Shown: piece after piece, positions 1 to 64,000 of the stretch
Position numbering within the stretch: the stretch's first letter is position 1
Layout: every line of letters begins with the position of its first letter
Assembly (NCBI GenBank): GCA_029269725.1
Contig: JARJHS010000002.1
Span: 1 to 64,000, forward strand
Source: Pollutibacter soli
GTDB taxonomy: Bacteria > Bacteroidota > Bacteroidia > Chitinophagales > Chitinophagaceae
Direction: 5' to 3'
DNA: 64,000 nt
Notes under the pieces: model-generated
What the model was told of the DNA's origin: nothing
Databases searched by the model: none
Seen by the model: the letters and a program-made list of their open reading frames with translations, nothing else
Translations under genes and position numbers: made by a program

Positions 1-2
1 CA

Positions 3-77
3 GGATTAAAAACTGTTTGGCAAGGTTATCAACAGTTAACCCATGCAGCAAGTGTTTATGAAATAATGACTCAATAA
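3..77 (+). CDS. C-terminal end of an unidentified protein (partial, 5' end outside window)
   Basis: A reading frame open from the left edge gives 24 residues ending VYEIMTQ and then TAA at 75-77. The residue mix (W, Y, Q, aromatic and polar) looks protein-like, while the two other + frames stop early (frame 1 at its third codon). The piece is too short to assign to a family. It would be the gene upstream of uvrB, separated from it by about 140 bases of repeat-rich sequence. It could also be a chance open frame. Confidence 0.35.
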   Translation, partial: GLKTVWQGYQQLTHAASVYEIMTQ

Positions 78-94
78 ATTTGGGTAAGGCTTAG

Positions 95-214
95 CTGCCG
101 GCAGGCAGGCTCCTCTCTCCTGCCTCAACACTAACTTTATACTTTCCACTTTGTACTCATAACTTAACTTCGCAGATCGTACCTATAACTTCTTACTTCA
201 AACCTTTAACTTAA
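95..214. repeat. Heptad-repeat intergenic element 1
   Basis: The whole gap before uvrB is built from degenerate 7-base steps. It opens with a 10-base palindrome, CTGCCGGCAG (95-104), continues with CTCCTGC-type units and turns into units of the form ACTTnnn (ACTTTAT, ACTTTCC, ACTTTGT, ACTTCTT, ACTTCAA) that run almost to the GTG start of uvrB. The 7-base step is seen directly; the units diverge by 1-4 bases from one another. It must contain the uvrB leader. Confidence 0.7.
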
Positions 215-218
215 AAAA

Positions 219-2258
219 GTGCCTTTTCAGCTACAATCAACATATGCCCCTGCAGGTGATCAGCCTGAAGCGATAAAGCAACTGGTGCAGGGAATCCAAT
301 CCGGAGAGCAATACCAGACATTATTAGGTGTTACAGGTTCAGGAAAAACATTCACTATTGCGAACGTGATACAGCAGGTACAAAAGCCTACGCTGGTGCT
401 CACACACAACAAAACTCTGGTGGCGCAATTGTATGGCGAATTCAAACAGTTTTTTCCTGATAATGCAGTTGGTTATTTTGTTTCCTACTATGATTACTTC
501 CAGCCGGAAGCCTACCTGCCTGTAAGCGATGTGTACATTGAAAAAGATCTTTCGATCAATGAAGAACTCGACAAACTCAGGCTGCAGGCAACTGCACAGT
601 TATTGTCCGGAAGAAGAGATATCATCGTTGTTGCTTCCGTGAGTTGTATATATGGTATCGGTAATCCGACGGAATTTGAAAACGGTATTATCAGGATACA
701 AAAGGGACAGGTGATCAGTCGCCAGGGATTTTTGCATTCACTGGTGAATTCATTATACAATCGCTCACAACTCGAATTCAACCGCGCGACATTTCGTGTA
801 AAAGGAGATACGGTGGATATCAATCTTCCTTATGTTGATTATGGTTACCGCATTACATTCTTTGGAGATGAAATCGAAGAGATTGAAAGCATTGAAATAA
901 ACAGCGGCAAGAGAATAGGTGTGATGGAGAATGCTGCCATCTTCCCCGCCAATCTATATCTCGCTCCAAAAGATCAGCTGCAACAGATACTTGCCGAGAT
1001 CCAGGATGAGATGGCAAAACAGGTGGAATATTTTAAAGCATCCGGGAAATATATTGAAGCACAGCGTTTGAGCGAACGCGTAAACTTCGACGTTGAAATG
1101 ATTCGCGAACTCGGCTATTGCAATGGCGTCGAAAACTACTCGCGTTTCTTCGACCGCCGACCTCCAGGTACAAGACCTTTCTGCCTGCTCGATTATTTCC
1201 CAAATGATTTTCTCTGCGTGGTGGATGAGAGTCACCAGACCATCCCGCAGGTAAGTGGCATGTATGGCGGTGACAGAAGCAGAAAAATGATTTTGGTTGA
1301 TTATGGTTTCCGTTTGCCTTCTGCGCTGGATAACCGTCCTCTCAATTTTCACGAATTCGAATCCCTCGTTAATCAAACCATTTATGTTTCTGCAACGCCA
1401 GGTGAATATGAACTGGAGAAAACCGGCGGCGTTGTTGTGGAACAGGTTGTGCGACCCACAGGACTTCTGGATCCGCCGATCGAAATCAGGCCCAGTGTAA
1501 ATCAGATTGATGATCTTCTGGATGAAATTGACAAGACCATCAAAAAAGGTGATCGTGTTCTGGTAACTACCCTAACTAAAAGGATGGCTGAAGAGATGGA
1601 TAAATATCTTCACCGCATTAATATAAAATCAAAATACATTCACAGCGAAGTACACACCCTCGATCGTGTTGAAATTCTTCGTCAGCTTCGGTTAGGCGAG
1701 ATCGATGTACTCGTGGGTGTGAACCTGTTGCGTGAAGGTCTTGATCTCCCGGAAGTTTCACTCGTGGCTATTCTTGATGCAGATAAAGAAGGATATCTCA
1801 GGAATGAAAAATCTTTAACACAGACCGCTGGTCGTGCCGCGCGAAATGCTGAGGGACGTGTTATTTTTTATGCTGATATCATGACCGGCAGTATGCAAAA
1901 GACGATTGACGAAACCAATCGTCGCCGGGATAAACAAATTGCGTTTAACCTCGAACATAATATCGAACCGCAAACGGTCAGAAAAAGTAAGGAGCAGGTG
2001 TTCGCCCAGACATCAGTGCTCGACATCAAGGGGTATGATCTCAGAGATCCAAATGCATTGGGGCCGGATGCCGAACTGGTACCAGCTGTTGCCGAGGATC
2101 AGGCTGTTTACCAGACCATTCCCCAGGTGGAAAAGGCCATCAAGCAAACCAAAAAGACGATGGAAAAGGCTGCCCGTGACCTGGATTTTATGGAAGCTGC
2201 CCGTCTTCGCGATGAAATGTTCAGGCTTCAGAAACAACTCGAAGGAATGCAGAACTGA
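219..2258 (+). CDS. uvrB: UvrABC excinuclease subunit B
   Basis: UvrB is the damage-verifying helicase of nucleotide excision repair; it is loaded by UvrA and recruits UvrC for incision. At 679 residues it has the usual family length and is complete. Visible signatures: Walker A GVTGSGKT (37-44), the aromatic beta-hairpin around YYDYFQPEAYLP (90-101) that clamps one DNA strand, the DESH box near residue 336, the SATPG motif near 391, the motif VI segment QTAGRAAR near 535, and a C-terminal UVR motif (about 640-675) that contacts UvrC. The start is GTG, chosen because MPFQLQSTYAPAGDQP matches the normal UvrB N terminus. No other uvr gene is adjacent. The gene stands between two heptad-repeat elements, so it is probably transcribed alone. 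Confidence 0.98.
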   Translation: MPFQLQSTYAPAGDQPEAIKQLVQGIQSGEQYQTLLGVTGSGKTFTIANVIQQVQKPTLVLTHNKTLVAQLYGEFKQFFPDNAVGYFVSYYDYFQPEAYLPVSDVYIEKDLSINEELDKLRLQATAQLLSGRRDIIVVASVSCIYGIGNPTEFENGIIRIQKGQVISRQGFLHSLVNSLYNRSQLEFNRATFRVKGDTVDINLPYVDYGYRITFFGDEIEEIESIEINSGKRIGVMENAAIFPANLYLAPKDQLQQILAEIQDEMAKQVEYFKASGKYIEAQRLSERVNFDVEMIRELGYCNGVENYSRFFDRRPPGTRPFCLLDYFPNDFLCVVDESHQTIPQVSGMYGGDRSRKMILVDYGFRLPSALDNRPLNFHEFESLVNQTIYVSATPGEYELEKTGGVVVEQVVRPTGLLDPPIEIRPSVNQIDDLLDEIDKTIKKGDRVLVTTLTKRMAEEMDKYLHRINIKSKYIHSEVHTLDRVEILRQLRLGEIDVLVGVNLLREGLDLPEVSLVAILDADKEGYLRNEKSLTQTAGRAARNAEGRVIFYADIMTGSMQKTIDETNRRRDKQIAFNLEHNIEPQTVRKSKEQVFAQTSVLDIKGYDLRDPNALGPDAELVPAVAEDQAVYQTIPQVEKAIKQTKKTMEKAARDLDFMEAARLRDEMFRLQKQLEGMQN

Positions 2259-2282
2259 GCTCGCTTAATCGGTGCTTAGTTT

Positions 2283-2391
2283 AATGTTGAAAGTTGAAAG
2301 TTAAACGAAGTTGCACATACACAGCCGGTCTCAGCAGGTGGGCTGTTCCGCTTTCCACCTTCAACTTTTCACTTTAAACTTTCTAAAAATC
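2283..2391. repeat. Heptad-repeat element 2 with ACAGCC/GGCTGT core hairpin
   Basis: The left arm is GTTGAAA-type units (2286-2305). The right arm is the opposite orientation, ACTTTTC/ACTTTAA/ACTTTCT units (2365-2385). Between them a hairpin core has ACAGCC at 2321-2326 and GGCTGT at 2341-2346. The arms are roughly complementary, so the RNA could fold as a long imperfect stem behind uvrB and may act as its terminator (inference). The same core recurs in the element at 23778-23922. Confidence 0.7.
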
Positions 2392-2471
2392 GCTTAGTTT
2401 GCGAAACAATTTTTCCGGCTGTGATGCCGGTATTAACAGTATTTGAAACGATATCAGGATCCATGTGTAAA

Positions 2472-4307
2472 ATGAAAAGAACCCTTTCTTCTCTGCTCGT
2501 TTTCTCCATCGCCAGTCTATCACTTTTTGCCCAGGAAAAAAGTTACCGCCTCACCAGTCTGGCGCTGGATGACCTCTCTCAGTTTTCATCGCCCGGAGCC
2601 AACTGGACGATCGGAAGCGGAATCAAAGCCGCTTACACCGACACCGTTTTTTCCATCACCCAGGGCAAAGGAGTTTTAGTGAACAATGTTAAGCCAGGAG
2701 ATCATACCGGCAAAAACCTGGTAACGAAACTCACTCATGGTGACATGTACATTGAGCTGGATTACAACGTGCCGAAAGGCTCCAATTCCGGAATTTATTT
2801 CCAGGGCAGGTATGAAATTCAGATCTATGACAGCTGGGGCGTGCAGCGACCAAAAGTATACGATAATGGAAGCATCTATGAAAGGTGGGATGAAAGCAAG
2901 CCCGAGGGTCAAAAAGGATATGAAGGACATCCTGCATTGGTGAATGCATCCTTTGCTCCCGGCCTCTGGCAGCATCTCGAAGCATTTTTCCAGGCACCGA
3001 GGTTTGACGCAGCAGGAAAAAAGATCAGTGATGCCCGTTTTCTTTTTGTAAAACTGAATGGCATTACGATCCATGAAAATATTATCGTGCATGGACCGAC
3101 GCGAGCAGCGATGTTTAAAGATGAAGCAGCTACTGGTCCGATTATGATCCAGGGCGATCATGGGCAGGTGGCCATCAGAAATGTAAAGTATGCGCCGCAG
3201 AATGAATTGAAAGTGGCACTGAAAGATGTCAACTATAAATATTACGAAGGCACTTTTGAAAACGATCAAAAAGCGTTCGCTACAAAACCTACGCGCGAAG
3301 GCAAAACAGATCTTCTCGATTCACGCCTGGCTGATGCACGCAATGGATATGCGCTCGCCTTCGATGGAAAACTCGAAGTGCCTGAGAACGACAACTACTT
3401 CTTCACCCTGCTGTACAGCGGCGAAGGCACACTCGAAATCGATGGCAAACCTGTTATCAATAAAAAATCTACCTGGATTTTTGCAGAACCACTCACCGGA
3501 AGCGCTGAACTGAGTGCTGGCACTCATAATCTGAAATTATGGTACAATAAGCAGGTGAACTGGCAACCCCCTGGATTGAGTCTGTTTATTCAGAAGCCCA
3601 ACTCCAAAGCAGTTGCATTGCATACTACATCATCGATGCCGGAAAGACGTAACTCCCCCTTGATTGCAGTGGAGTCATTGAAAGGTCCGGAGATGGTCCG
3701 TTCGTTTCAGTTCCGTGGTGATAAAAAACTCACGCATGTAATGTCAGTTGGTAGTCCTTCTGAAGTAAACTATTCCTACAATCTTTTGCAGGGCGGATTG
3801 CTCCAGGTTTGGAAAGGTGATTTTCTGAATGTAACCGAGATGTGGTATCAGCGCGGTGAACCGCAGATCTCCATGCCGATGGGTGCGCCTGTGGTGCTTT
3901 CAGGAATCAACCCTGTTCTGACCGATCCTGCAACATTGGTAGATTCAATCGCAGGCCTGTCATACAAAGGCTATAAGATCAACACGCAGGGGTATCCGGT
4001 GTATATGTATGAGAAAGATGCTCTTAAAATCGAAGATGCGATTCAACCTTTTGAAAACAACAGAGGAATCGAACGCAGCATCAGTATTACAAATACAGCA
4101 TCAGCCCCTAAACTCAGTTTCAGAATTGCCGAAGGAAAAAATCTAGTTTCGCTCGGTAACGGATTATATGCCGCTGACGATCAGAGTTATTATGTAAAAC
4201 TGATTTCAGCACCATCAACCCAGCCAACGATGCTGAACAGCAATGGGAAACAGGTAATGACCATACCTGCTGCAAACAATGCTTTGAAATACGCCATTAT
4301 CTGGTAA
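2472..4307 (+). CDS. Secreted DUF1080 (3-keto-disaccharide hydrolase-like) protein with PA14-like domain
   Basis: Probable periplasmic or surface protein acting on sugars. DUF1080 (PF06439) is a concanavalin-like fold now linked to hydrolysis of 3-keto-glycosides. The ATG at 2472 is chosen over upstream in-frame starts at 2421 and 2463 because it directly begins a signal peptide (MKRTLSSLLVFSIASLSLFA). The DUF1080 part spans about residues 30-235, with the family segments NSGIYFQGRYEIQIYDSWG, KLNGITIHEN and GPIMIQGDHG. A PA14-like beta domain follows (about 255-385, with YSGEGTLEIDGKPV and LSAGTHNLKLWY). The last 220 residues are not recognised. The next gene starts 30 bases downstream on the same strand, so the two are probably co-transcribed. 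No hydrolase active-site residues can be named from sequence alone. Confidence 0.82.
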   Translation: MKRTLSSLLVFSIASLSLFAQEKSYRLTSLALDDLSQFSSPGANWTIGSGIKAAYTDTVFSITQGKGVLVNNVKPGDHTGKNLVTKLTHGDMYIELDYNVPKGSNSGIYFQGRYEIQIYDSWGVQRPKVYDNGSIYERWDESKPEGQKGYEGHPALVNASFAPGLWQHLEAFFQAPRFDAAGKKISDARFLFVKLNGITIHENIIVHGPTRAAMFKDEAATGPIMIQGDHGQVAIRNVKYAPQNELKVALKDVNYKYYEGTFENDQKAFATKPTREGKTDLLDSRLADARNGYALAFDGKLEVPENDNYFFTLLYSGEGTLEIDGKPVINKKSTWIFAEPLTGSAELSAGTHNLKLWYNKQVNWQPPGLSLFIQKPNSKAVALHTTSSMPERRNSPLIAVESLKGPEMVRSFQFRGDKKLTHVMSVGSPSEVNYSYNLLQGGLLQVWKGDFLNVTEMWYQRGEPQISMPMGAPVVLSGINPVLTDPATLVDSIAGLSYKGYKINTQGYPVYMYEKDALKIEDAIQPFENNRGIERSISITNTASAPKLSFRIAEGKNLVSLGNGLYAADDQSYYVKLISAPSTQPTMLNSNGKQVMTIPAANNALKYAIIW

Positions 4308-4337
4308 GATTTTATTCAATTTTACTTTCCTTCAATT

Positions 4338-6377
4338 ATGAAAAAGTTTCAAATTAATATAGAAAAGGTGAGGATTAAAAGCAGTACTATCATTACGGCT
4401 GTTTTATTTGCTGTCGTGCAGTTCTTCGTTTATACTGATACGTTAGCACAGGGTGCCGGTCCGCAGGTGGAGAGTGACTATTATATCCTGAAAACAGTCA
4501 TCGTTCCGGAAAATATCCCGCTTGAAGTAGGAGGTATTGCTGTAATTCCTGACGGAAGAGTGGCAGTGGCAACACGTCACGGAGAGATCTGGATGATTGA
4601 AAATGCCTATGGCGAAAACAATTCTTCTCCTATCTACACGCGCTTTGCTTCAGGAATGCATGAGGTGTTGGGTCTTGCTTATCGCGATGGCGCTTTCATC
4701 TGTGCACAGCGCGGTGAACTCACTAAAGTATCAGATACCGATGGTGATGGCCTGGCTGATCGTTATGAACCACTCACAATTTTTGAACTCAGCGGCAACT
4801 ACCATGAATATGCATACGGTCCGATCTTCAATTCGAAAGGCGAAATGTTTGTGACTTTGAACGTAGCCTGGATTGATTATGGAGAAAGTCTTTCCAAATG
4901 GCATGGCTGGCTGATGAAAGTAAAACCCGATGGTTCCATGGAGCCGGTAGCTACTGGTTTGCGTTCACCTGCAGGGATAATGGTCAACAGTAATGATGAT
5001 ATATTTTATGGCGAAAATCAAGGCGACTGGGTGGGAAGCGGTCGCGTAACACATCTTGAAAGAGGAGATTTCGCAGGTAATGCCGCTGGTCTTAACTGGA
5101 GTAAAGAACCAGGTTCTCCCATCACCCTCACCAAAGCCGATGTGGCAAAAGTAGATGATGGCAGACCCATGCACGAAGCGGCAAAAGTGATAAAAGAAAT
5201 GAAACTCCCGATGGTATGGTTCCCGCACACGCTGATGGGCATCTCTACTTCTGATATTATAGAAGATCAGACCGGCGGAGCATTCGGACCATTCACCGGG
5301 CAATACTTTGTTGGTGACCAGGGTCACTCCAAAGTCATGCGCATGACATTGGAAAAAGTCAATGGCAAATACCAGGGTGCATGTTATCCTTTCCGCGAAG
5401 GCTTTTCTTCCGGCATCCTGAGGATGCGCTGGGGCGTCGATAATTCCATGTTTGTGGGCATGACCAGTCGCGGCTGGGCAAGTACAGGTCGCGGTGATTT
5501 TGGTTTACAACGCTTGGTATGGTCAGGAAAAACCCCATTCGAAATGAAAAACATCAGCGCCCGTCCTGATGGTTTTGAGATCGAGTTTACTGTACCTGCG
5601 GATGTAAAATCTTTGAAGGACGCGATGAATTACGAGCTGAACAGTTTCACTTACAAATACCATCACTTTTATGGCAGTCCGATCATCAATACTGCTGCAA
5701 GAATTCTCAAAGGAATCATCGTTTCTGAAAATGGTAAGAAGGTAAGGATCGTTTTGGACAGTCTGAAAGAAGGATATATTCACGAAATCAAATTAGGTGG
5801 GATCAAAGCTTCAGACGGCAGAAATCTGCTTCACAATTTTGCATACTACACCATGAACAACATACCTGCTGGCGATAAAGCAGTATTGAAATCAGATGAG
5901 GTAGTGACCAAACATACGCATGCGATGGCTGCAGGCGCTGCAACAGCAGCGAAGCCAAAAGCCAATACAGCAAAACGCGTAACACGTATGCCTGCTGACT
6001 GGGGCCAGCCCGACCAGGTGCTGCGGCTAGGAACAAGACCCGGATTGAAATTTGATCGCGCTCAGTTTGAAGTAAAACCAGGTTCGAAAATCAGGCTGGT
6101 ATTCAATAACAATGACGACATGCAACACAACGTTGTGATCACCGCACCAGGTGCTGCTGATGATGTTGGAAATGCCGCGTTGAAACTCGGACTGAAAGGA
6201 TCAGAATTGAACTATGTTCCCCAGATTTCCAAAGTGCTGTTCCATACCGCTTTATTGCAGCCAAACAGTACGGAGTCGATCTATTTCATAGCACCTGATA
6301 AACCGGGAACTTATCCGTTTATCTGCAGCTATCCCGGGCATGCGTCGGTGATGAGAGGAGTGATTATAGTGAAGTAG
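4338..6377 (+). CDS. Secreted sugar-dehydrogenase-like beta-propeller fused to an azurin-type copper domain
   Basis: A signal peptide or anchor (about 1-37) precedes a six-bladed propeller of the glucose/sorbosone dehydrogenase type (about 45-510; segments ALATRHGEIW-like, MEPVATGLRSPAGI, YFVGDQGHSKVMRMTLE). After an Ala/Lys-rich linker (about 525-560) comes a type 1 copper domain: H597 (in DMQHNVV), C663, H668 and M672 in CSYPGHASVM. The C-x4-H-x3-M spacing is that of azurin. Known logic: such copper domains accept or pass single electrons, so the fusion may oxidise a sugar and hand electrons straight to its own carrier (inference). It follows the DUF1080 gene by 30 bases, which fits a keto-sugar pathway in which one enzyme oxidises and the other cleaves. 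Confidence 0.85.
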   Translation: MKKFQINIEKVRIKSSTIITAVLFAVVQFFVYTDTLAQGAGPQVESDYYILKTVIVPENIPLEVGGIAVIPDGRVAVATRHGEIWMIENAYGENNSSPIYTRFASGMHEVLGLAYRDGAFICAQRGELTKVSDTDGDGLADRYEPLTIFELSGNYHEYAYGPIFNSKGEMFVTLNVAWIDYGESLSKWHGWLMKVKPDGSMEPVATGLRSPAGIMVNSNDDIFYGENQGDWVGSGRVTHLERGDFAGNAAGLNWSKEPGSPITLTKADVAKVDDGRPMHEAAKVIKEMKLPMVWFPHTLMGISTSDIIEDQTGGAFGPFTGQYFVGDQGHSKVMRMTLEKVNGKYQGACYPFREGFSSGILRMRWGVDNSMFVGMTSRGWASTGRGDFGLQRLVWSGKTPFEMKNISARPDGFEIEFTVPADVKSLKDAMNYELNSFTYKYHHFYGSPIINTAARILKGIIVSENGKKVRIVLDSLKEGYIHEIKLGGIKASDGRNLLHNFAYYTMNNIPAGDKAVLKSDEVVTKHTHAMAAGAATAAKPKANTAKRVTRMPADWGQPDQVLRLGTRPGLKFDRAQFEVKPGSKIRLVFNNNDDMQHNVVITAPGAADDVGNAALKLGLKGSELNYVPQISKVLFHTALLQPNSTESIYFIAPDKPGTYPFICSYPGHASVMRGVIIVK

Positions 6378-6378
6378 G

Positions 6379-6672
6379 GACGCAGGAGAGGGGAGGCAGG
6401 AGAGGTAGTAGACAGGTCATAGGGATAAGCAATAGTAAATGGCAAAAACGTAAATCACAGAAAGTAGTCAAAACAGACTCATAAATTAAACTCAAATAGT
6501 TTTTTTGAAAAAACCTCCATTCAGGAGGTTTTTTTATTTCTCATTTCCCAAAAGACAACGTTTTTATGGTCGTTATTTGCTACCGGAAACCCGGGCATTT
6601 TCGAATTTAATCAAGCCTGCTTCTGTCTTCTACACCCTAAATCTCCTGCCTCCCCTCTCCTGCCTGCTCACT
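6379..6672. repeat. Heptad-repeat element 3: perfect 22-bp inverted arms around a terminator
   Basis: The left arm 6382-6403 and right arm 6642-6663 are exact reverse complements over 22 bases, both made of 7-base steps (GGCAGGA and CTCCTGC types), 238 bases apart. The spacer holds the rho-independent terminator at 6508-6535 and otherwise no recognisable gene; a short open frame starting at 6505 arises from that terminator and is not believed. This accounts for the 323-base gap between the azurin fusion and parA. Confidence 0.85.
6508..6535 (+). terminator. Rho-independent terminator after the DUF1080/azurin operon
   Basis: Stem AAAAAACCTCC / GGAGGTTTTTT with loop ATTCA, followed by T-rich sequence. 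It lies 130 bases after the stop of the azurin fusion. Being A-rich on the 5' side and T-rich on the 3' side, it could work in both directions. Confidence 0.85.
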
Positions 6673-6700
6673 ATTTTTCCTATCTTCAAAAAAAACCCCA

Positions 6701-7438
6701 ATGACAACCATTGCCCTGTACAATCTCAAAGGTGGTGTTGGAAAAACCGCTTCCAGCGTGAACATGGCATATCTCTCCGCTAAGGAAGGAATGAAAACTT
6801 TGTTATGGGATATCGACCCGCAGGGATCATCATCATTTTATTTCCAGGTAAAACACAAAGTGAAAGGCGGTATCAAAAAAATTCTTTCTCCTGATACTGA
6901 CCCTGAAGACCTGATTACAGCAACCGATTTTGAAAACCTGGATATCATTACAGCGGATCAATCGGCAAAAGGACTGGACCTGCTGCTGGAAGAAATGCAA
7001 ACCGGAAAAAAGCGTTTGAAAAATGCGCTTAGCCGTTTCAGTAAGAAGTACCAGATTGTCATTATCGACTGTCCTCCCGGACTTTCTGCGCTTGCAGAAA
7101 ATATCTTTTTTGCATCAGATATTGTGTTGATGCCGATGATACCTACAACCTTATCATTGAGAACATACCAGATGGTAAAAGATTTTTTTAAGGATAGGGA
7201 TCTTGACCTCTCTAAGCTGATGTGCTTTTTTACGATGGTCGATCTCCGGAAAAATATGCATCACGAAATCATGGATCAGTTGTTTAAAGACAAGAGATTT
7301 TTCAGCAATTACATTCCCTACCTTTCTGACGTAGAAAAAATGGGCGTTCATCTCTCGCCGGTGGAAGCGTTTGCGCCAAACAGTTATGCTGCCAGATGCT
7401 ACAGTGATCTCTGGGATGAAATCCGCGAAGGACTGTGA
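6701..7438 (+). CDS. ParA/Soj-type ATPase without an adjacent ParB
   Basis: Member of the deviant Walker A family (ParA/MinD), which form ATP-dependent dimers on DNA or membrane to place cargo. It is complete at 245 residues, beginning MTTIALYNLKGGVGKT with the deviant P-loop KGGVGKT at 10-16. The switch segment LLWDIDPQGS follows near residue 38, and a Walker B-like VIIDCPPGLSALAE is near residue 126. The N terminus is short, with no DNA-binding helix-turn-helix as in plasmid type Ia ParA. No parB, parS or cargo gene (flagellar, chemotaxis, carboxysome) is beside it; neighbours are an esterase and polA, and heptad-repeat elements flank it on both sides. It is therefore an orphan ParA with unknown cargo. 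Confidence 0.9.
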   Translation: MTTIALYNLKGGVGKTASSVNMAYLSAKEGMKTLLWDIDPQGSSSFYFQVKHKVKGGIKKILSPDTDPEDLITATDFENLDIITADQSAKGLDLLLEEMQTGKKRLKNALSRFSKKYQIVIIDCPPGLSALAENIFFASDIVLMPMIPTTLSLRTYQMVKDFFKDRDLDLSKLMCFFTMVDLRKNMHHEIMDQLFKDKRFFSNYIPYLSDVEKMGVHLSPVEAFAPNSYAARCYSDLWDEIREGL

Positions 7439-7440
7439 TG

Positions 7441-7490
7441 CAAAACGTACAACGTTAAACGTTAAACGTTTTGCGGTTTACGTTAAACCT
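7441..7490. repeat. Heptad-repeat element 4
   Basis: Immediately after the parA stop there are about six 7-base units of the ACGTnnn type (ACGTACA, ACGTTAA twice, ACGTTTT, ACGTTAA). CAAAACGT at the start and ACGTTTTG further on are inverted, so a single short hairpin can form. It separates parA from the esterase gene and may end parA transcription (inference). Confidence 0.7.
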
Positions 7491-7520
7491 TTCTTCTTAT
7501 CTTACATAAAACATCTTGAT

Positions 7521-8249
7521 ATGCATCGCGAATTATTTGGCTGGTACAGTCCGGCTCTTGGAAGAGAAATGCCGATAGTAACTTATGGTCATTATGGTTT
7601 TGCTTTGCTGATGATACCAACTGCTGCAGCTGATTATCTGGAATATGAAAGATTTCAACTGATCGATCATCTCGCTCCATTTATTGACAGCGGAAAAGTA
7701 AAAGTGTATTCTATCAATAGTATCAATACAGAAAGCTGGATGCATAATGATATGCTGGGTGAACACAAAGCTATCCGGCAAAACCAGTTCAATGAATATG
7801 TTTTTAACGAGGTTGTCCCGCACATCAGGAATACATCATCCCGGGACACACCTATCATCACCTGCGGAGCAAGTTTTGGTGCGTTGCATTCGATGAATTT
7901 ATACATGAAACGTCCTGATATCATCAACGGTGCCCTATCAATGAGCGGCGTGTACGATCTTACGGAGTACACCAAAGGTTTCTGGGACGACCAGGTGTAT
8001 TTCAATTCCCCGATACATTATATCCCCAATCTATCCAATCACGATATACTCGAAGAGATTCGTCGTGGAAAAATCATCATCACTACCGGAAGTGGTGCTC
8101 ATGAAGATCCGGAAGCGAACAGAAGATTTTCTGGCGTACTGCACAGCAAAAGCATTCCGCACGAACTTTCTATCTGGGGCGATGAATGGCCGCACGACTG
8201 GAATACCTGGAGAGCCATGTTGCCATACTTTCTGGAACATAGGTTTTGA
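7521..8249 (+). CDS. Alpha/beta-hydrolase, putative esterase (COG4947-like)
   Basis: A 242-residue cytosolic esterase-like protein (no signal peptide). The nucleophile elbow is CGASFGALHS with Ser118 (G-x-S-x-G). The probable catalytic His is in the C-terminal WGDEWPHDWNTW segment (near residue 223), and an oxyanion and acid region is around TTGSGAHEDP. The frame is open back to 7371, inside parA, but ATG 7521 (MHRELFGWYSPALG) is chosen because the upstream part runs through the repeat element and is low quality. Substrate unknown. Family members are often annotated as esterase or as related to polyhydroxybutyrate depolymerases; nothing nearby supports polymer metabolism. Confidence 0.8.
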   Translation: MHRELFGWYSPALGREMPIVTYGHYGFALLMIPTAAADYLEYERFQLIDHLAPFIDSGKVKVYSINSINTESWMHNDMLGEHKAIRQNQFNEYVFNEVVPHIRNTSSRDTPIITCGASFGALHSMNLYMKRPDIINGALSMSGVYDLTEYTKGFWDDQVYFNSPIHYIPNLSNHDILEEIRRGKIIITTGSGAHEDPEANRRFSGVLHSKSIPHELSIWGDEWPHDWNTWRAMLPYFLEHRF

Positions 8250-8276
8250 AGAAAGATCAAAGGATGTGTAGTGGAG

Positions 8277-8388
8277 GTTGAACGTAAAACGTAAAACCTC
8301 GCATATGAATTTGGTTCCAATTCAACAAGATTTCCAAAGAACGGGTTCCGACGTTAAACGTTATACGTTATACGTTTTACGTTAACTT
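8277..8388. repeat. Heptad-repeat element 5, facing ACGTnnn arms
   Basis: The left arm (8277-8297) has GAACGTA then AAACGTA units. The right arm (8350-8386) has ACGTTAA, ACGTTAT (twice), ACGTTTT, ACGTTAA. The reverse complement of the right arm carries AACGTAAAACGTA, as the left arm does, so the two face each other across about 50 bases. The right arm ends just before the polA start codon; TAACTTCG at 8383-8390 resembles a -10 box but has no clear -33 partner. Confidence 0.8.
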
Positions 8389-8394
8389 CGAACG

Positions 8395-11217
8395 ATGGAA
8401 AAAAAGCTGTTTCTGCTGGATGCCTACGCGCTCATCTTTCGTGCGTATTATGCCCTGATACGTGCGCCGCGCATCACCAGTAAAGGAAGGAATACGAATG
8501 CTCAGTTTGGATTCACAAATACGTTGATCGAGTTGCTGACAAAACAGAAGCCCACACATATGGCCGTTTGTTTTGACACCGCAGCACCCACAGAACGTCA
8601 CACAGATTTTGATCAGTACAAAGCGAACCGGCAGGAAACACCTGAAGACCTTTCTGCTGCTGTTCCTGATATCAAAAAAATTATCCAGGGTTTTAATGTT
8701 CCGGTAATTGAAAGCGATGGATATGAAGCGGATGATGTGATAGGAACACTTGCCAAACAGGCGGAGAAAGAAGGATACACGGTGTATATGGTGACGCCCG
8801 ATAAAGATTATGGTCAGCTTGTAACTGAGCATATAAAAATTTATAAGCCCGCGTACCAGGGCGGCGATGTGGAGATCATGGGACCGAAAGAAGTTTGTGA
8901 AAAATGGAACATCAGATCAGTGAGCCAGGTGATTGATGTACTGGGTCTGATGGGCGATGCTGTTGATAACATCCCCGGGATTGCCGGTGTTGGTGAAAAG
9001 ACCGCTGCAAAATTGCTTGCAGAATATGAAACGCTCGAAAACATTCTACATAACGCCGACAATATCAAAGGTGCACTGGGTGAAAAGGTGCGCAAAGGGA
9101 AAGAGATGGCGGTGCTGAGTAAAAAACTTGCAACCATTATTACCAATGCTCCTGTACAGTTTCATGAAGATGATTATTGTGTGAAAGAGATGAACAAACC
9201 ATTGCTGAGAGAAGTGTTTGCCGATCTTGAATTCAAAACAATCGGAAAAAGAATTCTTGGAGAAGATATTGCTCCTGTCGAAACAACTTCTCCCGTCATC
9301 CCGCAAGGTGTTCAGCAGGATCTTTTTGGTAACGTTGTGCCTGCCGCAGAGGTGTCCGTTGAGGTTCTGGAAGTCGCAGTCGCATCTTTTACCTCGGACA
9401 GGAATATCAACAATACGCCGCACAACTATATCAGCGTTACAGATCAGAATGAAATGGCTGCGCTGGTGAAAAACCTGCAATCACATACCGAAATCTGTTT
9501 TGATACGGAAACCACCGGCATCGATGCAAACAATGCAGAACTGGTTGGATTGAGTTTTTCAGTGACGCCCGGAGAAGGATGGTATATTCCTTGTCCGGCC
9601 AATAAAGCAGAAACCAATAACATACTTACCATTTTTGATCCTCTTTTCAATGACGCATCAAAAACCTGGATCGGTCACAACATCAAATACGATATGCTGA
9701 TCCTGCGATGGTATGATCGTTTCCTGGCGGGAAAAGTTTTCGATACCATGCTCGCACATTATGTAGTTGATCCGGAAGGAAAAAGATCGATGGACCAGTT
9801 AAGCGAACAGCTCCTCCGTTATGAACCTATTCATATTGAAGAGTTAATTGGCAAGAAGGGAAAGGGCCAGGGTACCATGCGCGATGTTGAGCTGGAGAAA
9901 ATAAAAGAGTATGCGGTAGAAGATGCAGACATCACTTTGCAACTGCAAAAGGTGCTGCTGCCAATGTTGAAAGAGAAAGATGTGGAGAAAGTATTTTATG
10001 AGGTAGAAAATCCATTGGTGAAAGTGCTGACGGATATGGAGTTTGAAGGTATCCGCATTGATGAAGGCTTTCTGAAAGATTATTCAAAGGAACTGGAAAG
10101 AGAAGCAAAAAACTCCGAAGAAAAAGTGTACCAGCTTGCAGGAGTACGTTTCAATCTTTCTTCACCCAGGCAATTAGGTGAGGTTCTTTTTGAAAAGCTT
10201 CAGCTGGATCCCAAAGCAAAAAAAACAAAGACGGGACAATATGCAACTGGTGAAGATGTATTGCAGAAACTGGCGCATCAGAATCCGATAGTTGAAGATA
10301 TACTGGCTTATCGCGAGCTGACAAAACTTAAGTCCACTTATGTTGACTCACTTCCCCTACTGATCAATCCTAAGACAGGACGAGTACATACCACTTACGG
10401 TCAGGCAGTAGCTGTTACCGGCAGATTGGCCAGTAATAATCCAAATCTTCAGAATATTCCAGTAAGAACAGACAGAGGGAAGGAGATCCGAAAAGCGTTT
10501 ATTGCCAGAGACAATGATCATGTTCTTCTCTCTGCAGACTATTCACAGATAGAATTAAGGATTGTTGCTGCCATCAGTGCAGATCCGAACATGTGTGAAG
10601 CTTTCCGTTCCGGAAAAGATATTCATACTGCCACTGCTGCACGCGTTTATGGTGTTCCGGAAAATGAAGTGACCAAAGAGATGAGATATAAAGCGAAGAG
10701 CGTCAATTTCGGCATCATCTATGGCCAGGGCGCATTTGGCCTTGCAGACAACCTCGGGATCAGCCGTACGGAAGCAAAAGCGATCATTGACAATTACAAG
10801 AAAGAGTTTGCTGGAATCACTTCGTATATGGAAGATACTATCAATTTTGCCAGGGAAAGAGGATATGTACAAACTCTGATGGGCAGAAAACGCTGGCTAC
10901 GGGATATCAATTCATCGAATTTCACGGTGCGTGGTTTTGCAGAACGAAATGCGATCAATTCTCCCATACAGGGCACTGCTGCGGATATGATCAAGATGGC
11001 GATGGTAAAAGTGCAGCAGGAAATGAAAAAACAAAGGTTCAAAAGCAGGATGATCCTGCAGGTACATGATGAGCTTGTATTCGATGTACACAAAAATGAA
11101 ATCAATGAAATAAAATCTCTCGTAATTGAGAATATGCAAACTGCTATGCCATTGCCCAATGGAGTGCCTGTGATTGCAGAAGCTGGTACCGGACACAACT
11201 GGCTGGAAGCACATTAA
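8395..11217 (+). CDS. polA: DNA polymerase I with intact proofreading
   Basis: A complete 940-residue family A polymerase for gap filling and RNA primer removal. Domains: 5'-nuclease (about 1-290, with YKANRQETPED, SDGYEADDVIGT and GDAVDNIPGI), 3'-5' exonuclease (about 345-525) and polymerase (about 560-940). All three exonuclease motifs are present: DTETTG, GHNIKYD and YAVEDAD, so proofreading should be active, unlike in many thermophile or Gram-positive homologues. Polymerase motif A is LSADYSQIELR, motif B KSVNFGIIYGQG and motif C QVHDELVFDV. ATG at 8395 is the natural start. The acyltransferase gene begins 22 bases after the polA stop and may be co-transcribed. Confidence 0.98.
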   Translation: MEKKLFLLDAYALIFRAYYALIRAPRITSKGRNTNAQFGFTNTLIELLTKQKPTHMAVCFDTAAPTERHTDFDQYKANRQETPEDLSAAVPDIKKIIQGFNVPVIESDGYEADDVIGTLAKQAEKEGYTVYMVTPDKDYGQLVTEHIKIYKPAYQGGDVEIMGPKEVCEKWNIRSVSQVIDVLGLMGDAVDNIPGIAGVGEKTAAKLLAEYETLENILHNADNIKGALGEKVRKGKEMAVLSKKLATIITNAPVQFHEDDYCVKEMNKPLLREVFADLEFKTIGKRILGEDIAPVETTSPVIPQGVQQDLFGNVVPAAEVSVEVLEVAVASFTSDRNINNTPHNYISVTDQNEMAALVKNLQSHTEICFDTETTGIDANNAELVGLSFSVTPGEGWYIPCPANKAETNNILTIFDPLFNDASKTWIGHNIKYDMLILRWYDRFLAGKVFDTMLAHYVVDPEGKRSMDQLSEQLLRYEPIHIEELIGKKGKGQGTMRDVELEKIKEYAVEDADITLQLQKVLLPMLKEKDVEKVFYEVENPLVKVLTDMEFEGIRIDEGFLKDYSKELEREAKNSEEKVYQLAGVRFNLSSPRQLGEVLFEKLQLDPKAKKTKTGQYATGEDVLQKLAHQNPIVEDILAYRELTKLKSTYVDSLPLLINPKTGRVHTTYGQAVAVTGRLASNNPNLQNIPVRTDRGKEIRKAFIARDNDHVLLSADYSQIELRIVAAISADPNMCEAFRSGKDIHTATAARVYGVPENEVTKEMRYKAKSVNFGIIYGQGAFGLADNLGISRTEAKAIIDNYKKEFAGITSYMEDTINFARERGYVQTLMGRKRWLRDINSSNFTVRGFAERNAINSPIQGTAADMIKMAMVKVQQEMKKQRFKSRMILQVHDELVFDVHKNEINEIKSLVIENMQTAMPLPNGVPVIAEAGTGHNWLEAH

Positions 11218-11239
11218 TTACTTATTCACGGTTTTTCGG

Positions 11240-11803
11240 ATGATTACTTCTTTATTTGTCTGGTGGTTTAAACTCAAAGGCTGGAAAGTACACGGCACCA
11301 TTCCGGGTGAAATACGAAAAGCTGTAGTGATCGCTGCACCTCATACTTCCCAATGGGACTTTGTTTATTCGCTTGCAGCTTTTAAGATACTGGGTCTGAA
11401 AGTCAGTTACCTGGCAAAGCAGGAACTCTTTCGTTTTCCTATCAAATGGATTTTAGAATCCACCGGCGGCATTCCCGTTAAAAGAGATCGCAGTCAGAAG
11501 CTGGTGGACCAGATGGCGGAACGCATCAACGAATCCGAACAGTTGTACATGATGATACCGGCCGAGGGTACACGAAAAGCAGTAACCAATTGGAAAAGCG
11601 GATTTTATTACGCAGCACTTAAGGCAGGCGTACCGGTTATGCCTGGCTTTCTCGACTATAAGAATAAACTAGCGGGATTTGGTCCTCCAATACATCTCAG
11701 CGGAGATAAGGATAAGGACATGAAAATCATATACGAATTTTATAAGGATATTACGGCCAAACACCCTGCACTCTTCAACCCGGAAGCGATCCGCATTGAC
11801 TGA
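11240..11803 (+). CDS. PlsC-like 1-acyl-glycerol-3-phosphate acyltransferase family protein
   Basis: A 187-residue lysophospholipid acyltransferase-like protein. The catalytic H-x4-D motif is HTSQWD (H35, D40), the second block is STGGIPVKRDRS (about 80-91), the EGTR block is PAEGTRKAVTNWKSGFYYAA, and the fourth is GVPVMPGFLDY. These follow the order of PlsC motifs I-IV. The N terminus is a short hydrophobic and basic segment (MITSLFVWWFKLKGW) suited to membrane attachment. ATG 11240 is used because the open frame further upstream overlaps polA. The protein is shorter than PlsC itself and belongs to the small group often simply called acyltransferase; acyl acceptor unknown. Confidence 0.85.
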   Translation: MITSLFVWWFKLKGWKVHGTIPGEIRKAVVIAAPHTSQWDFVYSLAAFKILGLKVSYLAKQELFRFPIKWILESTGGIPVKRDRSQKLVDQMAERINESEQLYMMIPAEGTRKAVTNWKSGFYYAALKAGVPVMPGFLDYKNKLAGFGPPIHLSGDKDKDMKIIYEFYKDITAKHPALFNPEAIRID

Positions 11804-11883
11804 ATTTTAACAGAAAAATACTTCGTAAAAGGGGAAGAAACACTTGTTTTTTCTCCTTTTAACTTCAAACTTTGTGAAAGCCG

Positions 11884-11919
11884 CCAGATGTCCGACACTT
11901 GCAAGTGTCGGACATCTGG
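11884..11919. repeat. Perfect 36-bp palindrome
   Basis: CCAGATGTCCGACACTTG is followed directly by its exact reverse complement, giving 18-base arms with no spacer. It lies 80 bases after the acyltransferase stop and 17 bases before the hydroxylase start. It is not followed by a T-tract on the + strand, so it is more like a REP/BIME-type palindrome or a binding site than an ordinary terminator (inference). Confidence 0.9.
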
Positions 11920-11936
11920 GCGTTTTCTGCGAAAAA

Positions 11937-12692
11937 ATGAAATACTGGAACGCATACCTGAGGTACTGGGAAAATATAGGTGGCCGCTATTTTATGGTTG
12001 CTGGGATCGCATTTATCGTTTTTTATATTTTGCTCCGGGTAATTGCGCGCAATAAAAAAATTCAGCACAAATACCCGGCGATAAAAGATTACGCAAGAGA
12101 AATCGGTTACTCCGTAATGACCATCAGTATTTTTTCATTGATACCGGTAATTTTTGTGATCAACCCGGTGATTTCTCCGCATACAACGATGTATCGCAAT
12201 ATTGCTGATTATGGAATGGTATACTACATCTTCGCCTATCCATTGATGTTTGTTATGCACGACACTTATTTTTATTGGGTTCACCGACTCATGCATCATA
12301 AGAATATATTTCCTTATTTCCATTTGGTGCATCATCAGTCAACCAATCCGTCTCCCTGGGCGGCGTATGCATTTCATCCGTTGGAAGCTGTAGTTGAAGC
12401 AGGTATATTCATTATTTTCCTGTTTACGATTCCCATGCATACTTCTCATTTTTATATTTTCTTTTTCCTTTCCATTATATACAATGTGTATGGCCATCTT
12501 GGCTGGGAGCTCTACCCAAAAGGCTTCAGCAAAAGCTTTATCGGTAAATGGATCAACACTTCTGTAAATCATAACCAGCACCATCAGCATTTCAAAGGTA
12601 ACTATGGTTTGTACTTTTTATTCTGGGACCGTCTGATGGGAACGATCAGGAAAGATTATGATCAGAAGTTTGAGGAAGTCAAAAGACGTTGA
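11937..12692 (+). CDS. Sterol desaturase / fatty acid hydroxylase family membrane protein
   Basis: A 251-residue membrane di-iron oxygenase-like protein. The eight-histidine pattern is present: HDTYFYWVHRLMHH, then HLVHHQSTNP, then NHNQHHQHF, matching H-x3-4-H, H-x2-HH and H-x2-HH of the FA_hydroxylase family (PF04116). At least four hydrophobic segments occur (about 16-35, 55-80, 95-120, 160-200). ATG 11937 (MKYWNAYLRYWENIGG) is chosen; the frame is open back to 11844, but that stretch reads through the 36-bp palindrome and is non-homologous in character. Substrate unknown; in this phylum relatives hydroxylate lipids or carotenoids, or are alkylglycerol monooxygenase-like. Confidence 0.88.
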   Translation: MKYWNAYLRYWENIGGRYFMVAGIAFIVFYILLRVIARNKKIQHKYPAIKDYAREIGYSVMTISIFSLIPVIFVINPVISPHTTMYRNIADYGMVYYIFAYPLMFVMHDTYFYWVHRLMHHKNIFPYFHLVHHQSTNPSPWAAYAFHPLEAVVEAGIFIIFLFTIPMHTSHFYIFFFLSIIYNVYGHLGWELYPKGFSKSFIGKWINTSVNHNQHHQHFKGNYGLYFLFWDRLMGTIRKDYDQKFEEVKRR

Positions 12693-12793
12693 ACGTGTAA
12701 CGTTGAACGTAAACGAATCAAGGCTTGTTAAATATGGTACTTTCTTTACCTTCATAGGCTTACGTTGAACGTTCAACGTATCACGTTTCACAA
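12687..12793. repeat. Heptad-repeat element 6, facing ACGTnnn arms
   Basis: The left arm (12687-12714) carries ACGTGTA, ACGTTGA, ACGTAAA and overlaps the hydroxylase stop region. The right arm (12761-12793) carries ACGTTGA, ACGTTCA, ACGTATC, ACGTTTC and ends at the DsbA-like start. The reverse complement of the right arm matches the left arm almost base for base over about 19 bases (AACGTG, then ACGTTGAACGT). The spacer holds a promoter. Confidence 0.8.
12725..12754 (+). promoter_or_regulatory. Probable promoter for the DsbA-like gene
   Basis: TTG at 12725-12727, 19 bases, then TACCTTCA at 12747-12754. This fits the Bacteroidota TTG-N19-TAnnTTTG pattern with two mismatches in the -10 box. 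It sits between the two repeat arms, so the right arm would lie in the 5' untranslated leader. Confidence 0.5.
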
Positions 12794-12794
12794 C

Positions 12795-13457
12795 ATGACT
12801 CCCACAATCTATTACTGTTACGATGCTTACTGCGGATGGTGTTTTGGCTTTAGTACGGTCATCTTTCGTATATATGAAGAATACAAAGACAGGCTGTTTT
12901 TTGAAACGCTTTCAGGAAATATGATTCCGAACGAATACGCGCAGCCCATCGGAAAAATGGCCGGATACATTAACCAGGCTTACAAGGTCGTGGAAGAAAG
13001 AACCGGCATAAGGTTCGGCGAGGATTATCTCTGGCATATCCGCAATCCGGATCTGAGCGACTGGGTTCCCAGTTCTGAAAAGCCAGCAATTGCCATGGTT
13101 GTATTCAAGGAATACTATCCTGAAAAATCTGTTGAGTTTGCAAAGGATCTGCAAACGGCTCTACATGTTGAAGGCCGCGACCTTACAGACGATGAAGCCT
13201 ACCGGCACCTGCTGGCAAAATACAATATTCCGGCAGCGGATTTTTACAGGAAGTTACACAGCGAAGAAAGCAAGCATGCAGCCTATATGGAATTTTCCAT
13301 GGTGAAACAGCTGCAGGTAACTGGTTTTCCGGCAGTATTTATGCAGGTAAGTGAAACAAAATTCTATCTTTTGTCACGCGGCTTTACCGAATACGAAAGT
13401 CTGAAAACTACTATCGACAAAGTTTTAAAGGAAAGAGAAGCGGACGTAAGTTCCTGA
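12795..13457 (+). CDS. DsbA-family thiol oxidoreductase-like protein (CGWC)
   Basis: A 220-residue thioredoxin-fold protein of the DsbA/FrnE/2-hydroxychromene-2-carboxylate isomerase group (COG3531-like). The redox site is C13-G-W-C16 in YYCYDAYCGWCFGFS, right at the N terminus after the first strand. The cis-proline loop is TGFPAVFMQ near residue 189. There is a helical insertion in the middle. No signal peptide, so it is cytosolic; related cytosolic proteins take part in oxidative-stress thiol chemistry. ATG 12795 is chosen because the upstream in-frame codons run through the heptad repeat. Confidence 0.85.
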   Translation: MTPTIYYCYDAYCGWCFGFSTVIFRIYEEYKDRLFFETLSGNMIPNEYAQPIGKMAGYINQAYKVVEERTGIRFGEDYLWHIRNPDLSDWVPSSEKPAIAMVVFKEYYPEKSVEFAKDLQTALHVEGRDLTDDEAYRHLLAKYNIPAADFYRKLHSEESKHAAYMEFSMVKQLQVTGFPAVFMQVSETKFYLLSRGFTEYESLKTTIDKVLKEREADVSS

Positions 13458-13532
13458 AAAAAATGTTAAGATAAGATGGCCGGTAATCCGGTACATTCAT
13501 ACACTTATACTTTAGCAGCTTAAATACATTGC

Positions 13533-14630
13533 ATGAGAAAAAATTGCATTCTGATTTTGTCCGGACTTCTTTTCCAGCTGAGCTCAATCGCTCAGCAGCA
13601 AAAAGCCAGTATGGATTTTGAAAAATATGAACCTGTATCGACGCTTGTAGTCCCTGAGAATCCGATCACCCGATCCCGTTATCCATTTATTGATGTGCAC
13701 AATCATCAGTTCAACATGCCGACGATGGACCTGGGAGTACTCATCAGGGAAATGGATAAACTAAATATGAAGGTAATGGTGAACCTCAGTGGCGAAAGCG
13801 GTGAAAAAATCAAATCAAGCATATCCAATATCAGGAAAAATTATCCGGGACGTTTTATTGTTTTTGCAAATATTGATTTCAAGGGTGTCGGTGAAAGTGG
13901 ATGGGGAGAAGCAGCTGCAAAAAAACTGGAAGAGGATGTGAAGAATGGTGCAAATGGATTGAAGATTTATAAGAGCCTTGGTTTCTCTGTAAAAGACATC
14001 GATGGAAAATTAGTAGCGGTCGATGACCCGCGTCTCGATCCTATCTGGAAAAAAGCAGGTGAACTAAAAATTCCTGTTATCATCCACACGGCTGATCCGA
14101 AATCATTCTGGGATCCGATGGATGAACATAACGAACGCTGGCTGGAGCTCGCAACTCATCCCAATCGTAAACGCGGTGATGATAACCCTGAACCATGGGA
14201 AAAATTAATCGAAGAACAACACCGGCTTTTTACAAAACACAAGAACACCACTTTTATCGCTGCCCATTTTGGATGGTATCCCAACAACCTGGCAAAACTT
14301 AGTGAACTGCTGGATGCCATGCCGAATGTAGTTGTTGAATTTGGTGCTGTGATTGCAGAACTCGGACGTCAGCCCAAAATGGCCAATGCATTTTTTACAA
14401 AATACCAGGATCGGATTCTGTTTGGAAAAGATTCCTGGGTACCTGAAGAATACGCTACTTATTTCCGCGTGCTGGAGACAAGCGATGAATACTTTCCTTA
14501 TCACAAAAAATACCACGCATTCTGGCGTATGTACGGCATGGGTCTTTCCGATGAAATTCTGAAAAAAGTGTACTATAAAAATGCGCTCAGGATTATTCCC
14601 AACATCGATAAAACAGGCTTTCCTGATTAA
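13533..14630 (+). CDS. Secreted amidohydrolase-family (TIM-barrel) protein
   Basis: A 365-residue protein with a signal peptide (MRKNCILILSGLLFQLSSIA). It belongs to the amidohydrolase-2 group (PF04909). Metal-site features: FIDVHNHQFN (H56, H58), a strand with PVIIHTADPKSFWDP, FIAAHFGWYP, and the last-strand Asp in ILFGKDSW. This is the decarboxylase/hydrolase branch with a short HxH-type N terminus. Substrate unknown. It stands alone, convergent with the PKD adhesin gene, with a shared hairpin between the two stop codons. Confidence 0.85.
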   Translation: MRKNCILILSGLLFQLSSIAQQQKASMDFEKYEPVSTLVVPENPITRSRYPFIDVHNHQFNMPTMDLGVLIREMDKLNMKVMVNLSGESGEKIKSSISNIRKNYPGRFIVFANIDFKGVGESGWGEAAAKKLEEDVKNGANGLKIYKSLGFSVKDIDGKLVAVDDPRLDPIWKKAGELKIPVIIHTADPKSFWDPMDEHNERWLELATHPNRKRGDDNPEPWEKLIEEQHRLFTKHKNTTFIAAHFGWYPNNLAKLSELLDAMPNVVVEFGAVIAELGRQPKMANAFFTKYQDRILFGKDSWVPEEYATYFRVLETSDEYFPYHKKYHAFWRMYGMGLSDEILKKVYYKNALRIIPNIDKTGFPD

Positions 14631-14659
14631 TGTTTTATCAAAAAATTGAAGTGTTTCAA

Positions 14660-14700
14660 AATGGGATCATTTCATCTTCCAAATGATGACTGTTCCCATT
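14660..14700. terminator. Two-way terminator between convergent genes
   Basis: AATGGGA TCATTT (14660-14672) pairs with AAATGA (14681-14686) and TCCCATT (14694-14700), interrupted by a small bulge. It lies exactly between the amidohydrolase (+) and PKD protein (-) stops. The T-run is weak on either side. Confidence 0.7.
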
Positions 14701-14707
14701 CTTTAGT

Positions 14708-17700
14708 TTAATATGTTAATGTAACCGTTCCTTTCCTTACAAAAGATTTGTCGTTACAGCTCATTTCGGCCATATAAATATAGGTGCCCGGGTCAACCCT
14801 TTTACCTTTAAACATTCCATCCCAGGAGCCTTTGGGATCATTAATTGTAAAACTCTTTTGTTCAAAAATGATTTGACCAAAGCGATTATAAATACGCAGA
14901 TACCTGATCTCTTTTATTCCCTGACCCCTGATCGCAAACACGTCGTTTGTGCCATCATTATTGGGAGTAAACATATTGGGGATATGGATTTTACTTTCGC
15001 CGCAAAGGATATCAATAAATACATTGTCTGAAGCGACACAACCCTTGTCTGACGTAACCGAAATGGTGTATGTGATTGGTTCGTCAGGGGAGGCTATCGG
15101 ATTGACGCAATTGCTGCAATTCAGGTATTGCGCGGGCGCCCATTGATAAGTTTGTACGTTGTTTCCATAAATGGGTTGTAATGGAATAGAGTTCCCTACA
15201 AGAACAATTGTGTCCCTCCCGGCATTCACAGTAGGTAATGGTGCTACATTAACGGTAATATGAGCTGTATCGGTGAAGCATTTGTATTGATCTGTTCCCA
15301 CAACGGTATATACTGTTGAACGTGCAGGTGTTGCAAACGGGCTTGCCGAGTTCGTACTGCTTAATGTGGAAACTTCATTGATCCATTGATAGCTGTGTGC
15401 ACCTGCGGCGTTCAGCTGGATTGTTTTCATTTCACAGACTTCTGCTTCTCCATCCAGTTGCACTGTCATTGGATGTACAATACTCACTTTCACGGAATCT
15501 TTGGCTGTGCATCCCGCATGATTTTTTCCAGTCACAACATAATATCCGTCGTTCTCTGGTATAATCCGGATCTGTTCTCCGGTGAAGATTTGATTTGATA
15601 CGGGAGCGACCCAGCTATAAGTTAATGCACCTGTAGCAGTTAATGTTAAAGTCGACCCTTTACATACAATTTCATTTTTTTGTGGCAGCGTTACTAACGG
15701 AACCGCATGAACGACTATCCCATGTTGCACAGTATCTGCACATCCGCTATTTTCAACTATTAGTCTGATGTTAAAATTCCCGGCCATATTAAAGGACAGT
15801 GCGGAGAGGCTTTGCTGATTAGAAGTACTGCCGTCAGGTAAAATCCATTTCCATTTTGCGTCACCTGGCAATAAAGTTCCAGCCGTAAAAGATGCGCTCG
15901 ATCCTGCACACAGGTCAGTTGGTCCCGTAATGTATCCTCCAAGTCCTTCACGGACTGTAATGGTTTTGAATTTCGTCTGTACACAGCCATAGGCTGATTT
16001 TACGACAAGCTTAACCTGAAACTCACCGGCTTTATCCAATGTGTATACCGGGTTCCGGGTATTGGAAGTATCTGCCGGATTTGTCGTACCAAAAGTCCAG
16101 TGATACATAAGATTCTGTGGGGTCAAATCTCCTGCGATACTTTGTATATTGGGTTGAAGTAGGAGTTCCTTCGGACTGCACACTCCGGCAGGCAAAGTTT
16201 CGAGGCTGACATAAAGCGAGTCAATGACGATCTTGTCCTGTGTTTTAACTGACGACAAACATCCTTCCAGGTCAGCATATACCAGTTGCGGATGGTATAC
16301 TCCCGGAGTTGTGTATTGATGATGTGCAAATGTATCTCTTGCATTTACCACAATGCCATCACCGAAATCCCAATAGAACTGACTCACATTCTCAACACCG
16401 GCAGTCAGAGTAATTTCTTGCGAGGTACAGCTGTGCAGTTTGTCTGTTTTGAATGTTGCGCTTGATCCCCTGATAACAATAGAATCTTTGGTCGTGTAAA
16501 CCGTACCATTATCGCTCCAGGTTGATAATATGATGTAATATTTCCCCGGCTGGGTAAAAATATGCGTCGGATTCAACACGCCATCCAGAATGGTACCGTC
16601 ACCAAAATTCCACGAAGCGCGGGTGATGTTTTGCGAGCTGTTCGAAAATCTTACCATGACGGGTGGACAGGTACCGGCACCGACATAAGTTTCCGTGTAC
16701 GAAAAAGCAGCATTTACAAATTTGACAACAATTTGCACTACTGCCGTATCGAAACAGTTTTTATCCAGATTCTTTCCTATCAATGTTACTTTATAAACTC
16801 CGGGCTCCGAATATATATGTGATGCGTTTAAACCATTGTATGCTTTTCCGTCGCCGAAATTCCATATATATTCCGTGCGAGCAGGGTTACTGGTGGACGA
16901 TTGATTTGTAAATTGAATAGTTGTACCAGGTGAAATGGCAGTAGATGAATTGGAAAATGCCACCTTGATTTCTCCGTTTTTCACAACTACTTCTTGTTGA
17001 GAAACATACTGGCAACCATATTGATCAGTTACGGTGACTCTCGGATGATATGTTCCTTCGTTCTTATAAGTATAATAAACCGGATCGTTAGTATAAAAAA
17101 TCTCTTCTCTTCCTTCGCCGAAATCCCACATCCATTCTTTTATTTTTGCATTGAAGTATGATTTTGACGTGTCTTTGAAAATAACCAGTTTGTCTTTTGT
17201 ACAATCGGGATTCGGCAGAATTGTATATCCCGGTACAGGTCCGACAAATTGAAGAGGTACATAGTTGGTGGTATCCAGGCAATGGAAGTAATCGGACTTC
17301 GTTACCAATTGAAATCCGTCTGCGCCTGCAAATTCTTCAGGCATGAACCAGATAGGTGAGGTATAATCGTTCTCAGCCGCCAGCCCTATATTAAAATTTA
17401 ATGAATACGGAATTCCATTCTTTTTATATATCGCCTCTATGGTTTCGTATTCGTTTCTATAATACTGTGGATTGCGATCCAGCCCCGTGACTTGAATTTC
17501 AAAAGACCCTGGAAGGGAAGAAGTACAAATGATACTGTCAGTTACGGATAAAAACGGCTTCTTTTTAATAAGCACCGGTATGTCCATGGAGTCGGCCACG
17601 CTGCATGCGCCATTGGTAGTTGTCAGCACAATTTTTTTGCTTCCGCTGTACAGATAAGTGTGAGTAACCGAAGGCTGATCTTTTGTAAGCAATACACTTG

Positions 17701-19651
17701 TACTGTCACCAAAATCCCAATGCCAGCTTTGGGCCTGCCGTGAACTCTGCGAAATTTTCACTTCTCCTCTCGTCCCTTCGCAGGTATAAGCCGGTCCGTC
17801 AATTTTAGGAAAGGGAGGAGAAACTTTTATATACGCTTTCTTTATTATCGTATCAATACATGCGTCAGTGTAGGCGATTAACATCACATCAAATGCGCCA
17901 TCTTTCTCATATTTATGTTGCCTTTGCCAATTATTATAAACAAGATAGTCTACCTCACCGTCGCCATAATGCCATTCATATGCTGTCCACGTATCATTGG
18001 GAGTAAGATTGGTGAAAGTTACGGGTGTATTGCCGCAAACATTTACGGAATCCGCCTTAAAATCAGGCCTGGCGTTAATTGCCGCAACGATGTTACCCCA
18101 TAGCTCCGATTCACCTTCGCAGCCATTTTCCAGTTTATATTTAAGGCTCACATTATATGTTCCGGGCTTGTAAATATGTTTGGGGTTTGGCTGCGTCGAA
18201 GTAGTACCATCACCAAAATCCCACAGGTAGGAAGTTATTTTTATTTTGCTCTCTGCATAAAATCCCGCAGGAGTATTATTACAAAGTCTTATGGTAGACG
18301 ATACAACCGGAATCTCGGAATGAATTGTTACCACAGGTGCTTCAACCTTGAAAAACTTCGAACCGTATGTTTTACAACCGTATCTGTCAAAAACCGTTAT
18401 TGCAATACCGTAGGTCTGGTTCTGGTGATATGTATACACAGGGTTTCTCAATGTCGAGGTATCATTATTCCCATTGCTCAAAGACCATAGCCAACCCATA
18501 GCACCAGGTGTGGTATCACTGAAACGAACGATTGTCGGAGCTCCGCATATATTCTCAACAATGGGTTCTGCTAATTTGACTTCCGGAATTCCTTTGATCG
18601 CTATTGTTTTTGTAATTGATTGCTGGCATCCGCCAAACTGGTTGATCAGCTTCAGTTTTATTTGCTGAGGACTGGAATAATAATTGGAAATCCCTTCAAT
18701 ATCTTCACCTGCATAACTGTTGTCAAATTCCCAGCGACTTGCGGTTGGTATCGGGAATGATGCATTGCGGAAATAAATGTAATCATTGGCACAAAGTGTA
18801 TCACTATAGGAAAAATCAGTTTTAAAATTCTGGACGTTAATTGTTACCTGTTTAATGGTATTCAGGATACATCCATCAGTACTGCTTGCTTTTAGTGTTG
18901 CGATATAACTGCCTGCTTTCTTATAAAAATGTTTTGGTGAAAAATCGGTTGACCTTTCGCCGTCTCCAAAATCCCATTCATAAGAAAGAGTACCCGGGCC
19001 TTTTGTAAGGTTTGTAAATTCTGCCGCATCATTTATGCTGCAGAGGAAGCTGTCTTTAACCTGGAAATCGGTAATCAGGGTTGGTAACACTTCAACCATA
19101 TTTTTTTGAAGCAAGGTTGACTGACATCCGAATGAATTACTAACGGTAAGACTTACACCCATCTTCGAAGCCAGTGTATAAATATGGGTCATCTGGTTGT
19201 CATAGCCTGTCTCAACACTTCCGTCACCAAAACCCCACAGAAGCGAAACAATATCTCCATCGCCGGGTTTTGAGCTGCTGATAAAATTTACCTCCAGCGG
19301 CGAACATCCTTTGATTTTCGAAGCCGCAAAATTTACTTCAGGTTTCTTATAAACCGTTATTGTTTGTGTGGTCTGATATTGTTTGTTTCCTGTTTTAACA
19401 TGGAGTGTTATTAGATAATTTCCAGGTTCAGTATAAACGGCTGCTGCATCAGAGAGGGAAGATCTGTTGAGGTTACCAAAATCCCATTCAAATTCGACCG
19501 GCCCGGATATTCCTGTGGTGGTATTTTTTAAATTGACAATGAGTGGAGCACAGCCGTCCAGTCTGTCAGCAGTAAAACCGGGATTGACCTGGGCTTTAAC
19601 AACCAGTACATAAAACACGGATAAAAATAACAGAAGCAGTTTGTGGTTCAT
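14708..19651 (-). CDS. Giant PKD-repeat surface protein with type B (CHU_C-like) T9SS C-terminal domain
   Basis: A 1647-residue secreted protein of the gliding/adhesin type. A signal peptide (about 1-20) is followed by a long array of PKD-like domains, each marked by a WxFGDG-type core. I count about 13 clear cores, among them YEWDFGDGER, YLWDFGDGTT, YIWNFGDGKA and FYWDFGDGIV. Two or three Ig-like units without this core follow (about 1250-1540). The last 90 residues, from KIHIPNMFTPNNDGTND through VDPGTYIYMAEM, are the gliding-motility-associated C-terminal domain used as a type IX secretion signal (type B), so it should be exported across the outer membrane and held at the surface or released. 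It looks like a smaller relative of SprB-class adhesins. Its promoter appears at 19714-19742 and it ends at a hairpin shared with the opposite gene. Confidence 0.93.
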   Translation of the reverse strand: MNHKLLLLFLSVFYVLVVKAQVNPGFTADRLDGCAPLIVNLKNTTTGISGPVEFEWDFGNLNRSSLSDAAAVYTEPGNYLITLHVKTGNKQYQTTQTITVYKKPEVNFAASKIKGCSPLEVNFISSSKPGDGDIVSLLWGFGDGSVETGYDNQMTHIYTLASKMGVSLTVSNSFGCQSTLLQKNMVEVLPTLITDFQVKDSFLCSINDAAEFTNLTKGPGTLSYEWDFGDGERSTDFSPKHFYKKAGSYIATLKASSTDGCILNTIKQVTINVQNFKTDFSYSDTLCANDYIYFRNASFPIPTASRWEFDNSYAGEDIEGISNYYSSPQQIKLKLINQFGGCQQSITKTIAIKGIPEVKLAEPIVENICGAPTIVRFSDTTPGAMGWLWSLSNGNNDTSTLRNPVYTYHQNQTYGIAITVFDRYGCKTYGSKFFKVEAPVVTIHSEIPVVSSTIRLCNNTPAGFYAESKIKITSYLWDFGDGTTSTQPNPKHIYKPGTYNVSLKYKLENGCEGESELWGNIVAAINARPDFKADSVNVCGNTPVTFTNLTPNDTWTAYEWHYGDGEVDYLVYNNWQRQHKYEKDGAFDVMLIAYTDACIDTIIKKAYIKVSPPFPKIDGPAYTCEGTRGEVKISQSSRQAQSWHWDFGDSTSVLLTKDQPSVTHTYLYSGSKKIVLTTTNGACSVADSMDIPVLIKKKPFLSVTDSIICTSSLPGSFEIQVTGLDRNPQYYRNEYETIEAIYKKNGIPYSLNFNIGLAAENDYTSPIWFMPEEFAGADGFQLVTKSDYFHCLDTTNYVPLQFVGPVPGYTILPNPDCTKDKLVIFKDTSKSYFNAKIKEWMWDFGEGREEIFYTNDPVYYTYKNEGTYHPRVTVTDQYGCQYVSQQEVVVKNGEIKVAFSNSSTAISPGTTIQFTNQSSTSNPARTEYIWNFGDGKAYNGLNASHIYSEPGVYKVTLIGKNLDKNCFDTAVVQIVVKFVNAAFSYTETYVGAGTCPPVMVRFSNSSQNITRASWNFGDGTILDGVLNPTHIFTQPGKYYIILSTWSDNGTVYTTKDSIVIRGSSATFKTDKLHSCTSQEITLTAGVENVSQFYWDFGDGIVVNARDTFAHHQYTTPGVYHPQLVYADLEGCLSSVKTQDKIVIDSLYVSLETLPAGVCSPKELLLQPNIQSIAGDLTPQNLMYHWTFGTTNPADTSNTRNPVYTLDKAGEFQVKLVVKSAYGCVQTKFKTITVREGLGGYITGPTDLCAGSSASFTAGTLLPGDAKWKWILPDGSTSNQQSLSALSFNMAGNFNIRLIVENSGCADTVQHGIVVHAVPLVTLPQKNEIVCKGSTLTLTATGALTYSWVAPVSNQIFTGEQIRIIPENDGYYVVTGKNHAGCTAKDSVKVSIVHPMTVQLDGEAEVCEMKTIQLNAAGAHSYQWINEVSTLSSTNSASPFATPARSTVYTVVGTDQYKCFTDTAHITVNVAPLPTVNAGRDTIVLVGNSIPLQPIYGNNVQTYQWAPAQYLNCSNCVNPIASPDEPITYTISVTSDKGCVASDNVFIDILCGESKIHIPNMFTPNNDGTNDVFAIRGQGIKEIRYLRIYNRFGQIIFEQKSFTINDPKGSWDGMFKGKRVDPGTYIYMAEMSCNDKSFVRKGTVTLTY

Positions 19652-19713
19652 CGGTTAGTCAAAAAAATAACCTTACAGGTAAGGTCGCACAGATAATAAT
19701 TTCCAGGATCTTT

Positions 19714-19742
19714 CAAAAATAATAAACGTCTTTTTAGTTCAA
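19714..19742 (-). promoter_or_regulatory. Probable promoter of the PKD adhesin gene
   Basis: Read on the - strand: TTG at 19742-19740, 18 bases, then TATTTTTG at 19721-19714, an exact TAnnTTTG box. The start codon is about 62 bases downstream. This fits the known Bacteroidota sigma-70 pattern. Confidence 0.6.
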
Positions 19743-19865
19743 TAATTATTTGTATTCCAATAATTACATTCATCTTAATAAACGTAGAAACCGGCGACAT
19801 ATCCATTAAATCCGATATATGCATAACGACTCATTCCCCATATGCAATGTCATTCAGAAAACAGA

Positions 19866-19889
19866 AAAAGCACCGTAACCGGTGCTTTT
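19866..19889. terminator. Strong hairpin terminator after the KefB-type gene
   Basis: AAAAGCACCG / CGGTGCTTTT with loop TAAC, a perfect 10-base stem with flanking A and T runs on both sides. It is 60 bases past the antiporter stop (- strand) and 215 bases before the PKD start, so it separates the two transcription units. Confidence 0.9.
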
Positions 19890-19948
19890 CTTTTACCCAA
19901 AGACAAACTCGTTTTGCATCAGGGTTCGAATAATCATTTGTATTCCTT

Positions 19949-22189
19949 TTATGTGCTTACCTGCTTCGCACGTTCCGCAGATCTCAGCATTCTGATCAGT
20001 TTTTTCCTGTTTCCCACAATAAACAACCGATCTTCAGGTAATAAAATCAGATCCGATTCCGGATTTAGCAATCGCTCATTGTTTCGCTCGATACCAACAA
20101 CCAATCCATTGGCCTGCTGACGAATACCGCTATTTCTGATATTCTCTCCGATCAGGATCGACTCAGATGGAATAGTATACTCGTACAACTCAACATCATC
20201 CATTTCTTCAGAATGCTCCGAGGCCGCTGGACGTATAATTACCTTTAGTTTCTGAATCTGAATATCAGTACCCAGTACCAGCAATTCATCATGAGGAAAA
20301 ATCATCTGGTCCTTATCCGGCGCAGGAATATGTATGTCGCCTCTTTTAATCATGACGATATTTACTCCCGTAGACTCTCTCAATTTCAGATCAATCAGTT
20401 TCTTTCCTACCGCAACTGAGTCACCGGGAACAGCGATTGGTGCGATATGTGCATTCCATGGTGCCAGCTCCGAGCGATTCGTTTTATCCTGTTCAATTTC
20501 TCTCTGGTGGAGATTTTTCAAAAACCTGTCTTCAAGCCCGCTGTAAAAAATTTGAATTATTTTTGAGAATAACAACAGAAGAATAATGGTCAGCGCAGAA
20601 AATGCGGTACCGGCATACGGATTAAAAAAACGATGCAACAACATCCCTACAAAAAGCGCTGTTAGTGATAATCTGATCACACGAGTCAGAAAAATTAATC
20701 CCCTGTATTGATTGCCTGCCCGCATGCTTACGTACACACCTCCTGGCGTACGTAAAGACAATGCCCATAGAAATGGAGACAACACTACAAGCGTGAGCAA
20801 AGCTGCCAGTATTCTTAGTCCGACTGAATTACCGTTGGATGTTACCCATGGTAAAACATATACTGATGAAAGAACGATGATTGCAACCACGAGAACAGAA
20901 AACAACAAAATATTTAATGCCGTTGAACGAACAAACTGTTTCCATTGAACTGTTTTGGATGCTTTTTTTGCATCCGAACTATACCGCTCAATCCGCTTTG
21001 TGAATCCTTTCGGCAATACTCTGGAAAGCCAGTGTGAGAAGGATCCAGAAGAACTGATCAGGTATGGCGTGGTCAGTGTAGTAACTGCCGAAACAGCAAC
21101 GGCAATGGGATACAGAAAATCACTGGTCACTTTTAACGTAAGACCCAGAGTAGCGATGATAAATGAAAATTCACCGATCTGTGCAAGACTAAAACCTGCC
21201 TGAACAGAATTCTGCAGGGTCTGACCGGATACCAATGCACCTAGTGATGTACTGAAAATCTTGCCAAAAATCGTTGCCAAACAAAGAATCACTATCGGCC
21301 ACGCGTAATGTGCAAGTATCGCCGGATCGATAAGCATACCCACAGAAACAAAGAAGATCGCGCCAAAGAGATCTTTTACCGGAGTGAGTATATGTTCGAT
21401 CTTTTCAGCCTTCGTTGTTTCCGCAAGGATAGAACCCATTACAAACGCACCTAATGCCGGGGAAAATCCAACCGCATCAGCAAACAACACCATCAGCATA
21501 CAAAGCGCAATGGAAATGATGAGCAACATTTCGTTGCTCACCAATTGTTTTATTTTTTTCAAAAAAGTCGGAATGAAAAAAATGCCGAGCAAAAACCATA
21601 TCACTATAAAGAAAACCAGTTTCAGAATCGACAATATCATCGCCACCCCCTCGAATTGTCGACTCACGGCAACGGTGGAAAGCAATACCATCAGCACGAT
21701 AGCTACCAGGTCTTCAATGATCAACACGCCGAAAACAAGCGATGCGAAATGTTTTGTTTTCAGACCGAGTTCATCAAATGCACGAATGATAATAGTTGTC
21801 GACGAAATAGAAAGAATACCTCCAAGAAAAAGACTGTCCATCGCGGACCAGTCCAGGATCTGTCCAACTCCATACCCTACAGCAACCATCACAATTACTT
21901 CGATGATGGCCGTGATTGATGCAGAACCTCCTACCCGCAGTAATTTCTTGAAGCTGAATTCAAGACCAAGGCTGAACAGGAGGAATATAACACCGATTTC
22001 TGCCCATATCCTGATATTTTCAACCTCGCGAATAGTCGGTAACCATTTGAAATATGGACCGACCAGAAACCCTGCAATGATATAGCCCAATACCAGCGGC
22101 TGCTTCAGTTTCCTGAACAATAATGTTATGATTGCAGCTGCCGCCAGTATCAGCGCCAGGTCGCGAATAAGATCCGGTAGATGTGCCAC
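19949..22189 (-). CDS. CPA2-family (KefB-type) monovalent cation/H+ antiporter with two RCK_C domains
   Basis: A 746-residue inner-membrane protein. About 12 membrane segments make the Na+/H+ exchanger domain (about 1-380), with the CPA2 core motifs QPLVLGYIIAGFLVGP near residue 30, FLLFSLGLEFS near 70, and GAFVMGSILAET near 247. A second membrane block follows (about 420-545). The C terminus holds two TrkA-C/RCK_C-like ligand domains (about 578-650 and 660-735; PGDSVAVGKKL and PSESILIGENI starts). There is no Rossmann RCK_N between them, so it is not a full KefB/KefC. Expected role: K+ or Na+ efflux and pH balance, gated by a small ligand. A 172-residue protein is encoded 12 bases upstream on the same strand, probably in the same transcript. 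Confidence 0.9.
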   Translation of the reverse strand: MAHLPDLIRDLALILAAAAIITLLFRKLKQPLVLGYIIAGFLVGPYFKWLPTIREVENIRIWAEIGVIFLLFSLGLEFSFKKLLRVGGSASITAIIEVIVMVAVGYGVGQILDWSAMDSLFLGGILSISSTTIIIRAFDELGLKTKHFASLVFGVLIIEDLVAIVLMVLLSTVAVSRQFEGVAMILSILKLVFFIVIWFLLGIFFIPTFLKKIKQLVSNEMLLIISIALCMLMVLFADAVGFSPALGAFVMGSILAETTKAEKIEHILTPVKDLFGAIFFVSVGMLIDPAILAHYAWPIVILCLATIFGKIFSTSLGALVSGQTLQNSVQAGFSLAQIGEFSFIIATLGLTLKVTSDFLYPIAVAVSAVTTLTTPYLISSSGSFSHWLSRVLPKGFTKRIERYSSDAKKASKTVQWKQFVRSTALNILLFSVLVVAIIVLSSVYVLPWVTSNGNSVGLRILAALLTLVVLSPFLWALSLRTPGGVYVSMRAGNQYRGLIFLTRVIRLSLTALFVGMLLHRFFNPYAGTAFSALTIILLLLFSKIIQIFYSGLEDRFLKNLHQREIEQDKTNRSELAPWNAHIAPIAVPGDSVAVGKKLIDLKLRESTGVNIVMIKRGDIHIPAPDKDQMIFPHDELLVLGTDIQIQKLKVIIRPAASEHSEEMDDVELYEYTIPSESILIGENIRNSGIRQQANGLVVGIERNNERLLNPESDLILLPEDRLFIVGNRKKLIRMLRSAERAKQVST

Positions 22190-22201
22190 TGTGTACCTGT
22201 T

Positions 22202-22720
22202 TTAAGTTGAAAGGGCTGTTTTCTTCAGCGACATGATATTTGAAATAAACTCACGGGCCTGGTTTTCCATATCTGTTTTCACATAAATGTTATGGCGGTT
22301 CACATCATAAAACACCAGCACCGGCAAGTCGATATGTTTCTGCCGCGGAACGACTTCGACACCGATCTGCCTGGTAATCGTTTCTGTCCTGCCTTTCGCG
22401 CCTTCCACAGATACAGTATCCGCAATTTGTTTGAGCTTGCAGGAATTTATTTCGTCCAGTTTGATCAAGCTAAAATGGTACCTGGCCTGGCGATGGTCAA
22501 CTACCAGCAACTGTCCTGAGCTTTGATCGATAAACACGTTCTGGTATATCAGTTGATTTCTTGTTTCTCCTGATACGTTATTCTCCTGTAAAATATGCTG
22601 AATGGCAGCTTCATGCTGACGAAGAGCCTGTTTGTTCTTGTTTCGTTGTGAACGGATCATAAATATGGCCACTACAATCACTGCAACGACCATGAGTAAA
22701 ATGACAAATGAAAATTGCAT
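22202..22720 (-). CDS. Single-pass membrane protein of unknown function, upstream of the antiporter
   Basis: 172 residues. One N-terminal membrane segment (about 4-22, VILLMVVAVIVVAIFMI) is followed by a basic stretch (SQRNKNKQAL) and a beta-rich cytosolic part. No family recognised. The linkage to the KefB-type gene (12-base gap, same strand) suggests a function coupled to the antiporter, for example a subunit or sensor (inference). Confidence 0.75.
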   Translation of the reverse strand: MQFSFVILLMVVAVIVVAIFMIRSQRNKNKQALRQHEAAIQHILQENNVSGETRNQLIYQNVFIDQSSGQLLVVDHRQARYHFSLIKLDEINSCKLKQIADTVSVEGAKGRTETITRQIGVEVVPRQKHIDLPVLVFYDVNRHNIYVKTDMENQAREFISNIMSLKKTALST

Positions 22721-22795
22721 TACTTTCTGGTTTGATTAGACAATAAAATTTCATCGCACTGGGTGCATTGTATAGATACACTGATGAAATTCTGT

Positions 22796-23152
22796 CTACC
22801 AGAAATGATGATTCGGGAAAAGAATCTGCTGGATAAATTCATAGCACGCCTGGCTATGTTGCAAAGTCATCTTCTTAAGATAGTGACCAGCTTTAACTTC
22901 AGCAGAAGAAGAAGCGTTTACAATCGGATTAAAATGCCGGTGTGCATTTACTTTACCGGTAATACCATTCAACTGAAACGCAACCTGTTGATCGCCCTGA
23001 TCGGTGTTTCGAATGGAAACCGAGCCGATGGAAACAGACTGTGATTGAACGAATTTTTCCGATGCGCTGAAATGCAGTACCGGCGCGGCTTCTGCGGTCA
23101 CTGAAAACGCGACCAGCATGGCTAAACAGGAAACTACTATGAATTTGCGCAT
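22796..23152 (-). CDS. Small secreted protein of unknown function
   Basis: 118 residues with a clear signal peptide (MRKFIVVSCLAMLVAFSVTAEA). The mature part is short, beta-like and polar, with a C-terminal His-rich end (FPNHHFW). No family recognised. A TACTTTCG box resembling a -10 element lies at 23164-23157, only five bases from the ATG; without a matching -33 box I do not call it a promoter. It is 75 bases upstream of the membrane-protein/antiporter pair. Confidence 0.65.
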   Translation of the reverse strand: MRKFIVVSCLAMLVAFSVTAEAAPVLHFSASEKFVQSQSVSIGSVSIRNTDQGDQQVAFQLNGITGKVNAHRHFNPIVNASSSAEVKAGHYLKKMTLQHSQACYEFIQQILFPNHHFW

Positions 23153-23274
23153 CGCGCGAAAGTACCGATTCTTTGTGGGAATTCTGATCCAATCAGCACG
23201 GCAGAGGTATATTGTTGGATAAGATTAGAGAATTTTAATACCGTTGTTCTAATAATTTATAGAAGAAATGATAT

Positions 23275-23772
23275 TTATCGATTTACTAAACCTTTAAAAC
23301 TTAAGTCCTTGTTCTTCAGATCAACCCCATTCTCATAAATCGATTTCATATTCGTCAGATGAAATGTCCATCCCTCTTTACAACCAACATGAAAATTAAA
23401 CTTCCCCTCTTCTGTTAAAGGAATATTATCCTGGATTAGTTGTACTATCTGTAGTCCATTTTCTTTATAGATATTGACATGACAGCTGCCCGCATTTCCA
23501 AACCGGAAAGAAAATTTGTCACGACCATTAGCCTCAAGAATTTCACCGTGCTCTACGGTTTCATCCGGCCATCCATGCCACAACCAGGTGTAACTATCAC
23601 CAACGGATACCTGCTCGTCACCGCCTCTTATCCGGCCTGAAGGATCCTTGTATTCAGATTTTCTTAAGAACCAATACTCAATACCGTTACGGGTTGCCCA
23701 GGCATTGTATAATGTTTCCGGATCTTTATTAATGTCGATGCGGATTTTGAATTGGCTCCAATCGATATTCAT
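23275..23772 (-). CDS. SRPBCC / AHSA1-like START-domain protein
   Basis: 165 residues of the AHSA1 (activator of Hsp90 ATPase homologue 1-like) group, a helix-grip fold with a hydrophobic cavity. The N terminus fits the family pattern (IRIDINKDPETLYNAWATRNGIEYWFL), and the C-terminal half has the usual GCKEGWTFHLTNMKSIYENG helix. No catalytic role is established. Proteins of this group are commonly found near VOC-fold proteins, as here (the next gene upstream), often in small stress or detoxification clusters. Confidence 0.8.
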   Translation of the reverse strand: MNIDWSQFKIRIDINKDPETLYNAWATRNGIEYWFLRKSEYKDPSGRIRGGDEQVSVGDSYTWLWHGWPDETVEHGEILEANGRDKFSFRFGNAGSCHVNIYKENGLQIVQLIQDNIPLTEEGKFNFHVGCKEGWTFHLTNMKSIYENGVDLKNKDLSFKGLVNR

Positions 23773-23777
23773 AATTG

Positions 23778-23922
23778 TAAGTTAAATGAGTTCGGCGTTG
23801 TTCGTTCATCGTTCTTCGTTCATCGTTCTTCGTTCATCGTTGTTCGTTGACAGCCACTGGTTCTGAACCAGAACAAAATATGGCTGTTCCCTTCTTACAA
23901 CTTAATACTTACTACCTAATTC
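23778..23922. repeat. Heptad-repeat element 7 with nested ACAGCC/GGCTGT hairpin
   Basis: A run of about seven 7-base units, TTCGTTC alternating with ATCGTTC, fills 23801-23849. A nested hairpin follows: ACAGCCA (23850-23856) with TGGCTGT (23881-23887), holding the palindrome CTGGTTCTGAACCAG inside. To its right come ACTTAAT, ACTTACT and ACCTAAT units. The outer TTGTAAG near 23775 and CTTACAA near 23895 are also inverted. It fills the gap between the VOC and SRPBCC genes. Confidence 0.8.
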
Positions 23923-24312
23923 CTACTGTGGAATACTGTGCAGACCGATTCGATTTCCTTCGGTATCAATAAACACTCCCATATATCCGATCTCAGGTGA
24001 TATCTGCGTTTTGGGGACAGTTACTTTTCCGCCAGCGCCCTCTACTTTATCAAGAATTGCAGCAACATCAGGATTTCCATTCAGATAGATCAACGGTCCG
24101 TCCGTTGCAGATGGCACATGAAAACCATCTGTATAAACCAATGCACCTCCAATTCCTGTCATCATATTCCTGATAGGAAATGAGCGCATCTTCATATTTG
24201 GAAAATCCATTGCCTGGAGTTCAAATCCGAATATCGTTTCATAAAATTTCTGAGCCCGGGCTAAGTCTTTTGTAGGTATTTCAAACCAGCTGATTGCATT
24301 GTCAGGTGCCAT
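23923..24312 (-). CDS. VOC-superfamily (glyoxalase/dioxygenase-fold) protein
   Basis: 129 residues with the vicinal-oxygen-chelate fold. The typical opening is ISWFEIPTKDLARAQKFYETIFGFEL; the second beta-alpha-beta-beta-beta unit begins at AILDKVEGAGGKV and ends IGYMGVFIDTEGNRIGLHS. Probable metal ligands (Glu or His at strand ends) are not certain. It resembles the CFP32/27-kDa antigen-type group of small VOC proteins with no fixed substrate. It lies upstream of the SRPBCC gene on the same strand. Confidence 0.85.
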   Translation of the reverse strand: MAPDNAISWFEIPTKDLARAQKFYETIFGFELQAMDFPNMKMRSFPIRNMMTGIGGALVYTDGFHVPSATDGPLIYLNGNPDVAAILDKVEGAGGKVTVPKTQISPEIGYMGVFIDTEGNRIGLHSIPQ

Positions 24313-24377
24313 GTTCTTTTGATTTAAATATTATAAATAAGGTAAACAATTCCTCTGAAAAGTACATCCTCTGTCTA

Positions 24378-24791
24378 TCATCTCCATAGCCCAATGATGG
24401 CGCCCATGAGCGTAAGAGCAACGATACTGTATCCGCCGTTAATAAAGATCAGGCGCCAGGTTTTATGTTCGAATAATCCGTGTACTGCGACAAAACAAAA
24501 GACCCAGACAGAGGCCAGGAATCCGGCAATGGCGCCCCAGGAGACATCCGTTTTCTTTTCCGGTGAATCCACCAGGAACATGGCGAGATTCGCTGCAGCG
24601 ATCAGCGTGAGAATAAACGCCCAGCCGTAGATTTTCGCAGCGTTTCCTTTTTTGACATCTTCCACGGTGAGGTTGTTTTCCTTCATCCAGGCTTTGCCAA
24701 AAAGAGCAGGCGAATACCATACGCCACCAACGACAAAAGCTGAAATACCGGCTACGAGAACGGCCAGCCAATTGATAGAGCCCATTTCCAT
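24378..24791 (-). CDS. DUF1761 family four-helix membrane protein
   Basis: 137 residues with four hydrophobic helices (about 5-27, 52-75, 82-104, 113-135). The family N terminus is visible: NWLAVLVAGISAFVVGGVWYSPALFGKAWM. Function unknown across the family. It is divergent from the histidine kinase gene, with about 57 bases between the start codons. Confidence 0.85.
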   Translation of the reverse strand: MEMGSINWLAVLVAGISAFVVGGVWYSPALFGKAWMKENNLTVEDVKKGNAAKIYGWAFILTLIAAANLAMFLVDSPEKKTDVSWGAIAGFLASVWVFCFVAVHGLFEHKTWRLIFINGGYSIVALTLMGAIIGLWR

Positions 24792-24848
24792 ACACTAAGT
24801 TTGAGGGTTAAAAATGATGTAAAACCGAATCTATTTGGTAATTTTTGG

Positions 24849-25952
24849 ATGTCAAAACAAACCCGGATCAAGTTGAAATTAGGGGCGACGAAACAAACAT
24901 CCGATCCGACAGGATGGAATAACGGTTCAGTCAAATTAAATGACATCGGGTTTCGTGTGATCCTCATCCCTTTTTTCGGAATCATCATTCCGCTAATCAC
25001 AAAGCTTGTCAATCACGAATCTTTCACTTTGTGGCAGATTAAACTGAGTTATCTGTACACGATCGGTATTGCATTTGTTGTTTGGCATGGAAACCGGTTT
25101 CTTCTTTTCACCCTTCGAAGTTATTTCGACTGGTTTAATAAGCCTATCCGTAAAATCTGTGCGCTGCTCATTGCTGTACACTTCTATACCATTCCGATCA
25201 GTGTGCTGATGCTGGTGGGTTGGTATGCGCTGTTTAAAAAAGGAAATACCGACTGGAATCAGGTCTGGACAACTACGCTCATCATTATGATTGCAGTATT
25301 GTTTATTGTTCATGTGTATGAAACCGTATTCCTTGTAAAAGAAGCTGAATCAGAAAAGGTTTTGCGCGCGAGAACGGAAAAAGCAAAAGCGGAAGCAGAA
25401 CTGGCGGCATTAAAAACACAGATTGACCCCCACTTTATTTTCAATTCACTCAATACCCTTTCACATCTGATTGAAGATGATCCTGCAAAAGCCCGTAAGT
25501 TCAATGACCACCTGGCTGATGTTTATCGTTATATCCTGCATAATAAAACAAGGGACCTTGTATTGGTAAGTGAAGAGATTGGCTTTCTTCGCGATTATTT
25601 TTCATTGTTGCAGATCAGGTTTGAAAACGCAGTGCATCTTTCACTCCTCGTTCCTGAATCGGAAATGGACCAGTTCCTGATACCACCGATCTCGTTGCAG
25701 ATACTGGCAGAAAATGCCATCAAACACAACGACTTCAATGAGAAACAACCACTTCACCTGGAAGTCCGGTTGGAGAATAATGAACTTATTGTAAACAATA
25801 ATATGAGCAAAAAATTATTGCGAAAAACTTCATCACGTATCGGATTACAAAATCTTGACGAACGATATAAACTGACGACAAGCAAATCGATTACTGTACT
25901 GGAAGCAGAAAGAAATTTTACTGTCAATCTGCCCATACTGAAAATCGCCTGA
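24849..25952 (+). CDS. LytS/YehU-type membrane sensor histidine kinase
   Basis: 367 residues. Four membrane helices (about 35-55, 66-85, 101-125, 135-160) precede a coiled linker and the His_kinase domain (PF06580). The phosphorylated His195 lies in the typical IDPHFIFNSLNTLSHLIE box, and the N box is LAENAIKHND. There is no separate periplasmic sensor domain, so the signal is probably sensed in or at the membrane. ATG 24849 (MSKQTRIKL) is chosen over a TTG start at 24801, which would leave only nine bases to the divergent gene. The response regulator gene starts 19 bases downstream, so the pair forms an operon. Confidence 0.88.
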   Translation: MSKQTRIKLKLGATKQTSDPTGWNNGSVKLNDIGFRVILIPFFGIIIPLITKLVNHESFTLWQIKLSYLYTIGIAFVVWHGNRFLLFTLRSYFDWFNKPIRKICALLIAVHFYTIPISVLMLVGWYALFKKGNTDWNQVWTTTLIIMIAVLFIVHVYETVFLVKEAESEKVLRARTEKAKAEAELAALKTQIDPHFIFNSLNTLSHLIEDDPAKARKFNDHLADVYRYILHNKTRDLVLVSEEIGFLRDYFSLLQIRFENAVHLSLLVPESEMDQFLIPPISLQILAENAIKHNDFNEKQPLHLEVRLENNELIVNNNMSKKLLRKTSSRIGLQNLDERYKLTTSKSITVLEAERNFTVNLPILKIA

Positions 25953-25971
25953 ACAGCCCTAATTTTCCGGA

Positions 25972-26727
25972 ATGAAAGTGGTGATCATTGAAGACGAAAC
26001 ACCGGCAGCTGACAAGCTTCAAAAAGCAATTCAGAAAACTGATAAAGCACCTGAAGTTATTGCCATACTCCAAAGCGTACATGCGGCAGTTCAATGGTTC
26101 TCTGAAAATCCGGCTCCCGACCTGATCTTCATGGATATTGAACTCACTGACGGGCACTCATTTTCAATATTCGAAAAAGTAAATATCACCTGTCCGATCA
26201 TCTTTATTACAGCATATGATGATTACTGGCAGACGGCATTTGAATATAACAGTATCGACTACCTGTTGAAACCATTAAAGCAGGAAAAGCTCGAAGCGGC
26301 GCTACAGAAGTATGATAAGCTGAAAAGACATTTCAACGACAATTTCCAGCAGTTGATGAAATATCGGGGCGATACACAAGAGCCCGTATTAAAAAAAAGA
26401 ATGCTGGTAAAAAAAGGCTCCGATTATGTCAGCGTAATAATTTCCGACATCGCCTATTTCTACGCCACCCATAAACTGATTTGCCTGGTTGATAAGGAAG
26501 GAAGAAAATTCATACTCGATCAATCCCTATCCGAAATTGAAAAGCAAGTGGATCCAGCATTGTTCTACCGGGTCAACCGAAAGTATCTTGTAAATATGAA
26601 TGCTATCAAAAGAATAAGAACATATCCGAAAAGTAAATTACTGCTGGAAATCGATCCTCCGATTGAAGAAGAAATTATCATCAGCCAGGAAAATGTAATG
26701 GCGTTCAAGGAGTGGATGGATAGATGA
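25972..26727 (+). CDS. LytTR-type response regulator
   Basis: 251 residues. Receiver domain (about 1-118) with acidic pocket E7, D8 and phosphoacceptor D55 in LIFMDIEL, switch Thr in FITAYDD, and Lys in LLKPLK. A LytTR DNA-binding domain (about 140-245; SVIISDIAYFYATHKL, FYRVNRKYLVNMNAIK) follows. It is partner of the kinase encoded just upstream; such pairs usually control a few nearby or membrane-related genes. The target is not evident here. Confidence 0.92.
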   Translation: MKVVIIEDETPAADKLQKAIQKTDKAPEVIAILQSVHAAVQWFSENPAPDLIFMDIELTDGHSFSIFEKVNITCPIIFITAYDDYWQTAFEYNSIDYLLKPLKQEKLEAALQKYDKLKRHFNDNFQQLMKYRGDTQEPVLKKRMLVKKGSDYVSVIISDIAYFYATHKLICLVDKEGRKFILDQSLSEIEKQVDPALFYRVNRKYLVNMNAIKRIRTYPKSKLLLEIDPPIEEEIIISQENVMAFKEWMDR

Positions 26728-26932
26728 GGCAGGAGTGAGGAGTGAGCCGGCAGGAGGCTTAGAATATAGATGATAGTAACAAGCCCCCGAAAATGATGGA
26801 GGCTTTATAATGAATGAATTCAAGTACTGGTGATTTTCTAAAAATTCAGGCTCCCATCCAATAAATGCCTGATCCTGTAAACTTTTCACTAAATCTCCTG
26901 CCTGCCCACTCCTGCCTCCTTACTAACAAAAA
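26726..26932. repeat. Heptad-repeat element 8, facing arms
   Basis: The left arm (26726-26759) starts at the stop codon of the response regulator and has GGCAGGA/GTGAGGA-type units. The right arm (26894-26928) has CTCCTGC-type units. GAGGCAGGAGTG (26726-26737) and CACTCCTGCCTC (26907-26918) are exact reverse complements. The spacer of about 150 bases holds no gene I can recognise. Confidence 0.8.
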
Positions 26933-26964
26933 TTGCCTAAATTGCAGCCTGTTTAAATTTAACC

Positions 26965-27582
26965 ATGGAATACAATAAGATCATTTCTGTAACCGGTTTG
27001 CCGGGTTTGTATGAGCTGATAAGCAGCAAAAACGATGGAGCAATCGTTCGTTCACTTGACGATAAGAGCACAAAATTTGTATCCAGCAGGATACACAATT
27101 TCTCTCACCTGGAAAGTATTGAGGTATATACGACCGGTGATAATGTAAACCTGGCAGAGGTTTTTGAAGCAATGAAAAATTCAGGTGATAAACTGCCTGA
27201 TGAAAAGGACGCGAACGCAGTAAAAAAATATTTTGAAAAAATTTTTCCCACGATAGATTTTTCAAGAGTATATAACAACGACATGAAGAAAATGATTCGT
27301 TGGTATAGTCTGCTTGATGCAAGTGGTGTAGAAATAAAAGTTCCGGTGGAACAAGAAGAAGTTGAAGAAGAAGAAGTAGTAGTTGTCGAGGAAGTAGCTG
27401 AGGAGCCCAAAGCTGCCGCGAAACCGAAGGCGTCAAAAAAGGCAGCGCCCGCTGATAAAGAGGAAAAGGAAAAAGAGGAGGCGCCTGCAAAAAAATCAGC
27501 TTCAAAGAAAGCGGAACCTAAAGAAGAAGCAGCTCCGAAAAAAACAAAAGCTGCCACTGCGAAAAAGAAAAAAGAAGATTAA
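26965..27582 (+). CDS. DUF5606 domain protein with a Lys/Ala/Glu-rich tail
   Basis: 205 residues. The first ~125 residues match the Bacteroidota-specific DUF5606 (MEYNKIISVTGLPGLYELIS at the start, DFSRVYNNDMKKMIRWYSLL at its end). Residues 130-205 are low-complexity, first acidic (EEVEEEEVVVV), then alternating KKA, PKE and AAPK blocks like a histone-H1/PAKKA tail. Such tails usually bind nucleic acid or are flexible. Function unknown. It ends at a terminator hairpin. Confidence 0.85.
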   Translation: MEYNKIISVTGLPGLYELISSKNDGAIVRSLDDKSTKFVSSRIHNFSHLESIEVYTTGDNVNLAEVFEAMKNSGDKLPDEKDANAVKKYFEKIFPTIDFSRVYNNDMKKMIRWYSLLDASGVEIKVPVEQEEVEEEEVVVVEEVAEEPKAAAKPKASKKAAPADKEEKEKEEAPAKKSASKKAEPKEEAAPKKTKAATAKKKKED

Positions 27583-27598
27583 TCTTTTCTCATATTTG

Positions 27599-27638
27599 AA
27601 ACCGGTCAGTGTGCATTTTCCTGCGGCTGATCGGTTTT
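27599..27638 (+). terminator. Terminator after the DUF5606 gene
   Basis: AAACCGGTCAG (27599-27609) pairs with CTGATCGGTTT (27627-27637) with one mismatch, loop 17 bases, then a short T run. Confidence 0.75.
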
Positions 27639-27654
27639 ACATTAAATACCTGCC

Positions 27655-29373
27655 ATGAAATATTCAGCCGACATAAAAAAGATCAAGCGCCATTTTCTTC
27701 CCGAGAACTTTGCTGTCACCGATTGGGAAACACTTGAACCTTACTTTAAAGATCTGTCTGATCGGAAGATCAATTCGAAAGCAGACCTGGAACAATGGTT
27801 GAAAGATATAAGTGAAGTGGAAGCGGTGATCAGTGAGGATGCCTGCTGGAGGCAGATAAGAATGACCTGCGATACAGAGAATAAAGAGTTCGAATCCGCT
27901 TTCAATTTCTTCTATACGCAGATACAACCAAAGATTCAGCCGTTTGCAGATTTGCTGAATCGAAAACTGATCGACTCTCCTTTTACCGGCCAGCTCGATC
28001 AGAAAAAATATTTTACATACCTGCGTTCAGTGAAAAAGAATATTGAATTATTCAGGGACGCTAATATTCCGCTGCAATCTGAATTAAGCGTACTGCAGCA
28101 ACAGTATGGCGCTATTTCCGGAAAAATGACTGTGGAAATTGATGGTCGTGAATACACGATGCAACAGGCAACACGTTTCCTGGAGCAACCCGACAGATCG
28201 GTCAGAGAAAAAGTATACTATAAAATTGCAGAACGCAGGTTGCAGGATAAAGATCAGTTAAACGATTTGTTCACCAGGCTGCTGTCACTGCGTCAACAGG
28301 TAGCGGTAAACGCTGGTTTTTCAAATTACCGTGATTACAAATTTGTGGAGATGGGGCGCTTTGACTATACACCTGCAGATTGTTACCTGTTTCATGAATC
28401 GGTAAGAAAGGAAGTATTGCCATTGGTGAATGAGATCTATGCATACAAGAAAAAGAAATTATCAATTGATGATTTGCGACCATGGGATCTTGATGCGGAA
28501 CCGGAAGGAATTCAGCCGTTGAAGCCTTTTGTTTCCGGTGAAGAGTTGCTTGAAAAAACAATTGCATGTTTTGAGAAGCTTGATCCTTTTTTTGCCGGAT
28601 GTCTGAAAAAAATGAACCAGTTAAAACACCTGGATCTCACGAGCAGGAAAGGAAAAGCACCGGGCGGTTATAATATGCCGTTATCAGAAAGCGGCGCACC
28701 ATTTATTTTCATGAATGCATCCGGACAAATGTCCGATGTTACAACAATGGTTCATGAGGGTGGTCATGCTGTTCATTCCTTTCTTGCGCATCACCTGGAG
28801 TTAACTTCTTTCAAAGAATATCCGACCGAGATGGCAGAAGTGGCAAGTATGGCAATGGAATTATTCAGCATGGACTACTGGGACGTGTTTTTTGATAATG
28901 AAGAAGAGCTTCGTCGTGCAAAACGTCATCAGCTGGAAAGAGTAATTACCATATTTCCGTGGATAGCAATCGTAGATAAATTTCAACATTGGTTGTATGA
29001 AAATCCCGGACATACTATTGAAGAAAGAACAGCGAACTGGGTAAGAATACAAAATGAATTTTCCTCTGAAATGGTTGATTTTACAGGGCTCGACAAGTTC
29101 AGGCAGATCAGCTGGCAAAGACAATTGCATTTATTTGAAGTTCCTTTTTATTATATCGAATATGGCATCGCGCAATTGGGTGCAATTGGAATGTGGAAGC
29201 AGTTCAGAGAAGATAAAGCTAAAGCCCTAAGTAATTATACGCACGCATTAAACCTCGGTGGTACTAAAACGTTACCTGAGTTGTATGCAGCTGCTGGCCT
29301 GTCTTTTGATTTCTCACCGGAAAGAATTAATGATTTAATCACATTTGTAAGAAATGAATTAAACAAATATTGA
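27655..29373 (+). CDS. M3 family oligoendopeptidase (PepF/thimet-like)
   Basis: 572-residue cytosolic zinc peptidase that cleaves short peptides. The zinc motif is HEGGH (H367, H371) with E368 as general base, and the third ligand Glu395 is in the downstream MAEVASMAMELF helix. The N-terminal alpha-helical half (about 1-330) caps the active site, as in the family. Size and architecture match the M3B oligoendopeptidase F group. It stands alone between two terminators. No signal peptide. Confidence 0.95.
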   Translation: MKYSADIKKIKRHFLPENFAVTDWETLEPYFKDLSDRKINSKADLEQWLKDISEVEAVISEDACWRQIRMTCDTENKEFESAFNFFYTQIQPKIQPFADLLNRKLIDSPFTGQLDQKKYFTYLRSVKKNIELFRDANIPLQSELSVLQQQYGAISGKMTVEIDGREYTMQQATRFLEQPDRSVREKVYYKIAERRLQDKDQLNDLFTRLLSLRQQVAVNAGFSNYRDYKFVEMGRFDYTPADCYLFHESVRKEVLPLVNEIYAYKKKKLSIDDLRPWDLDAEPEGIQPLKPFVSGEELLEKTIACFEKLDPFFAGCLKKMNQLKHLDLTSRKGKAPGGYNMPLSESGAPFIFMNASGQMSDVTTMVHEGGHAVHSFLAHHLELTSFKEYPTEMAEVASMAMELFSMDYWDVFFDNEEELRRAKRHQLERVITIFPWIAIVDKFQHWLYENPGHTIEERTANWVRIQNEFSSEMVDFTGLDKFRQISWQRQLHLFEVPFYYIEYGIAQLGAIGMWKQFREDKAKALSNYTHALNLGGTKTLPELYAAAGLSFDFSPERINDLITFVRNELNKY

Positions 29374-29493
29374 AAATACCACGATTAGGGTATATCAAAT
29401 TCTTGAAGGAATAAAATGATCCCAATATATTTGCTCTATCAAATCAAAAATAATATCTCCGATATAAAATAGCTACTAATCAGAGCCTTAACC

Positions 29494-29523
29494 AAAGTCC
29501 CGATGTTTCCACATCGGGGCTTT
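29494..29523. terminator. Hairpin terminator, CCCCGATG family
   Basis: AAAGTCCCGATGT (29494-29506) pairs with ACATCGGGGCTTT (29511-29523), loop TTCC, then a T-rich stretch. It lies 120 bases past the M3 peptidase stop. The core is nearly the same as in the hairpin at 60937-60975. Confidence 0.85.
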
Positions 29524-29542
29524 CTTTTTAAGTAAATGGGAA

Positions 29543-29563
29543 GAGGTGAGAAGTGAGAAGTTC
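29543..29563. repeat. Heptad-repeat element 9 (single short arm)
   Basis: Three 7-base units, GAGGTGA, GAAGTGA and GAAGTTC, stand in a row. No facing arm is visible, so this is the weakest member of the set. Confidence 0.45.
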
Positions 29564-29602
29564 TGATAAAAATTTAAAAAGTTTTCTTCGCAATCGGTTG
29601 TA

Positions 29603-29959
29603 TTATTTTATCTCTTTATTTTCTTTCGCATGCTTTAAACTGGTAGTTAAAATCGCAGTAAGTTCATTAGCTTCTAAAAGTAGAATTTGTATTTCTTCCC
29701 TGGCGTTTGAATAAACGGACAGTAGTAGTTCAAGCCAATAACAAGTTTCATCTGCTTCTTCCAAAGCTATACTCAGTTTGGAAATAAAGTCGGCTCGGCT
29801 TCTACCTCGCAAAGCAGATCTGTAATTGCTTCCCACAGATGTTGCAGACCGCGACAGTTGTCGATTTATAATTTTTGTGATTAGGTTATCAGGAATTTTT
29901 TGCATCAACTTAATTACTGCAAGTGCAAAATTTTTTGTGCGAAGCTTTAAATTCTGCAT
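29603..29959 (-). CDS. Four-helix-bundle protein (23S rRNA intervening-sequence protein family)
   Basis: 118 residues of the TIGR02436/PF05635 family. The pattern is typical: TKNFALAVIKLMQKIP in helix 1, NRQLSRSATSVGSNYRSALRG in the loop and helix 2, FISKLSIALEEADETCYWLELL in helix 3. First known from inserts in 23S rRNA genes, but in Bacteroidota mostly found as a single gene, as here, with no rRNA in the window. It forms pentameric bundles in solved structures; function unknown. Its neighbours give no clue. Confidence 0.9.
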   Translation of the reverse strand: MQNLKLRTKNFALAVIKLMQKIPDNLITKIINRQLSRSATSVGSNYRSALRGRSRADFISKLSIALEEADETCYWLELLLSVYSNAREEIQILLLEANELTAILTTSLKHAKENKEIK

Positions 29960-30171
29960 GAGATTATTTTCTCAAACTTCAGCTTCTTAATGAAAATGTC
30001 AAGGTGAAAAATACCTTTTTAAATGCGTTTTATTCTGTCTCGAAAGTGGAGCGATTGAAAAACTAGTTAGGGTCTGCTGATTAAGTGAGAGCTGGCAGCG
30101 TTGTTCGTTGAACCGATGTGTTTGTACAAATGCAGAATAGAAGGCTGCGAAGTTTGTTTATGTACCTGTGT

Positions 30172-30471
30172 TCAGATCTCCAACTCCAGAAGCGCATAAC
30201 TAAGTGTTTTTCCATGGGCATCCATCACCCACGAAGTTGTAACGCCTGTACTTAAAGCCTGTTCACAAACAAAAAGTAAGGATGAAATATTTGGAAGCTC
30301 ATATCTTATAACATCGCCTTTTACAAATTCAGACAAATGCTTTTTAACCTTCTCGGCAGAAACTTTTTCACATAACCGTTGGTAAGCCTCTTCATTATAA
30401 GGAATCAATGACAGTGTAAGTGTATTACCCTTGTCACCCGCCCGGCTATGAGCAATTTCGTAGAGTTTCAT
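30172..30471 (-). CDS. AtuA-associated small domain protein (AtuA ferredoxin-like)
   Basis: 99 residues, cytosolic. The signature HSRAGDKGNTLTLSLIPYNE at the N terminus and the closing segment ISSLLFVCEQALSTGVTTS are those of the small domain that in many species forms the C terminus of AtuA-family proteins. Here it is a separate gene that overlaps the upstream AtuA gene by four bases (ATGA), so the two should be made in fixed ratio. The name refers to a ferredoxin-like fold, not to an iron-sulfur cluster; only one cysteine is present. Confidence 0.85.
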   Translation of the reverse strand: MKLYEIAHSRAGDKGNTLTLSLIPYNEEAYQRLCEKVSAEKVKKHLSEFVKGDVIRYELPNISSLLFVCEQALSTGVTTSWVMDAHGKTLSYALLELEI

Positions 30472-31787
30472 ATTGATTTCACAGTTACCAGTGGCTTAAC
30501 TCTTTTTCTATCTATAAGTGTTGAAACAATTCCAATCATCTCGTGTACATATTTACGGGCGCCGCCTCCACCGCCCGGACCATTAGTATAAAGAGCTTCA
30601 ATTTCTTCACCTACCTGGGCGGCCAGTGAATAATCAGCAGCTTTTCCAGCAATGCGCAACCGTACTTCATAAGGATCGGTGTGGTGAAATGCGGAGCCAT
30701 GAACGGAGTTAAGACCGATCAGATCGACACGCAGTTCCTCAAATCTATCCCTGAGTCGTTCATAAACAATCTCACCAGCCAGTTTTGCACGCTCTACAGC
30801 ATTGCTGCCAGCATAAGTAATTTCGCCTTCGCCTAAATAACCAGCCTGGTAGCCAATACTGACTTTTAACGTTCCTGGCTTTTCCTTGCCACCACCACCG
30901 GTAACCAGCACTTTGTTGTCGCCAGCCTTAGTCAAAAAAACGGTAGTGAAATCTGCAATTACATCCGGTGTGTAATACTCAAATGGATTAACCACCTCAT
31001 ACAACAGCTGCTCTTTCGCAGTACCTAAAGTTACTTCGCCACCGGTTCCATCAACCTTAGTAATAATCCCGCTTCCATCGCTGGATACTTCAAGAATCGG
31101 ATGACCTAAGTTTGCCATATTCCTGACCTCTTTCTTACCGGGATCCGCATAATAACCACCAGTGACCTGTCCTGCACATTCCATCAGGTGACCCAACACG
31201 GTAGCTTTGCCAAGAAGATCATAATTATCGGTTGGCCATTGAAAAGAATCAATCATCGGCGCAAGAAACAGTGAGGGATCTGCCACACGACCAGTAATGA
31301 TAACGTCAGCATCTGAACTCAATGCTTCCAGTATTCCTTCTATGCCCAGGTAGGCGTTGGCAGAAACGACAATGCCTGCTTTGCGTATAGCCTCACCAGT
31401 CTCCAAGCTGTTATCATCCTGATTTATTCTGTCCAGTACATCATCTCCTGTAACGGCTGCAACTTTTATAGAGATATTTTTACGCTTCGCTATTGCAAGA
31501 ATTTTTTCCATAGCCATCAGCGGGTTCGCAGCACCCATGTTGGTGATCAGTCTTACCTTGTTCTTTTTTAAGGGTTCGATCAGTAATTCGATACGACGTT
31601 CCAGCAAAGGATCATAACCTGTTGCGGGATCCTGAAGTTTGCGTTTTTGTGCAAGGGCTATCGTTCGCTCAGCCAGGCATTCCAGAACCAGGAAATCAAT
31701 AGATCCTTTTTCGACTAAAACCAAGGCAGGTTCAATCCGGTCACCCGAAAATCCAGCTCCGCATCCGATCCTTATTGTTTCTTTCAT
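30468..31787 (-). CDS. Acyclic terpene utilisation AtuA family protein (DUF1446)
   Basis: 439 residues, cytosolic. The family N terminus is IRIGCGAGFSGDRIEPALVL; further blocks include ITNMGAANPLMAM, DVIITGRVADPSLFLAPM and TNGPGGGGGARKYV. AtuA is required for citronellol/geranyl-CoA breakdown in Pseudomonas, but most family members, especially outside Pseudomonas, have no proven substrate. ATG 31787 is chosen: it begins the conserved sequence and overlaps the transporter stop as ATGA. It is the middle gene of a tight transporter-AtuA-small domain operon, which points to breakdown of an imported carboxylate rather than of terpenes (inference). Confidence 0.9.
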   Translation of the reverse strand: MKETIRIGCGAGFSGDRIEPALVLVEKGSIDFLVLECLAERTIALAQKRKLQDPATGYDPLLERRIELLIEPLKKNKVRLITNMGAANPLMAMEKILAIAKRKNISIKVAAVTGDDVLDRINQDDNSLETGEAIRKAGIVVSANAYLGIEGILEALSSDADVIITGRVADPSLFLAPMIDSFQWPTDNYDLLGKATVLGHLMECAGQVTGGYYADPGKKEVRNMANLGHPILEVSSDGSGIITKVDGTGGEVTLGTAKEQLLYEVVNPFEYYTPDVIADFTTVFLTKAGDNKVLVTGGGGKEKPGTLKVSIGYQAGYLGEGEITYAGSNAVERAKLAGEIVYERLRDRFEELRVDLIGLNSVHGSAFHHTDPYEVRLRIAGKAADYSLAAQVGEEIEALYTNGPGGGGGARKYVHEMIGIVSTLIDRKRVKPLVTVKSI

Positions 31788-33079
31788 AGATGAATAGACC
31801 CAGTTATCAATGCAATTATAGTCATCACCAATGTTGTTCCCATCGCCCACTTAAAAATAAATTTCTGGTGATCGCCAAGATCAACGTCGCATAATCCAAC
31901 CAGGAGAAAAGTCGATGCAGTTAACGGACTCAGCGGGAAACCGACAGTCATTTGACCCAGTAACGCAGCGCGTCCGATCTCAAGTTTATCAATTCCAAAA
32001 TGCTGTGCTGTTTCTGCGAGCACCGGCACCACACCAAAATAATAGGCATCCGGCGTAAATAATAAACTGGATGGCATACTTGTAACAGCAGTGAGCACCG
32101 GTAGTAATCCTGCATGATTTTCAGGAATGAAACTGATCAGCGAAACAGCCATTGCGTCTATCATTTTTGATCCCAGCAGTATACCGGAAAAAATTCCCGC
32201 CGCGAAAATCATACTCGATACCATAAAGATATTGGCACCGTGACTTTTCAATATCTTTTGCTGATCGGTCAGCTTTGGATAATTAATTAACAGGGCGACT
32301 GCACTGGCAATCACAAACAATACAGCTGCGGGTATCCATCCATTCGTCAGAATAATAATAAGGCTGATCGTGAGTATAGCATTCAACACTATCAGCCGGG
32401 GCCTGCGCAATGATTTCTGATCAGCCGTCAGCGAATCATGGTGCACATAATTTAATTGCGTAATGCCAAGTCTTTTTCTCTCTCTTTTTCCGAATATATA
32501 CGCAACAATCAGCACCCAAACTACACCACCCAGGATGGCTGGCACATTCGGATTAAACATTTGTTCCGCTGAACTGCCCAACGTTGATATCGCTCGTGCA
32601 GACGTACCAGACCAGGGTACCAGGTGTAATGGACCAACGCCCAGTGCAACAATTCCTGCCAGCACAAGGCGGTTCATTTTTAAAATTTTGTAGATGGGTA
32701 GAAACGCTGAAATCACAATCATGAATGTAGCTGTTCCATCTCCATCCAGGTGAACGATCATCGTAAGAAAAGCGGTACCGATCACCACTTTTAGCGGATC
32801 ACCCTTTACCTGTTTCACAATAAATACTATTACGGGATCAAACAGACCTGCATCCAGCATTACGGCGAAATAGAGAACTGCAAACATCAGCAGTATACCG
32901 GTCGGGGCCACTTGCTTAATCCCTGCCAGCATCATATCGGCAAGGTCTTTCACTGATATGCCTGCTAACAACCCAAAAACAATTGGCACCAGCACCAGCG
33001 CGGTTAGAACGGATAACCGTTTTGTGATGATTAGCGTAAGGAAAATCGCGATAGTTGCAAAACCAAGCAGGGCCAGCAT
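31784..33079 (-). CDS. CitMHS-family carboxylate:H+ symporter-like transporter
   Basis: 431 residues with about 11-12 membrane helices. It resembles the CitMHS family (TC 2.A.11) that carries metal-citrate complexes. Clear conserved segments are MIVHLDGDGTATFMIVISAFLP (about 110-131) and GPLHLVPWSGTSARAISTLG (about 153-172). Its start is six bases from the stop of the upstream esterase gene and its stop overlaps atuA, so it is co-transcribed. The true substrate is probably a di- or tricarboxylate or hydroxy acid released from an ester by the neighbouring esterases (inference). Confidence 0.88.
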   Translation of the reverse strand: MLALLGFATIAIFLTLIITKRLSVLTALVLVPIVFGLLAGISVKDLADMMLAGIKQVAPTGILLMFAVLYFAVMLDAGLFDPVIVFIVKQVKGDPLKVVIGTAFLTMIVHLDGDGTATFMIVISAFLPIYKILKMNRLVLAGIVALGVGPLHLVPWSGTSARAISTLGSSAEQMFNPNVPAILGGVVWVLIVAYIFGKRERKRLGITQLNYVHHDSLTADQKSLRRPRLIVLNAILTISLIIILTNGWIPAAVLFVIASAVALLINYPKLTDQQKILKSHGANIFMVSSMIFAAGIFSGILLGSKMIDAMAVSLISFIPENHAGLLPVLTAVTSMPSSLLFTPDAYYFGVVPVLAETAQHFGIDKLEIGRAALLGQMTVGFPLSPLTASTFLLVGLCDVDLGDHQKFIFKWAMGTTLVMTIIALITGSIHL

Positions 33080-33085
33080 TGTTGA

Positions 33086-34114
33086 TCAGTTGGAATCGAA
33101 TGTCAGATAGTCGTTGAAAAAAGGCAACAAATCATTCAGCACGCGGCCATCGGTAGTCCAGATTTTATTACCGTGAGTACCGATGTACTCTTCCGTATAA
33201 TGCTCAATACCGAGGTTTTCCAAGCGCTGACTTAACATGCCGATTTGCACAGGAAACCGTTGTGAATCATTTCTTCCCCAATCCATTTTCAATGCTTTGA
33301 GCCTACGCAGGTTGTCTGCATATTTATCCACCATGTATACCGGCATATTGTCATTCCATTTCTGAAGAACAGCATTATCAACAACCATACTATCACCGAT
33401 GTACTTAAAGGGCATATCGCAATAAAACGGGGGTTTATTTGGATTCGGAGACCATGCGCGCGCAACCGCAACCAATACTTTCGGATAGTATGTCTTCTTC
33501 AGATCTTCAACTGTTTTAACCTTACTGACCTCCTTAAATGATTCGCTATTCGGACCAAATTCCTTTACGAATGCCAATAGCCCAGGACTTAGTGCATATA
33601 CACTGCTGAACACATCGGGAAAAAGCATCCCGATTTTGATAGCCCCATAACCGCCCATGGAATGACCACTGATTCCACGACTATCCCGGTTTGCAATTGT
33701 TCTGAAATTTTTGTCTATGTACTCCACCAGTTCCTTTGCTGTAAAATCCGCCCAGTTGCCAGTAAGAGATGAGTTGCTGTAAAAACTACCTTCGAATTCT
33801 GTGTACTGGTTTGGTTGTACCAGTATGAATGATCGGATCTTTTTCCGGTTGATGGCAAGATCCAGAACGGATTTCATCTGAGGATATATACTGTCGGTAC
33901 CCATAAACCCGTGCAGGTAATAAATTACCGGGAAACGTTTTCCGGGTTGATCGTAACCCGGTGGCAAATACACTGATACTTTACGGTTTGGATTTTCTCC
34001 ACCACTATTCTGCAGCGTTTTTGCATTGATTATAAAGCTGACTACTTTGCCTGATTGCTGAGCATACAAACCGAGATCTGCAACAAGAAATAAAACCAGA
34101 AGGAATTTTTTCAT
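33086..34114 (-). CDS. Secreted CE1/esterase D-like esterase
   Basis: 342 residues with a signal peptide (MKKFLLVLFLVADLGLYA). Esterase family PF00756: FPVIYYLHGFMGTDS oxyanion region (about 61-75), nucleophile Ser152 in ISGHSMGGYGA, and a C-terminal His in YIGTHGNKIW. The family includes feruloyl and acetyl-xylan esterases and mycolyltransferase-like folds. The gene is six bases upstream of the transporter gene, so the product of ester cleavage may be the transporter substrate (inference). Confidence 0.88.
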   Translation of the reverse strand: MKKFLLVLFLVADLGLYAQQSGKVVSFIINAKTLQNSGGENPNRKVSVYLPPGYDQPGKRFPVIYYLHGFMGTDSIYPQMKSVLDLAINRKKIRSFILVQPNQYTEFEGSFYSNSSLTGNWADFTAKELVEYIDKNFRTIANRDSRGISGHSMGGYGAIKIGMLFPDVFSSVYALSPGLLAFVKEFGPNSESFKEVSKVKTVEDLKKTYYPKVLVAVARAWSPNPNKPPFYCDMPFKYIGDSMVVDNAVLQKWNDNMPVYMVDKYADNLRRLKALKMDWGRNDSQRFPVQIGMLSQRLENLGIEHYTEEYIGTHGNKIWTTDGRVLNDLLPFFNDYLTFDSN

Positions 34115-34203
34115 CGCTTTTGTATTATAACGGTAAAGACCAACCGCATTTCAAAAAGTAAGACCTTTTGTATGCTGATCTCAAACCTTATTACAAGTGA
34201 TCA

Positions 34204-35403
<1,200 letters not shown>

Positions 35404-35605
35404 TCACCTGACTCGTCGCTGAATTTAAGGCACTTGTCGCAAATAGTAACAAGGTCGGCAGTCACAAACGAACTCCGGGGCGGAGAACGAAGAAAATAAA
35501 ATTATCTCCTCCTCTCCTGTAAGAACTTTTTAATATTCTCCAAAGGTGAATATAAACGAGTTTGGCGGAATCGGCTATACCAGATCGGTCATAATGAACC
35601 TGTCC

Positions 35606-36238
35606 TTATACATGAGGTGGCTGATATTTCTGTTGCTGTGGAGGCTTTAAAAAAAGAGGACGCATTTTATAAACGATAATCGCGGAAATAACTAATCCAA
35701 CGGCAATCACACCTTTATCACCAAGCAAACCTATCACATAATTGAAAAAAATTTCTTTGCCATTGCGCGGCTCCTCAGCTGTACCATTGGCAATTTCCAG
35801 CGCCTCGTAGTAAGCAAATAAAGTGAACGCAATCGTCATCACTAAACCGATGAGATAACTGGAAACAGCTTTCAGCGGTGTCAGTGTAATCTGGTCTTTT
35901 TTGTAGTACAGTTTCTTTTCCAGATAAGTGAAAAAAATTTCGTAGTCATTCACATCCAGGAAAGAAAAAACGCAACTGATATTTAAGCCGCTCCATGATT
36001 TGTACCAGATTACAATGTCGCTTTCATTATCATTCTTTCTGACTGATCTTATATCATCATATTTAATTTCCAGTTTGGTTGCCAATGATAGTTTCTTTTT
36101 CCATGCATCATGGAATGTCAATGTATCATCAAATTTCTGGCTTGAAAATTTCATTGAGTTTTCGTCTATAAACAGGGATGAAACTTTGTTTCCGGTTATG
36201 GGAAAAATGATGTTTTGCAAATTGTGAGCAGAATCCAT
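35606..36238 (-). CDS. Unknown protein with two C-terminal membrane helices
   Basis: 210 residues. The first ~120 residues are a beta-rich domain with alternating charged segments (KLEIKYDDIRSVRKNDNESD, YKSWSGLNIS), somewhat like a bacterial PH-type domain, but I cannot be sure. Two membrane helices follow (about 125-148 and 175-197), then a Pro/Gln-rich tail. No signal peptide. Function unknown. It has no close neighbour on the same strand: 265 bases to the esterase, 211 to the nucleoside hydrolase. Confidence 0.6.
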   Translation of the reverse strand: MDSAHNLQNIIFPITGNKVSSLFIDENSMKFSSQKFDDTLTFHDAWKKKLSLATKLEIKYDDIRSVRKNDNESDIVIWYKSWSGLNISCVFSFLDVNDYEIFFTYLEKKLYYKKDQITLTPLKAVSSYLIGLVMTIAFTLFAYYEALEIANGTAEEPRNGKEIFFNYVIGLLGDKGVIAVGLVISAIIVYKMRPLFLKPPQQQKYQPPHV

Positions 36239-36449
36239 TTTTTGGTGTTTTACATTTATTTGTCTCTATCCGAAAAAACTTCCACGGCATTGTGTTGTTC
36301 AGATATTATTCGCTTCCTCACAATTGTAATCATTAAACTCCGGGAATGCAAGATTCAGAAAAAGATTTACTCTGCAGATCAGTGATGTACGGATCATATA
36401 CTGACCGCTTGCAGATACATATTAACAAGATTGTACCGATGATCATCAG

Positions 36450-37463
36450 CTAGCGGTAATGCAAAGCCAGCTTCGCAAAAAAATCATTGAACATCAAATG
36501 GATGTCAAGATCTGTATAAACGCGAATCGGTCGCCCGCGATGGTTGTAAATATAGTCTCCCCGATCGTTTATAGCCGGGGATTGCCGCACTATATAAAAG
36601 CTTGACGAAGGATCGGCTTCAAATGACGATTGTAAAGCCGTGAGTAATACCAACGGACTATCCCCCATAATATAGGTTTCACCAATATTCAGAATCCCCT
36701 GAATACGTGTCATCAGTTGTTCGAAGACGTTAGTAAGATATTCGCCCGTTTTACCATGAGGTTTTACATTCAGTACAAGTTGTGAGTAGGGCAGGATCGC
36801 CTGCCTGTACATGTTGCGCGGGACCTGCCATATCGGTACCTGTGTCCGGTTGAAGACGGCCTGGGCAGCTGCGATGTCTATGTTCAGATTGTATTCCGGA
36901 CTTGAATAATTCGGTGGAGGCGGTGCAAGATCGGTATACTCCTGTCCGCCAATCCAAATCAATGTCAGCCTTCCCGCAATATCCGGCGCCTTCAGAAGCG
37001 CCGACGCAATTTCTGTAAGACCTGCCCCACAGAGTACATATAACGGCTGTTTGGTGTCGGTGCGCCTTGCTTCGCGTATAATAAAATCGATGCCGTCACT
37101 TCTGGCCGGTGTACTATCGTTTGGCATCGCCACATTAGATCCTGTGAGTACAGGGATGTTCTGTTGCATCCCCATTACATCCATTAATTCCTTTGCTTTT
37201 TTTGCAGCATTGGTTGCCTGGGTTTCTGACGGATCAAATGGGTCTCCCTTTCTCAGGTGTGTGCCTATGATACCACGGATATCTACAGAAGGGGAAAGCA
37301 GCAGATGTGCAAGCTGGAATAAACCATCGGGGTCACCACTGAAATCATTGTCGGATATCACGCGAATTCTCGGCTGGATACGAACACCTCCAGGGATTTG
37401 CTGACCTGCTGCACTAGAACAGATGATTATACCCATCGAGAATAAATACCAGAACTTTTTCAT
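36450..37463 (-). CDS. Secreted nucleoside-hydrolase-like protein (DUF1593/IUNH fold)
   Basis: 337 residues with a signal peptide (about 1-20). The N-terminal Asp cluster RVISDNDFSGDPDGLFQL (D38, D40, D44, D46) resembles the Ca2+-binding DxDxxxDD site of inosine-uridine nucleoside hydrolases. The family segment YVLCGAGLTEIASALLKAP follows. Secreted relatives in Bacteroidota are annotated as nucleoside hydrolase-like, with substrate not proven; many act on sugar-type N- or O-glycosides. No operon partner is evident. Confidence 0.85.
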   Translation of the reverse strand: MKKFWYLFSMGIIICSSAAGQQIPGGVRIQPRIRVISDNDFSGDPDGLFQLAHLLLSPSVDIRGIIGTHLRKGDPFDPSETQATNAAKKAKELMDVMGMQQNIPVLTGSNVAMPNDSTPARSDGIDFIIREARRTDTKQPLYVLCGAGLTEIASALLKAPDIAGRLTLIWIGGQEYTDLAPPPPNYSSPEYNLNIDIAAAQAVFNRTQVPIWQVPRNMYRQAILPYSQLVLNVKPHGKTGEYLTNVFEQLMTRIQGILNIGETYIMGDSPLVLLTALQSSFEADPSSSFYIVRQSPAINDRGDYIYNHRGRPIRVYTDLDIHLMFNDFFAKLALHYR

Positions 37464-37660
37464 GTCGCAAATATTATGTGACTAATATACTGATCCCGGT
37501 TTGTCCTGATTTAACACTGAGAAACAAAGCCGTCAGATTTCCTTAAGAAGTATTTATCCGCTAAGAGGAAGTAAATTTAACAGTACACAACTGCTGCCCG
37601 CGGTTTGCAATGCGTTTGTTTTTATTCGCATGGGGTGGTATCACATGCCGGATTCAAGCC

Positions 37661-38080
37661 TTACTTGCACTTGTTGCACATTCCGTTTACTACCATATTA
37701 ATCTGGGATGCCCTGTACCCTTTTGGAAGCTGGATCAATGGCACGATGATTTCTTCCATACATGTAGTGGTGCCGCAGCTTTCACAGATAAAATGAATAT
37801 GATTATCATGATGATGGCCTTCTTCACACTCATCACGGCAGAGCGCATACTTTACTGAGTTGTCAGTGGTGGGGATCGTGTGAATGATGCCTTTTTCCAT
37901 GAAAGACTGGAGCGTGCGATAGACAGTAACACGATCATATTTTTCACCGGTGCGTGCTTCAATATCATGATGTGCAAGTGCATTACCCGATTGCAGAAAT
38001 ATATCAAGTATCACCCGACGGCTGTCAGTCACGCTCAGTTGACTTTTCTTTAGTATCGATGTTACACGTTCTTCTGCCAC
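37661..38080 (-). CDS. Fur-family transcriptional repressor (Zur-like by context)
   Basis: 139 residues. Winged-helix DNA-binding domain (about 17-80; TGEKYDRVTVYRTLQSFM) followed by the dimerisation domain with a His-rich metal region (EEGHHHDNHIHFICESCG) and a final CNKCK. The CESC and CNKC pairs form the usual structural zinc site. The start is GTG at 38080, chosen because a good Shine-Dalgarno AAAGGAG (38094-38088) sits seven bases upstream. It is one base after the SCO1 gene stop, so the two are one operon. The divergent merC gene has a 15-base inverted repeat on its promoter, which makes zinc or other divalent-metal sensing more likely than iron (inference). Confidence 0.9.
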   Translation of the reverse strand: MAEERVTSILKKSQLSVTDSRRVILDIFLQSGNALAHHDIEARTGEKYDRVTVYRTLQSFMEKGIIHTIPTTDNSVKYALCRDECEEGHHHDNHIHFICESCGTTTCMEEIIVPLIQLPKGYRASQINMVVNGMCNKCK

Positions 38081-38081
38081 T

Positions 38082-38690
38082 TTATTGCTCCTTTAATAAT
38101 TTTCCGATATCTGCATTTAATTGCACCAGCTCGTCTTTCTTAAGGCCATCATACACTCCTCTCACTCTTCCCTTCCTGTCAACCAATGCAAAAAATTGCG
38201 TATGCAAAAACTGCTCTTTAATGTTCTTGGTATTATTCTCAGGATCATCCAGCAAATAACTTTCGCGCGCGGCGCGGTAAAGATCTTCTTTTGAACCTGT
38301 AAGGAACCACCATCCCGATGGATCTGCTCCGATACTATCCGCATACTTCCTCAATACAGCCAGCGAATCTGTTTCCGGATCAACAGTATGCGAAAGGATC
38401 AGGAAATCTTTCTCCTTGCTGAACTCCTTGTGAATCGCCTCCATATTCCTGTTCATTTTGGGACAGATGCCTTTGCAGGTCGTGAAAAAATATTCAGCGA
38501 GGTACACTTTCCCTTCTACTGAATGTTCATTGATAACCATACTGTCCTGGCGCAGAAAACTGAAGGGATGCACCGTACTGAGCACCGGCAGTTTAACTTT
38601 CCCGAAATCAGATGTTGCCATCAGTGCCAGGTAAAATCCCGCCAGCAAAACAGCAAAAAAAACAAGATAGAATACCGGTTTACGCTTCAT
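38082..38690 (-). CDS. SCO1/SenC-family copper chaperone-like protein
   Basis: 202 residues. One N-terminal membrane anchor (about 5-24) is followed by a periplasmic thioredoxin fold. The metal site C72-x3-C76 (TTCKGICPKM) and H163 (FLHTQFFALVDRKGR) are both present, as needed for Cu(I) delivery to the CuA site of cytochrome oxidase or for thiol redox work. ATG 38690 begins the anchor; longer in-frame versions would extend over the promoter and operator. The fur gene follows directly. Its promoter is at 38706-38738. Confidence 0.92.
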   Translation of the reverse strand: MKRKPVFYLVFFAVLLAGFYLALMATSDFGKVKLPVLSTVHPFSFLRQDSMVINEHSVEGKVYLAEYFFTTCKGICPKMNRNMEAIHKEFSKEKDFLILSHTVDPETDSLAVLRKYADSIGADPSGWWFLTGSKEDLYRAARESYLLDDPENNTKNIKEQFLHTQFFALVDRKGRVRGVYDGLKKDELVQLNADIGKLLKEQ

Positions 38691-38705
38691 AACAGGCTTA
38701 AGGCA

Positions 38706-38738
38706 CAAAATTACAAACGCTTTCGTTCTAATCCCAAA
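38706..38738 (-). promoter_or_regulatory. Promoter of the SCO1-fur operon
   Basis: On the - strand: TTTG at 38738-38735, 21 bases, then TAATTTTG at 38713-38706, an exact TAnnTTTG box. The SCO1 start codon is 15 bases downstream, giving a very short leader. Confidence 0.65.
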
Positions 38739-38750
38739 AAGCAGAAAATA

Positions 38751-38782
38751 TTTGCAACTTTGTTGCATTTCCCATAATTTCG
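38751..38782 (+). promoter_or_regulatory. Promoter of merC
   Basis: TTTG at 38751-38754, 20 bases, then TAATTTCG at 38775-38782 (one mismatch from TAnnTTTG). The merC start is 19 bases downstream. The -33 box and the front of the spacer are covered by the inverted repeat at 38753-38767. Confidence 0.6.
38753..38767. promoter_or_regulatory. Putative Fur/Zur operator, TGCAAC-TTT-GTTGCA
   Basis: A perfect inverted repeat, 6-3-6. It lies between the divergent SCO1-fur and merC genes, on top of the merC -33 region and 15 bases behind the SCO1 -33 box. Size, symmetry and place suit a Fur-family dimer encoded next door; occupation should block merC and possibly the SCO1-fur promoter. Binding is inferred, not shown. 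Confidence 0.6.
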
Positions 38783-38801
38783 TTGCCCCATTAACTGATA
38801 C

Positions 38802-39167
38802 ATGACGAGAATAAATTTCGACGCGCTGGGAATCGGGATAAGCATAGCCTGTGCTATACATTGCGCCATTTTACCACTGATGGTTACGGTCCTTCCGGTT
38901 TTTGGAGCGAAGTTTATGGACCATACCGGGTTTGAATATCTTATGATCGGACTGGCCGCCGTAGTGGGAATGATCTCACTCTGGCATGGCTACCGTAAGC
39001 ACCACCGTCAGCCATGGCCATCTCTTATCTTTATGGCAGGGATTCTGCTCCTGATGAGCAAACAGATATTCATTACAGGAGAACTTGCACTATTAATTCC
39101 CGCAGTTATATTGATCATCACAGCGCACTGGTATAATTACAGGCTTTGCAGAAAGCCAAAACCTTAG
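38802..39167 (+). CDS. MerC-domain small membrane protein
   Basis: 121 residues with four membrane helices (about 9-30, 44-63, 72-92, 95-115). The MerC-type cysteine pair is in helix 1: SIACAIHCAILP (C17, C21). MerC of Tn21 carries Hg2+, but free-standing MerC-domain proteins in Bacteroidota lie beside Fur-family regulators and are thought to handle other metals. The gene diverges from SCO1-fur, sharing a 111-base control region with the inverted repeat. It ends 19 bases from the convergent haloperoxidase-family gene. Confidence 0.87.
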   Translation: MTRINFDALGIGISIACAIHCAILPLMVTVLPVFGAKFMDHTGFEYLMIGLAAVVGMISLWHGYRKHHRQPWPSLIFMAGILLLMSKQIFITGELALLIPAVILIITAHWYNYRLCRKPKP

Positions 39168-39186
39168 CAGGCTTATTTCTGATTTG

Positions 39187-40563
39187 TCAGGATTTTGCTT
39201 TGATTGACTTCGGCGTTAGTTTTTGGTTAATGAATGCGCCTATTTCACGTCCCTGTTTTTTCCCGTTAAATATGGACGACCTGAAATGTATTCCTCCGTA
39301 CATTCTACTGATGCATGCCTCTTCTGAAGCTTTGTAAAACGAAGGAAAACTTCTCTTTATGCCGATATATGGGAGTTCGTAATCATCAGTAAAAGCAAAG
39401 CCATCGCCAAACTGCGCGGTTAATACCGACGCGATTGCGGAAGAAACCACACTATGCCCGCTGGTATATTCCGGGAACGGAGGTGTTTGCAACAGTGGTT
39501 GCCAGGCTTTATCAATTCTATCATTAATGATGGTCACTGGCCGTACATATTCACTTCTGAATTTTTCATCCCAGCAGGATATAAATCCATCATACATCGC
39601 GATTGCGGTCAAGGCATATGACTGCGCTGAAGCTACTATTGATGCATTGGTTTTTTTATTTGCAATGGCGGTAATGTTCATCCAGTGACCGCCAGGGCTT
39701 GGTTTTTTATTTGCGTACATCATATGACCCACATGCACAACCGCAGCTGCGTTATCGTCCCAGAAACGTGCGATGTTTATCTGCTCTTCAGTGAGATGAC
39801 TGGTGGTATCATAAACCTCCATTACTTCTGTCAGAAACTGACTGCCCTTATGCATATCGTAAGGCGGTGGTGGCACCGGTTTAAACTGAGAAGACGAATC
39901 CATTGCCAATGGAATCATTTTTGTCCAGAATGGTTCTACAGCATCGAGATAATCGGGTGTAGTATTTTTCCATTTTCCGGAATCCGCACTGAGTGTATAA
40001 CGCGGCATTCCCCTGGTTTCTTTGTAATGATCCGCAGCGGCACGTTTCCAGATCGCATTTGCTACTGCTTCACCAAAAACAAGTGAATTTTCAAAAGTTT
40101 CATTATCTATCCCGCTTGACTTAAGATCCGCGAGAATTTCGTCCTGGGTAATCCTGGACGAATCCTTTGTGAAAGTGAGACGTAATGTGATATCAAATAA
40201 AGCCTTTACTGCTGCAACTGTAAACTGGTATTGTTTTCCCTTTTCCGGCACAGGCATTGAGGGGAATCCATTCAGTTTTGCCGTGATGGATGGGTAGGAA
40301 GTATCCGTCCATCGGATCGATTCATACGCTGCCAGGGATGCATAACTATAAATCCTGCTCGAAACAGGAGGTGAAAATATTTCATAAATAACAACATCGT
40401 TCAGACGCCTGGTAGCGCGATGAAGATATTCAGGATCAAGCGGGTCCGCAGCAACAGGTTTTTTAGTTAACTCATTGCTGCAGGAAAAAATAAATCCTGA
40501 CATGATGAACATTGCCAGGAACTTCATAAGCGTATTCATTACCAGTTGGTTTGGTCTTTTCAT
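39187..40563 (-). CDS. Lipoprotein of the vanadium-dependent haloperoxidase / PAP2 family
   Basis: 458 residues. A lipoprotein signal ends at SGFIFSCSNE (lipidated Cys28); ATG 40539 is an alternative start giving a 20-residue signal. The all-helical phosphatase/haloperoxidase fold shows the second vanadate/phosphate motif FPEYTSGHSVVSSAIA and the third RMYGGIHFRSS. The first (K-x6-RP) is represented by KFRSEYVRPV. All anion-binding residues therefore appear present, so it could be an acid phosphatase or a haloperoxidase; the fold does not decide. It is the last gene of a run with the cytochrome-VCBS and CRTAC1-like lipoprotein genes (26- and 28-base gaps). Confidence 0.87.
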   Translation of the reverse strand: MKRPNQLVMNTLMKFLAMFIMSGFIFSCSNELTKKPVAADPLDPEYLHRATRRLNDVVIYEIFSPPVSSRIYSYASLAAYESIRWTDTSYPSITAKLNGFPSMPVPEKGKQYQFTVAAVKALFDITLRLTFTKDSSRITQDEILADLKSSGIDNETFENSLVFGEAVANAIWKRAAADHYKETRGMPRYTLSADSGKWKNTTPDYLDAVEPFWTKMIPLAMDSSSQFKPVPPPPYDMHKGSQFLTEVMEVYDTTSHLTEEQINIARFWDDNAAAVVHVGHMMYANKKPSPGGHWMNITAIANKKTNASIVASAQSYALTAIAMYDGFISCWDEKFRSEYVRPVTIINDRIDKAWQPLLQTPPFPEYTSGHSVVSSAIASVLTAQFGDGFAFTDDYELPYIGIKRSFPSFYKASEEACISRMYGGIHFRSSIFNGKKQGREIGAFINQKLTPKSIKAKS

Positions 40564-40589
40564 CCGGATTCATACAACGGAATGAAAAT

Positions 40590-42167
40590 CTATTTGGTTT
40601 TCAAATGTTTGTTCATCAACACCATAAAGGAAGGTCCTATGCGCCAATCAGTTGCAGAAGGAACCACCGTCGGCCCCAACGACATATTCCCCAACAGAAG
40701 ATCTTCCTTTCCATCACGATCCAGATCACCTGCATCCATACAAAGCCATCGACCTTTCTCTGCAGCTGGAATTGAGTTTATTTTGAATTTCAGATGGCCG
40801 AGGTTTTCAAAAAAAACAAATCCTTCCTCTGGCGCTTTTGCATAATCCGCAAAATAGGCAATAGACGCTATATCCATATCTCCGTCATGGTCAAAGTCTC
40901 TAGTGACAGATTTAAAACAACCATTTATCGGATAGAAGAACTGCTGCTCAAATTTGTTGTCCCCTTTATTCACATAGATATATATACCATGATATGGTTT
41001 CAGTACCTGTGAAAAATCACCATTATCTCCGGAAGTATGGATGATATCTTTCAAACCATCCTGGTTAATATCTGTAAGTTCAAAGCCCGAAGATCCAGTG
41101 GCTGGCTGAAAGCGAAGAACTGTAGTCTGTTGAAAGTTTGCATTACCCTTGTTTGTAAAGAGTATAATCCTTTCATCCCCTTGGGTAAACAACGCCCATA
41201 TATCCAACAATCCATCTTTATTAAAATCATCCAATCGCACATCGATTACACCTGGTGAATTTTGTAACACCTGTTTATCAAAACCACCCTTTTGATTTGC
41301 AGTGAAAAGACTCAGTGATCCGAACAGGTGTCCAAATTCGCAAACCAGGTAATCATTCAACTGATCGTTGTTCAAATCTGTTGCAACAATCCTGACAGGT
41401 CTTGCGAGCCTTTCAAACATTACAGTGGTGTCGAGTCGCATTTTTCCTGTCGTAGAATCAATGAATATTTTTTTTACAAAACCGGAGCGACCAATGTTGG
41501 GCATAAGTTGTCCGACAAAACAGGCGACAATTTCGTTCCTGCCTGTGATACTTATATCGGTAATCCCTGCAGGCAATGGTAAGGAATCAATTACACGAAG
41601 TTTTTCATCAAACATGTAAAGTATACGTTGCAAGGCATCCGACCGGAAAACCCTTGATCTGTTTTCGGAAGTATCAAGCTTGATGCAAATTGTAGCCGGT
41701 GAATAATTATTACTTTCTGGAACGGCCACACTGAAATTGGCAAGTTGCCTGCCAATCAGCTGATCTTTTTTTTGCGGACTAAGGCTGTCTGGAGCAACTT
41801 CCTGAAAATAATCGAGTATTTTTTGCCAGCCGGTCGAATCAATTAATGCTCTGTCTGGATATATTGGATCTTCGAGGTAAAGATCGCCGTTATAGGAAGG
41901 ATACTCGTGATCCTGGAAACTGAATAGTCCGAGTCTTGGACCCATTTGCGGAAGTACCCCTGTTTGCCAATGTTGTTTATCAATCATTGCCGGGTCCGGA
42001 AGCAGATGACATGATTGACAATAAGCAGCAACAACCTCTTTGCCCTTTGCATCAGCTGGTGTTCGGGGAGTTTCGGGCCCCGATGAGTTATTGTTACAGC
42101 CAGCAACCACTAGGAATACTACCAGAAGCATTTCAACAGGAAATCGTTTATTCGTCACAGTTATCAA
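40590..42167 (-). CDS. Cytochrome c - VCBS/FG-GAP repeat lipoprotein
   Basis: 525 residues. Lipobox VVAGCNN with Cys24. A c-type haem site C50-Q-S-C53-H54 follows at once (AAYCQSCHLLPDP), with a possible axial Met in GVLPQMGPRL. The remainder (about 150-520) is a beta-propeller of FG-GAP/VCBS type, with calcium loops such as DLNNDQLND, DFNKDGLLD, DINQDGLKD, DFDHDGDMD and DLDRDGKED. A short cytochrome on a surface propeller suggests electron transfer to or from a bound substrate (inference). The gene sits between the haloperoxidase-family and CRTAC1-like genes in one operon. Confidence 0.88.
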   Translation of the reverse strand: MITVTNKRFPVEMLLVVFLVVAGCNNNSSGPETPRTPADAKGKEVVAAYCQSCHLLPDPAMIDKQHWQTGVLPQMGPRLGLFSFQDHEYPSYNGDLYLEDPIYPDRALIDSTGWQKILDYFQEVAPDSLSPQKKDQLIGRQLANFSVAVPESNNYSPATICIKLDTSENRSRVFRSDALQRILYMFDEKLRVIDSLPLPAGITDISITGRNEIVACFVGQLMPNIGRSGFVKKIFIDSTTGKMRLDTTVMFERLARPVRIVATDLNNDQLNDYLVCEFGHLFGSLSLFTANQKGGFDKQVLQNSPGVIDVRLDDFNKDGLLDIWALFTQGDERIILFTNKGNANFQQTTVLRFQPATGSSGFELTDINQDGLKDIIHTSGDNGDFSQVLKPYHGIYIYVNKGDNKFEQQFFYPINGCFKSVTRDFDHDGDMDIASIAYFADYAKAPEEGFVFFENLGHLKFKINSIPAAEKGRWLCMDAGDLDRDGKEDLLLGNMSLGPTVVPSATDWRIGPSFMVLMNKHLKTK

Positions 42168-42195
42168 TTGGCTACCGCCTGTTTTATATCAAGAT

Positions 42196-45100
42196 TTATA
42201 AGTTGATTTTTCGCCTTGTACCATCTGAAGAAATAACGTCTATTTCTTTAACACCCGTTCCCACAGAAATAAATCTGCCTGATTGAGACAGAAAGGAATT
42301 TCCGAAATAGCATTCTTCTCTTCTTTGTTTTCCATTGCTATACACAATTTGCACGGCAACATCATTCCTGTTTAGAGGGACCGACCTTAGTTGACTATGC
42401 AGGTTGTACATTTTCAACTGTCCGCGGTTCTGGCTGGCAGCTATGCAATAGGCACCTGCAGGATCTCTGAATTTTACTGATGCCTTACCATTGCCTGGAA
42501 TAAACACACCACTTTCTTGCATACCCGCCACTGTAAAAGTTCCTTTTCCATTACCCAATAAAACAAGTCCATTGAGAGCATCATATCGTCCTACAGAAGT
42601 TTCCGTTCCGTAATCGTTTGTATTGATAAAAACATCGACATGTCCATCGCCATTAAAATCATCTGTTACCATTCCGTTGATCATAGAGAATTGTGCAAAC
42701 ATTGGAAGTTCCGTCATCGTGAAATTTCCGTTTCCGTTGTTTGTGATCAAAACGGATGCGTTTGTATTGGCAAAAAGTTCCTGGGCGCCTTTCATTTGTT
42801 CAGGTGTGAACAGCTGATCGATGGTTGCAGCGGCATATGTTTTATAATTCGGAAATTTCATACGCATACTGACGATCTGTTTGATAAGGTCATCACGTGT
42901 GTGCGCAGGAAAAGGCTTTCGTGTTTTATTTGACGCCGACTCTGGCAAATACAGAAACGGAATTGCATCATAACTTCCGTTATCGTCAAAATCTTTCGCA
43001 AGAACTCCTACCGGCATTTCCGTTGTTGCACGATAAAAAGTATTCTTACCGGTATTTCCCACGATATAATCAATGTCTCCGTCTTCATCAAAATCTCCGG
43101 GTGCGATACTGTTCCACCAGCCTGTCTTATTACTTATTCCCGATTGTGTTGTTTCGTTTGTAAATTTTCCATTGATGTTTTTAAGGAAAACGACAGGCGA
43201 CCATTCGCCCGCAAGTATCATATCCGGCCATCCATCATTGTTATAGTCTGTGAAAAGCATATCGCAGGTTAGCCCAACATCAATCAGTCCGGGAGCGGAT
43301 TCTTTTGTTATATCGGTGAATTTTACCGTTCCTGGTTTTGAGTCATTCCGAAGAAGGATAGAACTCACTTTGCGGGGATAATACTCGGGCTCATTTCTGC
43401 CCGCAATAAACAAATCAAGATCACCATCGCGATCAATATCTGCTGCGCGCACACAGGATTTACTTACCAGGTTTTTCGGAATTGCTGATGTATCTGCCAG
43501 GAAATTTCCTTTGCCATCATTAATATAAAAATGATCCTGGTAGCTTTCATTTCCCGGTTTATTTTCATTACCTCCACTGGAAATATATACATCTGGATCA
43601 CCATCATTATCCGCATCGAAAAGAAGAACGCCCATGTCCTCCCATGTTTTTGTCTTCTGATACTCTTCCGCAGCTGACAAATTCCTTCGCTGGAATTTTC
43701 CATCCACACCCTGGAGAAGCACTTGTGCATCGTATTGGAACGCACCCGCGGTAATAATATCATCGGTCCCGTTTCCATCTACGTCACCAACAGCAAGTGC
43801 AGGTCCGTACTCGGAAAGTTTGTGAGGTAACAAACGTTGTACATTGAAGTCGATATAATCACGTTCGGAATGAGTATAGATATTTCCCTTTGCTGAGGTA
43901 ATATCTGCAAACAAAGCCGGTGACAATGATTTACGCGATTGAAAGTCATACACATTCCCGGCATCTTTTTTATCAGCAATTATAAGTTTATCGGCACTAA
44001 CGTCTTTCAATACCTGCAGTTTTTTATCCGGCCAGATGATCCGGATAGAATCAATTTTTGCGTCTGTGCCCAACCCGAAATGTGCCAAAGCCTGAACAGA
44101 AGAAAGATACCCGCGGTATGGCGTAAATTCATAAACCTGTTTTTTATTTCCGCTCAGGTACAATTCTACCAATGCTCCGATGCCCTTTTTATTCAATGAA
44201 TCGCCTTTGAGTTTCACCTGGACAAAATGACTGGCATTCTCTTTCAAATCCCGGGAATTATTTTTCAGGATAGAAGCAGGATCATTAATATTGTTGATAA
44301 CCCAATCCAGGTCGCCATCATTATCGAGATCTGCATAAACCGCCCCATTTGAGAATGATGGTGTTTCCAGCCCCCAGTCAGCGGACTTATCCTGAAATCT
44401 TAAATCGCCAGTATTACGATATACATAATTGGGAATCTTTACCACTGGTATTTCATCCAGCAGATCTTTTTTCCCTGTGATGTTCACCGCCTTATTGCGG
44501 TAGGCGATAAAATCATGATCTGTTACATCTTTTGGAAAACCGTTGGTGATAAAAAGATCACGGTGACCATCATTATCAATATCAGCAAGTAAAGTCGTCC
44601 AGCTCCAATCTGTCTCTGAAATGCCGGCGTAGTATGCGACTTCTGCAAAAACGGGGTCACCGATGGAATCATTCATTCCCGGGCGTGGACCGAGATTCAG
44701 TTGCAAAGTATTTCTTACATACTGGTACTGGTAACCGAAATAATCAATATTCTGAAGGCTTTGATAACTGTTAGCATTCATCATCATCTTCTTACGGAAA
44801 TTATCCTCTGGATTCATATCCGCTTCCACTATATCCGGCAATCCGTCATTATTTACATCGGCGATGTCCGTTCCCATAGCATTGGCAGCTGTATGCTTGA
44901 AATAGCTTTTCGCTTTATCTGTGAAACTGCCGTTGCCATTATTGATGTAGAGGTGATTATCAGGAATAAAATCATTTGTTGCATAGATATCCTTCCATCC
45001 ATCCTGATTAATATCGACAATATTTACTCCATGACCATACCCTTCAATAGTAATTCCTGCTTCTTTGGAAACGTCAGTAAAAACCGGGTGCCCGAGCGAA

Positions 45101-45768
45101 GAATTGAAATCATTGCGAAAAAGCTTATCTGTATTCGGATGCTCGCCATTAGATAATATGGGACGGAATTTATTGGGATAATCTTTTTTAATGATTTCAT
45201 TGATGAGCATATACATGTCAAGATCGCCATCGTTGTCGTAATCAAAAAAAGCTGCCATTGTTGAATGAGAGGTATCATTTAATCCATATTCAGCAGCCAT
45301 ATCCCTGAATACCGGAACTCCATGTTCATTGTTACCTTGATTGATATAAAACAGGTTCTGGCGAAGATTGCCAGGACGTAAAATGGTTGTGCTTATGTAA
45401 ATGTCATCAAGTCCATCATTGTTTATATCCACCACTGAAACACCCCTGGACCACCTGCCCCCACCATCGACGCCTGCAGCCTTTGTGACGTCTTCGAATT
45501 TGAAATTGCCCTTGTTCAGGTACAATTTATTGCTGACCATACTTCCTGTAAAGTACAGATCCTGCAAACCGTCATTATTGAAATCACCAATGCCAACGCC
45601 ACCGCCGTTGTAAATGTTCTCTTCATCCAGAACATTGAGTGAATCGTTATCGATAATGTCGTTACTGAATATTACACCTGAATGCTCTATACTGATTTTC
45701 TCCAACAGTTTCTTCTCCGAACAACTGTACAAAAGAAAAAGGAAGGTAAAGACGGTAACAATTTTCAT
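42196..45768 (-). CDS. CRTAC1-like VCBS/ASPIC-UnbV lipoprotein, copy A
   Basis: 1190 residues. Lipobox FLLYSCSEK (Cys16). The first half (about 40-500) and third quarter (about 610-900) are FG-GAP/VCBS propellers with many D-x-D/N-x-D-G calcium loops (DFNNDGLQD, DINNDGLDD, DYDNDGDLD, DLDNDGDLD). Between them, at about 520-600, is an ASPIC/UnbV domain (GIGALVELYLSG, YLSSVQALAHFGLG, IRIIWPD). A second, weaker ASPIC-like piece ends the protein. It is a colinear paralogue of the 1189-residue protein at 48045-51614; both have the same block order and share long segments (DDSHSTMAAFFDYD-like, NPEDNFRKKMM, DFIAYR). It is the first gene of a transcript starting at the promoter at 45801-45829. Role unknown; calcium-dependent binding of a polymer or partner at the surface is likely. 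Confidence 0.9.
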   Translation of the reverse strand: MKIVTVFTFLFLLYSCSEKKLLEKISIEHSGVIFSNDIIDNDSLNVLDEENIYNGGGVGIGDFNNDGLQDLYFTGSMVSNKLYLNKGNFKFEDVTKAAGVDGGGRWSRGVSVVDINNDGLDDIYISTTILRPGNLRQNLFYINQGNNEHGVPVFRDMAAEYGLNDTSHSTMAAFFDYDNDGDLDMYMLINEIIKKDYPNKFRPILSNGEHPNTDKLFRNDFNSSLGHPVFTDVSKEAGITIEGYGHGVNIVDINQDGWKDIYATNDFIPDNHLYINNGNGSFTDKAKSYFKHTAANAMGTDIADVNNDGLPDIVEADMNPEDNFRKKMMMNANSYQSLQNIDYFGYQYQYVRNTLQLNLGPRPGMNDSIGDPVFAEVAYYAGISETDWSWTTLLADIDNDGHRDLFITNGFPKDVTDHDFIAYRNKAVNITGKKDLLDEIPVVKIPNYVYRNTGDLRFQDKSADWGLETPSFSNGAVYADLDNDGDLDWVINNINDPASILKNNSRDLKENASHFVQVKLKGDSLNKKGIGALVELYLSGNKKQVYEFTPYRGYLSSVQALAHFGLGTDAKIDSIRIIWPDKKLQVLKDVSADKLIIADKKDAGNVYDFQSRKSLSPALFADITSAKGNIYTHSERDYIDFNVQRLLPHKLSEYGPALAVGDVDGNGTDDIITAGAFQYDAQVLLQGVDGKFQRRNLSAAEEYQKTKTWEDMGVLLFDADNDGDPDVYISSGGNENKPGNESYQDHFYINDGKGNFLADTSAIPKNLVSKSCVRAADIDRDGDLDLFIAGRNEPEYYPRKVSSILLRNDSKPGTVKFTDITKESAPGLIDVGLTCDMLFTDYNNDGWPDMILAGEWSPVVFLKNINGKFTNETTQSGISNKTGWWNSIAPGDFDEDGDIDYIVGNTGKNTFYRATTEMPVGVLAKDFDDNGSYDAIPFLYLPESASNKTRKPFPAHTRDDLIKQIVSMRMKFPNYKTYAAATIDQLFTPEQMKGAQELFANTNASVLITNNGNGNFTMTELPMFAQFSMINGMVTDDFNGDGHVDVFINTNDYGTETSVGRYDALNGLVLLGNGKGTFTVAGMQESGVFIPGNGKASVKFRDPAGAYCIAASQNRGQLKMYNLHSQLRSVPLNRNDVAVQIVYSNGKQRREECYFGNSFLSQSGRFISVGTGVKEIDVISSDGTRRKINL

Positions 45769-45800
45769 ATGCTGAATCTCTGCTCCGAAACATTGAAGTT

Positions 45801-45829
45801 CAAATGTAAGTTACGACTCATGAACTCAA
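45801..45829 (-). promoter_or_regulatory. Promoter of the CRTAC1-A / cytochrome / haloperoxidase-family operon
   Basis: On the - strand: TTG at 45829-45827, 18 bases, then TACATTTG at 45808-45801, an exact TAnnTTTG box, 32 bases before the start codon. The -33 box touches the base of the terminator hairpin of the upstream esterase gene. Confidence 0.65.
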
Positions 45830-45832
45830 GCA

Positions 45833-45864
45833 AAATAGGCTGCTCTTACTGAAACAGCCTATTT
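45833..45864 (-). terminator. Terminator after the carboxylesterase gene
   Basis: AAATAGGCTG (45833-45842) pairs with CAGCCTATTT (45855-45864), loop 12 bases. It is 46 bases beyond the esterase stop and directly upstream of the next promoter. Confidence 0.8.
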
Positions 45865-45910
45865 ATACAAATTTCTTTGCCCTTAATTATCGAACATGAC
45901 TGATCAGCAC

Positions 45911-47524
45911 CTACCTGGCCGTAGCAGCAACAATTTCAAACAATTCCTTATCCAACTGAGGCTTTAATTCACATTTATTATCAAAATGCATAGTAGCAGT
46001 ATTGGCAGCAGTGTAAGCATCCCAATTCGGTAAACCTTTATGGTTGGGGTTGCCATTGCGCACAAAATTGATCCAGGCGCCGCTTACTTTTTCGGCCAAT
46101 GCATAAGCTTCTTTTGTTCCTCCGGTCATTTCTTCGCAGCGTGCGATATTGTTGAATGCGAAGGGAATTTCTATACAATGAATTGCTTTGTACTTCCCAT
46201 CCAGCACCGGAGACTGATAAGTAAAAAGATACATATAGACAGGGGCTCCGCCACTGATGGCAGATTTTTGATTTGCCTGTGCAACCGCACCCGGGCGGAA
46301 CATCGCGTCCACATCTATAAGGTCAGTAGGTTTGGTATCGTTTGGATACGCTTTTTTTACAGCGGCTATGTAAGCGTCTGCTTTATCACCTCTTTGTCTT
46401 TTGATGATTGCCATTACTGTATCGAGAGAAGCATTTGAATTGTTCGTAAATAATGAAGCCATAAATTCATTCTTGACCGTACCGATCATCAGCGGCACAT
46501 TTTTCGAGAGGTCATACGCTTCATTTGAAGATAACTGGTAAGGAAGCAGATCTCCATCAACACTTGGCCCCCATCCCAAACCAAAACCGGTTACAGGTTT
46601 ACCTTCGGCTTTCAATTTATCTGCAATGATTCTTATTGCTTTTCTTCCTGCGCTAACCAGTTCTGCATAAGGAACGGTTTGCAATTTATCTACGTCTGCA
46701 GCATCAATATTGAGCGCTTTCAATACTTCAGCGCCAATAGCCTGTGTAGTTGATTTCTCAAGCATGTTTGTTCGGAAAGCACCACTCTGATTGATCGCTT
46801 TATGGAAAAGACCTTTCGCTGATGGCATACTCATTAATGTATTCACCTTTGCGCCACCGCCGGATTGTCCGGCAATCGTAACATTTCCGGGGTCGCCGCC
46901 GAAGCTGGCAATGTTGTCTCTTACCCATTCAAGAGCTATCCGCATATCAAGAATGCTGAGATTGGCGGAGTTTTTATATTTATCGCCATAAGCTGAAAGA
47001 TCAAGGTAGCCAAGTATGTTTAAGCGATGATTGATGGAAACAACTACTATATCCCCCTTTTTTGCGAGATTCTCTCCATCGTAGGAAGGTAATTCCTGCG
47101 AAGAGCCTGCTGTAAAACCTCCACCATGTATCCAGAAGAGTACTGGTCTTTTTTTGCCGTCGTTTATACCCGGGGTCCAGACATTGATACGCATACAATC
47201 TTCGCTGGTGTACCCCCAGTCGTGATGGAACACAAACTCACTTTCGTCCTGCACAGAGGTGGTTGGCGTTTCCAACGGCGCCACTGGTCCGTAAGTTAAA
47301 GAGCTGCGTATCCCCGACCATGGTTTTGGCTTTTGAGGCGCCTCAAATCGTTTGGCTGTAGCATATGGGATTCCTTTATAGGTATAAATGCCATTGTGAA
47401 TATAACCTCTTACTTTACCTGCGTCGGTATTAGTAACAGCAACGTCCGCACCTGTTTGCAGCTGGGCTAAAGCCGAGCAACAAATGGCGAACATCATAAA
47501 GCAGCTAATCGTTAATTTTTTCAT
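45911..47524 (-). CDS. Secreted type B carboxylesterase/lipase
   Basis: 537 residues with a signal peptide (MKKLTISCFMMFAICCSALA). Family PF00135: GIPYATAKRFEAP near 51-63, EDCMRINVWTP (108-118), the HGGGF oxyanion hole (about 133-137), nucleophile Ser221 in IAGQSGGGAK, and a C-terminal His in YKAIHCIEIPFAF. ATG 47524 starts the signal peptide; an open frame back to 47770 has no homologous look. Such enzymes cleave a wide range of carboxylic esters. It lies between the two CRTAC1-like paralogues, with its own terminator, so it may be a separate unit within the locus. Confidence 0.92.
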   Translation of the reverse strand: MKKLTISCFMMFAICCSALAQLQTGADVAVTNTDAGKVRGYIHNGIYTYKGIPYATAKRFEAPQKPKPWSGIRSSLTYGPVAPLETPTTSVQDESEFVFHHDWGYTSEDCMRINVWTPGINDGKKRPVLFWIHGGGFTAGSSQELPSYDGENLAKKGDIVVVSINHRLNILGYLDLSAYGDKYKNSANLSILDMRIALEWVRDNIASFGGDPGNVTIAGQSGGGAKVNTLMSMPSAKGLFHKAINQSGAFRTNMLEKSTTQAIGAEVLKALNIDAADVDKLQTVPYAELVSAGRKAIRIIADKLKAEGKPVTGFGLGWGPSVDGDLLPYQLSSNEAYDLSKNVPLMIGTVKNEFMASLFTNNSNASLDTVMAIIKRQRGDKADAYIAAVKKAYPNDTKPTDLIDVDAMFRPGAVAQANQKSAISGGAPVYMYLFTYQSPVLDGKYKAIHCIEIPFAFNNIARCEEMTGGTKEAYALAEKVSGAWINFVRNGNPNHKGLPNWDAYTAANTATMHFDNKCELKPQLDKELFEIVAATAR

Positions 47525-48044
47525 GTTTCCGTTTTGTGCGTGATGAGTATGTGGGATTAAAAATAGTATACGAATATGCGCGGCAGAACTTATTGCGATG
47601 AACCTGAATTTTTCATATGCATCGGCACAAAAAAATGCGATGAATAAAAACAGGTATTCCTGGCTTAAATATAATGTAAATGAGCAAATAGAGCCGTGCT
47701 TTACAGCAAAGTAAATTTTGATTTTCACTGTTTCAATGGCCCAGAATTTCAAAAGAAAAATCATCGACAAACCACTACCATAGATTTGATGATAAATTCA
47801 AAAGTCGATTTCTCTGACAATAGTTCTATTCTTTAAAGAAATCCTTTCTCGTGAACATGTGGAATAATTGGTGCTTGTATTTATATACTGTAGTTGACTG
47901 AAGACTACCTGCCACCATTGTTGGAAATAGTCAGGGTCAATGGCCAGTAATTAGCATTCGGGATCGACTTGTGGCGATATAGCTTTTTTTACAAATAAGA
48001 GTAGTAACTGCCTGACACCTGGTGTTGAATATTGCCGGTGATGT
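47525..48044. other. 520-base intergenic stretch without a recognised gene
   Basis: Between the CRTAC1 copy B stop and the carboxylesterase start. I see no convincing coding frame, no strong hairpin and no exact TAnnTTTG promoter on the - strand. A weak TATTTTTA box, about 30 bases upstream of the esterase start, could serve as its -10 region. The heptad repeats of the left half do not occur here. Confidence 0.5.
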
Positions 48045-51000
48045 TTAAGGTTTTATCAATCTGATCTGCCCTTTATTGTTTTTAAATTCAACCTGTGCCA
48101 GGGAATCCGACATGAGCATAACCTGTGATGATTGTGAAAAAAAGGAACTTCCCAGGTAGAATTCTCTTTTTTGTTTTCTGCCATTCTTAAAAGTGACCAT
48201 TGCTTCAGTTTCATCAGGTCCGGGTATTAATGTACGATTGGTGTTTCCCAGTTGAAATATCCGTAGCGGCCCCCTGTTCTCTGTTGCTGCAATTCGTAAC
48301 TGTCCGTCAGGGGCTTTAAACATTGCCAATGCCTTACCATTTCCCGGAATATAAATGCCGGAGGTGGCGATATTCATCGGTTTAAAACTTCCATCGCCCC
48401 TTCCATTCAAAAGCAAACCATTCATTGCATCGTAACGTCCATTAGCCACATCAGTACCGAAGTCATTTCCATTAATCAATACATCCAGGCGGCCGTCGTT
48501 ATCAAAATCTTCCACAACCATTCCATAAACTACAGAGATCTGCGCCTGGATGGGTAATGGATGCAGGGAAAACTGTCCGTTCCCTTCATTTTGAATAAAT
48601 GCTGACTGCATATACTTTGCATTGAGTCGTATCGCATCCTTATGTTGTTCTTCCGGCAGCAAATCCTGGAATGTAGACAGTGCAAAAGATTTGTAGTCAG
48701 GAAATCTCTTACGTGTGCCGGGTAGTCCCTCCACCATCTCGTCTCTCAGGTGAGCGGGAAATTCTTTTCTTGTAGTATCCTCTGCAGACACTGGCAGAAA
48801 AACAGAGGGGATGGTTTCATAGCGACCATTCTTATCAAAATCCTTTCCGGTGATGTACACAGGATATTTTTGGGACGCCCTGTAAAAACTGTTCAGTCCG
48901 AGATTTCCGGCAATAAAGTCAATGTCACCATCATTATCAAAATCACCGGGGGCAATGGAGTTCCACCAACCGGTAGCTGTTTCCAGTTCGGTACTTAATT
49001 TAAGGCGGCTGAATTTCGCCTGCTTGTTTTCCAGAAATATCAGCGGCATCCATTCCCCGGCTAACACCAGGTCGGGCCAGCCATCGTTGTTAAAGTCAGT
49101 AAATAAGGCATCACAAATCATTCCAGCAGGTACCCAGTCCTGAACGGCAGCTTTCGTGATGTCAGTGAATTTCGGCTTACCATTAACCAGGTCATTTCTA
49201 AGAATAAAACTCTGTACCGGGTTGGGATATTTCCATGGATCAACCCGTCCTGAAACAAATAAATCGAGATCCCCATCCCGATCAATGTCGGCAGACCTTA
49301 CGCATGATTTGCTCACAGGAAGGTATGGAAGTGCGGCGGTATCCAGGCTGAATTTTCCAATTCCATCATTAAGATAAAGTTTATCCTGGTAATCACTTGT
49401 ACCTGACTTGCCCTCAAATCCGCCGCTTGCAATGTACAGATCAAGGTCACCGTCGCCATCCGAGTCGAAAAGCAGTAAACCATGATCCTCTGTTTTCTTT
49501 TCTGCTACGCTGTCCGTTTTTCCTACCAGCGATTGCTGAATAAAGCGTCCGTCTTTTTGCTGCAGGAACACCTGCGCCATATAGGAAAATGCTCCGCCTG
49601 TTACCAGGTCGTCCAGGCCGTCACCATTGATATCTCCCGCTGCAAGAGCCGGACCATATTCTGAAAGTTTATGCGGCAATAAACGCTGAATATTAAAGTC
49701 AACAAAGTCCAGCTCCCGATGACGGTATCGAATACCTGAAGAAGAAGTTATATCACGAAAAATACTTTGCTCATTATATACATTTGCGTGGCTGAACAGA
49801 TCTTTTTTATCGACTGCTTTTTTTATTGAAAGCAACTGGTCAGCACCAACATTCTTCAAAACCTGCAATGTTCCATCCGGCCAGGTTATAGTCACTGAAT
49901 CAACCTGCGCAACAGGTCCCAAACCGAAATGAGCGATGGATTGGTATGTTGATAAATAGCCCCTGTAGGGTGAATTTGTATAATGCTGCGTACTACCGGA
50001 ATAGTATAGCCGTATTTCCGCACCGAGGGCCGCAGGATTTTTAGCATCTCCTTCCAGATGAATGTTCAGATAGTGTGATGCATTCTTATCTGCAGAAAGT
50101 TTGTTTTGATACAGCAGAGCAGGGTCATTGATATTGCTGATCACCAGGTCCATATCGCCGTCATTGTCCAGGTCCGCATAAGCGGCACCAGATGAAAAGG
50201 TCGGCTGATCAAGTCCCCATTCGCTGGTTTTATTTGTGAATGTGAGGTCACCATTGTTCCTGTAGCCGTAATTGGAAATTTTTACAACAGGCATGATGTC
50301 AAGCAAATCTCTTTTAGACATCAGCCCGCTCGCTTTTTGCCTGTATGCGATAAAATCATGATCCGTAACATCTTTGGGGAACCCGTTTGTTACCACCAGG
50401 TCACGATACCCGTCATGGTCAAAATCGGTTACCACCGGCGCCCAGCTCCAGTCGGTTTCCGCAATTCCGGACAAAAAGCCAATTTCACTGAAAACCGGAA
50501 CTACTGTCGAATCCTCACGGATACGCATACCCTGATTCAGGTGCAGCATATTGCGGACATACTGGTACTGGTATTGATATTGGTCGTTGTTGATGTAACG
50601 CGCATAGGTCAGTGGGTTGAGCATCATTTTTTTCCTGAAATTGTCTTCTGGATTCATGTCCAGTTCTATAACATCATCCAGCCCGTCATTATTGATATCC
50701 GTCACGTCCTGGCCCATGGCATTCTCAGCCGTGTGCTTGAAATAAGACCTGATTTCATTACTAAACTTTCCATTTTGCTGATTGATATAAAGCGAATTGT
50801 TAGAAAGGAAATCGTTCGTTACAAATACATCAGGCCAGCCATCCTGGTTGATATCCGTAATGTTCACTCCATGGCCGTAGCCTTCATGGAGAATACCTGC
50901 CTCCGTGGACACATTGACGTATACGGGATGACCAAGACTGTCATTCCAGTCAGCCTGGTACAGCCGATCGGTGGCAGGGTGTGTTCCGTCGTTGATCTCA

Positions 51001-51614
51001 GCGCGGAAGGTATTTGGATAACGGTTCTTCAGAATTTCATTAACCACCAGGTACATGTCCAGGTCACCATCCCTGTCATAGTCAAAAAAAGCGGCCATCG
51101 TTGAATGACTATCATCTGCGAGACCATAGGCCTCGGCCTGGTCCTCAAAAACCGGGATACCCGATTCATTGTTTCCTTTATTGATGTAGAGAATATTTTT
51201 TCTTCTTAATGCTTCATCCCAAATGGTTGCGCAGAGGTAAATATCCTGGCGACCATCAGCATTTATGTCAACGACTGTAACTCCCCTGATCCATTTACCC
51301 TGACCATCCACTTTTGCGACGCCGGTGATATCTTCAAATTTGAAATCTCTTTTATTCAGATACATCTTACACGGAGTCGTATTGGCGGCGAAAAACAAAT
51401 CCTGCCATCCGTCGCCATTGAAATCGCCGACACCTACTCCTGCCCCATTATATATATTTTCTACATCCAGGATATTCAGCGTGTCATTGTCAAGCACCGT
51501 ATTGGTAAAGTCGATTCCGGAGTGAGACGAATCGATTTTCTTAAAAAGTGTATTGTCGCTGCAGGAGGTTAGCAAACCAACGAATGCAATCAGTATAATA
51601 AATTTCATTTTCAT
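48045..51614 (-). CDS. CRTAC1-like VCBS/ASPIC-UnbV lipoprotein, copy B
   Basis: 1189 residues. Lipobox GLLTSCSDN (Cys18). Block order is the same as in copy A: propeller 1 (about 40-500; DFNGDGWQD, DINADGRQD, DYDRDGDLD, DINQDGWPD), ASPIC/UnbV (about 515-595; ALGAEIRLYYSG, YLSTYQSIAHFGLG, VTITWPDG), propeller 2 (about 620-900; DINGDGLDD, DSDGDGDLD, DIDRDGDLD) and a C-terminal beta domain with a partial ASPIC pattern. Copy B lies directly downstream of the SusCD pair but has its own promoter (51638-51665) behind the SusCD terminator. Lipidation and Ca loops suggest an outer-surface binding protein that works with the SusCD transporter (inference). Confidence 0.9.
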   Translation of the reverse strand: MKMKFIILIAFVGLLTSCSDNTLFKKIDSSHSGIDFTNTVLDNDTLNILDVENIYNGAGVGVGDFNGDGWQDLFFAANTTPCKMYLNKRDFKFEDITGVAKVDGQGKWIRGVTVVDINADGRQDIYLCATIWDEALRRKNILYINKGNNESGIPVFEDQAEAYGLADDSHSTMAAFFDYDRDGDLDMYLVVNEILKNRYPNTFRAEINDGTHPATDRLYQADWNDSLGHPVYVNVSTEAGILHEGYGHGVNITDINQDGWPDVFVTNDFLSNNSLYINQQNGKFSNEIRSYFKHTAENAMGQDVTDINNDGLDDVIELDMNPEDNFRKKMMLNPLTYARYINNDQYQYQYQYVRNMLHLNQGMRIREDSTVVPVFSEIGFLSGIAETDWSWAPVVTDFDHDGYRDLVVTNGFPKDVTDHDFIAYRQKASGLMSKRDLLDIMPVVKISNYGYRNNGDLTFTNKTSEWGLDQPTFSSGAAYADLDNDGDMDLVISNINDPALLYQNKLSADKNASHYLNIHLEGDAKNPAALGAEIRLYYSGSTQHYTNSPYRGYLSTYQSIAHFGLGPVAQVDSVTITWPDGTLQVLKNVGADQLLSIKKAVDKKDLFSHANVYNEQSIFRDITSSSGIRYRHRELDFVDFNIQRLLPHKLSEYGPALAAGDINGDGLDDLVTGGAFSYMAQVFLQQKDGRFIQQSLVGKTDSVAEKKTEDHGLLLFDSDGDGDLDLYIASGGFEGKSGTSDYQDKLYLNDGIGKFSLDTAALPYLPVSKSCVRSADIDRDGDLDLFVSGRVDPWKYPNPVQSFILRNDLVNGKPKFTDITKAAVQDWVPAGMICDALFTDFNNDGWPDLVLAGEWMPLIFLENKQAKFSRLKLSTELETATGWWNSIAPGDFDNDGDIDFIAGNLGLNSFYRASQKYPVYITGKDFDKNGRYETIPSVFLPVSAEDTTRKEFPAHLRDEMVEGLPGTRKRFPDYKSFALSTFQDLLPEEQHKDAIRLNAKYMQSAFIQNEGNGQFSLHPLPIQAQISVVYGMVVEDFDNDGRLDVLINGNDFGTDVANGRYDAMNGLLLNGRGDGSFKPMNIATSGIYIPGNGKALAMFKAPDGQLRIAATENRGPLRIFQLGNTNRTLIPGPDETEAMVTFKNGRKQKREFYLGSSFFSQSSQVMLMSDSLAQVEFKNNKGQIRLIKP

Positions 51615-51637
51615 GTCCCATTGAAATCGGCAATTTC

Positions 51638-51665
51638 AAATATAACGACTTGATTAAAATGCAAA
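51638..51665 (-). promoter_or_regulatory. Promoter of CRTAC1 copy B
   Basis: On the - strand: TTG at 51665-51663, 17 bases, then TATATTTG at 51645-51638, an exact TAnnTTTG box, 23 bases before the start codon. The TTG and part of the spacer lie inside the SusCD terminator stem. Confidence 0.6.
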
Positions 51666-51696
51666 GAACCATCTGGTGATGGTTCTTTGCATTTTA
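51657..51696. terminator. Strong terminator after susD
   Basis: A perfect 18-base stem (51657-51674 with 51679-51696), loop TGGT; its centre reads AAAGAACCATC / GATGGTTCTTT. It lies 30 bases past the SusD stop. A- and T-rich edges would let it work both ways. Confidence 0.9.
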
Positions 51697-51726
51697 TCAA
51701 TAACAGTATCACTTGTTCCGAGCAGC

Positions 51727-53445
51727 TTAGTAGCCAGGATTCTGGACAATGCCAGGAATATTGGTTACTACAGACTGTGGAATAGGATATACCTCGTGTT
51801 TACCGGCAGTGAAGTTGGTACCTTGAAGGGTGGTTGGTCTTCTCACCCCTTCCTTAGCCAGGTATGCATTCATGTCAGCAGCAGCGATTCCCCAACGTAC
51901 GAGGTCAAAGAAACGATGCCCTTCCATGCCCAACTCGATTTTCCTCTCAAAACGAACCGCTTTACGTCCGAAATCCTGGCTGGCGAATGTTGGATACAGG
52001 CCAACATTGTAATTGGCATAAGTTGCTGCAGAAGCAGGCTGATAATATGGTGCTGTATTAGACGGAGCATATTTTGCTGCACGCGCTCTAACCAGATTTA
52101 CATATTCAGTTGCAGTAGCAAGACTGCCAACTTCCACTTCAGCTTCAGCGGCTAAAAGTAATATGTCCGCATAGCGAATGATGGTATAATTCAGTGCAGT
52201 TGAGCCGAAACCCCAGCCTACCACACCCGCAGTGGCACCTAAATCTCCTTTGAAATAGGTATTCTTTTTTGGACTGTATGGACCACCATAGGTAACATCG
52301 CGAATCCAGTCACGACCCGGGTGTGTACCCCAGTCATGGTAAGGGACGGCACGTCTTCCTATTGTCCAGTCAAGTCTGGGATCCAGAGGTCCTGCATAAG
52401 GAGTAAATGGCTGGTTAGACAAAACCGCTTCGTCAGAAGGGACACTAACATCATTCCAGGTATCCAGCAACGGTAACCCACCCTCTGTTTTGTAAGCATT
52501 AACCAATGCCTGTGAGGGCTGGAAGAATCCACAGCAACCACCGGGTTTGCTTCCACCACCGTGCGGGAAATTCAACAGGTTGTCAGAATTCCCATTTGAA
52601 GTGGAACCATCACCGTAAGAAAACTGAATGGCGAAAACAGTTTCGGAATTGTTTTCCTTGGTTACAATAAAGTTGTCCTGGTAATTGTCTGTCAATGCAT
52701 ACTTAACTCCCTGTGAGTTTTTACCGTTTGCTATAATGGTCGTTAATAGCGCTTTAGCTTCAGCGAATTTCTTCTGGAACATATAAGCTTTTGCCAGATA
52801 AGCGGCAGCGGCCCATTTATTTGCCTGACCTTTGTATTGAGTAATTTCAGGTAGATTATCGTAAGCAAACTGGAAATCCGCTTCGATGTTTGGCCAGATA
52901 GGTGCTGAGTTGGTACCGCCTTTATAGTCAGTAGTTGTCTCATCGATGAAGGGAATTTTACCCCACATCTTCACACCTTCGAAATGATGATGTGATCGAA
53001 TCAGGCGAGCCTGGGCTTCTGCCACTTTCTTTTCCGTTTCCGTCATATCAGTTACGTCCGGAAGGAGCTTCAGAACATTGTTTGCCTGGCCTATGCCGTC
53101 AAAAGTAGCGTCCCATTTAGCGTTGACCAGCGGATTGGCCGGAGTCAGTTCAAAACGCATGATCGGGTTGTCGTCAACACGATCAGTAAACTCCGTGCCT
53201 TTATAAGCATCACCACCGGCCATGCTTCCCCATTCCCAGTTACTGGCTCCTTCTGAAATAGAGCCTTCGCGACCATCTAGGGTAGAATAGGCCGTTACTA
53301 GCAGGCCACTGATCCCTTTCTTGTTTTTTAGCTGATTGAGGTCATAAACACCTTTCAGCGGGGGATCAAGGAATTTTTTACATGCTGCGAGAGCAACCAC
53401 CATCAATACAATGGCAGATATGCTGATTATTTTTTGAAACTTCAT
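51727..53445 (-). CDS. SusD/RagB-family nutrient-binding lipoprotein
   Basis: 572 residues. Lipobox VVALAACKKF (Cys22). The SusD fold is mainly helical with TPR-like units; the N-terminal SusD-like part (about 22-230) contains EAQARLIRSHHHFEGVKMWG, and the C-terminal RagB part (about 260-570) ends in EHKVYPIPQSVVTN-like sequence typical of the family (GKHEVYPIPQ). It caps the SusC barrel and captures the substrate. The gene follows susC by 19 bases. No glycoside hydrolase is in the same unit. Confidence 0.95.
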   Translation of the reverse strand: MKFQKIISISAIVLMVVALAACKKFLDPPLKGVYDLNQLKNKKGISGLLVTAYSTLDGREGSISEGASNWEWGSMAGGDAYKGTEFTDRVDDNPIMRFELTPANPLVNAKWDATFDGIGQANNVLKLLPDVTDMTETEKKVAEAQARLIRSHHHFEGVKMWGKIPFIDETTTDYKGGTNSAPIWPNIEADFQFAYDNLPEITQYKGQANKWAAAAYLAKAYMFQKKFAEAKALLTTIIANGKNSQGVKYALTDNYQDNFIVTKENNSETVFAIQFSYGDGSTSNGNSDNLLNFPHGGGSKPGGCCGFFQPSQALVNAYKTEGGLPLLDTWNDVSVPSDEAVLSNQPFTPYAGPLDPRLDWTIGRRAVPYHDWGTHPGRDWIRDVTYGGPYSPKKNTYFKGDLGATAGVVGWGFGSTALNYTIIRYADILLLAAEAEVEVGSLATATEYVNLVRARAAKYAPSNTAPYYQPASAATYANYNVGLYPTFASQDFGRKAVRFERKIELGMEGHRFFDLVRWGIAAADMNAYLAKEGVRRPTTLQGTNFTAGKHEVYPIPQSVVTNIPGIVQNPGY

Positions 53446-53464
53446 AGTTTTCGTTATTTAAAAA

Positions 53465-56400
53465 TCAGAAGGTTAGGTTTAATCCAAACAGGAATACTTT
53501 GGGGTTGGGGAATCCACTTTGATCGATACCCAGGATATAATCACCCGCTGTACCGGCGTTACGTTGAGCACGCTGAACGTTCAGGTCAGGATCTGCTCCA
53601 GTATACTTTGTGAACGTAAACAGGTTCTGCGCCTGAACATAAAACCGGGCATTGGTCATTTTGACTTTGCTCATCAGACTGCTGGGAAGTGAATAACCTA
53701 ACTGAATTGTTTTACAACGGAAGTAGGAACCATCTTCTACATAATAAGAGTTGGATTCGCCGGTTACAAACTGACCAGGAACATTAAATCCGGCCTGCAG
53801 CAGCGGAAGTTTTGCATTGTTATTGTCCGGAGTCCATGAATCATATAATACGCGGTCACTTACACCACCCACGAAACCTCTCATATCAGTATACCATTTG
53901 GTATAGTTATAGATGTCATTACCCTGGTTCCAGAACAGGAAGGTCATGAAATCAAACTGTTTCCAGTTTAAGCTGATATTGAAACCCATCTGGAAATCAG
54001 GATGGGGACTTCCAATTACACCTGCGTCCAGCGAATTGATGTTACCATCATTATTTCTGTCCAGATATGTCCATGAACCAATTACTCCTGGCTGACCGGA
54101 AAGTTTGGCGCCTTTATTTACGTCATCAGCATTATTATAAAATCCGGTAACCTGATAACCCCAATAGGTTGAAAGTGGTAAACCCTGATCGATTTTAATC
54201 GCATTGGAGAAACGATCAAGTCCATAATACACAGCGTTTCCTGCTGCGTTCAGTTTGACCATCTCATTTTTATAATGTGAGAAGTTAACAGTAACCTCGT
54301 ATGTGAGGTCACGGGTAATGGTACCCCTGTTGGTTATTCCCAACTCGATACCCTTGTTTCTCATGGTACCGATATTCTCGTTTGGCTGGTTAACGGTAGG
54401 CTCTGTATTGATCCTGTTGCGCGGAATCAACAAGTCACGGGTATCGTTCTGATAAACGTTGAAATCGAATGTCCATTTACCACTGAAGATGGTAAGATCA
54501 AATCCGAGGTTCATGGAAGCTGTTGTTTCCCATTTGGTTGAATCGTTACCCAAAGTACCCTGGCGATAGCCAAGCATTGCTGATGTATTTGAACCGCTCA
54601 GATCATAGTTACCGAAGCCAGGACCGGTCCTGAATGTGGAGTATGGGTTAAACGCCCCGTTGTTGGAAATACTACCCACTTCTCCATAACCACCTCTAAG
54701 TTTCAGGTCGTTGATCCAGCTGATATTTTTCATGAAGTTCTCCTCAGATATCCTCCATCCCAAACCAAAGGAAGGGAAATAACCTACGCGATTTGCTGGA
54801 CCGAAAACAGATGCCTCGTCACGACGCAATGTGGCGTTAAGCAGGTATTTGTTTTTGAAAGCGTAATCTACACGACCAAATAATGAGAAGATAGTGATGA
54901 TGCTTTCGACTGGTGAAGATACATTTCGGTCACCGGATGCAGTACCGGCATTACTCAACGAAATAAAATCTGCATTGTCGAGGTCAAAATTCTGACCAAA
55001 AGCATTGGTCTGTTTAAAGTAACGTCTGATGGCTTCTGTACCCAGCAACAATTTTACATCATGGTCCCGGGCAAAAGTCTGCTGCATAGTCAGCGTATTG
55101 GTCCAGGTCCAGTCAAGAGCCCTGTTGGTCCATTCAGTCAACTGAGTTGTACCCTGGTTTTCAGAACGCTCATAAGTTTTGCGGGAGATATCTTTTACAA
55201 AGTTGTCAGAAAGATCCACACCAAACGAAGTGCGGAGAGTTGCCCATTTTACAGGTAAAATTTCAGCAAACACGTTTCCGAAAATTCGCGTGGTAAGGTT
55301 CTTATCGTCTGAATCGCGGGTCAGGTTCGCAACAGGGTTGGAACCGTTACCGGATTGTCCGACACCGTTACCACCAAAACCACCTGCAATATCATATACA
55401 GGAATATATGGTACCATACGGTAAGCCCATGACCAGGCACCGCCTTCACCTCTTTGCTGACCACCCAATGTATTGGTCTGGCTCGCCTGCATATTTTCCC
55501 CTATTCTTAACCAGTTAGTAGGTTTGAATGAAGAGTTAAAGCGGGCGAGAAAACGTTTGTAATTCGTCTTGATGACTGTACCATCCTGATCGAAATAGTT
55601 CAAGCCCATAGCATAGGTCGCCTTATCAGTCCCGCCTGACGCTGTGAGCTGGTGATTCTGCATAAATCCGGTCTGCAGGATTGACTTAAACCAGTCAGTT
55701 CCCTGGGGAGAAGCCTGCATAATCTGGTATAATGGACTGAGCGAATATAAATCCGGATTAGCTCTTGGATCGCCTGCGGCAACGCCGCCCTTAAAGGCGC
55801 CACTGTTGATAATATAATCTGGCACCTTAAAACTGCCGGGAGCTCCAAAAACCGGATGGCTGCCGGCTCCGCTCCTGTTCAGGTATTGGATGTATTCCTG
55901 GTTGTCGAGCATATCAGGAATCATATTGTCGGTCACTTTCTGCCAACCGACATAACCATTATAGGTTACTTCGGCGCGACCAGCTTTACCCTGTTTGGTA
56001 GTAATGATTACTACACCATTTGCAGCACGTGTTCCATAAATCGCAGAGGCTGTACCGTCTTTCAGTACCTGAAGAGAAGATACATCGTCAGGATTGATGT
56101 TGGATGCATCCTGAGTCGGAACCCCGTCAATTACGTAGAGGGGTTCATTGTTACCACCAGATTGGAAACCGCGAATCCTTACGATGGCCGGAGAACCCGG
56201 AGCACCGTTTCCACTCACAGTAACACCGGTTGCACGACCCTGAAGCTGTGCGCCAATGTTAGCAGACGGCGTTGTTTTCATATCTGCCACATTTACGACA
56301 GCTACGGCACCAACGATGTCCTTTTTCTTTTGACTGGTATAACCTGTCACCACAACTTCACCAAGACTGCCGGCTGCTTCTACCAGCCCTACGGTGACAG

Positions 56401-56689
56401 TTGTAAGGTTAGCAACATTTACTTCCTGTGTGGTAAAACCAACAAAGGAAATAGCCAGGATACTTCGTCCTGCCGGTACGTTGATCGAAAAATTTCCATC
56501 ATTGTCTGTGGTAGTTGCTACCTGGGTGCCTTTTACCGATACAGTCGCACCGACAACAGGAGTTGCTGCTGCACCACCTGTGACTTTACCTGTAACCGTT
56601 TTCTGCGCATAAGCTCCTGCAGAGAATAGCAGGGCCAATAGGAGTATTGGGAATGCCTTCCCAACCCCATGGAGGAGTTTTTGTTTCAT
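53465..56689 (-). CDS. SusC/RagA-family TonB-dependent outer-membrane transporter
   Basis: 1074 residues. Signal peptide (about 1-28), a carboxypeptidase-regulatory-like beta domain (about 30-110; KVTGGAAATPVVGATVSVKG), a TonB-box/plug region (about 112-230; the SusC segment LYVIDGVPTQDASNINPDDV and ASAIYGTRAANGVVIITTK) and a 22-strand barrel. No N-terminal FecR/STN domain is present, so it is not set up for anti-sigma signalling. The 296-base AT-rich leader upstream (56690-56985) has an A/T palindrome (TTTTTTTGAAAAAAA near 56797) but no clear TAnnTTTG promoter and no regulator gene next to it. susD follows by 19 bases. Confidence 0.96.
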   Translation of the reverse strand: MKQKLLHGVGKAFPILLLALLFSAGAYAQKTVTGKVTGGAAATPVVGATVSVKGTQVATTTDNDGNFSINVPAGRSILAISFVGFTTQEVNVANLTTVTVGLVEAAGSLGEVVVTGYTSQKKKDIVGAVAVVNVADMKTTPSANIGAQLQGRATGVTVSGNGAPGSPAIVRIRGFQSGGNNEPLYVIDGVPTQDASNINPDDVSSLQVLKDGTASAIYGTRAANGVVIITTKQGKAGRAEVTYNGYVGWQKVTDNMIPDMLDNQEYIQYLNRSGAGSHPVFGAPGSFKVPDYIINSGAFKGGVAAGDPRANPDLYSLSPLYQIMQASPQGTDWFKSILQTGFMQNHQLTASGGTDKATYAMGLNYFDQDGTVIKTNYKRFLARFNSSFKPTNWLRIGENMQASQTNTLGGQQRGEGGAWSWAYRMVPYIPVYDIAGGFGGNGVGQSGNGSNPVANLTRDSDDKNLTTRIFGNVFAEILPVKWATLRTSFGVDLSDNFVKDISRKTYERSENQGTTQLTEWTNRALDWTWTNTLTMQQTFARDHDVKLLLGTEAIRRYFKQTNAFGQNFDLDNADFISLSNAGTASGDRNVSSPVESIITIFSLFGRVDYAFKNKYLLNATLRRDEASVFGPANRVGYFPSFGLGWRISEENFMKNISWINDLKLRGGYGEVGSISNNGAFNPYSTFRTGPGFGNYDLSGSNTSAMLGYRQGTLGNDSTKWETTASMNLGFDLTIFSGKWTFDFNVYQNDTRDLLIPRNRINTEPTVNQPNENIGTMRNKGIELGITNRGTITRDLTYEVTVNFSHYKNEMVKLNAAGNAVYYGLDRFSNAIKIDQGLPLSTYWGYQVTGFYNNADDVNKGAKLSGQPGVIGSWTYLDRNNDGNINSLDAGVIGSPHPDFQMGFNISLNWKQFDFMTFLFWNQGNDIYNYTKWYTDMRGFVGGVSDRVLYDSWTPDNNNAKLPLLQAGFNVPGQFVTGESNSYYVEDGSYFRCKTIQLGYSLPSSLMSKVKMTNARFYVQAQNLFTFTKYTGADPDLNVQRAQRNAGTAGDYILGIDQSGFPNPKVFLFGLNLTF

Positions 56690-56985
56690 ACGACAACACA
56701 GTTAAGAGTTGGTTAATAGTTAAAGGGGAACTATTTTCTGGTTTTTAAGATGTTAAAAATAGGTGAATAAATTTAACGTTTTAATTTTTGATTAATTTTT
56801 TTGAAAAAAACTTTTGAAACAATTAATTCCACTGCAAAAATTTGATAACTAATCGCTGAATGTGTAAAAATTACCAAATCGTTCAAATCCGGGGCCTTTT
56901 TGTTGAGACCCGTTTGTACCAGTTTTCGCTGCTTATAACACAAAAAATATGAAATGGTGGCTAAAACATTTAAGCAACTCCTTCA

Positions 56986-58182
56986 TCACAATCTGACCCT
57001 GATCCCAATCCTGATCAACCCGCTGGTGATATAAATAATCAACCAGGAAAAAAGTATTGATTTCAACAAACCGATCCAACTTGTCTTTACAAATTCAGGT
57101 AATGAAATGCCTGTCAAACCATCCACAGCATAAAACAAATAAGGTAAAAGATAGCAGGTTAATGTTGCTGTTCCTGCAGCTTTTATAAATGAAAACCATG
57201 ATGATTTTTGCTTTATATCCGTCAGAAAATAAATCAGCACGAACAGCAGAAAACCGATTCCGCTGCAAATAAAGATCCAGGGTGGGGTAGCTTTTATTTT
57301 TGAAATGATGAAGAAGCCTCGAAGAAAAATACCTATCCCGATCAACAAAACACCAATGGAAACAAATTGTAAGGCGACTCGGCTAAATCGTTTATTCATT
57401 GCCGTTTGTTCCAGCATTTGCGAAGCTACAACGCCCGCCGCAACAAAAGCATGAAAAGCTCCATAGCCAATCAATAAACCATTACTGACCGGAGCAAAAC
57501 CGGGAATAAACCAGCCAGCGGAACAAATGATGTTATAAAATAAAAAGAAAATCCATGCACCAATAAGTACAATTGTGTTTCGATGAAAGAAAAGACAGAT
57601 GACGGCATTCCCAAAATAGGCCCAGCCAATTAAACCCAGTATCCCCCACCATTGGGGCCGCATAGAAATTAAACCAGCTTCGCTGTCGCCGCGATATCTT
57701 AAAAACAAAAAAACAAGAAGCCCGATCCCCACCAAACGAAGCGCTGCGTATAAATATCGTTTTATATTATAGTCACGGGGGTAAACATTCCAGATCAGTA
57801 TAAATCCAGCAAACATCAGTATCTGGTACCAGGATCGGCTTACACCCGAAGCGGCTTCATTTAAATTATCAAGGTTGACGATAAACACGCCCATCACCAG
57901 CAAACCAATCGTCCTGAAAATAATATGCAGAAAAATCCGCCAGCGACTTTCACCTTTTACAAGACGACCTGCAATGGCATGAGGAATTGACATTCCAGCT
58001 ATAAAAAGAAAGCATGGAAAGACAACATCTGCGAGACCCATACCATCTTCATCCGCAGCCGTGTGCCCAAGCCAACCCGGAATGTCTTTCAGGGTCCATA
58101 AATCATTTACAAAAATCATGAACAGCATCGTGATCGCACGAAACACATCAATGGCATGAATACGCTGAGCAGTAACCGGCAT
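56986..58182 (-). CDS. DUF5009 / heparan-alpha-glucosaminide acetyltransferase-like membrane protein
   Basis: 398 residues with about 10-11 membrane helices. The N-terminal segment RIHAIDVFRAITMLFMIFVND and GMGLADVVFPCFLFIAGMSIP are typical of the acyltransferase-3-like HGSNAT/DUF5009 group, in which an Asp/His region transfers acetyl groups from cytosolic acetyl-CoA to glucosamine outside. The gene starts ten bases after the GH20-like gene stop, so they form an operon. The likely task is handling amino-sugar ends released or exposed by the GH20-like enzyme (inference). Confidence 0.88.
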   Translation of the reverse strand: MPVTAQRIHAIDVFRAITMLFMIFVNDLWTLKDIPGWLGHTAADEDGMGLADVVFPCFLFIAGMSIPHAIAGRLVKGESRWRIFLHIIFRTIGLLVMGVFIVNLDNLNEAASGVSRSWYQILMFAGFILIWNVYPRDYNIKRYLYAALRLVGIGLLVFLFLRYRGDSEAGLISMRPQWWGILGLIGWAYFGNAVICLFFHRNTIVLIGAWIFFLFYNIICSAGWFIPGFAPVSNGLLIGYGAFHAFVAAGVVASQMLEQTAMNKRFSRVALQFVSIGVLLIGIGIFLRGFFIISKIKATPPWIFICSGIGFLLFVLIYFLTDIKQKSSWFSFIKAAGTATLTCYLLPYLFYAVDGLTGISLPEFVKTSWIGLLKSILFSWLIIYITSGLIRIGIRVRL

Positions 58183-58192
58183 GTATCAGAAA

Positions 58193-59305
58193 TTATTTTT
58201 GTGCTATTTTATTTTTTCCATTGATCTCATCGTACATCGTCCTGAAACAATTGGAAGCGGTTAAACCAGGCGCCTGAGGATTATCCGGATTGCTATAAAA
58301 TTCGTTGAGGAATTGTTCTGCACCTGACCAAACAGTTTGCATCATCCCCAGGTAATTTTTTCTTGTGCTGTCTGTAGCAGATTTCCGAAACTGAATCATA
58401 TCGCGTGTTTGCTGTACAGCATTCGGAGCATTGCGCCAGGGGCAAGTGATCACCTGGAATCCTTTCAATGCGAACAAAGCCGCTGTCGGATCCGGACGCT
58501 CATAATGCCAATCATTGATCACCACCTTTTTTGAGATAAGATCAATAGCAGGATAAGTATTATTGAAACTTCCTTCCCACATGCCGATGCCTGTAGTACG
58601 ACCATCGATTAGTCTGTCGCCCCATATCCAGAGGCTTCTGTTTTTTAAAGAAAGATGTTCCTGTATTTTATTCACCTCACCTGCAAAAAGTAATGCTTTG
58701 TTCCTGCCGCTGCAACGCGGGCAGTTTTTATCGCCGATATAAAATACTTCATCCATGCCTGCGTGAAAAGCATCGGATTCAAATGCATCGCATATTTCAT
58801 CCATGATGGCAAAAACTATCTGATGAAGATCAGGATGCAGGGGACAATAACTTTTACAGTAAAGGCTGTCAGCATTTGGCCACGCGTATTTTTCTGGCAT
58901 TTTAACTGCCGGAGTTTCATCAAACTGAGGATACTCTCGCAATAAGTTATGTATAGTGGACGCCCAGGACTGGTGCCCCAAAAGATTTACCTGTGGGATT
59001 ACTCGTATCCCGGATTCTTTTGCTGCCTTAACCAGTTTCGCAACATCATTTTCTGATAAAGCATCTTTATCGCTCAGCTCGGGATGCGTTTTATACTGAT
59101 AATTCCAATCCACGCGTAATACCAGAGTATTTAAATTTCTCGGCGCCAGTTCCGTTTTAATAAACCCGATAAACCTCTCCAGCTGCGCTGGTTTAGGAGC
59201 AGCAATACAAAATCCACGGACAGGAAGTAAACTATCCAATGATTGAGCGTCAGCGGCGGTGCAAAACAAAAATGCCGTAAAGAAAAAACTGAGAAGAACT
59301 TTCAT
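58193..59305 (-). CDS. Secreted GH20-like glycoside hydrolase
   Basis: 370 residues with a signal peptide (MKVLLSFFFTAFLFCTAADA). A TIM-barrel of the GH20/beta-N-acetylhexosaminidase type: the catalytic Asp-Glu pair is D185-E186 in FHAGMDEVFYIGD, preceded by RVIPQVNLLGHQSW, which fits the family. It lacks the N-terminal GH20b domain, so it is a short form. ATG 59305 starts the signal peptide; ATG 59329 is an alternative, eight residues longer. It is co-transcribed with the DUF5009 gene. Expected product: terminal GlcNAc or a related sugar. Confidence 0.82.
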   Translation of the reverse strand: MKVLLSFFFTAFLFCTAADAQSLDSLLPVRGFCIAAPKPAQLERFIGFIKTELAPRNLNTLVLRVDWNYQYKTHPELSDKDALSENDVAKLVKAAKESGIRVIPQVNLLGHQSWASTIHNLLREYPQFDETPAVKMPEKYAWPNADSLYCKSYCPLHPDLHQIVFAIMDEICDAFESDAFHAGMDEVFYIGDKNCPRCSGRNKALLFAGEVNKIQEHLSLKNRSLWIWGDRLIDGRTTGIGMWEGSFNNTYPAIDLISKKVVINDWHYERPDPTAALFALKGFQVITCPWRNAPNAVQQTRDMIQFRKSATDSTRKNYLGMMQTVWSGAEQFLNEFYSNPDNPQAPGLTASNCFRTMYDEINGKNKIAQK

Positions 59306-59367
59306 GAAAGTAAATTTTGTCCTGAACAATTAAAATAACCACTATCAGCCAATTAACCATATTCCGG

Positions 59368-59396
59368 ACCTAACAGGTTTTATAAACCTGTTAGGT
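59368..59396. repeat. Perfect hairpin in a divergent promoter region
   Basis: ACCTAACAGGTTT / AAACCTGTTAGGT with a three-base loop (TAT), 13-base perfect arms. It lies between the divergent GH20-like and isomerase genes, so it cannot be a normal terminator for either. It may be a dispersed palindrome or an operator. Confidence 0.8.
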
Positions 59397-59475
59397 CTGA
59401 AATTTTTCAAGCCCCTGAATCAAAACATAGTTTTAATTTCAGACCGCATAATTGAACCCCTTTTAAATATTTTAT

Positions 59476-60339
59476 ATGATTACCCGTCGTACACTGTTGA
59501 AGCAACTGGCAGTTTTTTCTGCCGGCTCGATGCTTGTTAAGGATAGCTTTGCCGGAGATATCGCACCTTCTAAAAAGGTAGGATTGCAATTGTATACCCT
59601 GCGAAATGATATGGGCAAAACCCCGTTGGAAACGCTGCAGAAGGTAGCTGCATTGGGATATGGTGAAGTTGAAAACTTCGGATATGGCAATGGAAAGTTT
59701 TTTGGAATGGAGCCCAAAGTATATCGTGAAAATTTAGATAAACTCGGCCTTTCTGCTGTGAGTGGACATTATATGATGGGGGCCATGCCCAACTGGCAAC
59801 AAGCCGTTGATGATGCCGCTGCCATCGGTCAGAAATATATGGTGATTGCATTTCTGCTACCTAACGAAAGAAAAACAATTGATGATTATAAGAAGGTCGC
59901 CGAAAGTCTGAACAAAGCTGGCGAAACCTGTAAAAAAGCGGGTATACAACTCTGTTATCATAACCACGATTTTGAATTTCAGCCTATAGACGGACAGCTT
60001 CCATTTGACCTGCTGATGCAAACAGATAAAAATCTTGTGAAGACCGAACTAGATTTGTACTGGGCCGTAAAAGCAGGTTATCAGCCATTGGATCTTTTCA
60101 ATAAATATCCGGGGAGAGTTGTGCTCTGGCATGTGAAGGATATGGATAATACCGACAAGAAATTTTTTACAGAAGTGGGCAACGGTACGATCGACTTTAA
60201 AAAGATTTTCAGCAATGCAAAGAAATCCGGCATGGAGCACTTCTTTGTTGAGCAGGATGTATGTCTGGGACCACCATTGGATAGCATTACCAAAAGCATA
60301 GGTTATATAAAATCAACCCTTGTTCCGCTGCTGTCATAA
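59476..60339 (+). CDS. Tat-exported sugar phosphate isomerase/epimerase-like TIM-barrel protein
   Basis: 287 residues. An N-terminal twin-arginine signal (MITRRTLLKQLAVFSAGSML; R4, R5) precedes an AP_endonuc_2/xylose-isomerase-like barrel (about 30-285). Probable metal ligands lie in LCYHNHDFEF, KTELDLYW, LWHVKDMD and FFVEQDVC (Glu/Asp/His set of the family). Tat export suggests a bound metal before export. Exported relatives in Bacteroidota are near 3-keto-sugar or glycoside genes; the actual substrate is unknown. Its neighbours on the + strand are TMEM220-like, with the ThuA/dehydrogenase gene convergent. Confidence 0.88.
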   Translation: MITRRTLLKQLAVFSAGSMLVKDSFAGDIAPSKKVGLQLYTLRNDMGKTPLETLQKVAALGYGEVENFGYGNGKFFGMEPKVYRENLDKLGLSAVSGHYMMGAMPNWQQAVDDAAAIGQKYMVIAFLLPNERKTIDDYKKVAESLNKAGETCKKAGIQLCYHNHDFEFQPIDGQLPFDLLMQTDKNLVKTELDLYWAVKAGYQPLDLFNKYPGRVVLWHVKDMDNTDKKFFTEVGNGTIDFKKIFSNAKKSGMEHFFVEQDVCLGPPLDSITKSIGYIKSTLVPLLS

Positions 60340-60409
60340 AATTATCATAGTAAAGCAGGCACAATCCATACGTTATACCTGCTTTACTATGAAGCCCAAA
60401 TTTTAACTC

Positions 60410-60781
60410 ATGAAAATCCTGAACGTCTTCTTTGTCATCATCTTTGTGATTTCTGCAGGACTTCAATACAATGATCCCGATCCTTATATCTGGATTCCGA
60501 TCTACTTATATGCTGCTGTTTTGTGTTGGCTTGCTGTACGTGGCAAGTATCATCCGAAAGCATATCTCCTCGGCATTGTGGTTTATCTCGCCTATGCCGC
60601 TTATTTGTTTTTCGATAAAAATGGTGTGTTGTCCTGGGCAGAAGAGCACCATGCTGAAAGTCTTGTGACTACAATGAAAGCAAGCAAGCCCTGGATTGAA
60701 GAGACCCGGGAATTCGGGGGTCTATTGATTCTGACGATTGCGATGCTGATCAACTGGATTTATTCGAGAAATCGTAAATAA
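60410..60781 (+). CDS. TMEM220-like small membrane protein
   Basis: 123 residues with about four membrane helices (about 2-20, 25-43, 50-67, 98-118). The family core LQYNDPDPYIWIPIYLYAA is clear. Function unknown, found in bacteria and vertebrates. The gene is 70 bases downstream of the isomerase gene, perhaps co-transcribed. Confidence 0.85.
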   Translation: MKILNVFFVIIFVISAGLQYNDPDPYIWIPIYLYAAVLCWLAVRGKYHPKAYLLGIVVYLAYAAYLFFDKNGVLSWAEEHHAESLVTTMKASKPWIEETREFGGLLILTIAMLINWIYSRNRK

Positions 60782-60790
60782 AAAAAATCG

Positions 60791-60828
60791 CCAGGTATCC
60801 GATCTGCCGCGGCGGATCAGATACCTGG
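60791..60828. terminator. Long hairpin after the TMEM220-like gene
   Basis: CCAGGTATC (60791-60799) pairs with GATACCTGG (60820-60828), with an inner GATC and TGCC / GGCG partial stem and a GC-rich loop. No T-tract follows, so it may be a REP-like palindrome or an imperfect terminator. Confidence 0.65.
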
Positions 60829-60936
60829 GAGGTTTCGGCAATTTCGAATCGATTGTTGGCAAAAACAAGTGAATAATCTTTTTTGGAAACAGATTATTCT
60901 GCCGCAAAAATGTTTTTTTCTCTTTGATAAGAACAA

Positions 60937-60975
60937 AATGCAATGCCCCGATGTCTCCATCGGGGCATTTGCATT
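60937..60975. terminator. Two-way terminator, CCCCGATG family
   Basis: AATGCAATGCCCCGATG (60937-60953) pairs with CATCGGGGCATTTGCATT (60958-60975), a long stem with loop TCTC and one unpaired base. It lies 18 bases from the stop of the convergent ThuA/dehydrogenase gene. The core is nearly the same as at 29494-29523. Confidence 0.85.
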
Positions 60976-60993
60976 AAAAGTACATACGGTTTA

Positions 60994-63900
60994 TTATTTT
61001 CCGGAAATCAACTTCATTGTCGCCAACGCAACTGCATTGGTTTCGCCTGGATCTGCTTTTCTTACTCTCAGGTACAACTTACGGGGACCAGTACCCGCAT
61101 TAGTAACTTTCATCATGGTGGAATTAAAACCAGCTTTACCACCAGCGGGGATATTGCCAGTGGCCACAACCGGCCCGTTAATGTCGTCCGCAACAAGCTC
61201 AACCACATAACCCTTTTTCAGAGGATCCTGCATTCCATACCCCAGTTCAATCTGTTTTACAGGGACCAGGTTTACTGAATCAAACATGAGCCATTCACCA
61301 CTTCCACTCAACATCGCGAGTTTCATTCCGCCATAGTCAACCAACGTGGTTTTCTCGAGTCCTTTATTATCACCCATACTCAATACAGGGCTCTTCAAAA
61401 GGACAACAGCTGCGCCGGTTAATGGACTGATCCCTGCGCCTCCTTTGTCAGTGTAAGTTGCTGTGATCTGCATGAATTTATTTCCTTCAGCATCTTTTGA
61501 TGAAGCCACTATTGATCCTTCCGCAGGTAGCGACTTCTGCACTCCTGTTGACGACATGGAAAGTATCCAGTCCACAATTTTTCCTGCGTCGCCTTCTTTA
61601 AGATCAGGATGTGCTGACATGGCTGTTTCGCCCCATACACCACCGCCGCCATTGATAATTTTCTTCACCAGGTAACTGCGTGCATCTGCCTGTTTACCAT
61701 ATTTAGCAGCAACCTGCTGGAATGAAGGACCAATGGATTTCTCCGCTTCTTTATGACATGTCTTACAATCCAGTGACATGGCAATGCTTTTCCCTTCCAA
61801 TGCCTGGCTCACCATCTGGTGACCAACCACCTGCGCTTTATCAGTGCCACTCACATAATCGACTTTTACAAAAAGACCCGCTGGATCAATTCCACCCGAA
61901 GCTGAGCTTCCATCTTCCTTATCGGTAACGGCTACACGATATTTAACCGGAACACCGGGGATATAGTATTGGGGATTTCCATCAAGAGTGATAGTCAATT
62001 CCGGCGTTTCGTTCCCGGCATAAATCTGCTTCACTTCGCTTTTTGTAGTAGCGCCTTTATCATCTTTCACTTCCACATACACATCATTACTTCCCGCTTT
62101 TGTGAAAGTGAATTCAGATTCAGGAGTCGTAGTTTCTTTTGTCTCCGATCCGAAATGCCAGACATAAGTCAGCTTATCATTATCGGGATCAACAGAACCT
62201 TCCGCATTTGCTTTAACCGTAAACGGTAAAGAGCCGGTTGATTTACTGATCGCAAGTTTTGTTTTCGGAGCCCTGTTCCCGGCATTGTAATCAATTCTTG
62301 AAAGTGCAGCATCGGGGTTTTTTGTAAACCAGCCACTACCATATTCCAGCACATATAACCTTCCATCAGGCCCCATTTCAATATCGATGGCTGCATTGTT
62401 TTTCGTGTGTTCCATGAAAGGCTCTGTTTTCACGAAATTTCCCTGGGCATCCATTGTAACCCATTTCATCCAACCACGGATCCATTCATAGAAAAGCAAT
62501 TTGCCATTATAATAATCCGGAAGTCTTGTGTCTTTCGGATATGCATCGGCATAGTAAACAGGTCCTGCCATTGCATTTCTTCCTCCTGTACCCAGTTCAG
62601 GGAATTCAGGTGAAGCAGCATATGGATAATATATAAATGCACTGCTGACTGCCGGCAGATCTTTTATACCTGTATTGTTCCTGGAATCATTAACCGGATG
62701 CTGAGGATCAAATGCAGGACCGCTTTGGCCGGTTGCATAGTCGTAGTCGCGATACGGATAATTATTACCCACAAATAAGGGCCAGCCAAAAAATCCGGCC
62801 TTGCGTGCCTGGTTAAGTTCATCATAGCCACGGGGACCACGGGTGGCCATACTGTCTTCCCGCGCATCTGGGCCGACTTCACCCCAGTAAAGAAATCCGG
62901 TCTTCTGGTCAACTGAAATACGATAGGGATTTCGGGTACCCATCACGTATATCTCAGGTTTTGTTCCTTCAGTTCCCTGGGGGAAAAGATTGCCGTTCGG
63001 AATGCTGTAAGTTCCGTCTGCTCCAAGTTTTATTCTCAGGATCTTTCCTCGCAGATCATTTGCATTTGCAGAACTTCTTCTTGCATCATATTGTTCATTG
63101 CCCGGGCGTTCGTCCATCGGCCCGAAGCCGTTAGTAACATTTTTTGTGTTGGGCTGATTGAACGGAGTAGAGTTATCACCGGTAGATAAATACAACAACC
63201 GGTCGGGACCAAATGCAATAGAACCTCCGGTATGGCAGCAGATATCCCGCTGGGAATAGAACTGAAGAATTCTTTTTTCGGAAGCAACATCCAGTTTGCC
63301 ATCTTTAAACACAAAACGTGAAAGTCTGTTCACCGACGTGTCCGTGGGTGAATAAAACAGGTAGATATAATTATTGGTTTTATAATCCGGATCTGCAGCG
63401 ATACCCAGCAACCCTTCTTCTGCATTTACCCCTTTTACCGTTGTCTTGAAATACACATCAAGTTTTCCGGCAGGTGATAGTTGTTTTGATTTGTTGTCAT
63501 AATAAAGAATTTCTCCTTTGCGCTGTACGACAACAATGCTGAGGTCAGGGAGAATTGCCATTTCTGTTGGTTCATCAAACCCTGAAGCCAGCACATTTTT
63601 TGTGAACCTGTCTTCTTCCGGTGGACGTTGGGAACTGGCTTTGGAGTAATCGAGCGCTTTGTTACCACCTATGGCATATTGTACAGCTCCAAGCAAATGT
63701 TTCAGGTACATCGGATCAGCATAAGATTCGTCGGTATGTCCAAATTCAGTATAGAATGCCCTTCCGCCATCATATTCATGACACCATACCATGGGATGCT
63801 TATCACCGTTCTCTCCACCTTCATAGCTTTTTTCATCGATGCTTGCAAGGATTTTTACATTGCTATCGGATGGGGCTACCCGAAAATTGTACCATTCGTC

Positions 63901-64000
63901 TGTGCGTTCCCACACGTCCGGGAGGTGTTCCGTCGCCGGATTTGATTTATCCGTAACAAGGATTTTTGCTGGCTGAATTTTTGGGTGACTTTTAAAGTAG
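60994..64000 (-). CDS. ThuA - sugar dehydrogenase - PKD - cytochrome c - CBM-like multidomain protein (5' end outside window)
   Basis: About 1001 residues are visible; the frame is open to the right edge, so the N terminus and signal are missing. A GTG at 63915 is not the true start, because the upstream codons continue the ThuA sequence (KILVTDKSNPATEHLPDVW). Order: end of a ThuA/glutamine-amidotransferase-like domain (about 1-110), a glucose/sorbosone dehydrogenase propeller (about 130-560; CHTGGSIAFGPDRLLYLSTG, RGKILRIKLG), a PKD domain (about 575-670; VDPDNDKLTYVWHFG), a class I-like cytochrome c with CKTCH (haem Cys near 745 and 748, His near 749) and a probable axial Met in ETAMSAHP, then a C-terminal beta domain (about 840-1000) of CBM6-like type. 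It is likely periplasmic, oxidising a sugar and passing electrons to its own haem. Confidence 0.9.
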   Translation of the reverse strand, partial: YFKSHPKIQPAKILVTDKSNPATEHLPDVWERTDEWYNFRVAPSDSNVKILASIDEKSYEGGENGDKHPMVWCHEYDGGRAFYTEFGHTDESYADPMYLKHLLGAVQYAIGGNKALDYSKASSQRPPEEDRFTKNVLASGFDEPTEMAILPDLSIVVVQRKGEILYYDNKSKQLSPAGKLDVYFKTTVKGVNAEEGLLGIAADPDYKTNNYIYLFYSPTDTSVNRLSRFVFKDGKLDVASEKRILQFYSQRDICCHTGGSIAFGPDRLLYLSTGDNSTPFNQPNTKNVTNGFGPMDERPGNEQYDARRSSANANDLRGKILRIKLGADGTYSIPNGNLFPQGTEGTKPEIYVMGTRNPYRISVDQKTGFLYWGEVGPDAREDSMATRGPRGYDELNQARKAGFFGWPLFVGNNYPYRDYDYATGQSGPAFDPQHPVNDSRNNTGIKDLPAVSSAFIYYPYAASPEFPELGTGGRNAMAGPVYYADAYPKDTRLPDYYNGKLLFYEWIRGWMKWVTMDAQGNFVKTEPFMEHTKNNAAIDIEMGPDGRLYVLEYGSGWFTKNPDAALSRIDYNAGNRAPKTKLAISKSTGSLPFTVKANAEGSVDPDNDKLTYVWHFGSETKETTTPESEFTFTKAGSNDVYVEVKDDKGATTKSEVKQIYAGNETPELTITLDGNPQYYIPGVPVKYRVAVTDKEDGSSASGGIDPAGLFVKVDYVSGTDKAQVVGHQMVSQALEGKSIAMSLDCKTCHKEAEKSIGPSFQQVAAKYGKQADARSYLVKKIINGGGGVWGETAMSAHPDLKEGDAGKIVDWILSMSSTGVQKSLPAEGSIVASSKDAEGNKFMQITATYTDKGGAGISPLTGAAVVLLKSPVLSMGDNKGLEKTTLVDYGGMKLAMLSGSGEWLMFDSVNLVPVKQIELGYGMQDPLKKGYVVELVADDINGPVVATGNIPAGGKAGFNSTMMKVTNAGTGPRKLYLRVRKADPGETNAVALATMKLISGK

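Follow-up and report, generated by a model that had tools for sequence, protein, structure and literature searches.

Facing heptad arrays as probable ends of small intergenic S23-type elements in Pollutibacter soli and other bacteria

Facing arrays of 7-base units in the intergenic DNA of Pollutibacter soli probably form the ends of small elements lying between genes: elements of the S23 kind and their relatives without an open reading frame (ORF). Such an element would consist, in order, of an inward-reading array whose word is 7 or 8 nt long, sometimes the box AACAGCC, a core that would hold an S23 gene in some copies, sometimes the box GGCTGTT, and the reversed array of the word. The elements may move, or may once have moved, as units into intergenic spaces, in this genome mostly just 3' of stop codons, and copies that lack an ORF would be their non-autonomous kin. 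The maintained feature would be the word and not a base-paired stem, with some nucleic-acid-binding factor as its putative reader. Heptanucleotide repeats are common in bacterial genomes and unexplained; if they and the S23 genes are one system, two old puzzles would be joined, binding of an element's own word by the S23 ring and movement of such elements would both become testable, and the intergenic repeats near stop codons in Bacteroidota and cyanobacteria would be read differently.

Arrays in the window and along the genome

The window (64,000 nt at the start of contig JARJHS010000002.1) had been described in a first-pass annotation as containing nine gaps with a 7-base step, at least five of them with facing arms. 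All nine were found to hold 7-base or 14-base steps near the positions given there. The best facing match between the two halves of each gap was compared with 200 mononucleotide shuffles, and five of the nine gaps exceeded the shuffle maximum: 2259-2420 (score 16, maximum 11), 6378-6700 (23, maximum 14), 8250-8394 (15, maximum 11), 12680-12800 (18, maximum 12) and 26722-26964 (22, maximum 16). The shared period, the facing layout and the matching of each arm to its own partner were likewise borne out. The features are listed below by position in the window.

134 to 157, no strand: C-rich right-type heptads ACTTTnn, half an element whose partner would precede the contig start; weak
2278 to 2305, plus: left arm, word GTTGAAA
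2321 to 2326, plus: inner box ACAGCC, after the left arm
2341 to 2346, plus: inner box GGCTGT, before the right arm
2346 to 2382, minus: right arm, word TTCAACT, the reverse complement of the left word
6378 to 6408, plus: left arm, GCAGGAGAGGGGAG type, immediately 3' of a stop codon
6637 to 6672, minus: right arm, CTCCTGCCTCCCCTCTCCTGCC; long stem, z -7.7
7444 to 7491, no strand: single array, self-complementary word AACGTTA
8272 to 8297, plus: left arm, word AACGTAA
8351 to 8385, minus: right arm, word ACGTTAT, shortly 5' of the gene that starts at 8395 (presumably DNA polymerase I, judged from its protein sequence)
12686 to 12710, plus: left arm, word ACGTTGA, spanning the stop codon at 12690-12692
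12762 to 12791, minus: right arm, word ACGTTCA
23796 to 23849, plus: left array TCGTTCA, 7.6 units, then box ACAGCC at 23850
23882 to 23887, plus: inner box GGCTGT
23894 to 23925, minus: right array CTTACTA, a word unlike that of the left array
26725 to 26755, plus: left arm, GGCAGGAGTGAGGAGTG, overlapping a stop codon
26895 to 26926, minus: right arm, CTCCTGCCTGCCCACTCCTGCCTCC
29542 to 29561, plus: single array AGAAGTG, adjoining the S23 gene
29603 to 29959, minus: S23/four-helix-bundle gene (TIGR02436, PF05635), 118 aa, S23/Avd-type fold

Gap 7439-7500 had one array and was not significant as a pair (score 10, shuffle maximum 11), and gap 23773-23930 had two arrays of different words, with a facing score of 7 against a shuffle mean of 6.7. 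Gap 95-214, which adjoins the contig start, held a right-type array alone, and its lag-7 score of 8.2 was under the threshold of 10. The arms of gap 6378-6700 passed at lag 14 and failed at lag 7, and a separate hairpin resembling an intrinsic terminator lay inside them. The exact 22-base arm match in this gap (6378-6672) is an exception within one dispersed family.

Scanning of 1.2 Mb of the 6.1-Mb genome (C12:1-520000 and C1:1-680000; 722 gaps, 145 kb intergenic), with genes called by a simple home-made codon-score script, gave 122 gap arrays at lag 7 with a score of at least 10, against 3.1 expected from a first-order Markov control. At lags 5, 6, 8, 9, 10 and 11 the same gaps gave 1, 7, 0, 3, 2 and 1 arrays, and 1.05 Mb of predicted coding sequence gave 12 at lag 7. 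Among relatives, 92 loci totalling 1.53 Mb, which the record titles place mainly in Chitinophagaceae and kin, gave 70 arrays with a score of at least 12 at lag 7, 18 at lag 8 and 0-6 at lags 4, 5, 10, 11 and 13. The intergenic lag-7 excess over controls for which the first-pass annotation had proposed a search is present in this genome, and lag 7 predominates in the relatives too. Some of its other statements need correction: arrays recur along both contigs scanned, beyond the first 30 kb, and the step is not always 7, as some elements have a step of 8 in both arms. The letters are local only in part, since identical words recur across many gaps as dispersed families and belong to elements with S23 genes.

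Arrays were present in 87 of the 722 gaps. An array lay within 5 nt of the stop codon at 48 of 196 3' gene edges (12.2 expected) and equally close at 5 of 124 5' edges (5.5 expected), and arrays were commoner in convergent (33/121) than in divergent gaps (11/148). The box AACAGCC/GGCTGTT, which was examined in this genome and in G040, was enriched in heptad gaps here, with GAACAGCC in 14 of 87 of them versus 9 of 635 other gaps.

Arms around S23 genes

The protein encoded at 29603-29959 matched the profiles TIGR02436 (79.7 bits) and PF05635 (62.7 bits), and the S23 fold matched 2rld and 2gsc and, more weakly, 4dwl and 8ub7. Of 80 genomes sampled from the phylum, 61 carried genes of this kind, which have no known function according to the available part of PMC4990558. 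The S23 gene of the window has no matched second arm (pair score 11, shuffled mean 10.8). For the Bacteroidota as a whole, 61 S23 loci were assembled from eight own loci and the best match from each of the 58 genomes with loci among the matches listed (140 searched), minus five shorter than 2500 bases. The best facing match of the flanks was at least 12 at 42 of these loci, compared with 3.35 expected from the right flanks of other loci, and at least 16 at 27 (0.0 expected); 19 loci scored below 12. Contig ends cut five loci (L203, L208, L224, L226 and L254) and misplaced one flank window of each; these were kept, three being among the 42, and without them the count was 39 of 56. A second S23 set, in which a single gene is split between L359 and L360, gave 18 of 25 loci at this level (2.4 expected), and a mostly cyanobacterial plasmid set (14 of 26 plasmid records, some of them related, such as L370 and L371) gave 13 of 14 (2.3 expected). 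Such arms bracket most of the sampled S23 genes, in Bacteroidota, Cyanobacteria and, at two loci, Chloroflexota. Control flanks were near chance for 547 genes of this genome (14 with a match, 10.35 expected), and polymerase genes gave 4 of 41 (1.6 expected), with none at 14 or above.

The arrays in S23 flanks had periods of 7 (55 arrays), 8 (14), 14 (49) and 15 (7), with 0-3 at others; in the plasmid set 35 had period 7, and other periods from 4 to 13 had 0-1. Left arrays had more G than C in 48 of 66 cases and right arrays more C than G in 68 of 78 (p 1e-13; the 16 of 160 arrays with equal G and C excluded), a rule that did not reach significance among the plasmid loci (p 0.10). Heptad density was not significantly related to S23 copy number in 12 genomes of the phylum (rho 0.52, p 0.086). 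No array was present in the sampled 100 kb of three of eight S23-bearing genomes (G124, with 11 genes, G118 and G111), nor in that of any of four genomes with no S23 gene (16 kb being masked in one).

Six elements (L233, L228, L366, L363, L373 and L371) were checked for empty sites in other genomes. At all of these but L363, an element that close relatives carry as well, the arms and the gene were present or absent as one unit. The arrays lay at or near the filled/empty junctions and were absent from the empty sites shown, which contained 25-188 other bases. Inspection by eye revealed no target-site duplication in five filled/empty comparisons or at the site of the G113/G097 gap, although a short one could escape notice because the aligned flanks were mostly 72-95% identical. 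The empty 60-bp gap of G113/G097 itself looks heptad-like, and the direction of gain or loss is therefore not polarised there. Joint change of the two arms between species, which the first-pass annotation had suggested looking for in orthologous gaps, was observed: gap 7438-7491 has AACGTTA here and facing GAAGTAC/GTACTTC with ACAGCC in G040, and an S23 element shared by G085, G081 and G127 at one site carries, in both arms, CTAAG words in the first two genomes but CAAAG words in the third.

The ORF-less gaps 6378 and 26728 were the best matches of an arm of the S23 element L181 (42.1 and 38.2 bits, the latter with the left arm at 26725), and ORF-less gaps of this genome matched its own S23 arms better than foreign ones (p 0.00026). 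A remnant search in these gaps found no S23 remnant at E below 0.7. Arm similarity tracked S23 similarity (rho 0.19, p 0.001; within genomes 0.26, p 0.016), which would also be expected from ordinary co-inheritance of element ends. The S23 proteins of seven 8-mer elements were hardly more similar to one another (0.377) than to those of 7-mer elements (0.351), and period is thus not a clear clade marker.

What paired arms share, and rival explanations

Pair tests were performed on loci with scorable, similar-word arrays in both arms (21 S23 loci and 22 gaps); another sample comprised 38 pairs (20 S23, 18 own-gap). Both arms always had the same period, 7/7 at 19 loci or 8/8 at 4, never 7/8 (21 and 4 with L203 and L226, set aside for having an identical string on both sides). 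The fixed and free phases were common to both arms (r 0.61 versus -0.10), and the letters at free phases were unlinked between arms (89 versus 86.5). Permuting the unit order gave p ≤ 0.05 in none of 43 pairs, compared with 17-20 of 46 simulated inverted copies, which were detected even with up to 25% changes. No G.U bias was found on the S23 sense strand (80, versus 89 A.C). On the strength of unit order, free letters and the lack of G.U bias, a register-paired stem and inverted copying of the arrays were rejected.

Paired arms thus have their word, period and fixed letters in common, whereas order and free letters differ. This pattern disfavours both pairing in a specific register and copying by inversion, and favours something that reads the word. 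Of the options raised by the first-pass annotation, slippage plus inversion is not supported as a copying process, since unit order never matters and free letters are unlinked, and a protein reading the period, as a putative reader, fits best. The S23 ring, with its fold related to Avd of diversity-generating retroelements, is a tentative candidate for this role. A broader version is doubtful: a multi-phylum mobile element would end in element-specific 7- or 8-nt word arrays that the S23 ring decodes unit by unit (one word per subunit, about 4-5 units per arm), word and protein would change together, and heptanucleotide repeats would largely be its ends or relics.

Under local mutation alone, polymerase slippage in 7-nt steps would build the arrays, one arm would be copied into the other by template switching across a hairpin, and neither element nor reader would be involved. 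In most genomes, long simple repeats are most often heptanucleotides, with slippage as the proposed cause (Mrazek 2007, as retold in parts of PMC4679880 and PMC4692102), and exact unit repeats within arms exceeded column shuffles (327 versus 282, p 0.012). This origin is nevertheless very unlikely, as the arms share fixed phases but neither the order nor the free letters by which inverted copies are detectable, S23 genes are bracketed and ordinary genes are not, and arms appear and vanish together with the S23 gene. Base pairing might instead maintain the arms as a long stem of the transcript, a hairpin at gene ends that resembles a terminator or is processed by RNase III. Arrays abut stop codons and favour convergent gaps, the window gaps fold better than shuffles, some arms into long stems (z -2.0 to -7.7), and RNase III excises rRNA intervening sequences (PMC4990558, in part). 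Such a stem is unlikely in view of the uncompensated free positions, the irrelevance of register, the lack of a G.U excess and the separate terminator-like hairpin enclosed at 6378-6700.

It is similarly improbable that S23 genes entered, by an unrelated route, pre-existing heptad-rich gaps with an origin of their own. Most heptad gaps here do have neither S23 gene nor remnant, and the Xanthomonas GGGAATC arrays were described with no S23 link, the term "four helix" being absent from the available text of PMC4692102; but arrays start at or close to the junctions between filled and empty sites, they are absent from the empty sites shown, and all four genomes with no S23 gene lacked arrays in their sampled 100 kb (as did three of eight with such genes).

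Comparison with known systems

Intervening sequences (IVS) of bacterial 23S rRNA have complementary ends, an S23 four-helix-bundle ORF and sporadic presence, the case described being about 430 nt long (PMC4990558, in part). The elements proposed here, as ends with or without an S23 core, resemble 23S rRNA IVS in the S23 ORF (the window gene). Their ends are complementary by word and can fold, but the G.U, order and free-letter tests gave no pairing-specific signal. Unlike IVS, which lie in rRNA helices, they lie between protein genes, end in arrays of 7- or 8-nt words and in many copies have no ORF; no Rfam match was found in window positions 1-32000 or at 13 S23 loci. Among the matches listed in the open-access literature, no paper described intergenic S23 elements with repeat arms.

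MITEs and REP elements are dispersed and intergenic, with inverted-repeat ends. Dispersed copies with inverted ends are found here too, whereas no target-site duplication was apparent by eye, no transposase is linked and the ends vary by element. Avd was compared by protein fold alone, which it shares with the S23 protein (4dwl, 8ub7).

Facing heptads, of which the first-pass annotation knew no description in Bacteroidota, are in print for Xanthomonas, with 70 and 75 convergent GGGAATC pairs in two genomes, while none were found for Bacteroidota. In the available part of that source (PMC4692102), the GGGAATC and GGGGA(C/T)T heptads of Xanthomonas and Nostoc have fixed and free positions and mostly four units, lie on the coding strand near stop codons with few between divergent genes, comprise one G-rich word per genome studied and are explained as G-quadruplexes; only few paired repeats are reported for Nostoc. 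Facing pairs near stop codons also occur here, but with many words, most without GGG, and with an S23 link that the text available for those repeats does not mention. GGG tracts as in the Xanthomonas-type repeats are mostly lacking: the unit consensus has GGG in 0 of 18 own-gap pairs and 4 of 20 S23 pairs, and the 6378 arm, outside that list, holds GGGG. The TAACTGA heptads of Beggiatoaceae, cyanobacteria and five Bacteroidetes, intergenic like those here, all repeat a single word and lie mainly 5' of start codons, with only one indirect repeat in the main genome and, in some Bacteroidetes, other heptamers in the same gaps (PMC4679880, in part). The heptad gaps show the intergenic excess of 7-nt tandem units of heptanucleotide long simple sequence repeats (LSSR; Mrazek 2007, via parts of PMC4679880 and PMC4692102), which likewise favour period 7, and the facing layout and linked gene are, as far as that work is retold, found only here. 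The known kinds nearest to these elements are rRNA intervening sequences with an S23 gene and inverted-repeat ends, and the convergent GGGAATC heptads of Xanthomonas.

Heptad arrays in the window and in the genome

Runs of 7-base units had been described in nine gaps of the first 30 kb, and this layout was visible in the sequence. Facing arms, in which an array is answered by a second one in reverse orientation, had been claimed for at least five gaps, their letters differing from gap to gap, and in five the facing match was above that of all 200 shuffles.

Arrays in the nine gaps of the window
2259-2420: facing match above all 200 shuffles
6378-6700: facing match above all 200 shuffles
8250-8394: facing match above all 200 shuffles
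12680-12800: facing match above all 200 shuffles
26722-26964: facing match above all 200 shuffles
7439-7500: single self-complementary array
23773-23930: two arrays, words (repeat units) differ
95-214: weak right-type array only, beside the contig start
29542-29561: single array

The heptad observation was right, and its scale exceeds what the first-pass annotation could see. In 145 kb of gaps, from 1.2 of the 6.1 Mb of the Pollutibacter soli genome, 122 lag-7 arrays were counted compared with 3.1 in a Markov control, and each period tested between 2 and 22, multiples of 7 aside, gave 0 to 8 arrays. Coding sequence (1.05 Mb) held 12 lag-7 arrays. The arrays were scattered over both contigs examined.

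G outnumbered C in 48 of 66 arrays from the left half of a gap, and C outnumbered G in 68 of 78 from the right half (Fisher p 1e-13; 16 of 160 arrays, with G = C, were excluded), a majority seen in all four gene orientations. An array was present within 5 nt of 48 of 196 gene 3' ends (12.2 expected) and of 5 of 124 gene 5' ends (5.5 expected). Arrays were commonest in convergent gaps (33/121), and divergent gaps had the lowest number per kb (11/148 with arrays). The box AACAGCC or GGCTGTT was found on the inner side of many arms.

Several other repeats were observed. An intrinsic-terminator-like hairpin (AAAAAACCTCC ATTCA GGAGGTTTTTTT) lies between facing arms at about 6505-6535. Dispersed REP-like palindromes of types CCAGGTATCCGATCTGCCGCGGCGGATCAGATACCTGG and CGCCAGATGTCCGACACTTGCAAGTGTCGGACATCTGG lie at 60782-60993 and in the gap from 11804, and are common to several other gaps of the genome. 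A divergent gap on contig C12 (419853-420691, near the join of loci L148 and L149) has head-to-tail copies of a repeat of approximately 114 bp, with five ACAGCC boxes spaced 112-114 bp. In relatives, period-8 arrays accompany period-7 arrays at some loci (L015, L060), and gaps at L002 and L155-L156 (genome G040) are full of palindromes of the GTTCCG..GGAAC and CCCTGGG types, which alternate with heptads of the word GAAGTAC.

S23 genes between facing arms

The array at 29542 adjoins a four-helix-bundle gene, hereafter S23.

29603-29959, minus strand: S23 gene; TIGR02436, 79.7 bits; PF05635 '23S rRNA-intervening sequence protein', 62.7 bits

The genome has eight such matches, two with internal stops, and facing heptads bracket several of them; at L180, AGTTCATAGTTAACAGCC precedes the gene and GGCTGTTAACTATGAACTATGAAC follows it. 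Left flanks were compared with the reverse complement of their own right flanks at 61 loci (the eight own and 53 others, best hit per genome; five short loci were dropped), with right flanks from other loci giving the expectation. A score of at least 12 was reached at 42 of 61 loci against 3.35 expected (39 of 56 when five mis-centred loci are excluded), and at least 16 at 27 of 61 against 0.0. Twenty-five further hits of genomes G086 and G137 gave 18 (2.4 expected). The plasmid set, 14 of 26 records found (11 from Cyanobacteria, two from a single strain of Chloroflexota and one from Bacteroidota), reached score 12 at 13 of 14 loci (2.3 expected), the remaining locus being the single Bacteroidota record. 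Only period 7 was enriched in the plasmid flanks (35 arrays, versus 0-1 at each of the remaining periods between 4 and 13); L372 showed a facing match without heptads. Both controls were near chance: 547 own genes gave 14 facing matches (10.35 expected), and flanks of orthologues of the 8395-11217 gene gave 4 of 41 (1.6 expected), with zero at score 14.

Three of eight GxxExxY (PF13366) loci of the genome scored at least 14, a hint that this gene is a second cargo of arm-bracketed elements. On contig C33, a GxxExxY gene lies between facing arms with ACAGCC and GGCTGT (L188, 281434), and another lies beside three partial copies approximately 386 bp apart (291446-292909; L192, L195-L197).

At five sites, arms and gene were present or absent as one unit. 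The S23 element L233 of G086 is absent from G097, G113 and G128, where the site is 60-62 bp, and G124 aligns through it; G116 lacks L228 of G085, which G081 and G127 have. Aulosira laxa plasmid2 has a 502-bp insert compared with 25 bp in plasmid1 of the same strain and in a Nostoc carneum plasmid; the insert opens with AAATTCA units, 6 nt in from the junction, and closes with a TTTTGAA array. Of the other plasmid sites, that of L371 spans 586 bp versus 61 in a relative, the right arm overlapping the annotated cas1 end, and that of L366 spans 422 bp versus 188 in two relatives. No target-site duplication was apparent at the filled and empty sites compared. This presence and absence may reflect active movement.

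At eight of the 14 plasmid loci (L362-L365, L367, L368, L370, L371), the S23 gene lies between genes read from annotation as defence genes: DUF1156/Swt1-HEPN, DrmD/MmeI, helicase/methylase or Cas proteins.

A word common to both arms and its candidate reader

Among 27 S23 loci arrayed on both sides, the periods were 7/7 in 21 (two, L203 and L226, doubtful), 8/8 in four and other in two; mixed 7/8 periods occurred in none of the 27. Where the word changes between species, it does so in both arms together. Conserved and variable positions of the unit agreed between arms (r 0.61 versus -0.10 for rotated phases; 0.56 with equal-consensus phases only), in arm pairs picked for matching consensus.

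None of 43 pairs had a common unit order at p<=0.05, in a test that detected 17-20 of 46 simulated inverted copies with 5-25% changes. Exact unit matches numbered 89 of 971 against 86.5 +- 5.9, with no linkage of variable letters between arms. The sense strand of the S23 gene showed no bias towards wobble pairs in 41 elements (G.U 80, A.C 89). Taken together with the shared period, word and conserved positions, these results disfavour copying and register-specific pairing of the arms and favour a conserved word. The arms may nevertheless have an RNA role, as single window gaps fold well (z -2.0 to -7.7).

A protein may read such a word, and S23 is a candidate. The window protein, modelled with AlphaFold2 (mean pLDDT 96), matches the S23 structures 2rld and 2gsc; its match to Avd of the Bordetella phage retroelement, alone and in the RNP, is weaker (E 0.03-0.1, TM about 0.75). 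According to PMC4990558, the family has no known function, and the Xanthomonas protein is cited there as a pentameric toroid. The median arm is 4.6 units long in S23 flanks and 4.1 units long in the genome's own gaps. The TRAP ring binds RNA repeats, and that each subunit of an S23 ring would bind one unit in the same manner is no more than an attractive guess. The more similar two S23 proteins, the more similar were their arms (rho 0.19, p 0.001), and this was also seen within genomes (rho 0.26, p 0.016) and between families (rho 0.17, p 0.002); co-inheritance alone is expected to produce such a correlation too.

Probable relatives without a reading frame, and known systems

The two best other-gap matches of the S23 arm of L181 (C1:92627) were the window gaps at 6378 (42.1 bits) and 26728 (38.2 bits). 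The fit to the genome's ORF-less gaps was better for the five own S23 arms tested than for 40 foreign ones (p 0.00026), and 50 of 87 heptad gaps had sequence common to another gap. In G085, the arms of one S23 element match dozens of other sites. S23 remnants were sought in ORF-less gaps and none was found. The facing arms are most likely the word-array ends of intergenic S23 elements and of ORF-less relatives, which together form one family.

In the open-access literature searched, no paper was found joining heptad repeats with S23-coding intervening sequences, or on intergenic S23 elements with repeat arms. The components are known separately: heptad repeats have been published (PMC4692102, PMC4679880), including facing pairs near stop codons in Xanthomonas (PMC4692102), as have rRNA intervening sequences that encode S23 and have complementary ends (PMC4990558).
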